A DNA stretch of 64,000 nucleotides from Psococerastis gibbosa (Eukaryota; Arthropoda; Insecta; Psocodea; Psocidae): contig OZ020487.1 in the NCBI GenBank assembly GCA_963971405.1, positions 45,543,039 through 45,607,038 on the forward strand, written 5' to 3'. Positions 1 to 64,000 of the stretch are shown here, piece by piece. A program made the position numbers and the translations under genes. Below the pieces are notes generated by a model. It was not told the DNA's origin, searched no databases, and saw nothing but the letters and a program-made list of their open reading frames with translations. Position 1 is the first letter of the stretch. Each line of letters opens with the position of its first letter.

Positions 1-1
1 C

Positions 2-3000
2 CAAGACTTCCATACGCGGCTGGACAATTTGTTACGTACCCTCGTTCATGCTCGGCCACATTTTGTCCGTTGCATTCGCAGCAACAACGTGGAGGAGGCT
101 GGTGTCTTCAGCAGACCTGTGGTTATGACCCAGATCAGGTCCCTCCAGGTTCTTGAGACTGTTAACCTCATGGCAGGTGGTAAGTACAACTTACCCGGTG
201 ATTTGGCTGTAAATTGGTTTGTTTTGCGTACCTGGTGCACGTACGGTGCCACTTTGTCCACTGACTTCACAGCCACTACGTGGAGGAGCTGTTGGCTTCA
301 GCTGGGCTGTAGTCATGGCTCAGATCAGTTCCCTGCAGGTTCGGAAGACTTATCCTCAGGTGATAAATACGAAAAATGAAGAAAACCAGGCTGTTTTTCT
401 GTACCTTAATATTATTTATTCTAATGTTGTTCATTACTTTGCCGTAGGCTATCCGCATCGAATGCGTTTCCGAGTGTTTAACGCGCGATATCGAGTTCTG
501 GCGCCACACTGCCGGCTGCGGAAAGGCGACGAGCGCATGAACGAGGACACGGCGGCCATTTTGAGTTGTTTGTCACTGAGTGCTGACCAGTCGCAGGCGC
601 ATCCGCCCGCGCCATCGTGGGCTTTTGGAAAACGTCACATCTTCTTAAGGTATATTTTTTTTCCTGTCAATGCATCTCAGTCAATTGATCTTTAGGACCG
701 CTGTCACCAGATGTAAACCAAAGGTAAACCTGTGGTAAATGGAACACCATGGTCGCTTGGAATTACAATGGGTTCCACTGTCCATGCTTGCTAGGAGTCG
801 CAGCCGTGAGTAGAGTCCTATGCATGAGAGATAGGACATTAGCTCCAGTGAAGGATATTGTTCGAATATCTGTCGCCACCAGCCACGTCTTCTTCGACCA
901 ATCACAACACGTCTCGGACACTTGGACAACAAACCCTAGCGTGACTGCATGGCGTGCTACAGTTGGTCAACAGGGTACGTGTCATTTGCTCAATCAATCA
1001 ATCAATCAATCATGTATTTAAATGTTAGAACCATATATGGCATACATTACGTCATTTTTTTATAAATTATGTCATAAGTTAAATATAATATAATATAGCC
1101 TAGTATAAGTAGCCGATGAGGATCCTTGTCAAATATTACAATACACAATTATAATTATAATTATAACTCTCCCAGCCTATCCTCTAGTGCCTCGGCCAGG
1201 GAATAGTATGCCCTCCGTATAAGAGCCTTCTTCACCCGAACCTTGAAATTGCTCCTGCTCAGTGCCTTTGTGCCTTCTGAAAGGTAATTAAAAAACTTTA
1301 TGCCCCAATAATTTCCGCAATCTTTGACTCTATTTATTCTAGTGAACTGCACCTGAAGATTTCCAGCATTTCTGGTGTTATAGTTATGCACGGCTGAGTT
1401 TGTTATATAAGAGCTTCGTTCATCGAACACATACAACAGGCATTTTAGTATGTAGGCACTGGGCAGTGTCAAAATTTCAAGTGAATTGAAGTCCTCTCTG
1501 CAGTCTTCCATGTAGCCTCTGGAGGCCAGCACTCGTATGCTTCTCCTTTGCAAGCCGAACACTCGTGTTGCATGCACTGAGTGGCCCCATACCGAGAGAG
1601 CATACTCTATATGGCTATGAAAGCATGCAAAATAGCATGAACGTAAAACGCTGACCGAGACACTGGACGACAGGCTACGTAGTAAGAAAGATAGGGAACT
1701 TAGTTTTTTGCACAATAGGTCACAGTGTGTCTGCCAGGACATGCCTGGGTCAAGATGAACGCCTAGAAACTTAACGCTCTCCACAATGTTCGGAGGCATT
1801 TCACGCATTGTAAAAACTAGATCTACAGTTTTGGCTTCATTCAATGTGAGACCGTTTGCTCAATTAAGTCGTGGCAGGTGACACTTGAAATTCAAAAAAT
1901 ATCCTTCGCTAGAGCGTTAGAACTCTAGCTGTTGGTGTTTGTGTGGTTCGGCTTACTTATACCAGGCTCCCAAGGACCGTGTCGTATGATGCCTCAGGCT
2001 CAGAGGTCAGGGTGAGTAGGAACTACCATACGACACTGAGCCCTAGCTTTACTCAACCCTGATGGCTTTTGTATAAGTGAAACGAGACATATCCCAAATG
2101 ACAACAAGTCTTGATATAAGTGGCCTGTATTGATGAACACCTGATAGAACTGAAATTAATTACTACTTTTCTCCTTTATTTTAGTGAAAGTGCACGACAG
2201 CAGCTAGAAACGCTACGGACAAATCGCCGCCACAACGCTGCAGCCCGTATCCAGGCAACATGGCGGGGCTGGAGTTACAGGAGACGGTGGCCAGCGCTGC
2301 GTAGATCTCTTACACTGCACCAGGGAAGTAGCGCGGCTGCTTCAGCGCCACTGCCTTCTACGATTGGTGAGTAGATTAACTAAATTACAACCTAATTCCA
2401 TCAGTAAAGAAAGGTTACTTTTATCTGTCAAAACAGGATAACCATGGATTATTATCCTCTTGGGAAAATGGTGATTGACCAAGTTGTGAAAGCAATTTCT
2501 CATTTTGAAATTCAGAGTACAGTCAGTACGTAAAAAAAAAAAAAAAAAACAATCCTGAACCGTTGTGCACCCTTATACTACTCAGTGTGCTCCATTATGA
2601 CCGTTTACATCCGAGCTGGGATTGGAAAGAACGTGTCAGAACGTGCACAACACTAGCTCGGATCTGTTGGGTATTGAGAGGAATGTATAGGACGAATGAC
2701 CCTTAAAATAATTAATTAATGATGTATGATGTAAATAATGATATGTAACACCTTCTTCATCATAACATCGAAGGTTTCGAAGAAGAAAAATTGGCTTAAC
2801 GGCACAAGTCAGTACTCAACCTGCCATGACACATGCTAACCTTGCTTATGTAGGCGCAAATTCCATTGACCTCATATTGCAGAATGTACTTGACGCTGAC
2901 GTGGTAGTAGACATCATTAATAAGTCTTTAATGTCTGCTACCACGTCAATGTCATGTGCATTCTGCAATACGAGGTCAATGGAATTTGCGCCTTACTTAG

Positions 3001-3961
3001 CATGTCTGTGTCCCGCGCTATTTGACCTTAATTGGAAACGATTAGTTATATTCATTTTTTATAACAGGTCTAACTGGTACTGGTGCCAAAGCGCGCACCT
3101 TAGGGAGCGGAGCCCGACCGCGGCCTCAGCCAATAGCTGGTACGCCTCCACCTGACCCCGCGGATAAATGTGACAGCAAAATGATACAGCAAACCTGCAC
3201 CTTGTTTGGTCTGGACCTGGAGAGGCCGCCTCCTGTGCCACCGAGCAGGTCTTACACCGTCACTGGCAACAGCAAGCTGGGCTACCCGCAGACGCGTGTT
3301 ATGAAGATGTCCTTCCCAGGTGGGTGTGACAAATTGACGAGAATTTCTATGCATGGTAAACCTATACCTTGTTTCGCTTGGGCCTGGAGGGACCACCTTC
3401 TGCGCCTCCTAGCAGGCCTTACACTGACACTAGTAACAGTAAGCGGGACTACCCCCAGAGACGCGTGTTATGAAGATGCGGGTCGCAAGGTGGTAGCGTG
3501 CTTGTACTTGTGCGAGTCTCTACATACCGTGCGATCGGAGACGTGTCGTAACTCGAAACAAGTAGGCTACTTATTGAGGGGACTAAAGAGGATACATTCA
3601 TTCAATTTTATGTATGCGATTAACCTTTTTTTTTTAAAAAAAAAAAAAAATGTCCTACCCATGTAGGTGTGGCAGATTGAATTGAATTAATATGCATTGG
3701 ATGTGTTAGTCCAACTAACACTTTTTAATTCATATTACACCATTGCCATTAACCTTTACCAATAGAATATTTCTCTAACATCACTCATTTATTCTTGCTG
3801 TTGCAGAAGGTACGAACGAACCCGCTCTAGCTCAAGGGGACACGGTGCTAGTGGTGGGGGCGTCTTCGCGGCGGGGGCATCTCTTGGTGGCCCACAACAA
3901 CACCTCCCTCCATGTCCCCTTCCACTTCCTGGAACTCAAATCTGGTCCGGGGAGCTTCTAA
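2..3961 (+). CDS. dachs: Dachs, unconventional myosin (class XX), C-terminal five exons
   Basis: The coding exons are 2-179, 448-649, 2185-2366, 3068-3319 and 3807-3961, and the gene starts upstream of the window. All junctions have AG/GT signals and the phases agree. The first exon encodes the end of the myosin motor (HFVRCIRSNN, then TQIRSLQVLETVNLMAGG). It continues after the splice with YPHRMRFRVFNARY, the SH1/converter region. Exon 3 has one IQ motif (AARIQATWRGW), a calmodulin-type light-chain site. Exons 4 and 5 encode the proline-rich tail (ERPPPVPPSRSYTVTG) and end in GDTVLVVGASSRRGHL and a stop. From family knowledge, Dachs is an atypical myosin at the cell cortex that acts downstream of Fat and Dachsous in Hippo growth control and planar polarity. 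The identification rests on remembered similarity of the tail; another unconventional myosin is the alternative. Confidence 0.85.
217..355 (+). pseudogene. Decayed tandem copy of the preceding dachs exon, inside the intron
   Basis: The stretch aligns with positions 28-179 along its length. Landmarks in the same order are the pairs HFVRC/HFVH, NNVEEAG/HYVEEL and VVMTQIRSLQVLET/VVMAQISSLQVRKT. In the frame matching the exon there is an in-frame TGA after HFVH. A frame shift follows before the VVMAQISSLQV part, so the copy cannot replace the real exon. It ends in CAG followed by GTGATA, which could have been a donor site. I infer an old tandem exon duplication now decaying. Confidence 0.75.
1161..1844 (-). 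mobile_element. 5'-truncated non-LTR retrotransposon, reverse-transcriptase C-terminal part
   Basis: A 227-codon open frame encodes the region after the polymerase active site of a jockey/CR1-type LINE. Recognisable blocks are SVKFLGVHLDPGMSWQTH, HSHIEYALSVWG, LQRRSIRVLASRGYMEDC, LEILTLPSAYILKCLLYV and NYNTRNAGNLQV. The YADD active site, the endonuclease and ORF1 are absent, so this is a dead 5'-truncated copy. It lies antisense inside the second visible dachs intron. The open frame suggests a fairly recent insertion. Confidence 0.85.
1862..2184. other. Intron sequence with one short inverted repeat
   Basis: This is dachs intron between the LINE fragment and the IQ exon. A short inverted repeat (GTGTCGTATG near 1980 against CATACGACAC near 2026) is the only structure. 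The pyrimidine-rich acceptor tract runs up to 2184. I see no gene. Confidence 0.4.
2367..2850. other. AT-rich intron with a poly(A) run
   Basis: The dachs intron holds a run of about 18 A near 2533-2550, possibly the tail of an eroded retroposed sequence. Nothing else is recognisable. Confidence 0.35.
2853..2992. mobile_element. Palindromic hairpin element (family FB), copy 1
   Basis: About 60 bases at each end are inverted copies of each other (GGCGCAAATTCCATTGACC against GGTCAATGGAATTTGCGCC). The centre is the core TCTTTAATGTCTGCTACCAC, flanked by its own inverted copy. The same core and related GGCG...TTCCA ends occur near 24.7, 30.4 and 32.9 kb, and the core alone near 6.4 kb. There is no open frame, so it is non-autonomous. 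It lies in a dachs intron. Confidence 0.8.
3478..3655 (+). repeat. Interspersed repeat R3, copy 1
   Basis: The segment matches 27480-27650: a GTGGTAGC..TGCTTGTACTTGTGCG block, CTCTACATA..TGCGATCGG..AC, a GGATACATTC motif and GTATGCGA before a T/A-rich tail. A third copy of the 3' end lies inverted near 35527-35585. The poly-T/A tail suggests a SINE or a LINE 3' end, but I see no clear tRNA boxes. Confidence 0.6.
3697..3775 (+). repeat. Fragment of repeat R4 (one terminus)
   Basis: GTTAGTCCAACTAAC and TATTACACCATTGCCATTAA are shared with 8003-8070, the right end of the R4 element. Only this end is present here, immediately before the last dachs exon. Confidence 0.6.
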
Positions 3962-4248
3962 CCCAGTATTTATTTCGCCGCCATCTTGCCTTGCCCGTCT
4001 TCTGCTCAATCTAAAGTCTCTTCAGTTGCCTTACCAGTGGTGTACCCATGGTGTGTTTATATGAAATTGCAATAGACTGTTTTGAAGAGACTGTTCTGCA
4101 TATGAAATCTTACGTGCTGACAACTTACTTTTGACATCAGTTAAGATAGTTTTCAATTTTTGATCGTTATAGTAATTACTCGAGTCTTCTTAAACCTTTT
4201 TACAAAATTTATATTTATATTGTAATTTGCCTAGTCGGACTAGGTAAA
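3962..4248 (+). other. Probable dachs 3' UTR
   Basis: AT-rich, non-coding sequence follows the dachs stop codon. AATAAA at about 4695-4700 is a candidate polyadenylation signal, but it lies beyond the mariner remnant, so the true end is uncertain. Confidence 0.4.
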
Positions 4249-4613
4249 AACTTATGGCAGGACTAGGCTAGACTAGGCTAGTCCTGCCATAAGTTCTGTC
4301 CCTAAGGTTATGACATGGTGCAAGGAATCAAAAAGTTTAATATGGTTCGAGTATTTTTTTTATATTGAATTATTCATACTTAAGTAATAAAACATACTAA
4401 ATTTCAAAATGTCCACCATCATTTTGAACACTAGCCTGAAGACGTTGTGGCCACTCATCTATTGCGGCACAGACGGTTTCCAGTTAGATCTTGGGCTGCC
4501 ATGATGAGGGAATGCTTCAGGCTATCCAAATTTGAGTGACGCTTTGAGCAGGCCTTGAGATACAGTCAGGGGTAGCCAAAATGCCGCAGGGACAGAACTT
4601 ATGGCAGGACTAG
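4249..4613 (-). mobile_element. Internally deleted mariner-like element
   Basis: Inverted ends CTAGTCCTGCCATAAGTTCT (from 4278) and its complement (4589-4613) bound about 335 bases. A further inverted end copy sits at 4249-4269. The minus strand of the interior encodes IDEWPQRLQASVQNDGGHFE preceded by DSLKHSLIMAAQ. From memory this resembles the C-terminal end of Tc1/mariner-superfamily transposases. The reading frame contains stops and the catalytic DDD/E region is missing. It is a non-autonomous relic in the 3' flank of dachs. Confidence 0.75.
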
Positions 4614-6000
4614 GTATATTTACCATACGAGATTTTTTCTAAATGGCTTATCCCAATATTATCATTGATAAAGTCTCTAAATTCAGTCTATTGTAATAAA
4701 AGGTAATTTTTAATTAATTATGAAGTACCTATTCAACCTAGTTTTCGTGCACTTGAGCGACTATGTTCCTTATACCATAGATTGCTCGTTGAAGCCTAGA
4801 CTGATGATAGTTTCAATTTATTTATTCTATTTATGTATTATTATTCTAGTGTGCTACTTAGTATATTGCAGGAATTATGAAATAACTCAATCGTAGTATA
4901 TTTATTAAAAAATAGTATATATAAGGCGTATTTTGTGACACGAATATTTTACATTTGAACACAAATCCGTATTAGAAGTTGGACCAATCAGGGAACAGGA
5001 GGAAAAGAAGCAAAAAAATGCCACAAAATACAACAAAATGAGCGTATTGTGATATTCAAATATTATATTCTAAGCAGTAGACATGAATTCAAATTAAAGG
5101 CGCCAATCCAAAATTTGAAGAAAATAAATGATATCAACATCACCCATTATAAAAAATAACTTAAAACAAACTAAAAACTAACCATTAACACGATAGTCAT
5201 CACAAATCCAAGATGTCAGCCTAGCGTAAACAAATTTTTGTAAGCCAAAATCGTGGCAAAACTAAAAAAAACTTATCAGAAAAAAAAAAATGAATATCTG
5301 ATCTACCTCCCGACCAAGATTAAATATTATTGAATACATAATACTAACCCTGTTCTCTAACCCGGGTTAAGAATCGAACATTTAATACGCTCCGCCCCCT
5401 TTGGTAACAAAATGCACCAAATCCAGTAATCCAAATTCGAATTCGTGTAACAAAATACGCCTATATTTGGAACATGGGGTGCCACCTTACTGCGTAACAA
5501 TATACGCGGTAAAAAAATCTCAATTCAGTTATGAAGTAAGGAGGAACCCCCAAGTTCCAATGCATATAGGTGCGTTAGTATTCCTCACGAAAAAAATTTT
5601 TTAACGTGGCGGGATTGGGTCTAAGAAATGCGCTTCATCCAATGCAATTATATTATAACTTGAGTTTTCTTATAATTTAATTTTACGACTTGAGTTTGCA
5701 GCAGTGAACGGGCTAACAGTGCCATTATTGTCTATCATATTATAAGTAGACTTAACGACTCCTACCTCTGTCTTCCGAACTATAACACATTGTATACTGA
5801 GATTTTTACGTAGACTTAAGTTCTTTTAATTGTTTATTCATAATGTATTTTTTATGTTAAATGTTGCAAAATTGACAATGCTCAGTTGTATTGTATAGTA
5901 CTACTAACTACAGTGGTTGAAAATAAATCAGTGGACTCCAATTAAAAAAAAAAAAAGTGACACTTGAACCCAATGAGGCCTTAGGCTTTAGTTATAGCCT
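4614..6000. other. Gene-free AT-rich sequence
   Basis: No coding region, splice-consistent exon or clear repeat pair is visible. A run of 13 A at about 5944-5956, preceded by AATAAATC, looks like a retroposed poly(A) tail or a LINE end. Confidence 0.4.
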
Positions 6001-6006
6001 ATATAG

Positions 6007-6080
6007 GAGAGATCGGACATTTGATTCCCGCCAAAAATATATTTATTAATTTCGGAGGCCACCTGCCACGTCTGCTGTGA
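6007..6080 (+). repeat. Interspersed repeat fragment shared with 50265-50345
   Basis: Both places contain GACATT.G.TTCCC.CCAAAAATATA followed by an AT-rich stretch and GCC.CCTGC.ACGT. The family is not recognised and only two eroded copies lie in the window. Confidence 0.5.
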
Positions 6081-6281
6081 CCAGTAATTGATAAGATGTG
6101 GCAGGTTGCACCAGACATTTCTGGCGTTAGCGAATGTCCCAACCCTCTTTTAGAGAACTCTAGTTTAGGCCTGAGTTCTGGTAGAGGATCCTTTCTCTTT
6201 GACTGCTCTGTTTGGGATGTTGTGGCCAGCAACATCTCCAACTGCCGTCTTCCACTACCGCTGAGGTGGCTATTCCACCGG

Positions 6282-6502
6282 CTTCATTTGTGATACTGTC
6301 ACTGACGTTTGTTTTGTTTTAAGGAGACTATTATGTAGATACTTAACTTATATATTATAAATTAAGTTATAATATAGTAGAGACTTATTAATGATGTCTG
6401 CTACCATATTATAACTTAATTTATAATAGATAAGTATCTACATAATAGTCTCCTTAACACAAAACACTTAACAAACGTCAGTGACAGAATCACAAATGAA
6501 GG
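6282..6502. mobile_element. Palindromic hairpin element (family FB-like), copy 2
   Basis: Inverted arms of about 95 bases run outward from the centre near 6390. The inner arm contains AAGGAGACTATTATGTAGAT and its complement; the outer arm contains GTCACTGACGTTTGTT and its complement. The loop holds AATGATGTCTGCTACCA, almost the same core as in the other hairpins. The terminal GGCG motif is not present, so this may be a relative rather than a full member. Confidence 0.7.
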
Positions 6503-7710
6503 TAAGGTACCCATATGGGATTGGTGTGACCCAGGGCTGGCGGACAATATGTAGAACTCAACTATGCTTAAGTAATGCCAGAGTTCTCCAAGGACAGACT
6601 GACGGACTTGGTGAATTAATATATAGGGATATGCATACTGTAGCATGTCGCTTTGCAACATTAGTTTCTTAGCTTTTGGTAAAAGCTATTGTATCTACAT
6701 TTTTAAACAGTGGGATATCGGGTTAAAGCGCCTGTAGTCACTCTCGTATTATTTTACCACAACCAGTACAAAAGTGTCAAAATGATGGCTGAAGTACGGC
6801 TTTTTACAAATTTGTTCTTTAAAGTAAGTACAGTAAAGTTATGGTCATCTCTTATTACACCATCTGCTGACTAGTTTTGCCCTAGCCAAAAGCATCGATG
6901 GGAAATAAATATTAAAGTTATTTTAAATCGAAGATAGTCTTCTAACTTATTTTGCAGTGCGTACCACCAATTTTTCAGGGTTAAAAATTACTCCGTGTTA
7001 AAACTAGCCCGATATATTTTTTTGTGACTGTAGTTTGTCCAAAAATCGATGAACCAATAGACATTCGTACTAAAAACACTTTGTGTGTTTTTGGGACCTC
7101 TTCTTCGTCATCTACCTTGTTAGTACCCCTGCAAAGGGACTCTCAATTCACATATGGCACAATCTCTTTCGTTTGTACGATTTTTCATTGGGCATGCGTT
7201 CAACTACGGAACTTAAAGTTTCGGATTCACAGCTGAACCAGCAGTCACTAAAGTCCCCTTAATTTTTTTTTAAAGCCTTTCCTCATGCATTCAGCAAGTG
7301 CATGCTCGTGTGGCTCTGCAGTGGAAACTGTCTGTTTGCAAATCACAAAATTACAAATCCTTGTTTATAACTATTTTGAAATAAAATTATTTAAAGAGAA
7401 ATTTGTAAAAGTGTCCGAAGCCTTGTATTATTTTTTATTATAGTTTAAGATTATGGTGTAGTACTTAGGTAACATGAACTAAAATTATGGTGGAATTTTA
7501 GAACTAGCATAGGCTATGCAATATGTACCGTATTCGCCTTGTTTTAAAATTCACAAAATTGTTGTCTCAAGTTGGTGATGGCCTTTTCGATGTTAACTAT
7601 TTCCCTTTGAAAAATCTCGTCACGTATGCATAGTCAATTAGATTTTACCATTTTTTTTTAATGTTCGCAGTTAGCCAAATCTTCTGATTCATCTCCTCCA
7701 TTATATTTAA
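6503..7710. other. Gene-free AT-rich sequence
   Basis: I find no gene. The segment AATGAAGGTAAGGTACCCAT at 6495-6514 recurs with small changes near 41857, so at least the start is repeat-derived. Confidence 0.4.
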
Positions 7711-8075
7711 CAAAGGATTAGTTGGGCTTACATTGCCTGCTATGTTAATAGTCATTAGAGGCATAAGCCTCATAGTCATTGAACGATAAGGGTGGAGCTC
7801 ATTGTCAGGCGAAGGGGGTGACGTTTCAGGAGTGGGTGCTACTACTCTGAATTATTGAGTAAATCCGATCCCCTTGAGGATTCGAACTAACGTTCTCTCG
7901 AATGTAATGCAAGCTCTCTAGCCACTCGACTACAGCCCTCGCTCAATCGTCCAATGGCTATGAGGTTCATGCCTCTAATGAGTAATAGCACAGCAGGCAA
8001 TGTTAGTCCAACTAACCCTTTCTTAAATAGTATTACACCATTGCCATTAACCTTTACAAATAGATTCCTCCTACA
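7711..8075. mobile_element. MITE-like element R4 with ~80-bp inverted ends
   Basis: The left part (GGATTAGTTGGGCTTACATT, then CATTAGAGGCATAAGCCTCA) is repeated in inverted form at 7945-8025 (TGAGGTTCATGCCTCTAATG, then AATGTTAGTCCAACTAAC). Partial copies lie at 3697-3775 and 55748-55895. The homology with the 3.7 kb copy extends to about 8070. There is no transposase, so it is non-autonomous, class unknown. Confidence 0.7.
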
Positions 8076-8204
8076 TTCATTTCGGTCCTGAGTCGTTCTC
8101 TTGAGTTGCAAGTTGGTTCCGAATGTCATATCTTGTTTGAAGTTTTCCTTGCTCGGCCCCTGGCCGCCAATAGGATGGAGGATGAGGATGTCAAGGCGAT
8201 TAGG

Positions 8205-8300
8205 GGTTAGTGCCGGTCAAATACTATAGCGAAATGTAGAGGAACACTTCATCTACTTAATGGCTCAACTATGGATGCTTGTGAAATGTTATTTTATTTT
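8205..8300 (+). repeat. Interspersed repeat fragment shared with 33775-33870
   Basis: The shared core is AAATGTAGAGGAA..TTCTACTTAA.G followed about 20 bases later by CTTGTGAAAT. The class is unknown. Confidence 0.5.
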
Positions 8301-8682
8301 TTAAAAAAAATTACTGCCTCTTAACGGATTTTACTGGATTTTTTTAATGGTATACAGAGGCTATCAATAATTATTCGCAGCTGATAGTTTGATTTGCAAA
8401 CTATCTAGTTCTAGCAATCGAGTATTCATTCTTCTTCTTAGAGTGCCTCTTGCCGTTGCCTTCTGCATCCTTATGCCGTTGACTCTTCATTATTCTGGGT
8501 CAGTTTCCCAACCCCAGGACAAAAGAATGCCCTAGTAGTGGTTGCTTTTTTTGTGGCCCCGACACGTAGTAATCCTCTGGCTACTGTGGCTTTTCAGAGA
8601 CAGGGCTGCACCACCTAAAGGTCCGATTATGCTGCTTCCGGGTCCTCTGCTTATTCGTTATATTCGCAGATGGCTACCAGTC

Positions 8683-8868
8683 GGGACATGTAGAGTAGTG
8701 GTACGGACTCTGACTTTCACCCGAGCGGTTGTTGGTTCGAGTCCCACACTACCTACTTTTTCTGGCTATGAGGGCATGTAAAGAAGGCGGTCCCTGGTCT
8801 TCCTAGTTGAGTGTAAGCCCTAACTCCGCTAGGTTGGCTTAGTAATAGAACAAAAAAAAGTCCTTATT
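8683..8868 (+). mobile_element. tRNA-derived SINE, copy 1
   Basis: The head looks like a tRNA gene, with box A-like TAGAGTAGTGGTACGG and box B GGTTCGAGTCC about 40 bases later. These are the internal RNA polymerase III promoter elements. The body runs GGCATGTAAAGAAGGCGGTCC and GAGTGTAAGCCCTAACTCC and ends in an A-rich tail. Similar copies lie at 9603 and 39524 (+) and 32516 (-). SINEs have no protein and depend on a LINE for movement. Confidence 0.88.
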
Positions 8869-9602
8869 TATTTATATCTGGTGGCCTTTTCACTATCAGC
8901 CACCTGCGCTCCTGTTAGTAGCCTGCAGCTCTGCCCTGGTATAGAGTATTCCTTTGGGCTTAATTGTTCCATGATCCGCATGACAAGCAGAATCCAAAGA
9001 TTCCAATGCTTTGGGAGAGGATGCCAACTATTTTCCCTTTGTGCATATTTGTCTAGCGGTTCGTAGAAGCAGCCATAAATGTAAAAAATCCAATTGTCTT
9101 CTGCCATTCATTGGTACCTATTAAAAGTTAAGTTTTAATTTTATTAATGTAATTTTCAAAATAAGTCGCCACGTCTTAATGTGCTTATATAAAGATTAGA
9201 AAGGTTAAATACATGATGCCTATTTGTATAATTTTATTTCAAATGTTCATTGTATTATTGTAGCCTAAACTACACAACCCGTGCATGCTTTCTCATTTAT
9301 AATTAGTATAATATAAGTAATTATTATGGTTCTAATTATCTATGGTAAGTAATGTAATGTACGGCTACAACTATTTACTTAATTAGACTCTCACTTGGCC
9401 ACAAGTTTACCTGTGACCAACCCTATATCAAACAACCTTTGCCAATGACACACCAAGGTGAAAATCAAACCAAATTTGTTAAATTAAAACAACATTTTCA
9501 TAACCAGGCGCGGATCTAGAATGAGACGAAGGAGGGGGCGAAGATCAAATACTAAACGTTTTTTAAAAATAGGGCTGAAATATTGGGGTTTTACGCATTT
9601 TC
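8869..9602. other. Gene-free AT-rich sequence between two SINEs
   Basis: I see no gene, splice-consistent exon or recognisable element here. Two overlapping short open frames on opposite strands near 8880-9100 look like chance. Confidence 0.4.
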
Positions 9603-9783
9603 AGGACATGTAGAGTGGTGGAACAGACTCCAACTTTCACCCGAAAGGTTGTTGGTTCGAGTACCACACTTGCTATATTTTCTGGCCATGGTTCGGAGGG
9701 CATGTAAAGCAGGCGGTCCCGGGCTTTCCTAGTTGGGTATAAGAGAGGGCTTATAAAAAAGCAGATATTTATTTATTAATAAG
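9603..9783 (+). mobile_element. tRNA-derived SINE, copy 2
   Basis: The copy has the same tRNA-like head as the SINE at 8683 (box B GGTTCGAGTACC with one change). It then has CACTTGC, TTTTCTGGCCATG and a GAGAGGGCTTAT tail, so the last part before the A-rich end is shortened. Confidence 0.85.
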
Positions 9784-10006
9784 GGTTCTATATTATAGGT
9801 AATTAATACAATCGAGCACAAGGGGGTTTCCCCCGGGAGAAAAATTTTGAAAAATAGGACTGAAATAGTGGGGGTTTTGTAAACGCATTTTGAGGAAAAT
9901 AAAATGCTAGCATAATATTGGTCTGTTACAACCGAAATGTTATCAGGACCATGACAAATTGGTCTTGCATACTTAATTTACATTTCCTTCCTACACTAAA
10001 AAAAAT

Positions 10007-13000
10007 GTTTTCAGCGGTTTCCAAACCGATAGGCATAAAAATATATTTCATTGCGCTTTAAGTGTTCAATGGCCACTTTAAAATGTGGTATAGGTCCTGT
10101 GTGGGTTGTTTGAGCGCCACTATCACGAGTACCCCCATAATCACTATTCTGGCAAGCATCGGTAGCTGTAGGTGATAGGTCTATCTTCACTTCCACCGTT
10201 TTTGTGGCTTCAACTCTTTCTTCGTCCCTTTTCCTACGTATTTCTTCTGCATCTTGTTTCGATGCTAGATATTCTTGGTTCTGAGTAGGTAGCTTTAAGT
10301 GCTCTTTGTCGCCATTAAACTAAAAAAACACACACAAATAAATGCAACCTAATAGAAATAGCTTGTCTTCTGCACTCGATTATAGTATTATAGGCCTAGT
10401 ATCCTCATGTTCTAGGCCATGGTCTCTTAGTGGATAAATTTGTCAAGATATAATATTGCATAACGTGGATTACATACCCTCAAGTATGTGCCGCCATCAT
10501 ATGAATTCGAAAAGCTCAAATATTCCAGGTTACACTTTAAATAAACAAAAAATAACAAAAACTTAGAGTTTTAGAAAAACTTGTTATAACAACCCGAATT
10601 AGTAAAACCCAAATAATCGTTAAGAAATTAACTTTGTCTAAGAAACCCACTTGTGTTAGTATATAACCCTGAGCGCTTTCGGCAAGAACTGCCATCTACA
10701 GAGACATTTGCATCTTCTCCTCGAGTTGAGCAAGTCTCAAATCGCAGATAAGGTGTAACTGTGCTAGTGGGTTTCCCTCTGTAGATAGCAGTTCTTGCCG
10801 AAAGCGCTCAGGGTTATATACTAACACAAGTGGGTTTCTTAGACAAAGTAAATTTCTTAACGATTATTTGGGTTTTACTAATTCGGGTTGTTATAACAAG
10901 TTTTTCTAAAACTCTAAGTTTTTGTTATTTTTTGTTTATTAATATGAAATACCACGAAGTCACGAGTAATCTAATTATTTATACACTTTAAAAATGACTT
11001 GTTAGTTTTGTCAGAAGTGTGGGTACCAACTGCCAAGCACAAACCTAACAATGTGTATGGGCTAGCGTCTATAGGTTGAGCTCTATGACAGCTGGGTAAT
11101 TACTTACATTAGGACACTGGATGAGGTAAAGGTTTTTTCAGGGGCCGCCCGTCGGCTACTGTTGGAACAAGTTCCCTACTCGGTTAGGGAATTTTTGACG
11201 AACCCGATAATACGGTGATTGTGTTCTTTATTTATTTACTATTATTTTGTTTTAGACGACAGAAATTGATGACGACGCCGAGAAGCTAGCCCTAGCTAGC
11301 TTGAAAATGGCATGAACATATTATTATTATTTATTTGTAGCTCGCTGACGTAGGCCTTAGCCCATTGAACAGCGCAAACAAGTACCCTGGGGTACATATT
11401 CTATGGTGCTTTCGCACATACGGTTTTATACATATATTAATTGGAACTTTCTTCCCATGTCCAAGGAAGTGATCTCGCGAAGCGAGCTACTCCTAATAGA
11501 GGCACTTCCTTAAAAGAGTCAGGACTATGGAATACGAAGCATTCAAGATGCTTATATCTCAGTCCTGCGAAAGAGGGGCATTCACAAAGTATGTGCTCTG
11601 CCGTCTCGTCATGCTGGCTGCACCACCTGCACTTAGTGTCACTCAGCCTATTGAGTCTGTTCATGTGAACTCTGAATGGTCCATGGCCAGTCAGTAGAGC
11701 AGCGACCATTCTTGTAGTCCTGCGATCTGTATCTATTTTATGCAGTCCGTAGTCTTCTGCTGGGTTCCTCATGAATAGTTTAGAGTGCCGAGGTGTCGAA
11801 AATGCCCAGTGTTGTAAGAACTCTTTCTGCAGTCTTTTCCGAAGTAGGTTTTTAACATATGCTGGGCCTACAGGCAGGACTGGTTCGTTTCCTACAAAGG
11901 GTGTCTCTGCGCCTTGCCGGGCTAGTCGGTCCGCTTCTTCGTTGCCTGGGATTCCCCTGTGACCCGGGACCCAAACCAATTCGATTTCAAATTGCTGACT
12001 AGTGAGTATTTTCATCTCTTGTCTGCATTCTGCAATCAACCCAGAGTTAACCACGGGGCTTGACAACGCTAAGATGGCAGCTTGACTATCAGAGCAAATG
12101 TATACTCTATGCGTACCGTGTTGATAGCTGAGTTCGAGCGCACATCTTATTGCGAAGACTTCGGCTTGAAAGACGGACGTATAGGTGCCTAATGGAATGG
12201 CCAGCTCTGTTTTAGGGGCTTCACAAAAGACTCCTGCTCCTGCTCTCCCATCAATTAGTGAGCCATCGGTAAAGTAGACTACACTGTCTAACCTTATGAA
12301 ATCGGGCTTATCAAGGGCCCATTCATCTCGTTGGGGTAATCTAATCTTAAAACAGTCATCCAGACTGATCTTTCTGCCAATGTGATCTTGTGGCATTTCT
12401 GTTATGACTTCATCTGGTAGTATAGACGAGTCTCCTTTCCACGATCCATTTAGTTTGAGTCGCCAAAAAGCGACTTCTGCTTGGTTTTTAATGAAGAGAT
12501 GAAGTGGTGGAATGTTGAGTAGTACCTCTAAGGCTGAAGTGGGCGTGGTTCGAATGGCTCCAGTGGCACCAATGCAGACCAACCTCTGTAGTTTTTGCAA
12601 CTGTTTTTGTGCAACCCCCAGGGAAGTTCTCGTCCACCAGACAATGCAGCCATATGTAATTATTGGTCTTATAACAGCCTCATACAACCAACGGACAATT
12701 CTTGTTTTCAATCCCCATGTGGCGCTAAAAAGCCTTCGGACAATATAGAACGCTGCTGTTGCCTTGCGAATGCAGGATTCCAAGTGAGACTTCCATGTCA
12801 GCTCTCGATCTAGTATGATTCCAATGTACTTAACGGTTTCGGATACATTCAATTCATGACCTTTAACCGTCAGTCGTTTCTGGTTATGCATCAGTCTCCT
12901 ACGAGTGAAGAGTATCACTTCTGTTTTTTGAGGGTTAATGTCCAGTCCTTTCCCCTGGGACCAGGCGACGACTCTGTTGATTGCGTCTTGCATTAAGTCA

Positions 13001-16000
13001 ATAATCACATCCAGACAAATACCTATAATTATAATAGCTAGATCATCTGCATATGCTATAGTGTCGTACCTTTCGCTAGCAAGCAGATTCAAGAGTTCAT
13101 CTACAACGATGCTCCAGAGCAGCGGCGATAATACACCTCCCTCCCTGCGGGCAACCTCTCGTGACTGTGATCCAGGCCACTGCATTACCTCTCGAGGCAG
13201 ACACCATTCGACTGAGTAGTAGATGCCGAATCCACACGGTAACGCTGGTGCTTGTGTTCCGCTTTCGCAAGGCTGACTCAATCGCTTCGAAGCTAACACT
13301 GTCAAATGCCCCTTGAATGTCAAGACATGTGACCAGTGCCATCTCTCTATGACCAATCGCTCTTTCTAACTTATGAACCAGGCTATGTAGGGCTGTTTCG
13401 GTAGACTTTCCAGTTCGGTACGCGTGTTGCGCTTCGTTAAGAGGGTATCTTTTGTTGAAGTCATCTCTGATATACCATTCAACTACTCTCTCTAACGTTT
13501 TTAAAAGAAAGGAGCTTAATGTGATAGGTCTGAAGGCTTTCGGGTCAGAGTAATCAGCACGCCCTGCTTTAGGAATGAAAACAACGCGTACTTTTTGCCA
13601 CGGAGTTGGGACGTAGCCTAATTTGAGAGAAGAGCGGAAAATGAGGACTAACGCTTCCAATAATACTTCAATCCCACGCTGTAACAATACAAGGTAGATG
13701 CCATCGGGGCCGGGTGATTTATATGGTGAGAACTTCATAACTGCGCATTTTACGCTATGAGGAGTCACTATATTATTTATCACTTCAACATCAACTTCGC
13801 GAAGTGCGTTGGCTGACGGAGAACCTTTTGCGGCAGAGTCCGGGTCAGGAATAATGGTGCAGCCAGGAAAGTGTGCTTCTAGAAGGGTCTCAAGAGCTTC
13901 AACATCTTCTGATGTGTGTTCTCCATTTGGCTTGGTTATTGGGCCACTTATAAGTTGTGGCATTTTCTTAAGGCATTTCTGTAATCGGGTTGCTTCCTCT
14001 ACGCCTCCGATATCACTACAAAATTTACGAAAAGACTCATTTTTTAATCGATTTATTGTATTTTTGTATTCATTTCTTTCCTTCTTGTACGCCTTAATGT
14101 CGTCAGACTTCTTGGTGCGTTTTTGTTTATTATATAACCTTCTGGTTTCATTTCTCCTTTCCTCTACTTCGTTGTTCCACCATACTGGGACTACTACATC
14201 GGTTACTCTACTTAAGGGGCATGCTTCGTCAAAGGCTCCCGAGATTGCAGTGAGAGTACTCGAAACTAGATTTTCTAACTCCCCGATGTCATCGGGTTCC
14301 ATCACTGGCAATGCTTGCATGCGAAGTCTCAGTTCGTCCTCAAATATCGTCCAGTTCGTTTTCTTTGGATTCCGTATGCATTTATATTTACGAATAGGCC
14401 CATCATTTAGTTGGAAGAGAATATGTTTATGGTTGGCGAGAGACTCTTCTTCTGAGACCTTCCACCCAGTCACACAATTAGATAGCCGTGGAGTGCATAA
14501 CGTCAGGTCCAGTACTTCCTCCCTTATTGCATTGACGAATGTTGGTTTTCCTATTTTATTCAGGATGTGAAGATCTTGCTGTATGATAAATTCAAGTAAT
14601 TTCTCACGTCTGTCATTGACGTCTGTGCTTCCCCAAATAGTGTGGTGAGCATTGGCATCACAACAAATAATTAATGGCAGCTGCTTTGAAGAGTAGAAAT
14701 TAATTAGTCTTATGACTTCTGGAGGAGGGATATCACTGCATTCTCCTGGAAAGTATGCCGACGCAAGAACTCTTCTTGACCCATTGGGTAGCTGCAAGTA
14801 AACCGCCACAAGGTCCCTTGAAACAAAAGTAGGCACCGGGGTTACAGGCAATCGACTTAGCAACATGGTTCTCGGCCGACCTACAGAGGGACAGCAAATA
14901 ATGTTTCCACGAAAAGGGCCAAGACCCCTCAACTGACCATCAGGTCCTAACCAAGGCTCCTGAATTGCTGCAATGTCAATATTTAACTCGACAATTCTTT
15001 TCAAAAGAACTGCTGTGGCAGCTTTTGAGTGTTGAATATTTGCTTGTAGAATCTTGGTCATTCAGCTTTGTTGTCATGTATAGTACAATGGTGTGTTGCA
15101 CTATCTGTATTATTTTGTGTCTTCGGCGTGTTATCACATAAAAGACTTGATGCTGACGTTCTAACTAGGGGTAGGGAGTTTGACCTCTCTCTAAGTAGGA
15201 AGTTTGTAATTTTCCCAACGTTTGTGTCTTTATCTTCGATCTTTTTCTTTTTATCAGGTCTGAAGTTTTTTGTTGGTGACCTCAGTAGTTTCTTCGAGGG
15301 CTGAAAAGGGTCAGCCCTATCTTGAGATAATGTGGTCTGCAGCTGCGGGCTTCCTGCCTTTCTCTTCAGCTGGGGACTGTGTACAAGTACCTGTTTGCTC
15401 ACTTTTTTCAGCTGGTACAATTTTAACGGCTGCTTGAGGTTCCTTTACGTTTTTCTTACTCGGCACTGTCGCGTGAGCTTTACCGGCTTGCTTTTGGGTT
15501 CTCGCTTCCTTCCGTCGCAAGATTATATCGGAGACAGGTGTATAAACTGCCCTGCTAGTTGACCATTGCGGCTTGTTTTCATAACCGAGAAGGATCTTAG
15601 ACGACTCTTCGTCGATTCCAACCCCGAGCCTTGTTCCATGACTGTCTTCATGGCGATTGAAAATCCTCCACTGAATTGTATGAAGACGCGGGTTTTGTTT
15701 CTGAAGCTTTTTTAGAATCTCTTCATTAGTAGGCTTTTTCTTTCCTGGTAACCAAAGCACTCCTTTTACCAACTTCGGGATATCCCGCACAGGTATGGCC
15801 TGTAAGGTGTGACCTTCCCATACTTTCAGCTTAGTAACAATTTCACTGAGCCATGTTTTGCTCGCTTCATTACCAGCTGTAACAATTATATATTTGTCTC
15901 TACGAAATGTAGATATAAAGTGAGGCATACTCACGTCAACTGGCAGTGCAAATAGTTCATCGCCAATAATATCGAGAAATTCCAACTTATCCTCCTCGGT

Positions 16001-19000
16001 GATGAGCCTTGGTGGGTCGGTAAAAATCGCTAGTTGCATAGCAATATCTCCTTTTACTTTCTCGGCAAAGGACTCGCCGGTTATTTTGTGATGTCGACCA
16101 TATGGGCTAGAAGACCCAATTTCATCTGACACGCCTGGCATTTCAACCTTGATTTATCCTGATGTGTGTTCTGACGGAATATTGTAGGTCATTATTTAGA
16201 ACGGGATGGGTGTAGGTGTAAGAATAGGAGGGCCTAAAGTTGTAGATCCAGCGTTGGACAGTTATACCCCTGTCGACTGGGTTTCTATCGCCGATGTGGA
16301 GGAGGGGGGGGGGAGGGTAAAAGTTTTCACACGTTAAGGAAGTAACTCTAACATCCAACTTGTTGAAAACTTGAAGAAGACGTGGAAGAAGACAAAAGAG
16401 GCGGCAGGACGCCTGCGCAAGGAAGAAGGGAAAAATGGCGGCTATTATTATGATTTTTCGATGAGGAGACTAAATAAACGATTTGACTGATTCTTAACGT
16501 ATTGTTATTGTTAAATGAGTTGACATTTATTGGCGACCGTGATCATGGATTTCGAAACTCTAAAGAAGAAGAGATCGCCCTTGCGCATGATTGTTACAAA
16601 GATTTTGCAAGAATGTGACAAGGCTAACAAGGAAGAACGATTTGACGATTTGAAAGTAAAGATGAAGATGGTCCAATGCAAAGGTGAGGAACTTGTTCAG
16701 TTAGATGCGGCCATTTTAGATCTTATGGTTTCGTGTTCTTCAGTAACTGAAAAGGAGATTTTACACGAATGCGAGGTGGCAACCGATTATCAAGAAAGGA
16801 TTTTAGCCAGTTGTTTGTACGAAGAGCAAGAGCCTACCCGTGCATGTGCCGGTAGTGTTCAAAATAGTGATAGTGGCACTACTGAATGCCGTCTCAAACT
16901 CCCCAAGTTGAAGCTTCTTACATTTGATGGGGATCTGGAACAGTGGCTCGGTTGGTGGTCTCAATTTGAGAAAATTGACAAATCACAAGAGTTAGATGAC
17001 AGTGACAAGTTTCAATACTTGATTCAAGCGACCACAGGTAAGGCCCGTGAACTTGTTACAGGATTTCCTGCAACTGCAGACAATTATCAAAAGGTTAGAG
17101 CAGCTTTGCACGAACGTTTTGGAAATACTGACATTTTGGGAGAGTTGTATACACGTGAGTTGTTAGCTTTGTGTTTTGGGCAAGCAAAGCAAAGGAGGAA
17201 TATTCAGTTTATTCATGATAAAGTTGAAACGGCTCTTCGTGCTTTGGAAAGCCTAAATATAGATATGAAAGGTTGCTCTCCGATACTAACACCTTTAGTA
17301 GAGAGCACCTTACCGGACGATACTCTCAGAACATTTCGTCGCACGCTCAGCAGTGGTAAGCAATCGTCCCATGACAGGCTGACTGAGTTGCTTAGTTTTT
17401 TGAAAAAAGAGATAGAAACAGAACAAAGGGTCACATTAGCCGCCCGAGGATTTGAAGAAGTTGAATCAAACGTTGGCAGATCGTCTGCGCAACTTTTGCA
17501 CACCGGTGGTGCCTTAAAGTGCATTTTTTGCGACATTGTGGGGCACCAAGGACTTGATTGTCGTAAGTTTTCCTATAAGACTTTGGAAGAAAAAAGGGCA
17601 GTTTTATTGAAAAAAGGAGGTTGTTTCGTTTGTACCGGATTGAAACACAGGGCACTTGATTGCAATGCAGAGGTTAACTGCAAACGGTGCTCTGGACACC
17701 ATGTTACCATAATGTGCAACAAAAATTATCAGACTCCACAGAAACAAGAGAAGGAGGTCAGCCAAAACAGCACTTCAAAAGAAGGGAGTCCGTCCCGAGC
17801 GACTGTAACTCTTTCAACCTCTAAGGGACTCACAATTCTCCCAACAATGAAAGTACAGGTAAGGGGTCGATGGGGACAGATACGGTCGGTCAACGCCTTG
17901 TGCGACTCAGCAGCCCAATGGTCCTATATAGTGACTTCAGTTGCAGAACGTTTAGGACTCATTCCTACGCGAACGGAAACCATAGTGCATCAACTTTTCG
18001 GAGGAAAGGAGTTAGAGGCGCAGACCATGCCTGTGTATAATGTTGTAGCACTCGGGAAGTCAATGACATATGAAATTGAGGTCCTTGGTTCTGCTACCAT
18101 CTCTAACTACCAACTTGATGCTGCAGTCATACCCATTTTGAAAAGGAAGGGACTTCGTGTTAACCAATCTGATGGCCCCATTGAAATGCTGTTGGGAGCT
18201 GATATTATGGGTGCATTGCTGACTGGGGAAAAAGAACAAGTAGCAGAAGGGCTATTTATTTTTGAAACTGAGCTTGGGTGGGCAGTGATGGGACAAACGC
18301 GTGGAAGACAACCTCACCTGACGTCAGCGGTTTTCACTACTACGGTTTTGCCACAGCCTCAGGAAATGATTGAAAATTTTTGGAGTCTAGAATGTCTAGG
18401 CATAACAGATCCTGCTCAGCAAATGAAACAGTGTGAGTTGAACACCCGTGTAATGAAGGAGTTTGAAAGTAATCTTCAGTATAATAATCGACGTTATACA
18501 GTTACCTTACCATGGAAAAGCGATGAATGGAGACCTACTGTTAATAGAGACTTGGCAGAGCGTAGGTTGAAGAGTTTAACTCGGCGGTTGACCCCGGTGA
18601 TATTCGATGAGTACGCAAGAGTTTTCGAGAATTGGTTGCAAGAGGGGGTCATTGAAGGTGTTTCAAATTCTGGCTGTTACGGGCATTACCTCCCCCACCG
18701 CCCTGTGGTTAAGGAGGGCAGTTCCACTCGTGTGCGCCCTGTGTTTGATGCTTCTGCACACAAACCACATTGCCCCTCTCTAAATGACACGCTTGAGGAA
18801 GGTGTAAACTTAGTCGAAGACCTTCTATCTATTGTGCATCGGTTCAGAAAAGGCAGGTATGGGGTCTGTGCGGACATTGAAAAGGCTTTTCTTCAAATAT
18901 CCCTCCATGAATCTGACCGTGATTTCCTTAAGTTTTTATGGTGGGACGCTAATGGTCAACTAAACACGTATAGACACGCACGTGTGGTTTTCGGTCTGAA

Positions 19001-22000
19001 ACCGAGTCCGTTTCTCCTTGGAGCAGTTATCCAACACCATTTGCAGAGCCAAGAAAAAACATGGATTGTGGACAAAATGTTGAACTCATTTTATGTTGAT
19101 GATCTGGTCTGTAGTTTAGATGATTGCACGCATCTTGATGAATTTATGACCTCGTCGACTCAGATAATGGATGCTGCATCGATGAATCTTCGAAAGTGGT
19201 ATTATACGGGAGGGCCGTGTACTGATGTTCGAGTGCTGGGCTTAGAGTGGGACACCGTTGGTGACAATTTAGGTCTACACCTAAGTTGGTGGGAGAATCC
19301 GTGTTTGACTCAAACAATCACAAAGAGAGCCGTACTCAGCATGGCACAACGCATATTTGACCCACTGGGAATTGCCGCTCCGGTGACCATCATCCCGAAG
19401 ATTTTGTTGCAGCGGTTGTGGAAGAAGAAAATTGGCTGGGATGATCCTTTAGAAGACATTGAAGAGGCCAAACCGTTTTGGGACTGGGCATCCGAATTGT
19501 GCAAACTAAAGCACTTAAAGATACCACGTTGGGTAGGAGAAGAAGCCATGTCCCTACATGTCTTCTGCGACGCTAGCAAATTTGCGATAGCTTGCGTGAT
19601 ATTTGGAAAGAGAGGTAAAACAGTGAGTTTTTTACAAGCCAAATCGCGAGTAGCACCAATGGATACTACTATACCCAGATTAGAACTTATGGCTGCCGTC
19701 ATTGGGGTTCGCCTCCTCAACACAGTTCTGAAAGCAATGAACTTTCCTGAGCGTCCTAATGTAATTTTATGGTCCGATTCATCTACGGTCATCCAATGGA
19801 TCCGTCAGCATGCGGAGTGGTCGGTTTTCGTACAAAATCGAGTAAAAGAAATTCGGGAAACGATAGAAGTTGCAGAAGTACGTCACGTTCCTGGCAAGCT
19901 AAATCCAGCCGACCTACCGTCTCGTGGTTGTTCACCGCTTCAATTACTACAGTCAAAATGGTGGGAGGGCCCGAGTTGGTTGAGGGCTGATCACACATTA
20001 TGGCCTTCTGCATCCGATGAATTCGATCAAGACGAAGTCAGTCAGGAACTGAAGAAAACGGCAGTGGTCCTAAATATAGTAAGCAGAAACTCTTTGTGCG
20101 AATGGTACCACAAGTTTTCTGATTATGAGAAAATTGTTCGTATCTCAGCTTGGATGAGACGGTTTTGTAACAACGCACAACGAAAATCTGATTCGACATC
20201 GGGGAGGGAGCTTGCATTAGAAGAAGTGGTTTATGCAGAAAAGGGCCTAATGCATCTTATACAACGGGAATTTAGTGGACCCAAGGATAAACGGCTTGAG
20301 ACGCTTAATATTTGCGAAGAAGATGGACTGATCAAACTCAAGACGAGAATCACTTTAAGAGATGACATCGAAACTTTCAAGCTACCTGTCATCTTACCTG
20401 GAGAACATGTCCTCGTCAAGAGGCTAATAGAAAAGGAACACCAAAAGGCTCACGCCGGAGTGACAGCGCTACTTGCCAAACTACGGGAACGATACTGGAT
20501 TCTAGGTGGCCGGCGCTTCGTCAAAGCCATCGTACGGCAGTGCGTTATATGCAAGAGACACCATTCAAGACCACTCCAAAGACCGTTACCCCCTCTCCCG
20601 AACAACAGAATAAGAGATGCGGCACCGTTTGAAATTACTGGAATTGATTTTGCTGGTCCTTTAGTTTTAAGCTCTGGGGACAAGGTTTGGATATGTCTTT
20701 TTACATGTGCCGTTGTCAGGGCGGTTCATCTTGAACTTTGTGTTGAGCTTTCAACCATCTGTTTTCTGCAAGCACTAAGGCGGTTTGTAGCAAGACGAGG
20801 AAGATGCAGTATAATTTACAGTGACAACGGAACTAATTTTACTGGTGCAGCGATTTGATTTCTCGCGACGAAGTGACTAAATATGCAGTGAGCGAGCGGA
20901 TAAAATGGATTTTCTCGGCTCCCAGTGCTCCCTGGTGGGGAGGATGGTGGGAAAGGATCGTGGGCTTGACGAAGCAAGTGTTGCGGAAGGTCATGGGAAA
21001 TGCCTCTCTAAATTATCACGAGATGGCCACACTGCTTTGCGAGGCGGAAGCGGTGGTAAACGATCGGCCGCTGACTGATTCCGGCCAACCCGCGGAAGTC
21101 GTGGCTTTGACACCGTCTTTGTTTTTGCGAGAGCTGCGAGGAGAGGGCATCCCACAACTAGAAGAAAACGAAGTTGCCATGTTGCAACGTCGGGAACGGC
21201 ACCTACAATCGATTCGCGAAGCTCTCCGTGAGCGATTCCGAAGAGAGTACATCGGTTATCTGAAGGCCCCTAGACCTAAAAACGCTATTGGTGACTTGAA
21301 GGTAGGAGATCTTGTGCTGCTTGGATCGGAGTTGAAGAGGTTGCAGTGGCCACTGGCAAGAGTTGAGGAAATTTTTCCAGGAAGAGACGGTGTGGTGCGG
21401 TCTGCTCGCGTGCGCACGGCTAAGGGCGTTTTGACGCGGCCTACTCAATTGATATACCCTTTGGAGATGGGTCGCTGTACTGATTTAAGTGATGGAAATT
21501 TGGGCACGGATCAAGAGGACAAGAGCCCTTCTGACAACACAACGACCCGCTGTGAGATGAGTCGCTGTACTGACATAAGTGATGGAAGCTCGGACACGGA
21601 TCAAGAGGACCGGTTCCTTTCGGATAACACGACGACCCGCTGTGGCCGGGTGGTCCGGTTGCCTGCACGCCTACGCTAGAAAGAAGATATTAAGATATTC
21701 TTTGGTGGGAGGATGTTGAAAACTTGAAGAAGACGTGGAAGAAGACAAAAGAGGCGGCAGGACGCCTGCGCAAGGAAGAAGGGAAAAAATGGCGGCTATT
21801 ATTATGATTTTTCGATGAGGAGACTAAATAAACGATTTGACTGATTCTTAACGTATTGTTATTGTTAAATGAGTTGACACAACTGTATCAGTTCATTAAT
21901 TTAAAAGTGTTATAAAGTATGCTATATCACAAGGAAAAAGCACAGTAATTATCAAGACACAACCGCACCGAACAAGCATGCACGTGCACGTGCCGACGGT

Positions 22001-22553
22001 CACGACTCAACTCCATGAACATAACTGATAACTGATAGCTGCCAAAAGTAGTTTTTGGGTTTGTTTGTTTTTTTAATTTATTTTGGATCAGTTTTTAATG
22101 AGGAACTCGAATCCGGTTGCGCAATTTCGATTAAAGCAATAGTTTTTCCAAAAACCCAACAACATTTCCATTGCTTACCGCTGAGCATTTTACGAAATTA
22201 TGACATGGCATTTCTTACTTACTAATCAAATGGTATATGAACATATACAGGTAAACCACAAATCCTCACAATTTTTTAACATTATAACTTAATAAAAAAA
22301 ATATATATACCTTAAATACAGATGGCACAGCCCCAGGCTTCAACCTGTCTATTAACAGAGGCATTTTGTATATGTTCTCTTTCATAATATCGCTTGGCAA
22401 AAAATGACTTTTGCATAACACGGAATAGATGGACGGTTTGAAGTTTTTCCTGCGTATTGCTGTTATCCACTTCTTCTTTATCTCTTCATTTTTTGGAAAT
22501 TTGAAACCACCCCTATTTTTACAATTATACGCAACGCAATAAGGTCCAGGCAT
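10007..22553 (-). CDS. Probable two-exon THAP-domain protein (intron ~12 kb)
   Basis: Exon 1 (22553-22311) starts with ATG and encodes a complete THAP zinc finger. It has MPGPYCVAYNCKNR (first two Cys), the conserved W and P in KKWITA and FKPS, CKSH (third Cys and His) and the AVPSVF box. THAP fingers bind DNA. The exon ends in phase 0 before GTATAT. The only minus-strand exon found downstream is 10316-10007. It follows a TTTTTTTAG acceptor and encodes 102 residues, beginning FNGDKEHLKL, with a Lys/Glu-rich stretch (EEIRRKRDEERVEA) and ending YAYRFGNR before a stop. Phases match, giving about 183 residues. I do not recognise the second exon. Joining the two is inference: the intron contains two retrotransposons, and other exons could have been missed. 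The THAP exon itself is well supported. Confidence 0.55.
10539..10940. mobile_element. Long near-perfect foldback element
   Basis: Arms of about 165 bases (10539-10703 and 10777-10940) are inverted copies with about two mismatches by eye, separated by a 73-base loop. Each arm includes GGCAAGAACTGC(C/T)ATCTACAG, GCGCTTTCGG and ACCCAAATAATCGTTAAGAA. TAA flanks could be a 3-bp target duplication. There is no open frame. The arms are not related to the FB hairpins. It lies in the proposed THAP intron. Confidence 0.85.
10941..11310. other. Intronic sequence with no recognised gene
   Basis: The segment lies between the foldback element and the 3' end of the LINE. A plus-strand exon-like stretch at 11278-11334 was considered and not accepted. 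Nothing else is evident. Confidence 0.35.
11437..13356 (-). pseudogene. ORF2 second frame: RT catalytic half, RNase H and zinc motif
   Basis: This frame continues ORF2 after the break near 13140. It carries GGVLSPLLWSIVVDELL, the polymerase active site AYADDLAII, then KYIGIILDRELTWKSHL and the thumb region. RNase H follows with its acidic residues in YFTDGSLIDGRAGAG, FQAEVFAIRCALEL and CSDSQAAI, and the histidine in WVPGHRGIPGNEEADRLA. The end is CRWCSQHDETAEHILCECPS, a CCHC-type motif typical of these LINEs. The first part of the listed frame, before about 13145, is out of frame with the ancestral protein. The role is target-primed reverse transcription. Confidence 0.9.
13097..15061 (-). pseudogene. 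ORF2 first frame: AP endonuclease and RT N-terminal half
   Basis: The frame starts at ATG 15061, overlapping the ORF1 stop. The endonuclease spans residues ~1-230, with LQANIQHSK, AIQEPWLG, CDANAHHTIWGS and SLANHKH as the catalytic Asn, Glu, Asp and His blocks. The RT fingers follow, with FIPKAGRADYSDPKAFRPIT, QHAYRTGKSTETALH and CLDIQGAFDSV. The frame is lost just after GCPQGG, where the sequence has GGGA twice in a row. One extra 4-base unit fully explains the shift to the next frame. The last ~11 codons are therefore spurious. Confidence 0.9.
15058..16141 (-). pseudogene. ORF1 (Gag-like protein) of the LINE, with one frame break
   Basis: The main frame runs from ATG 16141 to a stop at 15317 (274 codons). 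The reading continues in another frame (15420-15058) to the ATGA overlap with ORF2, so a frame shift lies between about 15345 and 15420. The region around residues 110-205 (WEGHTLQAIPVRDIPKLVKG, PRLHTIQWRIFNRH, TRLGVGIDEES) resembles the DUF4780 domain of arthropod LINE ORF1 proteins. The tail is rich in Lys, Gln and Ser. No CCHC knuckles are seen. The inferred role is RNA binding in the element's ribonucleoprotein. Confidence 0.75.
16361..16525 (+). repeat. Left LTR (165 bp)
   Basis: The sequence is identical to the right LTR except for a one-base difference in an A run near 16430. It contains TAAATAAACG, whose AATAAA could serve as a polyadenylation signal. Confidence 0.97.
16545..20858 (+). 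pseudogene. BEL/Pao gag-pol polyprotein, first frame, ending inside the integrase
   Basis: The first ATG of the frame is at 16545; five codons before it are open but lie in the primer-binding region. In order: Gag (DUF1759-like, KLPKLKLLTFDGDLEQW), two Cys/His knuckles (CIFCDIVGHQGLDC; CKRCSGHHVTIMC) and an aspartic protease with the DSA motif (ALCDSAAQWSYI). RT follows (ADIEKAFLQISLHESDRDF, active site SFYVDDLVC), then the Pao-type connection and RNase H (LHVFCDASKFAIACV, RLELMAAVIGVRL, LWSDSSTVIQW). The integrase zinc domain is HAGVT... with CVICKRHH, and the core has ITGIDFAGPL and YSDNGTNFTGA. The frame stops at 20858, before the third integrase acidic residue. The function is replication through an RNA intermediate. 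Confidence 0.95.
20852..21679 (+). pseudogene. BEL/Pao integrase C-terminal part in the next frame
   Basis: The frame continues the polyprotein after a shift near 20850. It has PWWGGWWERIVGLTKQVLRK, containing the catalytic Glu of the integrase DDE triad, then NDRPLTD and a C-terminal DUF5641-like domain (LKVGDLVLLGSELKRLQWPL). There is no ATG near its start, so it is the tail of a broken polyprotein rather than a separate gene. The end contains two tandem 90-base units (21464-21553 and 21554-21643). A programmed frameshift cannot be excluded, but its position between catalytic residues favours a lesion. Confidence 0.9.
21714..21879 (+). repeat. Right LTR (166 bp)
   Basis: The right LTR is followed directly by the CAACT target duplication. 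It has six A where the left copy has five (near 21784). Confidence 0.97.
21885..22310. other. Intronic sequence upstream of the BEL/Pao insertion
   Basis: The sequence is AT-rich and non-coding between the right target duplication and the donor of the THAP exon. CATGCACGTGCACGTGC near 21977 is a short CG-containing palindrome-like stretch of unknown meaning. Confidence 0.4.
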
Positions 22554-22800
22554 ATTATAAAAAATTGAAAATGAATAAATATAAATATAGATACTCAACG
22601 GAATTAGTATGCTTACGCCTTACAACGATCTCATAAATGGTGGTCGGCCTCCTTGTTACTGCGCTACAGCGCATGTGTCAGGACCGGAGCTGGTTTGAAT
22701 GGTGGCACCACTGTTGGCGATCACAACAAACATGGCGGCTGGTCTTTTTGTATTGAATTGATGTCGACTATAATACTTTTTTTTAACCATTGCCCATTTT
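22554..22800 (-). promoter_or_regulatory. Likely promoter/5' UTR of the THAP gene
   Basis: This stretch lies upstream of the THAP start codon. It is less AT-rich than its surroundings and contains GTTACTGCGCTACAGCGCATGTG, close to an NRF1-like GC palindrome, and two CATGGCGGC/GGTGGC-type motifs. No TATA box is evident. A similar CACATGCGCAGTAACAAGG lies near 26480, upstream of the zinc-finger gene. The promoter role is inference from position and base content. Confidence 0.35.
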
Positions 22801-23495
22801 ATCTTGAATATATCGATCCCTGACCAATGTGCTGTATTTAAATTAAGTAGAAATGACCAATTTCGTTTCCCAAATATTTAAAAGCAGGAAGCGTTATGGG
22901 TATAAGGGCTATATAGAGGAAAACTTGGGAAGCCCACTCCATTAGTTCTAGTTCTGACACTACGAGACTGACACCCTTCACTGTCAATATATCTTACACC
23001 ATATACACATCAATAATAATTGTTGTTTGAAGTTCAGTTGAGTAATGATAGCCTAATAGCCCCTGCAGTTTTCATGTAAAGTATTGAAATCAAACAAGTT
23101 TGCACAATTTCCACATAAACACTTATATTATTTAAAGTTAAAAAATTAAAAATCAGTTACAGCTGTTTCGGTGTGACACTATCATCAGACTAACAAGTAA
23201 ATAATTTTGGGACACAACCCGAGATGCCATAAAACAAAATTGCGCACTGATTGTAAACTGTGAAGGTCTCATGTATTTCTAAAAATAAAACTAGAATTCG
23301 ACAATGGTAAGTCCTAATTTTATGAATATTTTGAACTTTGACTAATTGTGAAGGTTTTTAAAAAAGCTGAAAACTTCTCCTGTAGCGCAGTAGGCATTAG
23401 AGATAGAGATTGAGCTGTTACCGGGATAGTTGCTTTGCTTGTATGAGACGCCATTTATGGTTGTTGTGAAACAGGGTGCCGACATAATTTTTCCC
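22801..23495. other. Gene-free intergenic sequence
   Basis: No coding region or repeat with a second copy was recognised. It separates the THAP gene from the transposase remnant. Confidence 0.35.
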
Positions 23496-23499
23496 CGCT

Positions 23500-24060
23500 C
23501 ATTTAAAAAAAAAATCGAAATGGAGGGTCTAAATCGGGACACTTGTCCGAAAGTCAAGAAGACCCACTGCCATGGTGTCAAGCTATCCGGGAGTTTTGAG
23601 TTTTTAAATGAAAGTCGGCTGAAAATCACGGCTCCTATTAGGAAAAAGAAGAAGAAGTTGGTAGTGGTGCCGGGAAAAAGTGTCGGAGAAGACATTTTCA
23701 AAAATCCAACAAGCGAAACAGAAAAGAAGAACTAGTGAAAATTTTACCAGATTCTTCGAGAGGGGAGGTTTGGAGATGAGGATGAGGAGGTCACTGTCTC
23801 GCCGAATATTCCCATAAACTGCCCGGTGGAATTGAAGACAGGCATGTTTGTCCCCTTTAAGTATGACGCCCAAATATTTCCTGGGGAAATAATGTCATTT
23901 GCGCCGGATGCGGGATGAAGTAACCATCTCCTCCATGGAGAAGACTTCCAAGGCATGGCGTTGGCCGAAAACTCCAGATATCCATGACTACAACGCCTCA
24001 GATGTTATAGGCGAGATTAAAAGGCCAAAGCTTCTGAATAAACGATCGTTATTACTCTGT
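23500..24060 (+). pseudogene. Degenerate DDE-type transposase C-terminal region
   Basis: The translation in shifting frames includes KITAPIRKKKKKLVVVPG, then VELKTGMFVPFKYDAQIFPG. After a one-base shift near 23915 it continues EKTSKAWRWPKTPDIHDYNA and SDVIGEIKRPK. From memory this resembles the tail domain of many insect pogo-like or related transposases (GDWVLVKY...VGQVIE...FVWPE..D...V...DI). Frameshifts and the missing catalytic core make it a dead fragment. The exact superfamily is uncertain. Confidence 0.5.
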
Positions 24061-24628
24061 TCCCGAACTAATGTAGCCTGTAGGCTAATTAATAAAAGTT
24101 GTTCGGGTGTTCGGGCATTCTGAGACTATTCTTTACCTCCACTGTACTTTTAGAAATCGTAGAATTCAGATAGCTTGACCCTATTTACCCCTGAAAGAGT
24201 CTAAATGGAGTTTCCAGTAGAAAAAAACGAGTGTCCCACATCACCCGGGAAAAGGGTCTAATTCGGGACACCCAAGTTTTTTTAAATTACCTAGCCTACA
24301 TTGCCCTAGTAGAGCATTAAATACCCAGACATTAAAAAAAGATGTCTTCTATCTCAATTAATCTTTTCAAGAACTAATGAAAACTCTGAAAATTATCCCT
24401 ATTTAGACGGTTTGATGGTATTTAACTTTTAATAATATATATGTTTATTTGGAAATGGTGCAAATTTGTTTGATTTTAATAATTTACACATTATGTTTCG
24501 TTTCCACTAAGTCACGAGAGAAACCTTCCATTGTCTTCAGTTTTCCCTAAAAAATTTAGCACTAGATCATAAACCAGTTATGTACGTCTTCAACGCATAA
24601 CCTTTCAACTGGTTTGCATAAAGTTTGC
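24061..24628. other. Gene-free AT-rich sequence
   Basis: The phrase GGGTCTAA.TCGGGACAC occurs at 23523 and again at 24237, which suggests the transposase remnant and this stretch belong to the same old element. Nothing else was recognised. Confidence 0.35.
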
Positions 24629-24631
24629 TAA

Positions 24632-24774
24632 GGTGCCCATTCCACATACGTACAACGTCAATGAAAATTATGAAATTGAAGGTGGTAGCAGAATTTTTAG
24701 TATGTCTTTAATGTCTGCTACCACCTTCAATTTCATAATTTTCATTGACGTTGTACGTATGTGGAATGGGCACC
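24632..24774. mobile_element. Palindromic hairpin element (family FB), copy 3, with TAA target duplication
   Basis: The element is 143 bp and almost perfectly palindromic: GGTGCCCATTCCACATACGT at the left and its complement at the right. The central core is GTCTTTAATGTCTGCTACCA with its inverted partner. TAA precedes (24629-24631) and follows (24775-24777) the element. A 3-bp TAA/TTA duplication is typical of PIF/Harbinger elements, so it may be moved by such a transposase; none is encoded here. Confidence 0.88.
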
Positions 24775-24927
24775 TAAGGGAGCCGTCTAGCTCACCTTGG
24801 TGGGTCACGATCAAAGATGAACTGTAATGTCTAAGTTGTTCACTTAGCTTAATGTAATGGGATGCCTATCAACGTGTCTAAAGACACAGTTGTTAGCCTC
24901 ACCAAAAGTCTACGAATGGGGCCTATC

Positions 24928-25101
24928 CAGGGCCGTGCCCAGGCGGGTGGTCCAAGGGGTCTCCGGACCCCCCCCCCCCGAAATGATGTTTTTTAATGTA
25001 AACCTATATTGTTTGATGAATTCATCCATTAAATCATTAATAAATTACGTTAAAAAAAATTGGACCCCCCCCCCCGAATCCAAAACCTGGGCACGGCCTC
25101 G
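24928..25101. mobile_element. hAT-type MITE (174 bp) with 8-bp target duplication
   Basis: The flanks GGCCTATC (24920-24927) and GGCCTATC (25102-25109) match exactly. The inverted ends are CAGGGCCGTGCCCAGG and, on the other strand, CGAGGCCGTGCCCAGG. hAT elements make 8-bp duplications and usually begin CA-G. Each end is followed inward by a run of C/G (about 14 and 11 bases). A related copy lies at 30191-30336. It is non-coding and non-autonomous. Confidence 0.88.
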
Positions 25102-25555
25102 GGCCTATCAGCATTTGACGTCGTCGTTTTAGTAACATACGTGCAAATTTTTGAAAACAAACACTTTAGGCTCGGTACACACTGACTTTTTCGTTTTGAT
25201 TATGGCGTTTTCATGCAGACGCATCTCTAGCTTTTCCTCACTAAACGAAGGTTCCAAGAAAGAAAATGCACTTTTAAATACTTAACAACACAATACAAAA
25301 ATAGCCACCCGAGAGGGTTTTGTACGAGGGTTTTTATCCATTATTTTCAAATTATGCTGGTTAATTTTTAGTTTTCAAGTGAAATCACACCAAAAAACTT
25401 ACATAAAAACAACACAGGTTCTTACGCCAAAACGTCAATTGACATCTCCAAGCAGACGAGCCATATTGCACTGACAACCCCATTCGCTCTACCCCTCCAA
25501 CGAGGAAGGTGCACAACTCCAGAATTTAATAATATAGCCTAAAAGTAAACTCATT
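25102..25555. repeat. Mostly gene-free; contains a repeat segment shared with 43647-43676
   Basis: AAAATAGCCACCCGAGAGGG plus TTTTGTACGA (about 25301-25330) is found unchanged near 43647-43676. GGCTCGGTACACACTGACTT near 25169 resembles the termini of the MITE family at 38162 and 55178. No gene is seen. Confidence 0.45.
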
Positions 25556-25559
25556 TTGC

Positions 25560-26430
25560 ATTTTGACATGCCCTCTTCAGCTCCACATAGGACGTTATCC
25601 CCAAATCATGTTTAACTTGTTGGAGATATTCGTCTCGTGGCCGTCCCCGTCGATTTACGCCTTCCATGGTCCCCTCAATGACGCAGCTGACTATGTTATC
25701 ATGCCGAAGCAGGTCTCCGATCCAGCGTGCCCTCCTATAGTGGATATGGATGCAATAAGGGTCCTTTTTTCATTTATTTGGGTTAGGACTTCCTCATTAG
25801 TTACATGGTCTTGCCAAGGTATTCTCAAAATGCGGCGATAGCACCACATTTCCAATGCTTCTATTTTCTTATTTTTTTCTTTATTTTTCGCCTATGCCTA
25901 TGCACCATGTTTCACATCCGTATAGTAGAATGCTCCACACAAGAGACTTAAGCATTCTTGTCCTGAGTCTGATATTTATATGAAAATTTTTCGACTTTTT
26001 ATTGAAAGCGACTCTTGCCTGGTGCAGTCTATACTCAATCTCTTGGATTGACCTGCCGTCAGAGGTAATTTTGCTACCTAGGTATGTGAAGGCTTCAATA
26101 ATGCTGAGTGGAGTGCCATTCAGTTGTATGTTTGTGCTCTTTGTCTCGTCAGAGCTTACTACCATCACTTTGGTTTTGGATTCATTTATCTTCATGTTGT
26201 ATGTTAGAAGAACGTTCTCCATGGCTTTTAGAGCCTCTCTAAGCTCTTCCTCACTTTCCGCCAGCAAAGCAATATCGTCCGCATATCTGACCATGTCTAT
26301 TTTTACGCCAAGCATTTTTAATACCTCTTGTGCCTTCCAGCTCTTCTCTCATTTCCTCTATTGCATACTGAATGTAGAGGTTGAGCAGTACTGGTGAGAG
26401 AGCGCATCCTTGTCTCACGCCCGCTTTTAC
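25560..26430 (-). mobile_element. RTE-type LINE fragment, RT domain to C-terminus, frameshifted
   Basis: The minus strand encodes VRQGCALSPVLLNLYIQYAI, then after a shift MVRYADDIALLAESEEELRE with the YADD active site. It continues NESKTKVMVVSSDE, FTYLGSKITSDGRS and SILLYGCETW. After another shift it has IEALEMWCYRRILRI and, further on, RRGRPRDEYLQQVKHD. These blocks match the RTE/BovB type of reverse transcriptase. The longest open piece is 26315-25881. The endonuclease is missing, so the copy is truncated and dead. Confidence 0.88.
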
Positions 26431-26759
26431 TTACTCATAGACCATAGTAGCACTCATATTTTGTACATCTTCTTTCTGACACATGCGCAGTAACAAGGTT
26501 GCATTCCAGCGTTTATGTGTTCGTGTCTCTAGAGAGGTTCATGTTCATACGTTGGCAACAGTGAGCTTATGGTTTTATAAAACGTTTTATATGGTTGGCT
26601 GTTGAGTGTTGGCAGCATTTTGTCATGTAAACAAATTAAAAATTTCAAATTGGATCAATTCATTTCCAAATAATAATTACATTAAATAAAAATGTCATTT
26701 TAGGGTACTTTGGTCATTGATATGACTATTGCTTACATCTAGACATATATAGACTGAAG
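26431..26759 (+). promoter_or_regulatory. Upstream region and likely promoter of the zinc-finger gene
   Basis: The sequence lies directly upstream of the first zinc-finger coding exon and has no competing gene. It contains GACACATGCGCAGTAACAAGG near 26478, an NRF1-like GC element that resembles one upstream of the THAP gene. Promoter function is inferred from position only. Confidence 0.3.
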
Positions 26760-29700
26760 ATGGACGTGATAATAAAGGCGGAACCTGGTAAGATTGTGTT
26801 TAAATAAATTCTTAATGTAGGTGATGGAAGAAGTAGGCTGTAAAATAAAATTATTTTTGCCCAATTCTCAATTAAACACCAAAGATTTGAAATTCACTGG
26901 AATGAGGATGAATAATAATCAGTGTTATCAAATTAGAGTCGGTACCATGCGTATTACCATTAAAATAGCTTGATAACAGGTTACTACTAGACTATTATCT
27001 TCAATATCAAATCGACTGTGACGTAGGCTACTGCGAGTGCGATATGTTAGGTGATAAGACCTGTCTACTTCTCAGTCTTAGTATATTTAGGCGCAAGGTT
27101 CTAGTCTATCTGCGCTGCAAGATCTGTAAGCTTGGTTTGTTATAAACTTTACTGCTGTTAAAATGCGTAAAATCCCTCTATTCCGCTCCGCCACTGGTTT
27201 TTTTAACACTTCCCCGGATTTCCTGTTTGACGATTTTACTTTATACTTTCTTGTCGATTGCTTTAATGTATAATTTAACAGAAATATATATTTACTTATT
27301 TATGTGTGCAGTAACATGATAAAGTATTCCTCAATAAGCACGGTAAAATCTAAACTTTACTGCTGTTTAAATAAACTGACCAAACCACACTTACCTGTGA
27401 AACATAATACTTTCACCCATTTCTTGACATTTCTGAAACCTATTTGTGCAATTTTACGCAGAAGAAGACGGACTACGATGGCATTGTGGTAGCTTGTTTA
27501 TACTTGTGCGTGTCTCTACATATCATGCGATCGGTGACCTGTCGTTACTCAACACAGGTATTGCCTACAGAGGCGACTGAAAAGGTTATTCCGTTATTCG
27601 GATACATTCGTTGAACTGTTTGTATGCGAATAATTTTTTTTTTTAATGATTAGACAAATTAAATAACAGGCAATGCAATGAAACATGCATTAAACACATT
27701 CAACACAATGCAGCCGGCTATCTTTTGCCATACCAAGCTTATTTGTCACGTGACAAAATGCAGACATTTGTCGTACGTGGGCTAGGTAGGTGTCGTGGTA
27801 GTAATCCATGTAAATCAATGGGTTGTACGAATTTGGACAGCAGTAAAGATTAGAATTAGCAAGCGAAAATTTACCTGGGGTCCTGGAGTCTCTCCCAGGG
27901 GAAATTAATTTGCCAAAGGCGTGAGGCTTGTTAGAGTTGAAGTATATTAAGAGCTAAAAACCGAATGCGACAATGACGTCAGCTGTTACTGTCATATGTT
28001 CTTAAAGCCATTAATATTATCCTGTACATTTGAGTGAAGAAGACGGCTCTAATTACGCTGGGAGTGGCATTATAACCTATTTCTGTATGCATATTTACTT
28101 GGCTGAGTTTCAGAGTCCGCTTCCGAAGATGAAACAGATGATTCAACTACCTCGGAGTCAGACACTAGCCTGCCGCCCGAGGAAGACGAAATCAATAACA
28201 ACCCGAGTCAAATCATTTCTGTCGAGTCGAACCTGCACCGAAACTCAGAACATGGGGATAACTTCGATCTGGGCACATTTCTATGCAGCGGACCCTGGGC
28301 TGCCGATACTACCATTAAAATTGTCGACGTCCAGGGAAGCGAAGTTAACATAGCTGAGGACGACTTGAAAGGCTACCGCTGCCACGTATGCAAGAAGGTA
28401 TTTACCGAGAAAGTTAACATGCTCGACCATATTGCTGGCCACGTCGACGAATTGCCCTACTGCTGTGACGATTGTGGGAGACGTTTTCGCGATAAGTCCG
28501 CTCTGCGAAAACACAGTTATACTCATACGGGGCTTAAACCTTTTCCTTGTCCTATCTGTGAGAAACCTTTTGCGCTCCAAAGTAATTTAAGGAAGCATGT
28601 AGAAACGCATTCGGCAGATAAACCGTTTAGTTGTGAAATTTGTGACAAAAAATTTAAAAGGCAAGCCCATTTAGAAAACCATGTAATACTCCATACTGGC
28701 GAAAAGCCATATTCGTGCCAATACTGTGATAAAAAATTTTCCCACAGCTATGGTGTGACGTCGCATATCATGTATGTTCACACGAAAGAGAAACGGTTTT
28801 TCTGTGAGTACTGCGGAAAGGGATTCTGCTCGAAAAAAGACTGTACCATTCATACTAGGGTTCATACAGGGGTGAAGCCGTACCACTGTCTGCACTGTGA
28901 ACAGGCGTTTAGCTCACAACACCGTTTACATCAGCATTCAAGCGTGCATACAAACGAGCGTCCACATACCTGTCACATCTGCTCAAAGAGCTTTAGGCTT
29001 TTGGGTAATTACAAAAACCACTTGCTTATGCACGCAGGCGTTAAACCCCATATTTGCGATGATTGTGGCGCGAACTTTACGACAAGGGCTAATTTGTGGA
29101 GTCACCGAAAAATTCATGACGATCTTAAGCCTTTTAGCTGCGACTTTTGCGGCACTGCCTTTAAGCGAAAGAAGGACTTGCAAATACACACTTCTGTGCA
29201 CTCGGATGATAGACCCTATACCTGCGAGTACTGCCCAAAATCGTACAAACGACAGTCCCATTTGCGTGTTCACTTACAGACAGCGCATTCAGATCTACGT
29301 CCCTTTTCTTGCCACCAATGCAACAGAACATTTAAACTTCGGGCTAACTTAAATAAACATCTGCAATGTCATACTGGCGTTAAGCCGTTTACCTGTAAGA
29401 TTTGCTCGAAAGGTTTTGTCGCTAAAGGTAACTTAAAAATCCACCTTAGGTCCCATTCTGGTGAACGCCCTTATAGCTGTAAAATTTGCAAAAAGACTTT
29501 CTCCCAAACGGCGAATAGAAACACGCATATGCTCACGCATGGCGCTAAGAAGAATTTCATATGTGAGGTTTGCAATAAAGCGTTTTATAAACGCGATTAT
29601 TTGTTTCTCCACATGATGACCCATACAAAGGAAAAACCGTACTCGTGTACCTTTTGCCATAAGCGATTTCGCAGTAATGGCAATATGGTGGTTCACGTTA

Positions 29701-29981
29701 GAACTCATACTAGAGAACGGCCATATGGCTGTGATTATTGCGGAAAAAGTTTTTCGCAGAGGGGGGCTCTGGTTGTTCATATTCGATGTCACACAGGTTA
29801 TAAGCCCTATGATTGCGAACTGTGTCACAAGGGATTTCATAGTAAAGGAAATTTGAATAAGCATATGATTACACATGACCCGGATCGGTATTTGTATTGC
29901 CATTTTTGTCATGATGTTTTTGTTTATAAAGAGAAATTGCTACGGCATTTGGAAGCTCATATGAAGAAGGAACGTTTTTAG
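26760..29981 (+). CDS. C2H2 zinc-finger protein with 19 fingers
   Basis: Exon 1 (26760-26787) is 28 bases: MDVIIKAEP plus one base, then GTAAGA. Exon 2 (28114-29981) follows TTTCAG and restores the frame as GAG, giving KAEPESASEDETDD. The product is 631 residues. The first ~95 after the start are acidic and serine-rich (DSTTSESDTSLPPEEDE), with no ZAD domain. Nineteen consecutive C2H2 fingers follow, beginning CHVCKKVFTEKVNMLDHIAG and ending CHFCHDVFVYKEKLLRHLEA. Most are joined by TGEKP-like linkers (HTGEKPYSC, HSGERPYSC, HTRERPYGC). This predicts a nuclear sequence-specific DNA-binding protein. I do not recognise an ortholog. The tiny first exon is supported by phase, splice signals and the IKAEP motif common at the start of such proteins. 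Confidence 0.85.
27160..27196 (-). repeat. Terminus of the CAGTGGCGGAGCG hAT MITE family
   Basis: The minus strand reads CAGTGGCGGAGCGGAATAGA, the same end as the elements at 34677 and 51299. I did not find the second end of this copy. It lies in the zinc-finger gene intron. Confidence 0.5.
27480..27650 (+). repeat. Interspersed repeat R3, copy 2
   Basis: The sequence matches 3478-3655 (GTGGTAGCTTGTTTATACTT, then GCGATCGGTGACCTGTCGT) and ends in a poly-T tract. It lies within the intron of the zinc-finger gene. Confidence 0.6.
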
Positions 29982-30190
29982 TTGTACTCAGGCCTCAACT
30001 TAAGATATTCAAGCAATCAAATTATATTGATTTTCGACACGAAGTCCAATTTAACTGTCTACTAGTGGTAAAGCGGTGAAGAACCACCCCCATCCTCCAA
30101 GCATGGTTGTGCCCTCCCGGTAAGGAATACTGAACGGCTATACATTGTTAGATGAAGGTGCTAAGCCTAACGCTGGTGAGAACGCTCCTA
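29982..30190. other. 3' flank of the zinc-finger gene
   Basis: The sequence following the stop codon is non-coding. I see no strong AATAAA before the next repeat begins. Confidence 0.35.
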
Positions 30191-30336
30191 ACGCCCCGTG
30201 CCCAGGTTTTTGTTTGGGAGGGGGTCCAAAATGTTTTTTACATATTTGGTAAATGATAGTCCATTCTAACCAGTATTTTTACTTTTATTTCGGAAGGGGT
30301 CCGGACCCCTTGGACCACCTCCCTGGGCACGGCCTT
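30191..30336. mobile_element. hAT-type MITE, second copy
   Basis: The ends CGCCCCGTGCCCAGG and (other strand) CAAGGCCGTGCCCAGG match the element at 24928, and the interior has the same GGGGTCC/GGACCCC blocks. The flanking 8 bases agree only in part (CGCT....), so the duplication is eroded. Confidence 0.75.
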
Positions 30337-30375
30337 GCGCTGTTGGGAGCGGTCCTAATTAGTTATTCTTTCTAA

Positions 30376-30759
30376 GGCGCCCATTCCACCGACCGGCTAG
30401 GACTATTTACAAAAACAGTGACGTGGTAGCAGACATTCAAGACTTAGGCGGGGTTTCCACCGACCTCGCATTGCAGAATTGACGGAAATGTTTATTTTCC
30501 TCTATGCTATAGTTAAAATTGATCAATGATCATACAGTAAAATCACAAACAAACAAACTAAAATTAAAAAATGGCGTCATGGGATATGTCAAGCACAAAC
30601 ATTTTAATAGATTTATATTAAAAGAAAAATTCTAATTTCCGTCAATGTCATTTGCATTCTGCAATGCGAGGTCGGTGGAAACGCCACCTAAGTCTTGAAT
30701 GTCTGCTACCACGTCACCGTTTTTGTAAATAGCCCTAGCCGGTCGTTGGAATGGGCACC
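30376..30759. mobile_element. Nested palindromic hairpin elements (family FB), copy 4
   Basis: The outer element has ends GGCGCCCATTCCACCGACC and its complement, flanked by TAA on both sides (30373-30375 and 30760-30762). Near its centre, between the two core copies (GCAGACATTCAAGACTTA and TAAGTCTTGAATGTCTGC), sits a second element (30447-30687). That one has ends GGCGGGGTTTCCACCGACC and GGTCGGTGGAAACGCCACC. Its interior of about 170 bases is AT-rich and non-coding. Confidence 0.82.
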
Positions 30760-30762
30760 TAA

Positions 30763-32510
30763 GTTATGTAAATAAGGAATACACTAGTATCGGCTTATCC
30801 TATAAAGGAAGGAAAATGGGCCTAGCCTAGTTTAGTTAATTTTTTCTTGTTGGTTTTTAAGTTTGAATCTTTAATCAATAGTTTAATGTTGGTATGTTAA
30901 CCTGGGTGTGCTATATATTTTCCAAGTTTTAATGAAGTTATTCATTAATTATTTAATACATTGTTAATCAGCGTTGAGCTGCATTACCTTATGCAAATAA
31001 TTGAAAATTTTAATTGATAGTTTAATTTTGGTATGTTATCTGGTTATATCTATATATATATATAATTACATATATATGGTTATATATTATAATTTCCGAG
31101 TTTTAAAGAAGTTATTTATTATTTATCAATAGAAGGGAGAAAACCTTAAAATAAAAATTAAATATCAGGAAAAATCGATCGTAGAGCTGTCAAAGATATC
31201 ACATTAGCGGTTCCTCTACATTTTGTTTTAAGAAATTATAACAATCCGTTTATTTTTTTTTTTTTAACTTTGAAGAAAAGTTGATGTGCCCCCTCATGCC
31301 AGTGGCGTGCGAGGGTAGCACTCAAAATGTGTCCGTTTATATAGGTGTGACTGTGCCAGTACAAATATACGAATACGGTATATACTATAATATATTTTAA
31401 CACCTCTCCTCTTCTTCCAAAGATTGGCGATGATCATGGCAATTGTAGTCATGACTATACTAGAGAATTGTAGTGCAGTAGTTTCCCGTTGCTTTCTGCC
31501 GTTGACTTTTCATTGAGTCAAGTTAAGTTATTGTTACTCTATTTTGGAAAGCAGAAAGTATGGTATCTAGGAGAATGCATTTAGTTTAACTTGTTTTCTT
31601 TTCATAACTTTATTTGATTTCCCCTTAAATGGTGATTTTTTTTAAAACTATTGTACTGAGCATTTAAAATCGGTGCATTAACAACGCTTAGTATCGTATT
31701 TCGAGTTCGATTTGGGGCATTATTTATTGTTGTTATTCTATTATTTTCAGTGCTACTAAAAATAAATGTGTGTCACTAGGTGATAATTTAAATACACTAA
31801 AAAAATCACTAAAACTGTTTTATTTTTTTAGTTATATCTTCCTAAAATAAAATTAAAAAAAATAGCGTGCGTGTATCGGTGTCCACATGTGAAACTTCAT
31901 TATGAATTCATTTTGCGAAAAATGATCTAGGCCTACTACAATATATTTACAGCTTTACAGAGATTGGTTAAGTAAAGCTACATTTGATTAATTTTAAGCA
32001 AAAGGCTTTTATTATTATAAACATGTATACAAATAATTCAATTATTTTATTTTACCTTATTGTTGCTAAGATTATAATAGCATTTCATTTCATTGTATTG
32101 GTTGTCTGTAAGTCGGTTTACAGACAATAGTTTAACGTGACAACGCCTAAATTACTAAATTTCACTTACATAATAAATGGCTGGAAAGAGAAAGAAATGT
32201 GGAAAAGCCCTTAACTTAAGGGCCTTAAGTAGTTTGAATTTTTTAAATAGATAATAACGCAGCCGAAAAAGACATATTTTTGTTGAAAATCGTGCGCACC
32301 CCCTGAAGTTTCACACAAGAGACATGGGTATAATTTAAATTGAGATAGGCCTTCTACATCTGCCCAACAATGAGCGTCATCCATGAGTACAGAAATCAGG
32401 ATGGCGCGTAACCATGATGCGTAACCAACATGGCGCGTAACAAATTGTTTCTCCCTACGTCGATAAATAAGTTTCACTTCAAAAAGTATTGACTTTGGTT
32501 GTTCTATTAC
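30763..32510. other. Gene-free AT-rich block
   Basis: The stretch contains a short TA microsatellite (about 31051-31075) and poly-T/A runs. ATCGATCGTAGAGCTGTCAAAG near 31172 has relatives near 45755 and 61995. The block near 31425-31460 (GATTGGCGATGATCATGGCAA) has a partial match near 61275. No coding region was found. Confidence 0.4.
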
Positions 32511-32515
32511 CAAGC

Positions 32516-32650
32516 CAACCTAGAGGAGTTAGGACTATACACTTAACTTATACTCAACTAGTAAGACCCAGGACCGCCTGCTTTACATACCCTCCGGAGC
32601 ATAGCCAGAAAATGTGGCATGTGTGGGACTCGAATCAATAACTTTTCGGG
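32516..32650 (-). mobile_element. tRNA-derived SINE, copy 3 (minus strand)
   Basis: Read on the minus strand, the copy has the box B region GATTCGAGTCCCACACATG, then TTTTCTGGCTATG, GGAGGGTATGTAAAGCAGGC and the GAGTATAAG tail. It matches the SINEs at 8683 and 39524. The 5' tRNA-like half is partly lost. Confidence 0.75.
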
Positions 32651-32862
32651 CTGGGTATTTCTGACTAAAATAATTCCTCGTTTCAGCCTCAAAACTAGGT
32701 AAATGGTCTGATGAAAAATATGAGCTTTCGTATAAAATTTTCATTTTTGCACCCAAATAATAAGAGTGGGCCGAAAATTCGCCATGTGGAAAATAAAGAC
32801 TATCTTCTTTCTTCTGTCTTTCCTAACTATTATTACTCTACAAAACCATGAAAGTGTATTAA

Positions 32863-32986
32863 GGCGGGGTTTCCACATACGTCAGTGGTCAATGGTAAAT
32901 ATGGTTTTGACGTTTTTAGTGTGTCTTTAATGTCTGCTAAAACTCATTAAAAATCATTAACCATTGACGCATGTGGAAACCCCGCC
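32863..32986. mobile_element. Palindromic hairpin element (family FB), copy 5
   Basis: The ends are GGCGGGGTTTCCACATACGT and GCATGTGGAAACCCCGCC. The core is GTGTCTTTAATGTCTGCTAA. TTAA lies on both sides, containing TAA and TTA, so a duplication of 3 or 4 bases fits. There is no coding sequence. Confidence 0.85.
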
Positions 32987-34676
32987 TTAACAGATTTTAT
33001 AGAATAGTCGTAAATCAGACGGATACATCGTCTGCATTTTTAAAAGTTTGTATTTTTTACAAGTTTCTCATAGTTTTCTTCTCTTTTCTGCTGTGAAACG
33101 AGGAACTAATTAAATTTAGTCAATAATGCTCAAGCCTGCTTTGTTTACAAAATATTTGGAAATCCCTGCCTTAATTGAAATAGCCTAGTATTATAAAAAG
33201 AAGTTTCTTACGTTAGCATTAACTTTTTGCAAGGTAAGAGTTCTTACAATAAATAAAATTATATTACTTTTAATTAGAAACTACAGTCGTCAAAATTTAA
33301 ATTGCCGTTTCACTCTGAATTGGGACTTTATTGGGTGGTTTATGTACAAATAGTATAATCCTGTTTTGCCCTGTTCCTGGAATGAGTAGATTGGAAAGGA
33401 TAATTTAATTTTATCTCTGTGCTCCGGGGGTGCAAGGGGTTCCAAGTCACAATGTGTCCTTTTTCTTCTAAACAAACATAGCTAGGAGAAAACAAATGCT
33501 CTTCAATATTTTTCAGTCTTTAATTTGTATAAGAGGCGAAACAAATAAACTTTAAGCTATTGTACTTTACAATATTCTTAAGTGAGCCTAAAATGATTTT
33601 AGGCAATAGCCTCATAAATAAAACGCAATAAATTATTAATAAAAAATAATTGTGTCAATAACATAATTATAGAGTTCAAACTAAATAATTTAGCAAGTCG
33701 CCGCTACGAACACCAATCGGCCAGTTTTGGAACATCCTTAGTGTCCGTTATTTTTTACAACTCAAGTGACGGCCACACGTGTACATCAAAATGTAGAGGA
33801 AAATTTCTTCTACTTAAGGACATCTCATTTATGGTTCGACGACCAATAGTTCTTGTGAAATTTGTTTATTTACGAACACTCGTATGCCTTGACTGTACTT
33901 CCACATTTGTAATGAAACAGTATATTAGTGACTATTAGTGAGCAGCTCCGACCAGCTGTCAAATGTGTCTGTTACCACGTTCACCCTCATGCATTCTCGA
34001 TAATCCTTAGCAACTTTTCGAGCTGACAGCAGCCTCAGCATATTATTATTAGTAGCCGACTTTTAAGCACACGAGAATGTTTCTAGTCTTGATGCAGGGG
34101 TTGTTCCGTGGTACTAATAGGCGACATAAATTTAACGACTTACCAATTTCACGGAAAAATTATAACAAAAATAAATAAAATCTCCTTATAGTACGGCGTA
34201 TGAAATAATCCTCTATCGATTGAATGAACCGATTCCTTATAACTGAGGAGCATAAACGTAAAAGGTGATTTGTCCCAAAAAATAATTTTTTAGTTGGTGG
34301 TATCACTGGAATCGTCGTATGGACTGCTACAAAAAAAAATTTTAATAAAGAGTCTGATGTCAACCATATATTACCAAAGAATATTAATTAAAATATTGTA
34401 TTACATCCGATAATATTTGATTTGGAAAGGTTTTTGTCTCTCCTACATTTGCAGTTTCAAGTGACAAGTCGCCTTTTGCACCCATGCCCCTCAACTTCAG
34501 TTTTAACTAAAATAAAAAATATAAACCAACCTATTTTTGAGTGAGCCATTATCAACGGCAAGCTTCCTGTTAAACTTCTATGCCTCTTACTTGTCAGATA
34601 TCTATGTGTTTCTCAATTACATATATCCTCCTGATAACATTATCAGACTTACTTCGAACTTAGTAGCTATACTAAG
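32987..34676. other. Gene-free AT-rich block
   Basis: I find no exon-like sequence; the search here included the missing last exon of CASD1. The segment at 33775-33870 (AAATGTAGAGGAAAATTTCT) is a second copy of the repeat at 8205-8300. Confidence 0.4.
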
Positions 34677-34991
34677 CAGTGGCAGAGCGGGCATGTAAGG
34701 CGGGCAATGCCGCATTACACTCAATAAATCCTTAGAATGTATCAAGAGCTTCGTTGAAATCAATGGGAAGCCGCGAGCAAATAAGATTGTATGAGCATGA
34801 TGTTATCAACGTAGTCTAAGAAAATTAAGAACCTCATCACGTTAGAATTCAAATGTTTTCTTTTTGTTTGTTTTTTTACTTTTTAAGAAGATAGAACATA
34901 CTATATAAAATGATGCGTGTTGTCTTTTATTTAACACTTAAATAATTATTTGCAAGCATTACACTCGCAATTATCCCACGCTCCGCCACTG
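34677..34991. mobile_element. hAT-type MITE (CAGTGGCGGAGCG family)
   Basis: The left end CAGTGGCAGAGCGGGCATGT and the right end (other strand) CAGTGGCGGAGCGTGGGATA are inverted repeats ending near GGCAATGC/GTAATGC. The interior is AT-rich, about 315 bases in all. A second copy starts at 51299. The CAGTGG-type terminus suggests hAT; the flanking 8 bases do not clearly match. Confidence 0.75.
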
Positions 34992-35675
34992 ATAGATCTG
35001 TGAGATCAGTTCTAAAACATTCCGTCATGTACGCCTATAGGTATGAGGATAGCGAAGAACAACAGAAGATTCCTTCCAATGGAGACCCAATCGGGGGGTA
35101 CCGCGTGCGGTACAAGTACTTTGGTTATTTCGTGCATCTGAAAATCAAATAAATAAATAAATACTCTGCCTCGGGGTTGCGACAACGAATGTTTCCGTAC
35201 CTTGGTAGTAAATTACCATAAACCGGCACATTTTTTACCCAACTAGCCAAATAAAAGATGCAATTTAGCTCAAGTTGTTCATTTAATTTTTTTACTTGTA
35301 TATACTATACTCACAATCCATTGTAGGCCTACTTAACATTTTTTTTTTCATTTAGGGCGCGAGGCCACGTTGTGGCAAATGACTACTACTAAAGACTACT
35401 AAGTTGTCATAGTAATTACATCATTGCTAGGAAATCGGTGTGCTGGAGGAAAGCCGAAAGTGAGATGACACTGCTAGTGTCTTCTCCCGTACTTGACATT
35501 ATTATTATTTCTGTTTTTTTTTTTTTTTTTAAGATTATTCGCATATAAACAACTCAATGAATGTATCCAAGCTGTTTAGGGGCCCATCATGGGCTTAACC
35601 TACAGGGTACCATATGTTCACGAATGTATGATGGAAATTTTTTGAAATAACTGAGGAGTTTGAAGAAAACAGTTT
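34992..35675. other. Gene-free; contains an inverted copy of repeat R3
   Basis: At 35527-35585 the minus strand reads GGATACATTCATTGAGTTGT followed by ATATGCGAATAATCTT and poly-A, matching the 3' end of R3. No gene was found. Confidence 0.4.
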
Positions 35676-36125
35676 GAGCTACGACGAAGCAGTAGAATCC
35701 GGGATGATAGGTCGTGGTCGTTCTGAAAGCGTTGCTGACTCAAGTATAGCCTGATATTTCACCGCGTTCATATGATCGCCATTTAGCAATATATTTCGAA
35801 GTTCTATCATGCTATTAATATGGAATTCTTGTTGATTTTTATGCAAAAGGTAACCTGAGGGGTTAGGCTGCACATCGGGGGCATGACTTTGAATCTGAAG
35901 AAAATCAATATTTCTCTAACCCTTATTGTAATATTGTCATCTACATACAATACACTGCTGCTGAGCCTCCGAGATACAATTTTGGAAGTCTACGTAGTTC
36001 CACTGAAGTTGTCGACCGGAGATGTTGACGAAATGTTTGTAAGTACGCTTTCAGAACGACCATGCCCTATCATTCCAGATTCTACTGCTTCGTGACATAA
36101 CTTCGGCCGTGAAAGCCTTGAATTA
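35676..36125. mobile_element. Head-to-head pair of P repeats (Penelope-like LTR candidate), copy 1
   Basis: A minus-oriented piece (35676-35745, TAGAATCCGGGATGATAGGT) faces a plus-oriented piece (35955-36125). The latter reads CCACTGAAGTTGTCGACCGG, GTTGACGAAATG and ATTCTACTGCTTCGTGACAT and ends CGGCCGTGAAAGCC. The family recurs near 41.1, 48.4, 48.9, 57.2, 57.5 and 57.8 kb. Confidence 0.65.
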
Positions 36126-36447
36126 TATATAGTTTGAGCTATTTTTGAGAAAATAATTTTCAATGCTTTTTTTGTTATTTTAAATTCCTCGTTTCGCCCC
36201 TGAACAAGCTAAGGTTTTTTCTCTTGCGCGGACACTGTCGAAAGATTTTGATACAAGTTCCTACTAACTTACATGCACGCACACAAGCAAGCAAGTACAT
36301 TAATACGTGCAAAAACATGTACACGCCATCCTCAAAAACACTTGTTCGGACTAAGGGGACCTCGAGGATTATGGAAAACACAAAACTTCGAAATCCAAAA
36401 TTTGGTCGATCACAAAATTAAGCATATGAGTGAAATTAAAAACTAAC

Positions 36448-39400
36448 CTCATGCGATACACAGATGAAAATGAAGCTAGTGATGGCAGCATTGAGGTTGG
36501 GGTAGTCTGGAAGCAAGACTAGGACGCCGTGCGAGTCACCAGCTAGCCAGACATGAGCCTGGCCGACGTAGAGCTCTAGAGAGATCCGACCAAACCACGA
36601 GAAGAAGGAGGAGACGCGTGTGCGCAGCACACCGGATATGTTACGAAGAATTATGTAGCTGACTACCTGCAACAACAAGCCAACAGCAATGAGTAAAACT
36701 AAGGAGCTTGGCCGACGTGTAGTTCTAGAGAGAACTACGAGAAGGAGACTCGCGTGATATGTTACGAAGAATTATGTGGCTGACTACCTGCAACAAGCCA
36801 ACAGTATTATCATTCCTAGCAAGCTAAACGTGGACCTAGCGATCCGACCGAACCACGAGAAGGAGACGCGCGTGCGCAGTACACCGGATATGTTACGAAG
36901 AATTATGTAGCTGACTACGTGCAACAACAAGCCAACAGTAATGAGTAAAGATCGATGTAACACATGTTGCTAACCAGTTAGGTTACGTTTAGAAGGACTA
37001 ATGTTCAACTTTACTGCCTGTAGGACCAAGCTTACCCCTATGGGTCACATTTACTCGCAGGAACATTTACAAGGACATGGTAACCACCATAATGGCGGCA
37101 AAAGTCCCGGCATGGAATACTGCACGGCACCGTCATAAATGGGTAGATTCGTTACCAATACTTTCCACGATCGTGTAACCGAGCCTAATTGTCATATAAT
37201 GTCCACTGGCGACTAATATTTCCGCAGATGCCAAATAAAAAACTTACAGGCACAAAAGCTGCATAGGCATGAATCTCATCGCACTCTTCGCGATCGCGAC
37301 AGAGGAACGCGAACGTCGTGTAACTGCCGAGCCCGATGAAGGCGGCGAGAGTGGCGGAGAGAGCGACGCCATTCGAGAAGAGGTTGCTGTGGTTGTTGTC
37401 ATCGAGGAGATTGAAGCGCTGTGCCAGCAGGAAACCCGCAGCGAACACCATCCCCGAAGACATCGAGTAGCGGTCCACCTTCCAACGGTACCACCACTCG
37501 TGGATGTCATCGTCGGTCGTCACAAACAACGCCTTCCACGGTCTCGTTACGAAGATTTTCTCGAAGAATACCTGATAAATAAAGTGGTGCTATGCTGAAT
37601 CTTATCGCACCAATCATTTGGAAGATTTTAACAACACCCGCTTTGCTCACGATTTTAGGATATTAGGCGACCCTCAGCCCCGATGGGCTACTCTGACAGC
37701 TAACCTATAAATGCATGGTTAATTAAGCATGCTATTTGCTCAGTATAGCCTAGCAAAAAACGCCGGGTGTGTTTGTTGCATTGTAAGAACCTCCTCACCT
37801 CCCGCTTGAGCCTCCACTTTTGGCCATCCAGTACTTCCTCTGGTTCCACTTCGACCTGGTGTCTAAAGTAGCTTCCTTTGCCTTCCCCTATTTTCTGAAT
37901 ATTCCATCGCCCCTCTGTATCCCCTCCCTCAACATGTCAACTTGTAAACAAACAAACAAGACTGTCACCCTTAGGCCTTTGGCATCATGGAAGGAACCAC
38001 AACCGACCTGGGCTCCCAAGTTAGGAATATTTTCAGCAAGTGATGGAGGATTTAGGGGCCAGTACGTACTGTACGTGGAGCTGAAGACGGCTTGCCAGAA
38101 TCGAGGGTAGTCGATGCCACACGTTGGTGCCAACCAGCCGGACGGCTGTCACTTGAAGAGAGAGGCCTCGTCCACACGGACTATTTCCTCATTCGCAATT
38201 CGCCGACGTCTTTTCCATTGTAGTCATTAAACAAAAAGATTTCTTTTCGATTTCTTGGCGTTTTCGAAGCTGGCGCCAAGCCGGCGTTATGCAAGTTTTG
38301 TGAAAGTGAAAGGTTTCCTCTGTATACGCCAAACCATAGAAATCTTCTGAAGTAGATTCTATGGGTTTGCACCAGCCATTCACCAAGCACTAAACCTACA
38401 ATTGATAAGATGTCGGCAAATCGCGACTCGTCCGTGTGTACCGGGCTTTAAACCACTGCATATACAGTAAGTAAATGGGACCTTACCTCTGACATGTAGA
38501 ACGTGGTAATGATACCAAGCAAGCCGACGAATTTGAGGACCAGATAGAGATACTGGATAGGATGGGACTCAGAGGAGGTGGCGGTGATCCTGGGGGGCAT
38601 CGCTAGGCAGAGGAACATGACGAGGAACCAAAAGGACACGACGGGAATGTACGAGTAGAACTGGTACGGTCGGTTCATGACTAGACAGAGGAGCACAGCC
38701 TGGAAGTTGACACGGAACAATACCTGAAAAAGAACAAAGCATTGCTGCAGCAAAAGACCGTTGCCTAGAGCTCTAAATAGGAGGGATGGGACATTCCAGC
38801 GCGGAAAAACTATTTTTGTTTTCATCTTGGGGCCACCTGGTACGGTTTTTTCAATGCCTGGTCATTTTCTGGTGAATTCTGAATTTCTGGTGCTACCTTA
38901 AGCGTCTTTTTTGACCAAACAATAACGAATCCCGTCAAGGCTGACTTATCAAAAGAATGCATGTCCATTTGCCCAAGACTTAAATTATGACCCATGTCTC
39001 CTATGAACCCCTAGACAACTGTATTCGTTGGATTCTGCTAACCACAGGAAAACCTGTAGAAGGAAACCACTCTCAGATGTTAAGTAGCCTTAAAAGAAAA
39101 CCGGTGTTGAATTTTTTATCAGTGGAGGCACATACCTGAAAGAATCTAGCAACACTGCCGTTTTCAGTGTGCCAAAAATACGTGAAATGTCCATAGCCCG
39201 AGAGGAACAAGTACGAAGATGCGAGCACTCTGATGGCCATGTACAGTGGCAGGACCTGAATCGAGTCCGTCCAGTTGTAGATTAAGATGACCAGCTGCAT
39301 CCAACCTGTCAAATAATCACAAACAAAGCTATAGTCGGTCGGTCTTAAAGAATGTATTATCGCCTGCGACCCCCAAACAGCCTCATAGCATAAGGCTGTT

Positions 39401-42400
39401 TCTTATTCCTTGCACGTTAGTAATGAACACTGTTTGAAGCACTCCTGCCTCTAGCTTTGCCGTACCAATAGAGGACGATTTATAAACTCAAAAACTCATG
39501 ATAAGAAGGGCCCAAATCCTGTCAAGACATGTAGAGTAGTGGAACGGACTCTGGACTTTCACCCGAAAGGTTGTTGGTTGGAGTCCTACACTAGTTACAT
39601 TTTCTGGCCATGCTTCGGTTGGCATGTCGGTTCCGGGCTTTCCTAGTTGAGTGTAAGAGAGGGCTTTATAGCCCTCACTCCACTAGGTTGGCTTAGTAAT
39701 AGAACAAAAAAAGTCATTATTTTTTTTTACTCTCACTAATGTATTTGACGTGTTTGTCGAGTATACCATACCTTTCCACTCGTCCGTTTGATCGCGGTGT
39801 AGAACCTTGGAGGAACGGCTGTCCTCGGTGAAAAACAGCCCCACGCAGAATACATAGACAACTGGTATCCAGAATGTGTACCGTGAATAATATTTGCTCT
39901 CTTTCATAAATAGATTTGTTCTGAAAATGAAAAAAAAATGCATCTAGTTAGGACCCGAACCAACAACCTTTTGAGTGAAAGTCAGAGTCCATATCACTAC
40001 ACTACATGCTCTGATTAACAGCTGGAAGTATAGGTAGCGAATTGAATTAGTGTGACTCTTATCGTGAATGGAAGGTATGACTGATATTCGGTATGAATGT
40101 AGATAATTATATACTAATATTTAAATTAAACTATCGTTGATATGTACAGTTAGGTGTAAGAGAGGACCATAGCCCTTAATCTCGCAGAATCTATTTTTTT
40201 TTTTCAATAAAGACTTTATTATTATTATATCTGAAAATAATTACCATGCTAAAATTTACTGCTAAAATTTGGGTTCGGCAAAGAGATTTCCGTTAAAATT
40301 GCCTTTATAGCACGCACTTGAACATTTGGTAAGATGGAGCGGAATGCCCTATGGCCTATATAATGCAGGCAAATCCACCCTGAAGCCAAAGAGCCCACAA
40401 ATACCTCTCATCCTACACTGGCGATGAACAAAACACCGTATTGCAAGTTGACCTCTCAAGTCTCAGTACCAGGTGGATATTACAAGCTCACGGCTTCGTC
40501 AGTGTAAGGAGACACAGGTAAGCATGGGTACTGGAGACAAGGAGACTGCAATGGTTGGGACATGTAAAACTAATCGATAACAGCATGTGCACGAGGTAAT
40601 AGCTGGAGGAAGAAATAGAGTGGAAACGAAAAAGAGAGAAAAACAGATACAGAAATCATTAAGAATGACAATGATACTGGTGCCAGAGTAAGTGTTGAAT
40701 AATCAGAAATGGAGGAGACTATCTTATCACACCCAGGCAACTGCAGCTGATTATTGATAATAATAATAATTGTGGATGATGACGTATTGAAAACATGAAT
40801 CTTCCCCTGTATCCTCCATACAAATGTGCGCAATAGTGGTCAATGTCAAAACAAAATTTAAATGCTAATAATATCTTGCTTACCGGTCACACACGTAGAA
40901 GTACAGCATGATGATGGCCAATTTTCCAAGAGCGGCCAGTACAGGGGGGACCTGCGACTGGCTAGTCAGGGCCGACTGCCTGCGCCACCGACTCATCCAT
41001 ACGTGTACAATAGCCACCGTCACAAGCACCAAACTGAAAAAGATAACTTCACATTAGAACGTATGGTCAGCAACCAACGCCCCTCCACTTGGCCAGAAAC
41101 ATTCTCAACTCAACCAAAAAATGAAGAACTAGTAGAATCCGGGCTGATGGGCCGTGGTCGATATGAAGGTGTGAAAGTGACCACGGCCCATCAACCCGGA
41201 TTCTACTGGTACTTCATATGACTCCGGCCGTGAAAGCCTTTGCAGTTACAACATCAACCAATAAAACCTCTAAACGTAGCCGAAATTAGTGAATCAAGAA
41301 AAATTTAGACTTGGCGGGATTCGAATCCACGACACATCGTTTTACCACTTACACCACAAACCCACCACGAACAGAGTTTACTTGATCCTCTATGTCATGC
41401 TCTTCAACAATATTCGACAGGTTAGCACAGCTACAAGACTATCTAACCGGACAGGTCTACGAGAAATGCCCCCCCCCCCTCCCTCCCTGACGCTCATGGC
41501 AAACAAATAGAGGAGATTGGGGAGATTTAGGACAGCCTGCCATCAGTTTCTGGGGAGTCAAGTGTGAGGGTGAATGCCTGTTCCATTATTGTTTTCTATC
41601 TTTTTCTTTTGCTGTTTTTTTTTTTTCAGGAAAAAGTTATATGATTAACGTGAAAAACAATTTTTAAACCAAAATAGATTACCTGGTAGAGTAACCCTTC
41701 GGGGCTAAAGCTCGTCTAATAAAAGACGTTTTTCATTTTATAACACGACAACCCAATAAAATTCTAGGCACAGTTGAGGATCCTCTCTCTTGAACACGGC
41801 TCTACGTTTTTTTACGGTCAGCAACAGGCCCGGCAGCCGCGTTTTTCCCTCTCAATGAAAGTAAGGTACCCATTAGGGTTGTGTGTCGGACAGAAAATCA
41901 ACCTTCTACATTACCCGTTACATTCAAGATTCACCGTCACTAACTGCGTTCAGGATTCGACTCAAGAAGCAGCTAATTTCAAATATTACATAGGCTAGGA
42001 TTTATTCGAACCGCCCCATGCATGTGTGTGTGAGTGAGTGTTTTAGTCTTAGGGAATTTTTGAATTTTTGTAACATTGTATTGCAAATTTAAACTGTTTT
42101 TGTTGCTGTCCCCGAGTTGAGTGTAAGAGAGGGTGTTATGGCCCTAACTCCACTAGGGTGGTCTCAGCTATAATAAAGTAATTATTTATTTATTTCATAG
42201 CCTACCAACAGGGCAATTCCTAAATTGTCCTACCATAAAACAAAAACAGCTAGAGTTAATAGCTGCAAAGTCGTGGCTGGCTCAGCAGAGCTGCAGCAGC
42301 TGCCGTCGTTGAAATTCATGTGGTCGTTGCAGTAGACGTTAAGAAGGATATGTGCGCCGCTGCGTCGCGCCGCGTGTTGGTATCCTAGTATATGTCCGTC

Positions 42401-45400
42401 CTCCATTTCATGTAGGAATGGCTGCGACAGCTTTCTGTAGGCTGAAAAAATCCTTACCCCGCTGAGATGTAGTGCCTGAGGAAAACAAGAAAGCAGGGGA
42501 TAAAGCATTCTGCAGGGAAGCCCACGAAACCGTTGGAAGGGCGAATTTAGAAGAGTTGGGAGTTTGTAGACGGTGGAGCTTCGTGCAAAAGTGGGATGAC
42601 TGGAGGAGTGTAGAGCCAGCAGAAGTAATTTAGTAAAAACTCCTCTTAATCAATTGGGACCGGACCCCGTTCGGATAATAAAATATTCGGATAATTGGAA
42701 AGAAATACTGGACGCCATTCCTTCTTCCAGTATTCCTTACCGAGACTTTGCAAGCTATAGTAGGGCCCGTCCTAATATGTCTCCCAAAATCTAGAAGAAA
42801 ACATACCTCAACAGCATCCTGATTAGCTAAATCAATGACGGTATTATTGGCCGTGAAGGTCTGATCCCATGGTACGGGCTCAGCGAGGGCCCAAATCACT
42901 TCAGTTCCTCGTTCAACTAGATCGTTCAAGGCCTTATGCACGAGCATCATGTTGTAACGGAAACGGGACAAGTCCAAGCCCTTGGACAGGCTTTCGGCCC
43001 CGAAACCGACAACGGCGAGTGTAGGCGGAGGCTTCCGTCGTGCCCACGCCGTCAAATTGAATAAAGAGGAGAGATTACGAGTGGGAACGTACTCCACCTG
43101 GAAAAAGTTGAGAGAATGCCCACGTTTAGGTTTTCGTTTAACGATCAACGGTCATACCAAGTTAAATCTACCAGAACAGAGCCTGTTCAAACTTGGTAGT
43201 GTTTTATTTGTCCTGGTACTTTTGACAACTCTACGATTGATATCTTATGAAATAATTGATTTTTACACCTATAAGGCTTTCCCCCCTCCGACTGTCTCTT
43301 AACGTCGAGTCTCTGCCATTTGACTGTTGTGATCTCCAGCATCCCTCGGCAAACGCGTATTTCCCCTATGATTGAAGGATGAAGGAATTTAAGTTAAATT
43401 GACAGTAATTTTCCGTTAATTTACAAGCAAGTCTAAGGAAATTAACAAAAAATATCATCAGAATACTTCTATCTCTGGCCCTTTTTAAAACTTCAAAATA
43501 ATAACGAGTTTTTTATGTTTGTCAGAAACACAGGTGAACGAAAAACCGTTTGTTTTTTCTGTTGTTTTTTCACTGACCATTTTGTTCCAATACAATACAA
43601 AAATTAGAGTCCCTGACCAGCCAGAGCCAGATCGACCGTGTCAAACAAAATAGCCACCCGAGAGGGTTTTGTACGAAAGAAGGAGGAGGTACTTAGATAG
43701 TCCAGCTCCTGGGGTCGTACTCATCCAAATTATATAGTGAGGCGTCAATAAGTCTGCTCTTAATGTATGTTCTGAAACAAGCTGGATCCAACTGACTTAC
43801 TAAAAATGATAGCTTATTGTAAAGCCGGTGTGCAAGTATCGGATAAGAATCGCTCGACTTGTTTAGGCGAGACCTAGGCATATCAAACCCTTTTGCCGAT
43901 CGTTGTATCATCTGCAAATAACAGTGTGTTACCATCAAGCTCAAGGTCATTTATCATTACTTGAAACAGCAATGGGCCAATAATTGAACCTTGGGGGACA
44001 CCGTGCCTAACGAGCTTGGCCTCGGATTTTCCAGCTCATCTGCCGAATAGAAATCGGCTTTTGGCCTTACCTGTAAACCCAGTCGGTTATCACTGAATAC
44101 GTCTTTCTCGGTGGGCGCGTTCTCTTTGAGTGCCTGTATAAACGCCAGGTACAGCTGCCTCATGTGACTGTCTCCCACAAAAAGTATGGCGTTGCGGCGG
44201 CCGAGGAACTGCAAGAGCTTAAGACAGCGGCGGGCGTCCGTGTGGGAGAACACATGCAGCATGCAGCCCGACGGGTGCCACTGCGACTTGCCGTTGTACC
44301 GCCCTTCTGATAGAGCTAAGCCACAAGAGTCAACGCCTAAAGAAATACAATTAACAAATTAAAAGATGATTCGAACTGATCCAAGAAACTAATATTTTTA
44401 TACAAATTAACCCATCCATTATATATTATTATCTTGTTTGATTCCTTTTATTTTATTTATTTATTTATTTTCATTAAATCTAGTAGTAAAGATCATAGAT
44501 TGTAAATTTATTATATTTCACTTTAACTTTTGTAAAAGGGGGGCCCAGCACGGGACTTGTCCTTTGGGCTCCCCTTCCAAATGTATAATTAAATTGTAAC
44601 TGTTGTACTTGAAGAAAAAAATATATTTTATTATTATTATTATTCCCCAGTTGACATAATTGTGAAGTCCAACGGACAGAGGCCGATCATCGCTGGGTCT
44701 GTATTTCAGTATTTCCACCAGTCTTAACTAAGCCTAGAGCCCCTAGAGAGACCTTGTCAATTCCGCACACACGGCAACACCTCCTCGGAAATGACATGAG
44801 GCCGTTGTGTCGCCATTGTGTACCTCAAGTCAATCCCCCTCTTCAGAACACTCTGAGGGGAGTCTGAGGTGAACGTCCAAAGTTAATTTTGAAACAGTAT
44901 AGTTACGTATTTTTCACTCAAATTTGGAAGAAGTAGTTTTTTTTGGGTTAACCATTAAGCAACAGCATTGTGTCTTCAAACCGCTCTCTGGCCGATGCCA
45001 GCAAAACATTAGGACTGCAATTTATATAGGTGAATATATAGTAGGGAAATGGTAGGGTCTGCAGGCGTTCATCATTTACCATTATTTTAAAAAGTAAAGG
45101 GCTTAGCATCAACCCCTGGGGAGCTCCGTACTTGAAAAGTCAAAAAATTGAGTATATATTGGCTTGAGCGGCACACTTAACGCTCCCCACGCTTGGAGAA
45201 GCAACGCCCAAATTCTAATACTCTAGTTAAGGCAACCTGATGAATAATAGTACGTATATTATATTAAAATTTCAAAGGCATCATGTCAAAATTAACTACA
45301 GGCGTCTGTAATTTTCCGGTTTCCTCTAATTTAATAATAGGTGTTGCTTTTTACCTAGGCTACTGGATTTGAAAAGGACAACAGAAAACATTATAATGGA

Positions 45401-45578
45401 AAAAAAAATTAAAATCCAACAAAGACTTACCACCTTTGAAGTGTTTAATCCCATGGTAAAGAAAGAATATAATGACTAGTATGAGTGCAAGAGCTTTGGC
45501 ATTTTTAGCATTTAATTTATCTAAAATATCGTTAGTTTTATTATTTACATGTCTGTAGCTTCCTCCGTCCGTCGCCAT
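36448..45578 (-). CDS. CASD1: CASD1, sialic acid O-acetyltransferase (last coding exon not found)
   Basis: Ten exons with consistent phases and GT/AG junctions are visible: 45578-45431 (ATG), 44336-44071, 43097-42807, 42475-42234, 41033-40884, 39920-39772, 39305-39136, 38723-38487, 37571-37248 and 36666-36448. They encode 732 residues against about 797 in the human protein. A membrane anchor ([16 protein letters not shown]) precedes the lumenal SGNH-type domain with GDSHMRQLY (catalytic Ser) and WHPSGC. Further family blocks are [42 protein letters not shown] and [10 protein letters not shown]. The multi-pass part includes [20 protein letters not shown]. In vertebrates the enzyme uses acetyl-CoA to O-acetylate sialic acid in the Golgi. 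After the GAG at 36448 a donor GTTAGT follows, so a C-terminal exon is expected at lower coordinates, but I could not find it. Introns contain a SINE and LINE pieces. Confidence 0.93.
36709..36950 (-). pseudogene. Two partial tandem copies of the CASD1 penultimate-exon start and its acceptor
   Basis: The true exon and flank (36554-36706) share long blocks with 36709-36800 and 36840-36950: GATATGTTACGAAGAATTAT, GTAGCTGACTAC.TGCAACAA and ACGAGAAGGAGACGCG. Both extra copies keep the acceptor side and the first ~35-45 exon bases, but copy 1 has internal deletions and neither extends through the exon. They look like decaying tandem duplicates rather than usable exons. Confidence 0.7.
37790..38161. 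other. CASD1 intron segment, C-rich on the plus strand
   Basis: This stretch is unusually rich in CCT and has short open frames on both strands without recognisable motifs. It is probably an old repeat, class unknown. Confidence 0.3.
38162..38452. mobile_element. MITE family with GGTACACACGGAC-type ends, copy 1
   Basis: The right end on the minus strand reads AAGCCCGGTACACACGGACG, then CGCGATTTGCCGACATC. The left end reads GGCCTCGTCCACACGGAC, then CGCAATTCGCCGACGTC. The interior has GAAGCTGGCGCCAAGCCGGC. A second, right-truncated copy lies at 55175-55385. No coding capacity is seen. It lies in a CASD1 intron. Confidence 0.7.
39524..39722 (+). mobile_element. tRNA-derived SINE, copy 4 (full length)
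   Basis: The order is tRNA-like head (ACATGTAGAGTAGTGGAACGG; AAGGTTGTTGGTTGGAGTCC), body TTTTCTGGCCATGCTTCGG and tail GAGTGTAAGAGAGGGCTTTA, then CACTCCACTAGGTTGGCTTA and an A-rich end. Box B has one change from GGTTCGAGTCC. It is the longest copy in the window and lies in a CASD1 intron. Confidence 0.88.
39950..40014 (-). mobile_element. SINE head fragment (minus strand)
   Basis: The minus strand reads AGCATGTAGTGTAGTGATAT, then GGTTGTTGGTTCGGGTCC, the tRNA-like part of the SINE family, without the body. Confidence 0.65.
40066..40228 (+). repeat. Repeat R7, copy 1, sharing its 3' tail with the SINE
   Basis: The segment matches 61013-61170: GGAAGGT.TGACTGATATTCGG, then AAATTAAACTATCGTTGATA, GTGTAAGAGAGG.CCATAG, CCCT(T)AATCTCGC and CAATAAAG.CTTTATT. 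The GTGTAAGAGAGGGC...CCCTAA part is also the 3' half of the tRNA-derived SINE. Confidence 0.65.
40430..40700 (+). mobile_element. Degenerate LINE C-terminal fragment
   Basis: Around 40541-40575 the plus strand translates to [15 protein letters not shown], a block near the C-terminus of RTE/CR1-type LINEs. It is followed by GGAAACGAAAAAGAGAG in place of the usual basic RGRP motif. The remainder has no open frame. It lies in a CASD1 intron. Confidence 0.45.
41126..41255. mobile_element. P repeat palindrome (Penelope-like LTR candidate), copy 2
   Basis: TAGTAGAATCCGGGCTGATG, then GGGCCGTGGTC, meets its inverted copy GACCACGGCCCATCAACCCG almost without spacer. GACTCCGGCCGTGAAAGCCT and TTGCAGTTACA follow. 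The central ribozyme-like part is missing from this copy. Confidence 0.65.
42106..42198 (+). mobile_element. SINE 3' fragment
   Basis: GAGTTGAGTGTAAGAGAGGG, GGCCCTAACTCCACTAGGG and AATAAAGTAATTATTTATTT match the 3' half of the SINE family; the tRNA-like head is absent. It lies in a CASD1 intron. Confidence 0.65.
43680..44037 (-). mobile_element. Short internally deleted LINE (RT active site and C-terminus)
   Basis: The minus strand encodes [20 protein letters not shown], then [12 protein letters not shown] with the ADD active site. After a shift it joins [20 protein letters not shown] and [14 protein letters not shown], the C-terminal end. The middle of the RT is missing, so it is an internally deleted dead copy. 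It lies in the CASD1 intron between exons 2 and 3, in the same orientation as the gene. Confidence 0.8.
44455..44645 (+). mobile_element. LINE 3' UTR fragment with ATT tail
   Basis: GGGGGGCCCAGCACGGGACT and TTGTCCTTTGGGCTCCCCTT, followed by AATTGTAACTGTTGTACTTG and ATTATTATTATTATT, resemble the 3' ends of CR1/jockey-like LINEs. No coding part remains. Confidence 0.55.
44990..45140 (-). mobile_element. LINE reverse-transcriptase fragment
   Basis: The minus strand translates to [20 protein letters not shown], equivalent to the GVPQGS..GPLLF block of LINE reverse transcriptases. Degenerate sequence follows. It lies in the first CASD1 intron. Confidence 0.6.
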
Positions 45579-46645
45579 TTCTAAATTTTCGATTTGTTTT
45601 CAGTATTTAGTTGTCAAAAAGTCAACTGATAGCGCTGTCTAAGTCCCGCTAATTTTAAAATTTTGAAAGGAAGGTTTAAAAAAAAAAAATAAGCGCACCC
45701 CCTTCTCCAAATCTCCACGTTTTTTGTGCAGTCCTTTTTCTCAAGAAATATCGATCGGAAAGCCGTCAAATATAGTCCAATCTGTGTTAGAAAGAGGTAT
45801 AAATGAACAAATCATAATACCGTTACCGTGTACCAGATTCTTAGAAAAATGTCTTGTTTGTCCTGTTATTTTTAAAAGTTCTGATTGAATTAATTCTTGC
45901 TACTGGCTTCCAGCTTCAGGTGATGCCGATGGCCAAGCTCTGATTGATAATTCTTGAGATATTTGATGGTCTCAAGCCATGTATTTTTAAGCCTTTCAAT
46001 GATGTAATGGTAGTCGATGTGAGTAATAAGCGCCGTATTCCTATTATTACTAGGGAGGTATTGTGACCGGCCTAGGTTTATATCCCAATGCATTAAATTC
46101 TTTGCTTTAGGAACGTAGACGTAATTGTCGCGCTATTGCATTACATAGGCATAATCCGTTCACATATTTAACGGTCATTATTGTCCATTTGGACATGGGA
46201 GGCTCTTGTTGCATGCACATGGACGGTACAGGGGTAAAGGCGCTCTCAAGTCTCAAGCAACCCCTGAAATATTGTACACAGATTCACCCAGACCGCAAAG
46301 GCTTTCACGCGTCTGGCTTTAACGATGTCAAATAAAGACCCCTCCAAGTAGCTATAAGTCAACTAATAATGGTTGGCTAGGACGGTGCAAGTTGGAACAA
46401 TCTGACCCAGTAGCAGAGAGACATTTGATAAAGGGAGGGAGGGGGTTTCCGTTCATAAAACGCATGGGGCTGGATCACATCATTTGCTCCCGACTTTTCA
46501 AATTATTATTAGTTGACCTTTAAAACGTAAAAATCTGCAACATAATAGGCTATACGACATTTCGTAAATTGACTGATAGCCAGTCTAACAGTCTAACACT
46601 CTCCCATCCGTGAGAATGAAACAAGGGTTTCCTACGTAAACCGTT
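45579..46645. other. CASD1 upstream region and gene-free sequence
   Basis: The first ~100 bases upstream of the CASD1 ATG must hold its 5' UTR and promoter, but no TATA or strong motif stands out. GATCGGAAAGCCGTCAAATA near 45752 belongs to a small dispersed repeat also near 31172 and 61995. No other gene was found. Confidence 0.35.
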
Positions 46646-47280
46646 AAATAAGTGCACTGCGAAGGCTTTTCGACTGGAGAATATGCGTGCCCTGTTTGGA
46701 GTCGATCAGTCCATGCCAAAAAAGTAGACGTAGCACTCAACGAGACCTGCCGCATCGCAACGGGTTGTGTTAAAGCAACCCCCCTGGACAATTTATACCG
46801 GTGCGCGGGAATCGACAGACCAAATCTCCGCAGAAAATCAGTCGAGTGCGTTGAAAAATTCAAACAATCGTTTGACGAGAGGCACGTGATGTTTGAACAG
46901 GAGGCCGTGCCTCAGGAAGAGCTTCGTCTCCAGTCCAGGAGAGGTTTCCTTAGCAATGTCCCTCTGGAGCCTCCAGCCTGGTACCCTCTACGGCCGCCTC
47001 AAACGACAGGTACCAATCTCGACTGGCGGACATGGGCGACCCTAAACCAAATACGCTCTGGTGCGGTCCGTACGAAGACCAACAGGGCTAGATGGGGTCA
47101 GCTCGATGAAAATGACACCCTCTGCGCATGCGGCCAGCGCCAAGATTTAGAACATCTGTTCCTGTGCAGCCTTTGCCCCCCCCCGCTGCACACCTGAAGA
47201 CCTGTGGGAGGCCAATGTGGCGGCTATGAATTTCGCCCAGTTTTGGACGCGCTTGGACACGAAAAAGTAAAGTAAGTAAG
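46646..47280 (+). mobile_element. Non-LTR retrotransposon C-terminal fragment
   Basis: The open frame 46652-47197 encodes blocks of the region after the LINE polymerase domain: YACPVWSRSVHAKKVDVALN, ETCRIATGCVKATPL, LYRCAGIDRPNLRRK and LDWRTWATLNQIRSG. The frame ends in a Cys/His motif (CACGQRQDLEHLFLC). After a shift in a run of eight C (47176-47183) it continues DLWEANVAAMNFAQFW to a stop. The catalytic part is missing. Confidence 0.8.
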
Positions 47281-48364
47281 CGAACGGACTATATGAACAA
47301 TAAGGGCATTCAAAATGTTGAAGTTATCGAGTTATCCCTAGTTAAGTGTGTTAAGTCGAGTTAACAATTGTGGAATCGGAACTCTACAATAACCAGCGTA
47401 TTAGCTAAAAACTTCTAAGTTGATTAAACCGAGTTAAACTAGCAATGTCAAAGCAGCGCTGCGATCGTTTGGAAAGTCTATGTATAAGTGTATAATATAA
47501 TTATATAGACAAACGTGACACCACTTTGTTTAAAACGTAGCGCGAACGTCGCGTCTCCTACCACGTTGTGTGTGGTACACTGTTTAAACCCAGAGGTTCA
47601 CTCACTATGTGTGCTAACTTGGATAACAGTTTTAACTTGAAAATTGTCATCTACATGGGCAAAGTTTGGGCCTGTCGGCCCACTCTTACGATTAACTGAT
47701 TTAACTTGATAACATCAGCATTGTGAATAGGTACCCTTAATGTGATAACGCAATAACACTGAACTAAAAAAAATTAGCTTATTTTTAAGACGTTAAGGAC
47801 ATGAAATGTTAATCATCGTATTTTTTGAAATATAATTCAGCTTCAATAGCCATCAGTGACACATCATACTAGGTACACTTGGTGTATTATATAATTATAA
47901 AGTATAACTGTATAAGAATTTTAAATTTTACCATCAGTGACAATAAGTTGTCTAGAGTTAATAAGGAGACTATTATGTATGTAGGTCTATACACCTACTT
48001 CTCAACAACAAAACGAAGACACTTGACGAGGCTTAATTTTTTAAAGCAATTTTTTAAAATAATAAGGCCAGTTTATCTTTATCTTGAACTTAATCACATT
48101 CTGAATATGACGAATGTCTTTTCTACATTAAAAAAATAAGCCTCACCAATTGTCTTCGTATTGTGGTCTGGTAGTAAATACTTATTGCTATTTCATTTAC
48201 TTAATTGATGCAACAAATTTCAACAAGTGGCAAATACAAAAATGATGTGGAAATAAATTATAACAATCGTATTAAGCTTCAGTGAAACCCCCAATATCAG
48301 ATTTGCTTCAATAAGATTTTTGAGAAAGAACACAATAATATTATAGTAATAAAATAACATTCGG
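47281..48364. other. Gene-free AT-rich sequence
   Basis: No coding region was recognised. AAGGAGACTATTATGTA at 47963 echoes the arm of the hairpin at 6321, so a fragment of that family may be present. Confidence 0.4.
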
Positions 48365-48510
48365 TACTTTAAGTCATCCAACGAGTTGCTACTGGACCTA
48401 CGAGACATAATATCTGTCCACGTAGTGCCAATATGTCCACGGCAGCTGTTGACGAAACGTTTGGAAGTCAACTTTTAGATTGCCTGGATTCTTCTGTTTC
48501 ATTACTTTCT
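48365..48510 (+). mobile_element. P repeat fragment, copy 3
   Basis: GTTGACGAAACGTTTGGAAG, then TGCCTGGATTCTTCTGTTTC, is the central and 3' part of the P repeat family. The left half is diverged. Confidence 0.55.
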
Positions 48511-48542
48511 TAGTTAGCTTGTTCGGGCCGATGACACCTGAC

Positions 48543-48790
48543 TCAAAAATGTTGCGACCTAGATGGCCTAGTCATTGGTTTGAAAAGATCTGCGGGGGAC
48601 ACAGCTTCTTCAAGCCTCGGGCAGACAAGAAGGTGGTTGTCTTCCTGCAGGAGCCCATATTCGCAGATAAATCGGGTTATCTGGTAGCCCCCCCCCCCTC
48701 CAGCCAGGTCCGCGCGGCATCGTGTGGCTCCCGTTCTTAGCCTATTGAGGCTCCGCCAGGCGGGGTAGTTATGGCGAATAGCCTCATTAT
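48543..48790 (-). mobile_element. Non-LTR retrotransposon C-terminal fragment (minus strand)
   Basis: The frame contains WRSLNRLRTGATRCRADLA, then CEYGLLQEDNHLLVCPRLEE, the LR.G..RC...CxCG...H.L.C pattern at the end of LINE ORF2 proteins. A run of G marks a likely insertion. The fragment is interrupted on both sides by P repeats. Confidence 0.65.
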
Positions 48791-48837
48791 TATATATATA
48801 TACGGAACTCAGGCTCCAGCAACCTGACTTCTGACCC

Positions 48838-48965
48838 CCTTCATGGTTCGACGGTGTCTGCTGATTCAAGACGGAACAGAAGAATCCGGGCATTCTAAAA
48901 GGGTACTTTCCAACGTTTCATCAATAGCCGAGCCGACATCTTCAGTGGTACCACGTAGAATGCTA
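48838..48965 (-). mobile_element. P repeat fragment, copy 4 (minus strand)
   Basis: The minus strand reads CCACTGAAGATGTCGGCTCG, GATGAAACGTTGGAAAGT and GCCCGGATTCTTCTGTTCCG. It keeps the CTGAAGA...GAAAC motif. Confidence 0.6.
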
Positions 48966-49139
48966 TATAGAAGAGATACTGTCCCAACACTTGATTTCTC
49001 TATACGTTGGCAGTAAAATAACACAAGATCGAAAATCATCCGATGAAATCTCTAGCCTAACAGCTAACAGGAAGTTAAAAAAAATTTCGAATATTATAAC
49101 ATTGACATGAATAAAAATGTAACAAGTGGAGGACTCGGA

Positions 49140-49345
49140 ACTCACCTCCGAATTAATCGTGTGACTTCACTAAGTTCCCCAATCCATTATAATTAGGAGG
49201 TCCGTCAGTCGATTCCCCTTTTACCTGAGGTGAAGATGCTGCCCTTAAGAAGCCTCAAGTTAAGAAACAAACTCACTCCCCCGGCCAGGCTGCTTAAAGC
49301 AGAAATTCTGAACGCAGGCGTTGGGAAACAAAAACAAAATTTTTA
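49140..49345 (+). repeat. Repeat R5, copy 1
   Basis: CTCACCTCCGAATTAATCGT, GTGACTTCACTAAGTTCCCC and CTGCTTAAAGCAGAAATTCT recur at 59262-59520 and 59720-59910. The class is unknown. Confidence 0.55.
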
Positions 49346-50484
49346 CTGATGCAAGTAATCAAATTGCACATGAAATATTAATCGTAATTTATATTAGAAA
49401 AGTAGCACATCCCTAAGAAGTAATAATGCTGAAATGTTTTGTTCCCAATCGTTCATCGTGGTACATGGAGGCATGGACTTGGGCACAAGCTATGGAGAAC
49501 AGAATCAGTGGATTTGAAGTGGCCAAAATCCCAACAGGAACCAACCCCCCAAGAGCCAAGGACGGGCGCTGGCTAAAGTAAAGTAAGGTGTTTTTTACAG
49601 GTATCGAATAACTCCCTTACATAAAGTACAGTAGAACTCAGTAATAAGAGACATGGCCGAGCCGAACTAATCGAGGTTCTTACCAGGTCTGCACTGTAGT
49701 TACTGACGCTTGGCATTAATTGTATTCGGGCAGTAGGCACGGTATCTCTCGAATATGGCACTCTAGAACTAAAGAACCAGTACCTGGGGTTAAATTCAAG
49801 TTGCCTCGACTTTCCCTAACCCAATGCACTAAATTGAACGGTGGGACGACTGCTTAGTCTAGAACGGGTACACCAATATTTACAACACAGTAAAAATGGC
49901 ATGCAATGTATTGGGGAATGAATTATCCATAATTTTTCATTCAAAACCAAAACTTTGTTTGGGAATGCAACCTGTTCGGTCTTGTTACTCTATTTAACAC
50001 CTAAATCATAACTGAACTTGAAAAGCATCGAGAGATGAAAATTGAGTCTTTTTATTTTTTTTCCCCCCCAAGAACTGAAATATCAATAGGCAAGCGGGCT
50101 TTGACATTAATAACGACTATAAAAAAAAAAAAAAATTTAGCCGTCTTTAGAGTTTTTTGAGGGTATCTGAAATCTCCAAATTGAAAATGTCGACCACCAC
50201 AAAGCTTTCCATATACTTACTTGTAAGTAGGAAAGCACTATTCAATATTGGAAAGATGGGACATTCGTTTCCCACCAAAAATATAATTATTATTTTAAAT
50301 TTCTAAATTTAATATTTATTTTATCTTGGGCCCTCCTGCTACGTGTTCACCTGCTTAATAGCTGATCAGGTGGGGGCCAAGAAATTTTTTTTTGGTGTTG
50401 TGCCATCTCACCTATATAGAACTCTTGACCAATTATTATCCATGTTGTACTGTCTAATTGTCCAATAGTCAAACCTTTTTTTTT
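49346..50484. other. Gene-free sequence downstream of Nup50
   Basis: No gene was found. The segment 50265-50345 is shared with 6007-6080. Confidence 0.35.
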
Positions 50485-50486
50485 TT

Positions 50487-50492
50487 TTTATT
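50487..50492 (-). terminator. Polyadenylation signal AATAAA of Nup50
   Basis: The minus strand reads TTAATAAAAAAAAAAA beginning about 14 bases after the Nup50 stop codon. The position suits an unusually short 3' UTR, but a longer one is possible. Confidence 0.45.
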
Positions 50493-50505
50493 AACCAAGT
50501 CAACT

Positions 50506-53063
50506 TCAGCTATTACGAAGCCTCTCCATTTCCTTCAGCAGATTATCACGCTCTTCGCTAGTCTTCACACGGATGAGCACGGGTACGGGGGGAGGGTTCG
50601 CCTCAGGCGTAGGAATACAAACGAGCAGCACGTTGTTCTTGCCTGTGACCTGCAGCGGTAGATCTGCCGTCAGAATGAGGTTGAGCAGCACAGAGCCCTG
50701 CGCAGTATCTGCCCGCACAATCAGCTGTGTCTTGCCGCCGGGGGCGGGCTTCAGGAATAGAGTGCCCACACCGATAGAGCTGAACTTTTGGTCTTTTTTC
50801 ACAAAGACTTTACACCTGCAATATTTATAAGCATTCTTGAAGCCATAGGCACCCTAGGTTCCCTGATAGAGCTAGTGTTTTATATAGCAGAGATGAGACT
50901 TTCGCTTCCCTTTTTTTGAACTGAGAAGACGACATGGGAGGTGGCAAGTGAAATTCAAAAATATACCATAGGCAGTAGCGAAGGGCCCATTTATCTTGCA
51001 TAGAGCTCTGGTCAAACTCTGCTGCAGCAGGTGCTGAAACTTACCTGATATCAAATACACTGCCGTCCTCACCGACAGGTACAAAGTCAAATGCAGGTGG
51101 TTCGTCTGTGGGGTCACCTTCAGCGGGCGCCTGTGCTGCAGCATTGGAGTTTCCATCAGGAGCGTCTGAAGATGGCTTCGGCAAACCAAAGGAGAAACCA
51201 GACGATGATCCTACAAAGTATTAAAAATAAAATAACTGGATAAGAATTAATTCTTGTCTTGTCTACGTTAGGGCATCAGTACGCATGAAGAGACAATGCA
51301 GTGGCGGAGCGTGGGATAATTGCGAGTGTAGTGCTTGCAAATATTTATTTAAGTTAAAAAAAAAAAAACACGCGCCATTTTATGTTGCATGCTCTATCTA
51401 CATCGTATTTAGCTTATGTTGGCTAACTAGCCCCGCCATATTGTACTGTCGCTTCAAATTAATTAAAGTTTCACCCTGAATTGATACATAGCTTTGCAAT
51501 GCTGTATAGTAGTAAAAAGTAAATATTTATTACTAATTAGGAAATATTAAACCATTAAAACTCTGCGGACGGGAAAATGCGTCATCCTATTCGGCCTAAG
51601 CGGTGTCCAATGGACACTCATATCAGTCATATCTCCAATGCATTAGATTTCCAAATGTTGTAATTGTTTTTTTTGTTTTGTTTTTATTGCCCCATAGACC
51701 ATAAGATCAAAGATAATTCATGAGAAAAGCAAATGTTTGCTCTTAAATTCACCTTACGCGCGTTCGTTTTATAATGAGTGTCCAATGCCGCCGTCCGATT
51801 AAGGTGCGAAATTGTGTACAGCCTAAACTAGAAGGATGAAGTATAATTTTTGTCCACTAAATCAAAATTGAACAAAAGTTAGGAAAAGTCGTAAAGACCC
51901 AGCCCTCAGAGGCCAACAATTAAAAATTTATAAATACTTTAAATCGGAAAAGTGTCCATTGGACACCGCCCGTCCGCAGAGTGTTAACAAGCCCCAATTC
52001 AGAGTAAAACTGTCATTAACTTGTGTCCAGCGATACAAATGGTTCATGACGACATAAATAATATATACAAATAATGTAAAACTACATAAAGAAAAGTCTT
52101 ACCAGTGCCGCCAAACCCGCCGAGAACAGGCGACGCAGTCCCATTATTTACCGCTGATCCGGTCACACTAGTGATTTTAAAAAATGATGGGCTGCTACTG
52201 TCAGTAGTGAAGGCTGGAGCACTTGCGCCACTGCTGAAATAATTGTAATCAGCTACTGGCGGTGAGTTAAATGCTGTTGCGGACAAAGTGTTTTGGGAGG
52301 AACTCGAAAATAAATTTGCTGACGCAGCCGTCGTCGATGTAGCTGCAGGCTTTGCAGCTGGAGGCAAAGCACTATTGGGCAATGAAAATAAAGGTTTAGT
52401 ACTTGCTACGACTTCATTATTGGTAGCGTTAAATGAAAATGTAGGTATAGGATTTGATACTGGCTCTTTTTTTGTCACGTTCATGGAAAATTCAGGTTTA
52501 GGACTTGATACGTCCTCTTTCTTTGTTGCATTGAATGAAAACGAAGTGTCCGATGTTACACCGGTAGTAACATTCACTTTGGAATTTGGAAAAGCAACTG
52601 AACCGAAATTCATAGAGGACAAATGTTTTTCGTAGTCTCTGAACACGGGCAGAAGAACGATGAACGGGTTATTATCTAAATGTTGCTGTATCCATTTCAT
52701 AAACGACAGATTTAGCGCCTTAAGTTCATTCAATGAGGTTGGCTTCTTAGACCCATCCGTTTTCTCTGTGAAACCACTAATTGTAGGTTCTGTGAGTTTC
52801 GAAGAGGTTTCGTTGGTTTTTTGACCAATTTTGGAGAGAAACGAAAGAGATGACTCTGCTGCTGGGGTTTTCGAAAATCCTGAAAACCCTGCCAATGGGC
52901 TTGATGTAGGGGATTCCGACAAATTTCTTCGTTTTGCCTTTCTTATGACCCTGCTTGCTAGTTCAGCTTTGTCAGCCACCTGAAATGTCCCACTCTCTTC
53001 AATATCGTCTTCGTCGTTGTAGTTGTCTTGTGTGAGTTGTTTATCGGGGCGCCGCTTTGCCAT
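50506..53063 (-). CDS. Nup50: Nup50, nuclear pore / importin-alpha cofactor (complete)
   Basis: Three exons, 53063-52103, 51210-51045 and 50815-50506, join in phase to 478 residues; human NUP50 has 468. The start MAKRRPDKQLTQDNYNDED fits the family N-terminus (MAKR...LT...), as does the basic VIRKAKRRN segment that contacts importin-alpha. The middle has LNLSFMKWIQQHLDNNPFIV and FRDYEKHL, plus scattered Phe repeats (FSFNA, GFSGF). The C-terminus is a Ran-binding domain: CKVFVKKDQKFSSIGVGTLF, GGKTQLIVRADTAQGSVLLN, GKNNVLLVCIPTP and LIRVKTSEERDNLL. Nup50 binds RanGTP and helps release importin-alpha cargo at the nuclear basket. AATAAA on the minus strand at 50492-50487 lies just after the stop. 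The start codon is 789 bases from that of the divergent PHD gene. Confidence 0.95.
51299..51362 (+). mobile_element. hAT-type MITE terminus (CAGTGGCGGAGCG family), copy 2
   Basis: CAGTGGCGGAGCGTGGGATA, then ATTGCGAGTGTAGTGCTTGC, matches the right end (inverted) of the element at 34677-34991 for about 60 bases. The opposite end was not found. It lies in the first Nup50 intron. Confidence 0.65.
51455..52035. mobile_element. MITE (family M57) interrupted by a piggyBac-like MITE
   Basis: The outer pieces (51455-51554 and 51988-52035) match the element at 57016-57161: left AAGTTTCACCCTGAATTG, right CAATTCAGAGTAAAACTGTC and ATTAACTTGTGTCCAGCG. They are separated by the TTAA-bounded insert at 51559-51983. 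Nested insertion explains the order. Confidence 0.65.
51559..51983. mobile_element. piggyBac-like MITE (425 bp) with TTAA target duplication
   Basis: TTAA flanks both sides (51555-51558 and 51984-51987). The inverted ends are AACTCTGCGGACGGG and, on the other strand, CACTCTGCGGACGGGCGG. The inner blocks GGTGTCCAATGGACACT and AGTGTCCATTGGACACC extend the inverted repeat. TTAA duplications are the hallmark of piggyBac elements. There is no transposase and the element lies in a Nup50 intron. Confidence 0.8.
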
Positions 53064-53852
53064 TTCTAAAAATAAAAATTGGCTAAAATTCATATACTGC
53101 ACAATTTATACATGTATATATATATACGTAGGCCTACAAGCAGCAGGGATGTATATTTTGCGTTCAATGGTCACTGATCAGCTAAAAAGCATGTTTGGGG
53201 CAATATAGCTTTTGTATCCATGTAATTAAAAATGGTATGAACGATGAACCATTACCGTACAAAATATTTTGATCAATAACTCCATTTAAATTGCGCTTTA
53301 TAAACAAAATATTTAAGACTATTAATAAGATTAACCTGTAGGATACAGAAAACAATCCAAAAAATATTAAGCTGAACACACCTGTTAGGGTTACAATAAA
53401 TTTAAATTAATCTGTGTGAAATAATAACTTGAAAATAGGCAAAAAGGGTATAAATTATGCAAAATATTACAAACTTGCAATATTTGTTACCTGTCTAATT
53501 TATTTCTTGGTATATTTCAAAAACGCGCACCGTGAAATGAAATACAAAAGTTTTTACTTGTTTTGTCGTTTTTAGTTCCAAAACATGAACACAGAGAAAA
53601 ATTATTTTGGTTGACAAAAAATATTGTCAAATTTTTAATTCATATTTTAATGCAAAGTCAGTGCATAAATCCCATTTATTAATATAATTTAATTATTTTA
53701 ATGTATTTAAAAAAATTTAAACTACTATTAAAAATTACCAAATTTTTGAATTTTAATTTTTTTACGGAGTATGTGAAAAACTGAAAAAATGGCGTGAAAT
53801 GTTGTAGTTCATCGCTAAGTTGAAAGTTTCTGAAAACATTAATTTTCTCAAC
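53064..53852. promoter_or_regulatory. Divergent promoter region of Nup50 and the PHF21-like gene
   Basis: The two start codons face away from each other across 789 bases. The region is very AT-rich, with no TATA box in an obvious position and no CG-rich core. A possible acceptor (ATTTTTAG) sits two bases before the Nup50 ATG, so Nup50 may have an upstream non-coding exon here. Shared regulation is inference from spacing. Confidence 0.5.
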
Positions 53853-56800
53853 ATGAATAGAGATTTAAAAAGTGAAATTACTTTGATTCAAATTCAGTGT
53901 CTTCGGGCAATAAAAAGCCACCAAGTAAGTAACGGCCTTATCCCATAATAACCTTGATTTTGTACCCGCCTGGTACTTTGCCATGAAGTTTTGTTCTTTG
54001 AAAACTAATACATTTTCTTGTAATTTACACCCATAAAAGCCTGGTTTGGTGTAAATTATTCAATATTTTTACTATTTAAATATATTTATATATAATATTT
54101 TATTGCAACTGACGACAGATACCCTAGTTTTTTGACATTATGTTTTTTTAAAAGTTTGGCTAACTTGACTCTTGAGGCCATTAGTACAACGGCATAAGCA
54201 TTGATACTAGTTGGTAAAATATTATACTTGTATTTGAATTTAATATATATAATGTGCTAATAGATCAACGGAGAACACTTCATACTTTGCTGTTTATTAA
54301 TGGTTTACGACTGAAAATCACTTAGCAACATCTTCAACTTTTCCATTGGGTTAAACTGGTAGAGAAAATAAAAAGTGGGCCCAAAAAGTATGATTAATGC
54401 CTTACCTTGTTCTGGGAAGATTCAAGTTGTTAGCACCGACACCTCCATTAGCCCGTGATAGTAGCCTATTTGGTAAATTTTGGTTTGCCGGCGGAAGCCT
54501 ACAAAAGTCACAGCAGTGCAGCACGCCTTAAGGGAGAGATTCAAAATATTTTGTTATCAATTAATTGCCTTGTTTTCTCACGAAGTTAATTAATTTTCAT
54601 CCTTAGCTACAAAGTTATGAAAGTGATGAAAAATGCATTTAAAAAAATGGAAACTTTTCAAGGAACTTTACATTTACCCATCCGACATATTGTTCGCATA
54701 CTTCTGTAAAACCCGATTAAGTGCATTAACCTGATTTCATATAATAGTAAATCAATCGGGGAAATAGACTCAAACTGTTTTTTGAATCCACTTTCATCTT
54801 TGGTAGCTGTGGAACGAGAAATTAATTAATTCGTCGAAAATACACGGCCATATTGTACTCATGAGACTATTTTTTCAGGTTTGCTACGAGAAACTGAAAG
54901 AAGGTGGCGAGGAGTACCTCGGTGTAAATGAGGAGTTGCAATTGCTTCAGAAAATAATTAAAGATTGTCAAGATCGCCAAAGAATTCTGCTCGAGAGCCT
55001 TCGAAGCGAAAACGGACAGGTCTACCATTTTGATTTCTTCAAAGTTCCGGTAAATACAGAGCAGGGGAAGAAACGCCGAAGGAAAGACTTGAGTTTACAA
55101 TGTAAATCCGAGTAAGTGTGTTTTTTAGTAGATTGTAGGACGGCCCGGGCCCTGCCGGACATAGTTCACTAGAATAGTCTATGGCCCGGTACACTGGGGC
55201 GATTCTTGCAGTCGCGATTTGCCGACGTCATTTTCACTGTGGGAATAGGGCTAGGCAAAAGATTTCCAGTTGATTTCTGAAGCTGGCGTGAAATCGACGC
55301 GAGGCCGACGCAATAGAAGTGTACAGTTTTTCCCTAGACTCGCCAGCTCATAGAAATTTGCAGCAGACGGTGGGTTTGCACAACAACTTCAGATTATCAT
55401 CATTAAGCGTTCCCTATATACTAACGTATAAATAGAAAAGCAATAAGTAAATACATTGCACATTTCGTAACTTTTATAGAAAGCAGCGGTCTCCGTCGCC
55501 GGTCACTGTCAAGTCTCGTTCACCGTCACCGGCGCGCAGCATAGTACAATCGTCCGACTCTGGTGCCACGTCTGAAGACAGCGATGAGGATGACGCTCGG
55601 TACCCATCGTCGCTGCCAATGCTGCTGCCACTGGCCAGGACCGCGAGGTTGGGAAATGGCGACAGTATGCCAATTTCAAAATATGCCAGGTTAGTTTGTG
55701 GTATTTTCGCAATTTTTTGTATATATTACAAATGGGATGGCCTTATTTATCAAAGGGTTAGTTGTTGGACTAACATTGTCTGTTATGTTAATAATTATTA
55801 GAGGCATGGGCCTCATAGTCTTTGAATAATTAGGTTAGAGCCCATTGTCAGGGAAAGGGGGTGACGTTTCGGGAGTGGCTGCTACTCCCATCATCATCAT
55901 AATTCCTCGCTTTTATCCCTAAAAGGGGGTCAGCGATGCGGCAGGTTCACTTCCACTCCTTGCGATTCTGTGCTTCAGCTGCAGTTGCTCCTACAATTGG
56001 GTCTTGGCGGGCTTTTGCTTCCACCGTTAGCCCGGGCCGTCCTCGTCATCTTTTCCCTCAGCTTCGATATGTGTTATCCGCTTTATCTGCTTGCCTTCCC
56101 TCCGACTTGACAGTCCGCATTCCCGGGCTTTTCAGATTATGCTAGGATCTATACAGGTCTGCTATTACCTATTATATTATACTGTTTGCAAATAAACGAT
56201 TATTTATTTATTTATTTATTTTTATTTATTTATTTATTACTATACCTAAACATTGTCTTAATTGTCTTAGGTCGGTTAAGCATGAAAAGAGCAGACGGAT
56301 GATCCGAAGTCAACAAACGGAAGCCTTGAAAGAGACAGACGCCGAACTTTTCCGGGCTATACCGAACATCCCCGAACGCCCGCCTACTCCTGAGCCTATT
56401 AATGATACCGAAAGGAAAAAAAAGTAAGTGGATTAAGACGATGCTGGCCGTAGACATTGGCCACCCCAAAGATGGGCTAATTTATATTTTTTATTTCATT
56501 TCATACTTTAGTTAAAACAAAGTTATACCTCAACCAATAAAACAATACCAGTTTGCCAACATTCATACGGAATTAACATAAGTAATATCCATGGGGTCGT
56601 TGTCATTTGACGAGAGACCAATAGATAAGTAGACCTAGGTCCATAAAAAGTCGTTCAGGACATTATTATTATTATTATTATTATTAGTTCTAAGATCGCT
56701 CGTTAAGCGGAAGCTTGAGCGTGATAATTATATGCAAAACAATTCTTTCAATATATGCACAAAAAAAGTATGGCTAATTTCTATTGCCATTTTCTGTTGT

Positions 56801-59800
56801 CGTAGCGCTAATGTAAAGGAATAGCTTACCCAGGAATCGGGTTTAATTGTCGTTCTACTATATATTAACTCTTATGAATATACATTGAATTCCGAAAATA
56901 TCTGATAAGTGATAAAGGGCAAATACTATAGTTTGTCAAATTAAATCCTGATTGCTGAACGAACATAGGTGGAATTTTTTTTTGAAATAAGGAAAAATTA
57001 ATTGGCATAGTTTATTGTCGACGCAAGTTAAGGAAATTTCCAGTCTGAGTTGGGATTTAGTGCAGTAGTGTATAGTAGGAAATAGTAAATGTCTACTATT
57101 ATAGAGCATTGAAAAACGCCCTTAATTCAAAGTGAAACTTTCCTCAACTTGCGTCTATCGTACAAGTATGCTTTAACTCCGGGTTAGTTTAGAGCAAATC
57201 GAACATTTAGCCCTACAATGAATATTTCTTGTGAAATTGGACTTTGAGGAACCAGTAGAATCCGGGCTGATGGGCCGTGGTCGAATTGAAAGTGAACTTC
57301 CAAACGTATCGTCAACATCTGCGGTCGACATCTTCAGTGGCGCTGCGTAGACTTCGAAGGTTGTACCTCGGTGGCTCCGTAGCGAGGGACTGGGTAGGGG
57401 GCTGAGCACTGACCTTTATACCTGGACGTTCTTGTTGTTGTTGTTGTGTTGAGAGCGAGCGAATCCTCGCTCTCAACACTAAAGGTCAGTGCTCAGCCCC
57501 CTACTCAGTCACTCGCTACGGAGCCACCGAGGTACAACCTTCGAAGTCTACGCAGCGCCACTGAAGATGTCGACCGCAGATGTTGACGAAACGTTTGGAA
57601 GTTCACTTTCAATTCGACCACGGCCCATCAGCCCGGATTCTACTGGTTCTTCATTTGACTCCGGCCGTGAAAGCCTTTGCAGTTACATTAAATTGGACTT
57701 TGTACAAACAAAAATAAATATATTAGCGTGGAAATTCCCCAGCGGGGGATGTTGTGTTGAGAGCGAGCCAATCAGGGCCCAGTATTCACTTGCTCCCAAC
57801 CCAACGTCCGGGTATAAAGTGCACTGCCCCCTACCCAGTCACTCGCCACTGAGGTACAACCTTCGAAGTCTACGCAGCGCCACTGAAGATTGCAGCTGCC
57901 GACGAAACGTTTCGAAGTTCACTTTCATATCGACCACGGCCCATCTGCCTGGATTCTACTGGTTCTTGATTAGCGTTGGTGTCCGATTTGCTCTTAAACC
58001 GCAGGCGTAACCTATTCTTTTGTGCTCAAATCAAATCAAATCAAAATGTATTTAATTCTATCTAAAAAAATACAAGATATAAATAAACAATTCCCAACCC
58101 CAAATGTTCCTAAGAATGTGCTTGGGGAGGGAACATACCATACTAGACTAAATTATTCAATTCAATTCAATAACAATGACATGTGTGCCTCATGGATAGC
58201 TATGCTATTGAAAAAAGGAGAAGACATATTAATACAAATGGATAAATAGTTAATAAAAAGATTACATGATATATTTTCTGATATTTGGATTTGAATGAAT
58301 TGATTAGCATCGTGTTTGTGCTACCCCTGTTATTTGAATACCATTTTCTTGTTTATTTTTTGACAGATATGTGGCAGCTCTGAATCTTATACCCAAGGAA
58401 ATGCTACCTGAATTGCTCAATCGAAAAGTCGAGCGAAAAAGACGAAGTACTGCCAACGCCCAATTTGTGTACAATGACGACTGGGAATATCCTAAGGTTT
58501 GTACTGCAACCAAATATAGAAAATAGAATAGATGACGCCTAACCATAAACTAAGTAATGCTGATAACGGTAAAACGTAAGGGGAAATGGCAAAGGTGGGC
58601 AAAGGAAAGGTGACTGAGTTTTTCGGGTTCAGGCGGGTAAGATGAGTATCCCCAGTTTGATGTATGTCAGCTAACAAACTTATAAATAATAAATAAATCC
58701 CCAGTTTGAAGCGGGAAAAAGTTGCGGCTGAAATTAACTTGGAGGTTCTCGTCATTAGCTAATAACAGTCTTAATATAGTTATTTAGTGACTTGTGCGTA
58801 TAAACGAACTGCGCCGTTTCTGTTGGCAAGCCGCCTGTTGGATTGGACATTTCTACATGATTTGCCTCAATTTTCTTTTCTTTTATGTTGGACAGCAAAG
58901 CCTCAGTCACATTCCCTTGCCAACCTTTGCCATTTCCTTTGATATTTCACAGTCATCGGCCTTACTTAGTTTATGGCTAGACACCATCTATTCTATTTTA
59001 TATCCTTGGTCGGGTTCCACCATAAGAAAATTGCGGCCAATGAAGACCAAATGTACAATACAACAGGCAGGGTTGACAACAGAATCTGCGCAGTGAGTTT
59101 CTGTGCACATTACTCACAAGTTTAATCGCTTAATTATGACTGTAATTAGCTGATGGCGAGAAGCCGAGAACCTCCAAGCTTAAGCTCAGTCATAACTTTT
59201 TCCCGCTTCATTGTTTACGCTGCGAATGTCCGAAGCTGCGAAGCCGAAGCTATCGTAACATTAGACCAACGGTCATACCAAGTAGAATCCACTAGCGCAG
59301 AACCAGTTCAAAACAGCAGTAAACTGGGTTGTGTGCACAACGTTGGCAAGGGAGCATGGTGGGACATGATAACGAGCTGAGACTACCTGTCAGTTTTAGT
59401 GCGTGTCGAGTCCCCAAGTGGTTCGAAATCCACTGTAATCACACTCCCCGCTGGGCTGACAGTGTTGCTTAAAGCGGAAATACTAAAGCAGACGTTTGAA
59501 AACAAACAAATTTATAGTCGGTAGTATTTACCCAGGTTGTGAGGACACTTCTCAAAGCATGGTACACATCGTGGAGACGTGTCCCCGGTTATCGTACCTT
59601 GGTGGGTTGCAAAGGTTACACTCCTTAATACCTGATACCATCGAATACCTAACTAATTTGGATCCCCAGCTCTAAATGTCTGGAATGTTTTACTTTTTTA
59701 TCATGCTGACATAGCCGGCCGCCATACCAAGTTGAATCCAACGGAACAGAGCAGGTTCAAAGCTGCAGATAAATTGGTCGTGTGCACAGTGCCGGTAGGG

Positions 59801-62800
59801 AAACATGGTAGGACTTGTCCTGGTCACCTCCGAACTAATCGTGTGACTTCACTGTGTTTCCCAAGTGGTTCGGAATCCACTATAATCAGGAGGTCCACTG
59901 GAGTCCTATGGGCCCACACCGTGGCCTGGGACTGTGTCAAACCATACTAATACTAATCATGCTGACATACCTACGGTTTATTTATTTATTTCTTTATCGT
60001 GGGCTATATACGCGACGCGTATTTTTTGTACTAGTTTGCTGTAACTACTATTTCTGTATTGTACTCGTAATTAAAAGAAAAATAATTACTTAGCTTAGTC
60101 CACATTATTTTCCTTTTAATTATGTCTAAGTTCCACCAAGTCACAGTAGAGAACATCAAACATATTGTACTCGTATTTCGTTTTGTTGACAGTTGACACT
60201 GTGTTTAAAAGCAGTTAGCCAGCCAGCTCTTTCATGCAAAAATTGTCCTGTGTTGTCATACGGCTATGTATATATACCCACAGGAACGATTACTCCTACT
60301 TAGCAACTGCAGCTAATTCCAAAAGAACTAGTTGCTATTCTCCTGAAACCAAAACCACCGTCAATAAAAAATTTATAGGACTTTTACTAATGATAATTCT
60401 TCTTTCTTTTCCTTGTCCAGTTTTCCCTGGACAACGAGCCTATATTTACAAAATACAATACATAATAAGTTAATACCATCCCGCATCCCCAAGCTAGCGC
60501 TTGACTGGGACAAAAATAATAATAATGATGCGTGTATTTATCAAAAAAACATTACAATTTTTACTAAAACCGGTGCCACAAAGGCGCGTTGGGATCACCA
60601 CAACGATACATTCTATGAGAAGTAATTTTAAATACTGTATTTCGTTACGTTTCGTTACCACGAATTGATAGAAACGAAATCGTAAAATCGTGTGTAATGA
60701 AACACCCTTCTTTACTAGAAGAAAGACATTGTTTCATTCGTCGTCGCATTATAAATGTTATCAATGACGTAGGCACCCCAGCCATTTACCCGGGGGCCAG
60801 AGTGGGTATTCTTTATGGCTAACTATAGAAAATTAATCAATTTAAGTATATTTTGTAGTGCCATCTGGTCCGAGATGAGCGAAAGCTTGAATGAAATAAT
60901 ATTACTGTTTTGAAAAATGAATTCTCCGGGGATTCCGCACAGGGAATAAGGAAAAGTGTGAATTGCTTGCCAATAAAACTTATAACTGTATTCTAAAAGT
61001 TGTTTTGTTGCAAATGGAAGGTCTGACTGATATTCGGTATGAATATAGTTTATTATTTACAAATATTTAAATTAAACTATCGTTGATACGTGTAAGTTAA
61101 GTGTAAGAGAGGGCCATAGGCCCTAATCTCGCTATATCTACTTTTTTTTCAATAAAGTCTTTATTGTTAATATTTTCTTTCCATCGTCCCCTCCATTCAT
61201 CTTCCGCATCTGATATCTTGCTTCCTTTTCCTTGAAAGCCAGTAAAACTTCTTCTTTTAATGCCTCTTCTATCGAAGATCGGCGATCATCATGGCAATTT
61301 GAATCTTGGAATCTCTGAAAGGGGAAGTCGTGCCAAACCACTGCCTCAGAGTTTTCAACCAGGATGTTCTTCTGCCGGGAGCCCTTTGTCCATCTATCTA
61401 CCCTTGAATTATTATAGTAAAACTAATAACCCCTAAATCTATTTGACAGAAACGAAAAAGCCAAAAACAGTACTTATCGCCTGTGAAACCGAAAATGTCC
61501 ATCTTGAAGAGTTCCATAGGGTCGCCTAGTATCATACTGAACCGATGTGATGATAATACCAAAAGCCCAGAAAAGACTGATTCTCGACCCAAGCCGTCTT
61601 CCTCGGGCATTACTTCGGTGAAAGCTAATAAGGAGAGTGTTACGGATACTGCTTTGGACTCGAGTGGCGCCAAGAGAGATACTCCGGAGACTGCTTCTGT
61701 AAAGTTGGAAGATGACGACAGTGAGAAGGGAACGGATAATTTGGCGGATATTGGCACAGGTGCCGGCCCAAGTGGCGGTTTGAAGGCTGCTGTAAATAAG
61801 GTTTCCGCGCCAAAAGTGTCAGCCATTAGTGATGACATGAGAAGTGTGGGTGACACTGAGAGTTGTGGAAATGGGTCAACGAGTGAAGGTGAGTTTTTCC
61901 TAATTTCATTGCTTTAGATTTTTTTTTCTACAGAATTAACCGCAAATTGGAGTACCCCCACTACGCGCTTTTTACAAAGTCGACTTTCACAGGATATATC
62001 GGTCATAGAGCCGTCAATAATATAATTATATTGCATTAGCAGAAATGATCCTCTACTCTTCGATATATGACATATGATTAAGGCCTGCCGGAAAAGGTTC
62101 CCTTTAAGAGCAAATCGGATTGCCTCAACTATGCGTTCCTTTACAATTAGCGAAAATTTGCCACAGTTCTTAAACTCCTTCCTCAGGACTACCACACTGG
62201 CAGTTTTTTGTACAAATCAAATCCAATAAATGTGGCCAGTCTGTGTTAGAAATACAGTAGGTACCTCACATTATGTATCAAAAAATGATCAGAAAAATTT
62301 AATCTGATTGTCCAGATATTTTTGACAGCTCTATGATTCGTATTTCATGAGATATTTAATTCTTATAAGGTTTTAACCCCTTCGATTAACGAGATTATAA
62401 TTATTAAAAATTAAATAATTACCAACAAGCGTAGTAAATTTATATGGATAATATTATTTTGTTGCCCTAAAAACATACGATAATAATAATAAAGTGCATT
62501 GAACAGAATTTATGGAAAGAAAAAATGTAGTCGGTAACTTACTGCTTTTGGAGAATGCTTCCTAATATATGGTACCTATTCATATGGGCATTGCTACACT
62601 TTTGCGGCTTCATCAAACCGACAGCGTTTTTTTTAAATATTTTGGGGACTGGCTCTTCCCCCCCCCCCCCCATTCATCGGTGGGTGGGAAAAGGCGGCTG
62701 GTGGTCATGTTGCAATATCCCAAATAGTACAGTGTACAAGAGAGAGGATGCTATTCCAGTCCTCAGGCCTGAGCCGTCGTTGGGCTGTCTTGCCAGGTCA

Positions 62801-63954
62801 GTCATTAAATCCTGTTTATGTGGACTAGTTATAAAAATATTTTTTTTTTTTTCAGTTTACGAAAACGGAGACCGTTCTTCTGAAGATGGGGACTTGACTT
62901 GTCGACTTTGCAGAGAACATTGTAAGTTTCGTATTATTCTATATAATATTATGTTAAGCTTCTATAGTTCTTCACTACAGTCAGCCATCCATCCATTATT
63001 AATGAAGGGTTTTTTTATTTATGGACGTAGGCCTTCTTGTAGTGTGGCCCATTGAACCTTGCCTTGCCAACGACCCCATTGGCCTTCGGGTAATATTTGT
63101 ATTGCGTCCAAATGCCTTTCTAGCCATTGGTACACTGATTCACACCTCTATGTCAACCTCACTTCTTAGTTCAGCCGACGCCTTACCGCCCAATATAAAG
63201 AGACTCGTCCCTCTATCATGGTCTGACAACTGACAATTACTGCAAGTGCCTATAGTCAAGCTCAGACATGCTAACCACTAGCATTGTAACAGGCGTTAGT
63301 TCGACTTGACCAAGTAAGCAAAAGTCCTTACTGGAACCTTTAGCTTATTGTAACTCGGTTCTCCTCATTTTGTAAACTGAGGTTTCACAATGAATGAATG
63401 ATTGACTGTCTCTCTGGCTGAAGCTTCCCTTAGTTTCGGGGCTGGACTAAGTCCAAGTCCGGGTTTTGCCTCGCTGTAGTCCGAATATCAATCGTCCCCT
63501 TACCGTTCACTCAACAATCGTCTCTTGGCTACACCTAGCAGACCTTCACATTCTGATAGGTGTTATGGTGGTCTCCATCATATTCACGATCATTCAGGCC
63601 ATTTAACATAGCAGGATGCACAGTGCTCAGATTGTTTGACAGTTGCTGCTAGTCAGATTCGAACAAGACGCACTGTGTTTTCATAAGCTATGCCGATGGT
63701 TGTAAGACCTTGTATGTTAGCTCAAGTTTCAGGAGAAATTGGCTTAACACAGTGAAACCTCTTTGTTCCAGTGAAAAGTTTGCAGCAATGTCAGCAATGC
63801 GGTGAACTGTTCCACGCAAGATGCAGCGGTCTACCATTGATGTACCAAAGTTTTCTGTACTGCCGCGACTGTCGCAAGGAAAAGGTGGCGCATGAGAACA
63901 GTGAGACTCCTAATGATCAACAAACGGCGTCTTCATCTTCTGGCCCTTTAGATG
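53853..63954 (+). CDS. PHD-finger protein, PHF21A/BHC80-like (3' end beyond the window)
   Basis: Eight exons fit in phase: 53853-53924 (ATG), 54879-55111, 55480-55689, 56271-56423, 58367-58496, 61450-61888, 62856-62921 and 63772 to at least 63954. The N-terminus is helical and coiled-coil-like (LKSEITLIQIQCLRAIKSHQ; NEELQLLQKIIKDCQDRQR). A Ser/Pro and acidic linker follows (RSPSPVTVKSRSPSPARS; TSEDSDEDDAR). The block YVAALNLIPKEMLPELLNRK plus VERKRRSTAN resembles the ERKRRTTANP block of PHF21A. The end is a PHD finger: CRLC, CQQCGELFHARC and CRDC, a C4-H-C3 pattern. PHF21A/BHC80 reads unmodified histone H3 in the LSD1-CoREST complex; that role is family knowledge and the assignment is by memory. 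Exon 8 either ends at a weak GTGAAT after 63954 or continues. Confidence 0.7.
55175..55385. mobile_element. MITE family with GGTACACACGGAC-type ends, copy 2
   Basis: TGGCCCGGTACACTGGGGCG, GTCGCGATTTGCCGACGTC and GAAGCTGGCGTGAAATCGAC follow the same order as at 38162-38452. The right terminus appears truncated. It lies in a PHF21-like intron. Confidence 0.6.
55748..55895 (+). repeat. Fragment of repeat R4
   Basis: GGACTAACATTGTCTGTTAT, TATTAGAGGCATGGGCCTCA and GGGGGTGACGTTTCGGGAGT match 7725-7845 of the R4 element. Confidence 0.65.
55896..56160 (-). mobile_element. Probable RTE LINE 3' end
   Basis: The minus strand ends in GATGATGATGGG after GACCCCCTTTTAGGGATAAA and AGCGAGGAATTAT. A short microsatellite-like tail after GC-rich, non-coding sequence resembles RTE 3' ends in insects. 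No RT motif remains, so this is tentative. Confidence 0.4.
57016..57161. mobile_element. MITE (family M57), intact copy
   Basis: The left end GTCGACGCAAGTTAAGGAAA and the right end (other strand) GATAGACGCAAGTTGAGGAA are inverted repeats of about 30 bases around an AT-rich interior. A copy interrupted by another element lies at 51455-52035. Confidence 0.7.
57249..57690. mobile_element. P repeat head-to-head palindrome (Penelope-like LTR candidate), copies 5 and 6
   Basis: The minus-oriented arm (57249-57410) and the plus-oriented arm (57483-57690) are nearly identical inverted copies. Each arm runs CTCGCTACGGAGCCACCGAG, AGTCTACGCAGCGCCACTGA, AGATGTCGACCGCAGATG, TTGACGAAACGTTTGGAAG and GGCCCATCAGCCCGGATTCT. 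The spacer contains GTTGTTGTTGTTGTG and a small hairpin of GAGAGCGAG units. At 57561-57594 CTGAAGA...GAAAC resembles a hammerhead ribozyme core. No reverse transcriptase is present. Confidence 0.72.
57748..57975 (+). mobile_element. P repeat, copy 7
   Basis: This is a third plus-oriented unit directly downstream: GTGTTGAGAGCGAGCCAATC, then CACTGAAGATTGCAGCTGCC, GACGAAACGTTTCGAAGTTC and GGCCCATCTGCCTGGATTCT. It keeps the CTGAAGA...GAAAC core with a different intervening sequence. Confidence 0.68.
58497..59261. repeat. Intron with two interleaved inverted-repeat pairs
   Basis: Block A (58575-58625, GGGGAAATGGCAAAGGTGGG) is inverted at 58893-58955. Block B (58700-58765, GGGAAAAAGTTGCGGCTG and CTTGGAGGTTCTCG) is inverted at about 59155-59212. 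The order A-B-A'-B' is not a simple palindrome. No coding sequence was found. Confidence 0.5.
59262..59950 (+). repeat. Repeat R5, copies 2 and 3
   Basis: Two units share CATACCAAGT.GAATCCA, GTGTGCACA, TCCCAAGTGGTTCG and CACT.TAATCA with each other and with 49140-49345. They start at about 59262 and 59720. A short piece also occurs at 43147-43185. The class is unknown. Confidence 0.55.
59951..61012. other. PHF21-like intron, gene-free
   Basis: The sequence is AT-rich without recognisable exons or repeat partners. Two overlapping short plus-strand open frames between 60234 and 60625 lack known motifs. Confidence 0.35.
61013..61170 (+). repeat. Repeat R7, copy 2
   Basis: The copy matches 40066-40228 along its length. 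It ends in TTTTTTTTCAATAAAGTCTT followed by AT-rich sequence. Confidence 0.65.
61889..62855. other. PHF21-like intron, gene-free
   Basis: The intron contains a fragment of the dispersed repeat also near 31172 and 45752 (GGTCATAGAGCCGTCAATAA near 62000), a run of about 14 C at 62659-62672 and a long T tract before the acceptor. No other gene was seen. Confidence 0.4.
62922..63771. other. PHF21-like intron, gene-free
   Basis: GGACGTAGGCCTTCTTGTAG plus GGCCCATTGAAC near 63023 resembles 11350-11375, in the 3' UTR of the LOA/R1-like LINE, so part may be a LINE remnant. The rest is unrecognised. Confidence 0.35.
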
Positions 63955-64000
63955 GTGAATTTTATTTATTTAAAGGCCATTTTCTCTATCTCAAAGCATT

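Follow-up and report, generated by a model that had tools for sequence, protein, structure and literature searches.

Several palindromic elements in the Psococerastis gibbosa window analysed here (64,000 nucleotides of contig OZ020487.1) share a core sequence, and carry arms that differ from copy to copy and agree within each copy. This raises the question of how the two arms of a hairpin come to change together.

Hairpin elements in the window

All features are on the forward strand unless stated otherwise. The element at 2853..2992 (140 nt) has CAAA as outer block, TTGACC as next block and GTA/TTA flanks; the core search placed an exact copy of the core GTCTTTAATGTCTGCTACCA at 2924..2943. 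A near-perfect hairpin of 143 nt lies at 24632..24774 (CCCA + CATACGT, flanks TAA/TAA) with an exact core at 24704..24723. The outer hairpin at 30376..30759 (CCCA + CCGACC, flanks TAA/TAA) has its loop broken by a nested element of 242 nt at 30447..30688, the interior of which is without a core and the insertion site of which is CTTAAG in the loop (TTA..TAA). The two halves of the outer core, at 30424..30443 (reverse strand) and 30692..30711, have one mismatch each. The ends of the nested element are GGCGGGGTTTCC and GGTGGCGTTTCC, the right end being GGTGGCG and not GGCGGGG as first read. At 32863..32986 is a decayed hairpin of 124 nt (GGGT + CATACGT), flanked by TTAA/TTAA, which as triplets is a crossed TAA/TTA, with a core at 32923..32942 containing two mismatches.

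The palindromic hairpins of the original prediction are real at all four loci, the nested partner included. Five core matches with up to three mismatches were found in the window against 0.01 expected, in four elements, two of the matches being halves of one. The common core that had been proposed is thus matched in all four elements, but is exact only at 2924 and 24704. The palindromes vary in quality, ungapped arm complementarity being 98% at 24632, 94% at 30376 and 86% at 2853 and 32863. Folded as DNA, three of the window elements gave z-scores of -17.0, -22.8 and -8.4 against shuffles. A relative placed at 6282 also exists, as a degenerate or nested hairpin at 6265..6501 with left end GGTGGCTATTCC and core half AATGATGTCTGCTACCA; its start is at 6265, however, and no right terminus matching the left end was seen by eye. 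A relative with two good ends is present elsewhere (L011:9208-9465).

Abundance, structure and flanking sequence

The window hairpins are members of a very large superfamily. A genome-wide core search returned 16,025 and 16,014 matches with up to two mismatches, together 32,039 in the 409-Mb genome; these are core sites, and composite copies contribute two each. The genome is arthropod-like: the named BEL/Pao hits among the 120 matches listed come from arthropods, whereas a zinc-finger search gave no information on the host. Most copies studied come from a single contig and were located by their exact core, among the first 100 places listed. There were 97 core clusters; 33 lacked two recognisable ends and were left out, and the 64 remaining copies gave 55 distinct sequences of 105–165 nt; contained or duplicate loci (L001, L002, L005–L007 and L025) were omitted. 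TTCCA is present at both ends, one mismatch allowed, in 54 of the 55, and there are 60 distinct flank pairs. Of the 55 copies, 44 are in alignment A1, and the 20 of these that are exactly 140 nt long form alignment A2, on which alone covariation was counted.

Copy length is 124–149 nt in 52 of the 55 distinct copies, with extremes of 110 and 162 nt after the 105–165 nt filter. Copies start with GGYG, a variable block and TTCCA, continue through a variable arm and a conserved stem to an asymmetric loop, and end with the mirror image. Short iterations such as GTCAATAGTCAATAG are present in some arms. G occupies position 1 in 104 and position 2 in 106 of 108 ends, which is partly by construction, the ends having been located with a GGYG-type motif. 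On both sides is a 3-bp duplication, mostly TWA. The flanking 3-mers are identical in 27 of 60 copies against 16.1 expected, and 22 of these 27 are TAA or TTA; duplications of 4 bp adjoin the ends in 2/60 and those of 5 and 6 bp in 0/60. Crossed TTA/TAA flanks occur in 12 of the 34 copies with TWA on both sides.

The four combinations of end blocks originally named are all present in the window, although the element at 2853 adds a third outer block and a third next block. The supposed two choices of outer block are a sampling effect: among the 108 ends of 54 sampled copies there are 19 kinds of outer 4-nt block, and in 20 of the 54 the two ends of one copy have unequal blocks.

Mirrored change of the arms

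Between families the two arms change together, so that different self-complementary arms surround one common core. In A2, 93.4% of stem cells are paired against 78.9% when shuffled, and slid registers give 31–48% pairing. Thirty of the 60 stem pairs have changed on both sides, with 182 double-change cells against 64 ± 6.8 in shuffles. If the changes arose singly, the 20 copies require 46 or more mirrored ones; since the shuffles take no account of common ancestry, the number of independent events is uncertain. Genome-wide, among exact 58-nt cores of one loop type, one stem pair is C..G in 23, T..A in 296, T..G in 9 and C..A in 6, and is therefore mirrored in 319/334. Arms differ between copies and agree within a copy far beyond chance, which supports this part of the original prediction. 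Median arm identity is 46/50 within a copy and 34/50 between copies (55 copies), yet in 31/55 some other copy's arm betters the copy's own partner arm when families are not separated.

The ratio of within-copy mismatch to diversity over positions 1–21 of 54 copies is 0.15–0.37 at variable and 0.77–1.03 at conserved positions; position 3 (GGCG/GGTG) is scarcely mirrored, at 0.84. An escape of the ends from correction was considered and rejected, mismatches being 32/216 at outer positions 5–8 and 25/216 at positions 14–16 and 19 (p = 0.39). The mirrored share of differences is 0.17 between the closest copies, where 66 of 88 differences are on one arm, 0.43 in the next class, 0.61–0.68 between distant copies and 0.48 in the five pairs that lie furthest apart. 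Since close relatives differ mostly on one arm and distant families mostly in mirror, symmetry seems to be restored in source lineages and lost in resident copies as these decay. Arms that differ between families and mirror each other within a copy imply either copying from arm to arm or a favouring of symmetric copies.

Hybrid and nested copies

Hybrid copies were found at L043, L029, L078, L079 and L082. In L043, a left arm from one family is combined with a right arm from another, and the flanks are unequal (TTA/TAA), as is expected of recombination in place. A second copy of this chimera was not found in 40 scored of 1620 candidates, the best other match being 90%, and the five fetched matches (L077–L081) are not the same chimera. 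Recombination in place as the only source of hybrid ends was rejected, equal flanks occurring in 9/20 copies with unequal outer blocks and 13/34 others (p = 0.78). A composite body occurs with several outer blocks, and L012:3114-3423 resembles a recombination between the left arms of outer and nested elements.

Search for an autonomous partner

None of the 13 loci viewed, of 150 PF13359 matches scored, showed a PIF/Harbinger transposase bounded by the same ends. On the loci viewed, the PF13359 elements themselves were rejected as the partner. The 12 best belong to one repeat family and carry the hairpin as a TTA-flanked passenger within the repeat, with a YqaJ domain beside it in L066. At a further PF13359 locus, L076, convincing ends were absent from the 3.5 kb fetched. 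The flanks agree with the hint of PIF/Harbinger in the original prediction.

Comparison with known systems

MITEs of the PIF/Harbinger (Tourist-like) type are short and non-coding, with inverted ends starting GG and a 3-bp TWA duplication. The hairpins resemble them in being short and of high copy number, with GG-starting inverted ends, 3-bp TWA flanks and no coding capacity seen, as judged from length alone. They differ in being inverted over nearly their whole length, in having family-specific arms mirrored within a copy, in the one core common to the sampled families, and in the lack of a matching autonomous element among the PF13359 loci viewed. REPINs have a palindromic structure and are paired with a transposase. 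They are, like the hairpins, miniature mobile DNA (PMC3116915), but they are bacterial and short.

In Galileo/Foldback elements of Drosophila, the inverted repeats of one copy are 98–100% alike, subfamilies and recombinant forms exist, and the flanking sequences of chimeric copies do not match, according to the sections consulted (PMC3573991). The hairpins share very similar arms within a copy, families and a chimeric copy with unmatched flanks. Galileo, however, is described there as a member of the P-element superfamily, with 7-bp duplications and long ends that contain internal repeats, whereas the hairpins are about 140 nt in all with 3-bp flanks; pair-by-pair covariation, measured here, is not met with in those sections (PMC3573991). 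The hairpins thus lack the long repetitive inverted repeats of Foldback/Galileo, only short iterations being seen in some arms, and duplications next to their ends are of 3 bp (27/60), with 0/60 at 5 and 6 bp, and not of 7 bp. In the mitochondrial palindromes of Nematomorpha, the arms of perfect inverted repeats are kept alike, with template switching named as a possible cause (PMC6649704). The arms of the hairpins are likewise kept alike, as in quasi-palindrome correction, but the nematomorph palindromes are coding and mitochondrial (PMC6649704) and the present elements are mobile, multi-family and nuclear. Palindromes with arms that evolve in concert, and inverted repeats of chimeric make-up, are already known in other systems. 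A literature search of titles and abstract openings, covering few subscription papers, returned no mirrored covariation in a MITE superfamily.

Explanations for arm symmetry

The hairpins are probably PIF/Harbinger-like MITEs forming a very abundant superfamily of non-autonomous cut-and-paste DNA transposons, the arms of which are kept in concert, most plausibly through foldback copying. Selection for mobility would retain GGYG and TTCCA at the termini, and perhaps the core of the stem, leaving the remaining arm free to vary. In source copies, one arm may serve as the template for the other when the element is replicated or repaired in connection with mobilisation. Foldback or template-switch synthesis would then begin in the conserved core stem, as in quasi-palindrome correction. 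The template switching or hairpin repair originally suggested would fit as a possible cause of symmetry. The loop is asymmetric in most aligned copies and foldback copying must therefore stop short of it. The modules would be reshuffled further by insertions nested in loops and by hybrid ends. Counted against this explanation are the asymmetric loop, the shuffles that leave common ancestry uncontrolled, the hardly mirrored position 3, the 31/55 better foreign arms and the transposase not found among the loci viewed; against the foldback reading in particular, no intermediates of such copying were seen.

Selection without correction would have the arms mutate independently, with only near-perfect palindromes mobilised well, for example as a DNA hairpin or cruciform, so that mirrored changes found families. 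The predominance of one-armed differences between close relatives agrees with this, as do the conserved blocks, which imply mobility under selection, and the present data are compatible with selection and with correction alike. It is nevertheless rather unlikely: each of the 46 or more mirrored changes would need two independent matching mutations, terminal sequences normally suffice for cut-and-paste transposition, and equal flanking triplets are as frequent in copies with unequal outer blocks as in others, the block being only part of the arm. The exchange of blocks between copies followed by symmetrisation, as originally proposed, is also unlikely, although L043, the unequal outer blocks, the composite body and the left arms of L012:3114-3423 all point towards it. 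A PHI-type distance test (own script) was run on four sets, namely 39 left arms alone, 40 left arms taken together with the loop, 37 right arms and 20 copies of equal length. It gave p values of 0.056–0.77, with no significant sign of exchange within arms, although saturation could hide a signal; most block combinations are therefore explicable by divergence with recurrent change. The chimera at L043 is moreover without a second copy among the candidates scored, and its flanks fit recombination in place. Block exchange as the main process was rejected on the distance test.

The poor alignment of the middle of the arms between distant families would be expected if each family had arisen on its own, the end of a transposon being duplicated in inverted form and linked to the common core. 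This is very unlikely in view of the length of about 140 nt and the core common to families, and of related arm series with few mirrored changes (L027 and L057, 4/7 differences mirrored). Maintenance of the hairpin by selection on RNA, as a hairpin RNA or small-RNA source, is extremely unlikely despite the very stable stems, which were folded as DNA. G.T accounts for 25/54 transition-type mismatches, matching expectation without wobble preference, and T..G (9) is close to C..A (6) at the genome-wide pair, which argues against selection at this level; the window has no Rfam match at gathering thresholds.

Implications

The cause of lasting palindromy in MITE hairpins is not settled in the literature searched. 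Many arms around one core in a single genome allow correction, selection and exchange to be separated by counts of mirrored and one-armed changes. More speculatively, and doubtfully, the core may be the functional part of a palindrome that renews itself: when a family is founded, synthesis after excision would copy an arm, fold back at the core stem and recopy it as the other arm. Perfect hairpins would then be regenerated, with any mutation fixed in both arms in one step. If foldback copying is correct, mutations in these elements arise in mirrored pairs, which would change the dating and classification of families.

Hairpin elements of the window and genome

The window (G000:C12:45543039-45607038, part of the 409-Mb genome) contains clear hairpin elements at 2853-2992, 24632-24774, 30376-30759 and 32863-32986, with a second element nested in the third at 30447-30688, and a degenerate relative starting at 6265. 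With as many as 3 mismatches allowed, the core GTCTTTAATGTCTGCTACCA has five matches here, where 0.01 would be expected. At up to 2 mismatches there are 16,025 forward and 16,014 reverse sites genome-wide and none for the reversed control, core sites being more numerous than elements since composite copies such as 30376 count twice. The end pattern TWAGGYGNNNNTTCCAYNNACSTC has 25,428 matches genome-wide, where the two ends of one element are two matches, and its reversed control has none. The hairpin group is real and large. Palindromic MITE-like elements have been reported from Anopheles (PMC3212995); no account of a superfamily of MITEs with mirrored arms was found in the literature searched.

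The window also carries a BEL/Pao-type retroelement at 16530-21679 (ORF 16530-20858 with Peptidase_A17, RVT_1 and integrase zinc-finger domains, and ORF 20855-21679), a reverse-strand non-LTR retrotransposon at 11437-15061 (overlapping ORFs 13097-15061, with endonuclease and reverse transcriptase domains, and 11437-13356), a C2H2 zinc-finger ORF at 28365-29981, recognized by homology, and, at 52044-53102, an ORF that contains a NUP50 domain.

Structure and flanking sequences

The fetched copies share a common plan. From its outer end, the first arm consists of GGYG, a 4 nt variable outer block and TTCCA. Two further pieces follow, one short and variable and the next semi-conserved, and then a stretch of high variability that covers positions 22-44 in 140 nt copies. 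The arm closes with the conserved stem, which is built around TTGACGTGGTAGCAGACAT. The loop at the centre, ATTTTTAGACTGTCTTTAAT or one of its variants, is asymmetric, and beyond it comes the mirror image of the first arm. Most are similar in length, with 44 of 55 distinct copies at 136-145 nt. The two outer blocks of the original prediction both occur, but are only two of 19 present at the 108 ends of 54 copies.

Of 60 sampled copies, 27 have the same flanking 3-mer on either side, where 16.1 would be expected; at greater distance from the ends, duplication shows no clear excess in this sample. TAA or TTA is present on both sides of 34 of the 60, agreeing in 22 and crossed (TTA..TAA or TAA..TTA) in 12, nearly the proportion that would result if the middle bases on the two sides varied independently. 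One possible reason is that the flanking triplet moves in part with the element.

The putative Harbinger membership of the hairpins rests on these flanks and the terminal letters. Among 150 scored matches to PF13359 (DDE_Tnp_4), the 12 best loci are one repeat family, each with a hairpin as a TTA-flanked insertion at the same fixed place within the repeat, and this is therefore probably one inherited event. One of these loci, L066, has a YqaJ domain beside DDE_Tnp_4, a type of domain known from ISL2EU elements. No convincing ends were found within the 3.5 kb fetched for the 13th locus, L076, where a different, unrelated inverted repeat (L076:676-910) adjoins the DDE_Tnp_4 ORF. The 13 loci viewed of the 150 matches did not establish a transposase moving the hairpins.

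Concerted change of the arms

Pairing was counted in the 20 copies that are exactly 140 nt long. It holds in 93.4% of cells, as against 78.9% after shuffling of the 3' letters, and is only 31–48% when the partner is slid by 1-3 columns. Changes on both sides account for 182 cells (64 ± 6.8 in shuffles), requiring at least 46 mirrored changes if these were single events and fewer if they occurred en bloc. A genome-wide check used four exact 58 nt patterns of one loop type that differ at one stem pair only. This pair is C..G 23 times, T..A 296, T..G 9 and C..A 6, and is thus mirrored in 319 of 334 cases; the 23 C..G are about eight times the 2.8 expected with independent sides (computed by hand from the pattern counts), although shared descent inflates both this result and the covariation in the 140 nt copies. 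Median arm identity is 46 of 50 positions within a copy and 34 of 50 between copies. With family members pooled, no other arm scored higher than the copy's own partner in 24 of 55 copies, and the arm of at least one other copy did so in 31.

Hybrid and nested copies

The fetched locus L043 has its left arm from one family and its right arm from another, flanked by TTA and TAA. A second such chimera was not found among the 40 scored of 1620 candidates (best other match 90%), nor are the five next-best copies fetched (L077-L081) the same chimera. Galileo is described as having chimeric copies, and also inverted repeats that are nearly identical within a copy (PMC3573991); its chimeras, too, lack matching duplications.

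In 20 of 54 copies the two ends carry unequal outer blocks, which differ in some by one letter and in others over the whole block (CCCA/GGTA in L010, L011, L029 and L082; GGGA/CTTA in L078). Equal flanking triplets are as frequent in these copies (9 of 20) as in the others (13 of 34), so that some of them probably moved as hybrids. Nesting of the 30376 type recurs in several loci with the loop and inner element alike and the outer blocks different; the inner element could have inserted more than once into one palindromic site of the loop. The copy at L012:3114-3423, flanked by TAC on both sides, looks like a recombination product of outer and nested left arms. The exchange of arms in blocks that had been predicted was not borne out by a PHI-type test (own implementation), in which the decay of compatibility with distance was not significant (p 0.056-0.77).

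Origin of the symmetry

Among the 20 copies of 140 nt, pairs with at most 8 differing pair-positions have 15 of 88 differences mirrored (17%). This share rises to 43% in the next class and 61–68% in distant pairs, and is 48% in the five most distant pairs. Positions 1-21 were compared across 54 copies. Where a position is conserved, its variants are rarely common to both arms (ratio of within-copy mismatch to diversity 0.77-1.03), compared with ratios of 0.15-0.37 at variable positions. From these patterns, decay in resident copies seems to affect the arms singly, and symmetry seems to belong to the source lineages. This speaks against a repair process that acts steadily on every resident hairpin. 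Position 3 (GGCG/GGTG) is the exception, with a ratio of 0.84, the ends being hardly coupled within a copy. T is found at position 3 in 18 of the 108 ends and A at position 4 in one, so GGCG/GGTG is not accounted for by simple CpG decay.

RNA as the cause of the symmetry is disfavoured by the lack of a wobble-pair preference: of the 54 transition-type mismatches 25 are G.T, and at the stem pair compared genome-wide T..G occurs 9 times and C..A 6. No Rfam family matched the window at gathering thresholds.

Either one arm would be copied onto the other around mobilisation, or symmetric copies would be preferentially mobilised. For the concerted arms of palindromes in nematomorph mitochondria, template switching is among the possible causes that have been discussed (PMC6649704). 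Selection alone, through preferred mobilisation, would need matching double mutations to arise many times; we therefore favour arm copying, a step that we infer, as the source of symmetry in these hairpins.
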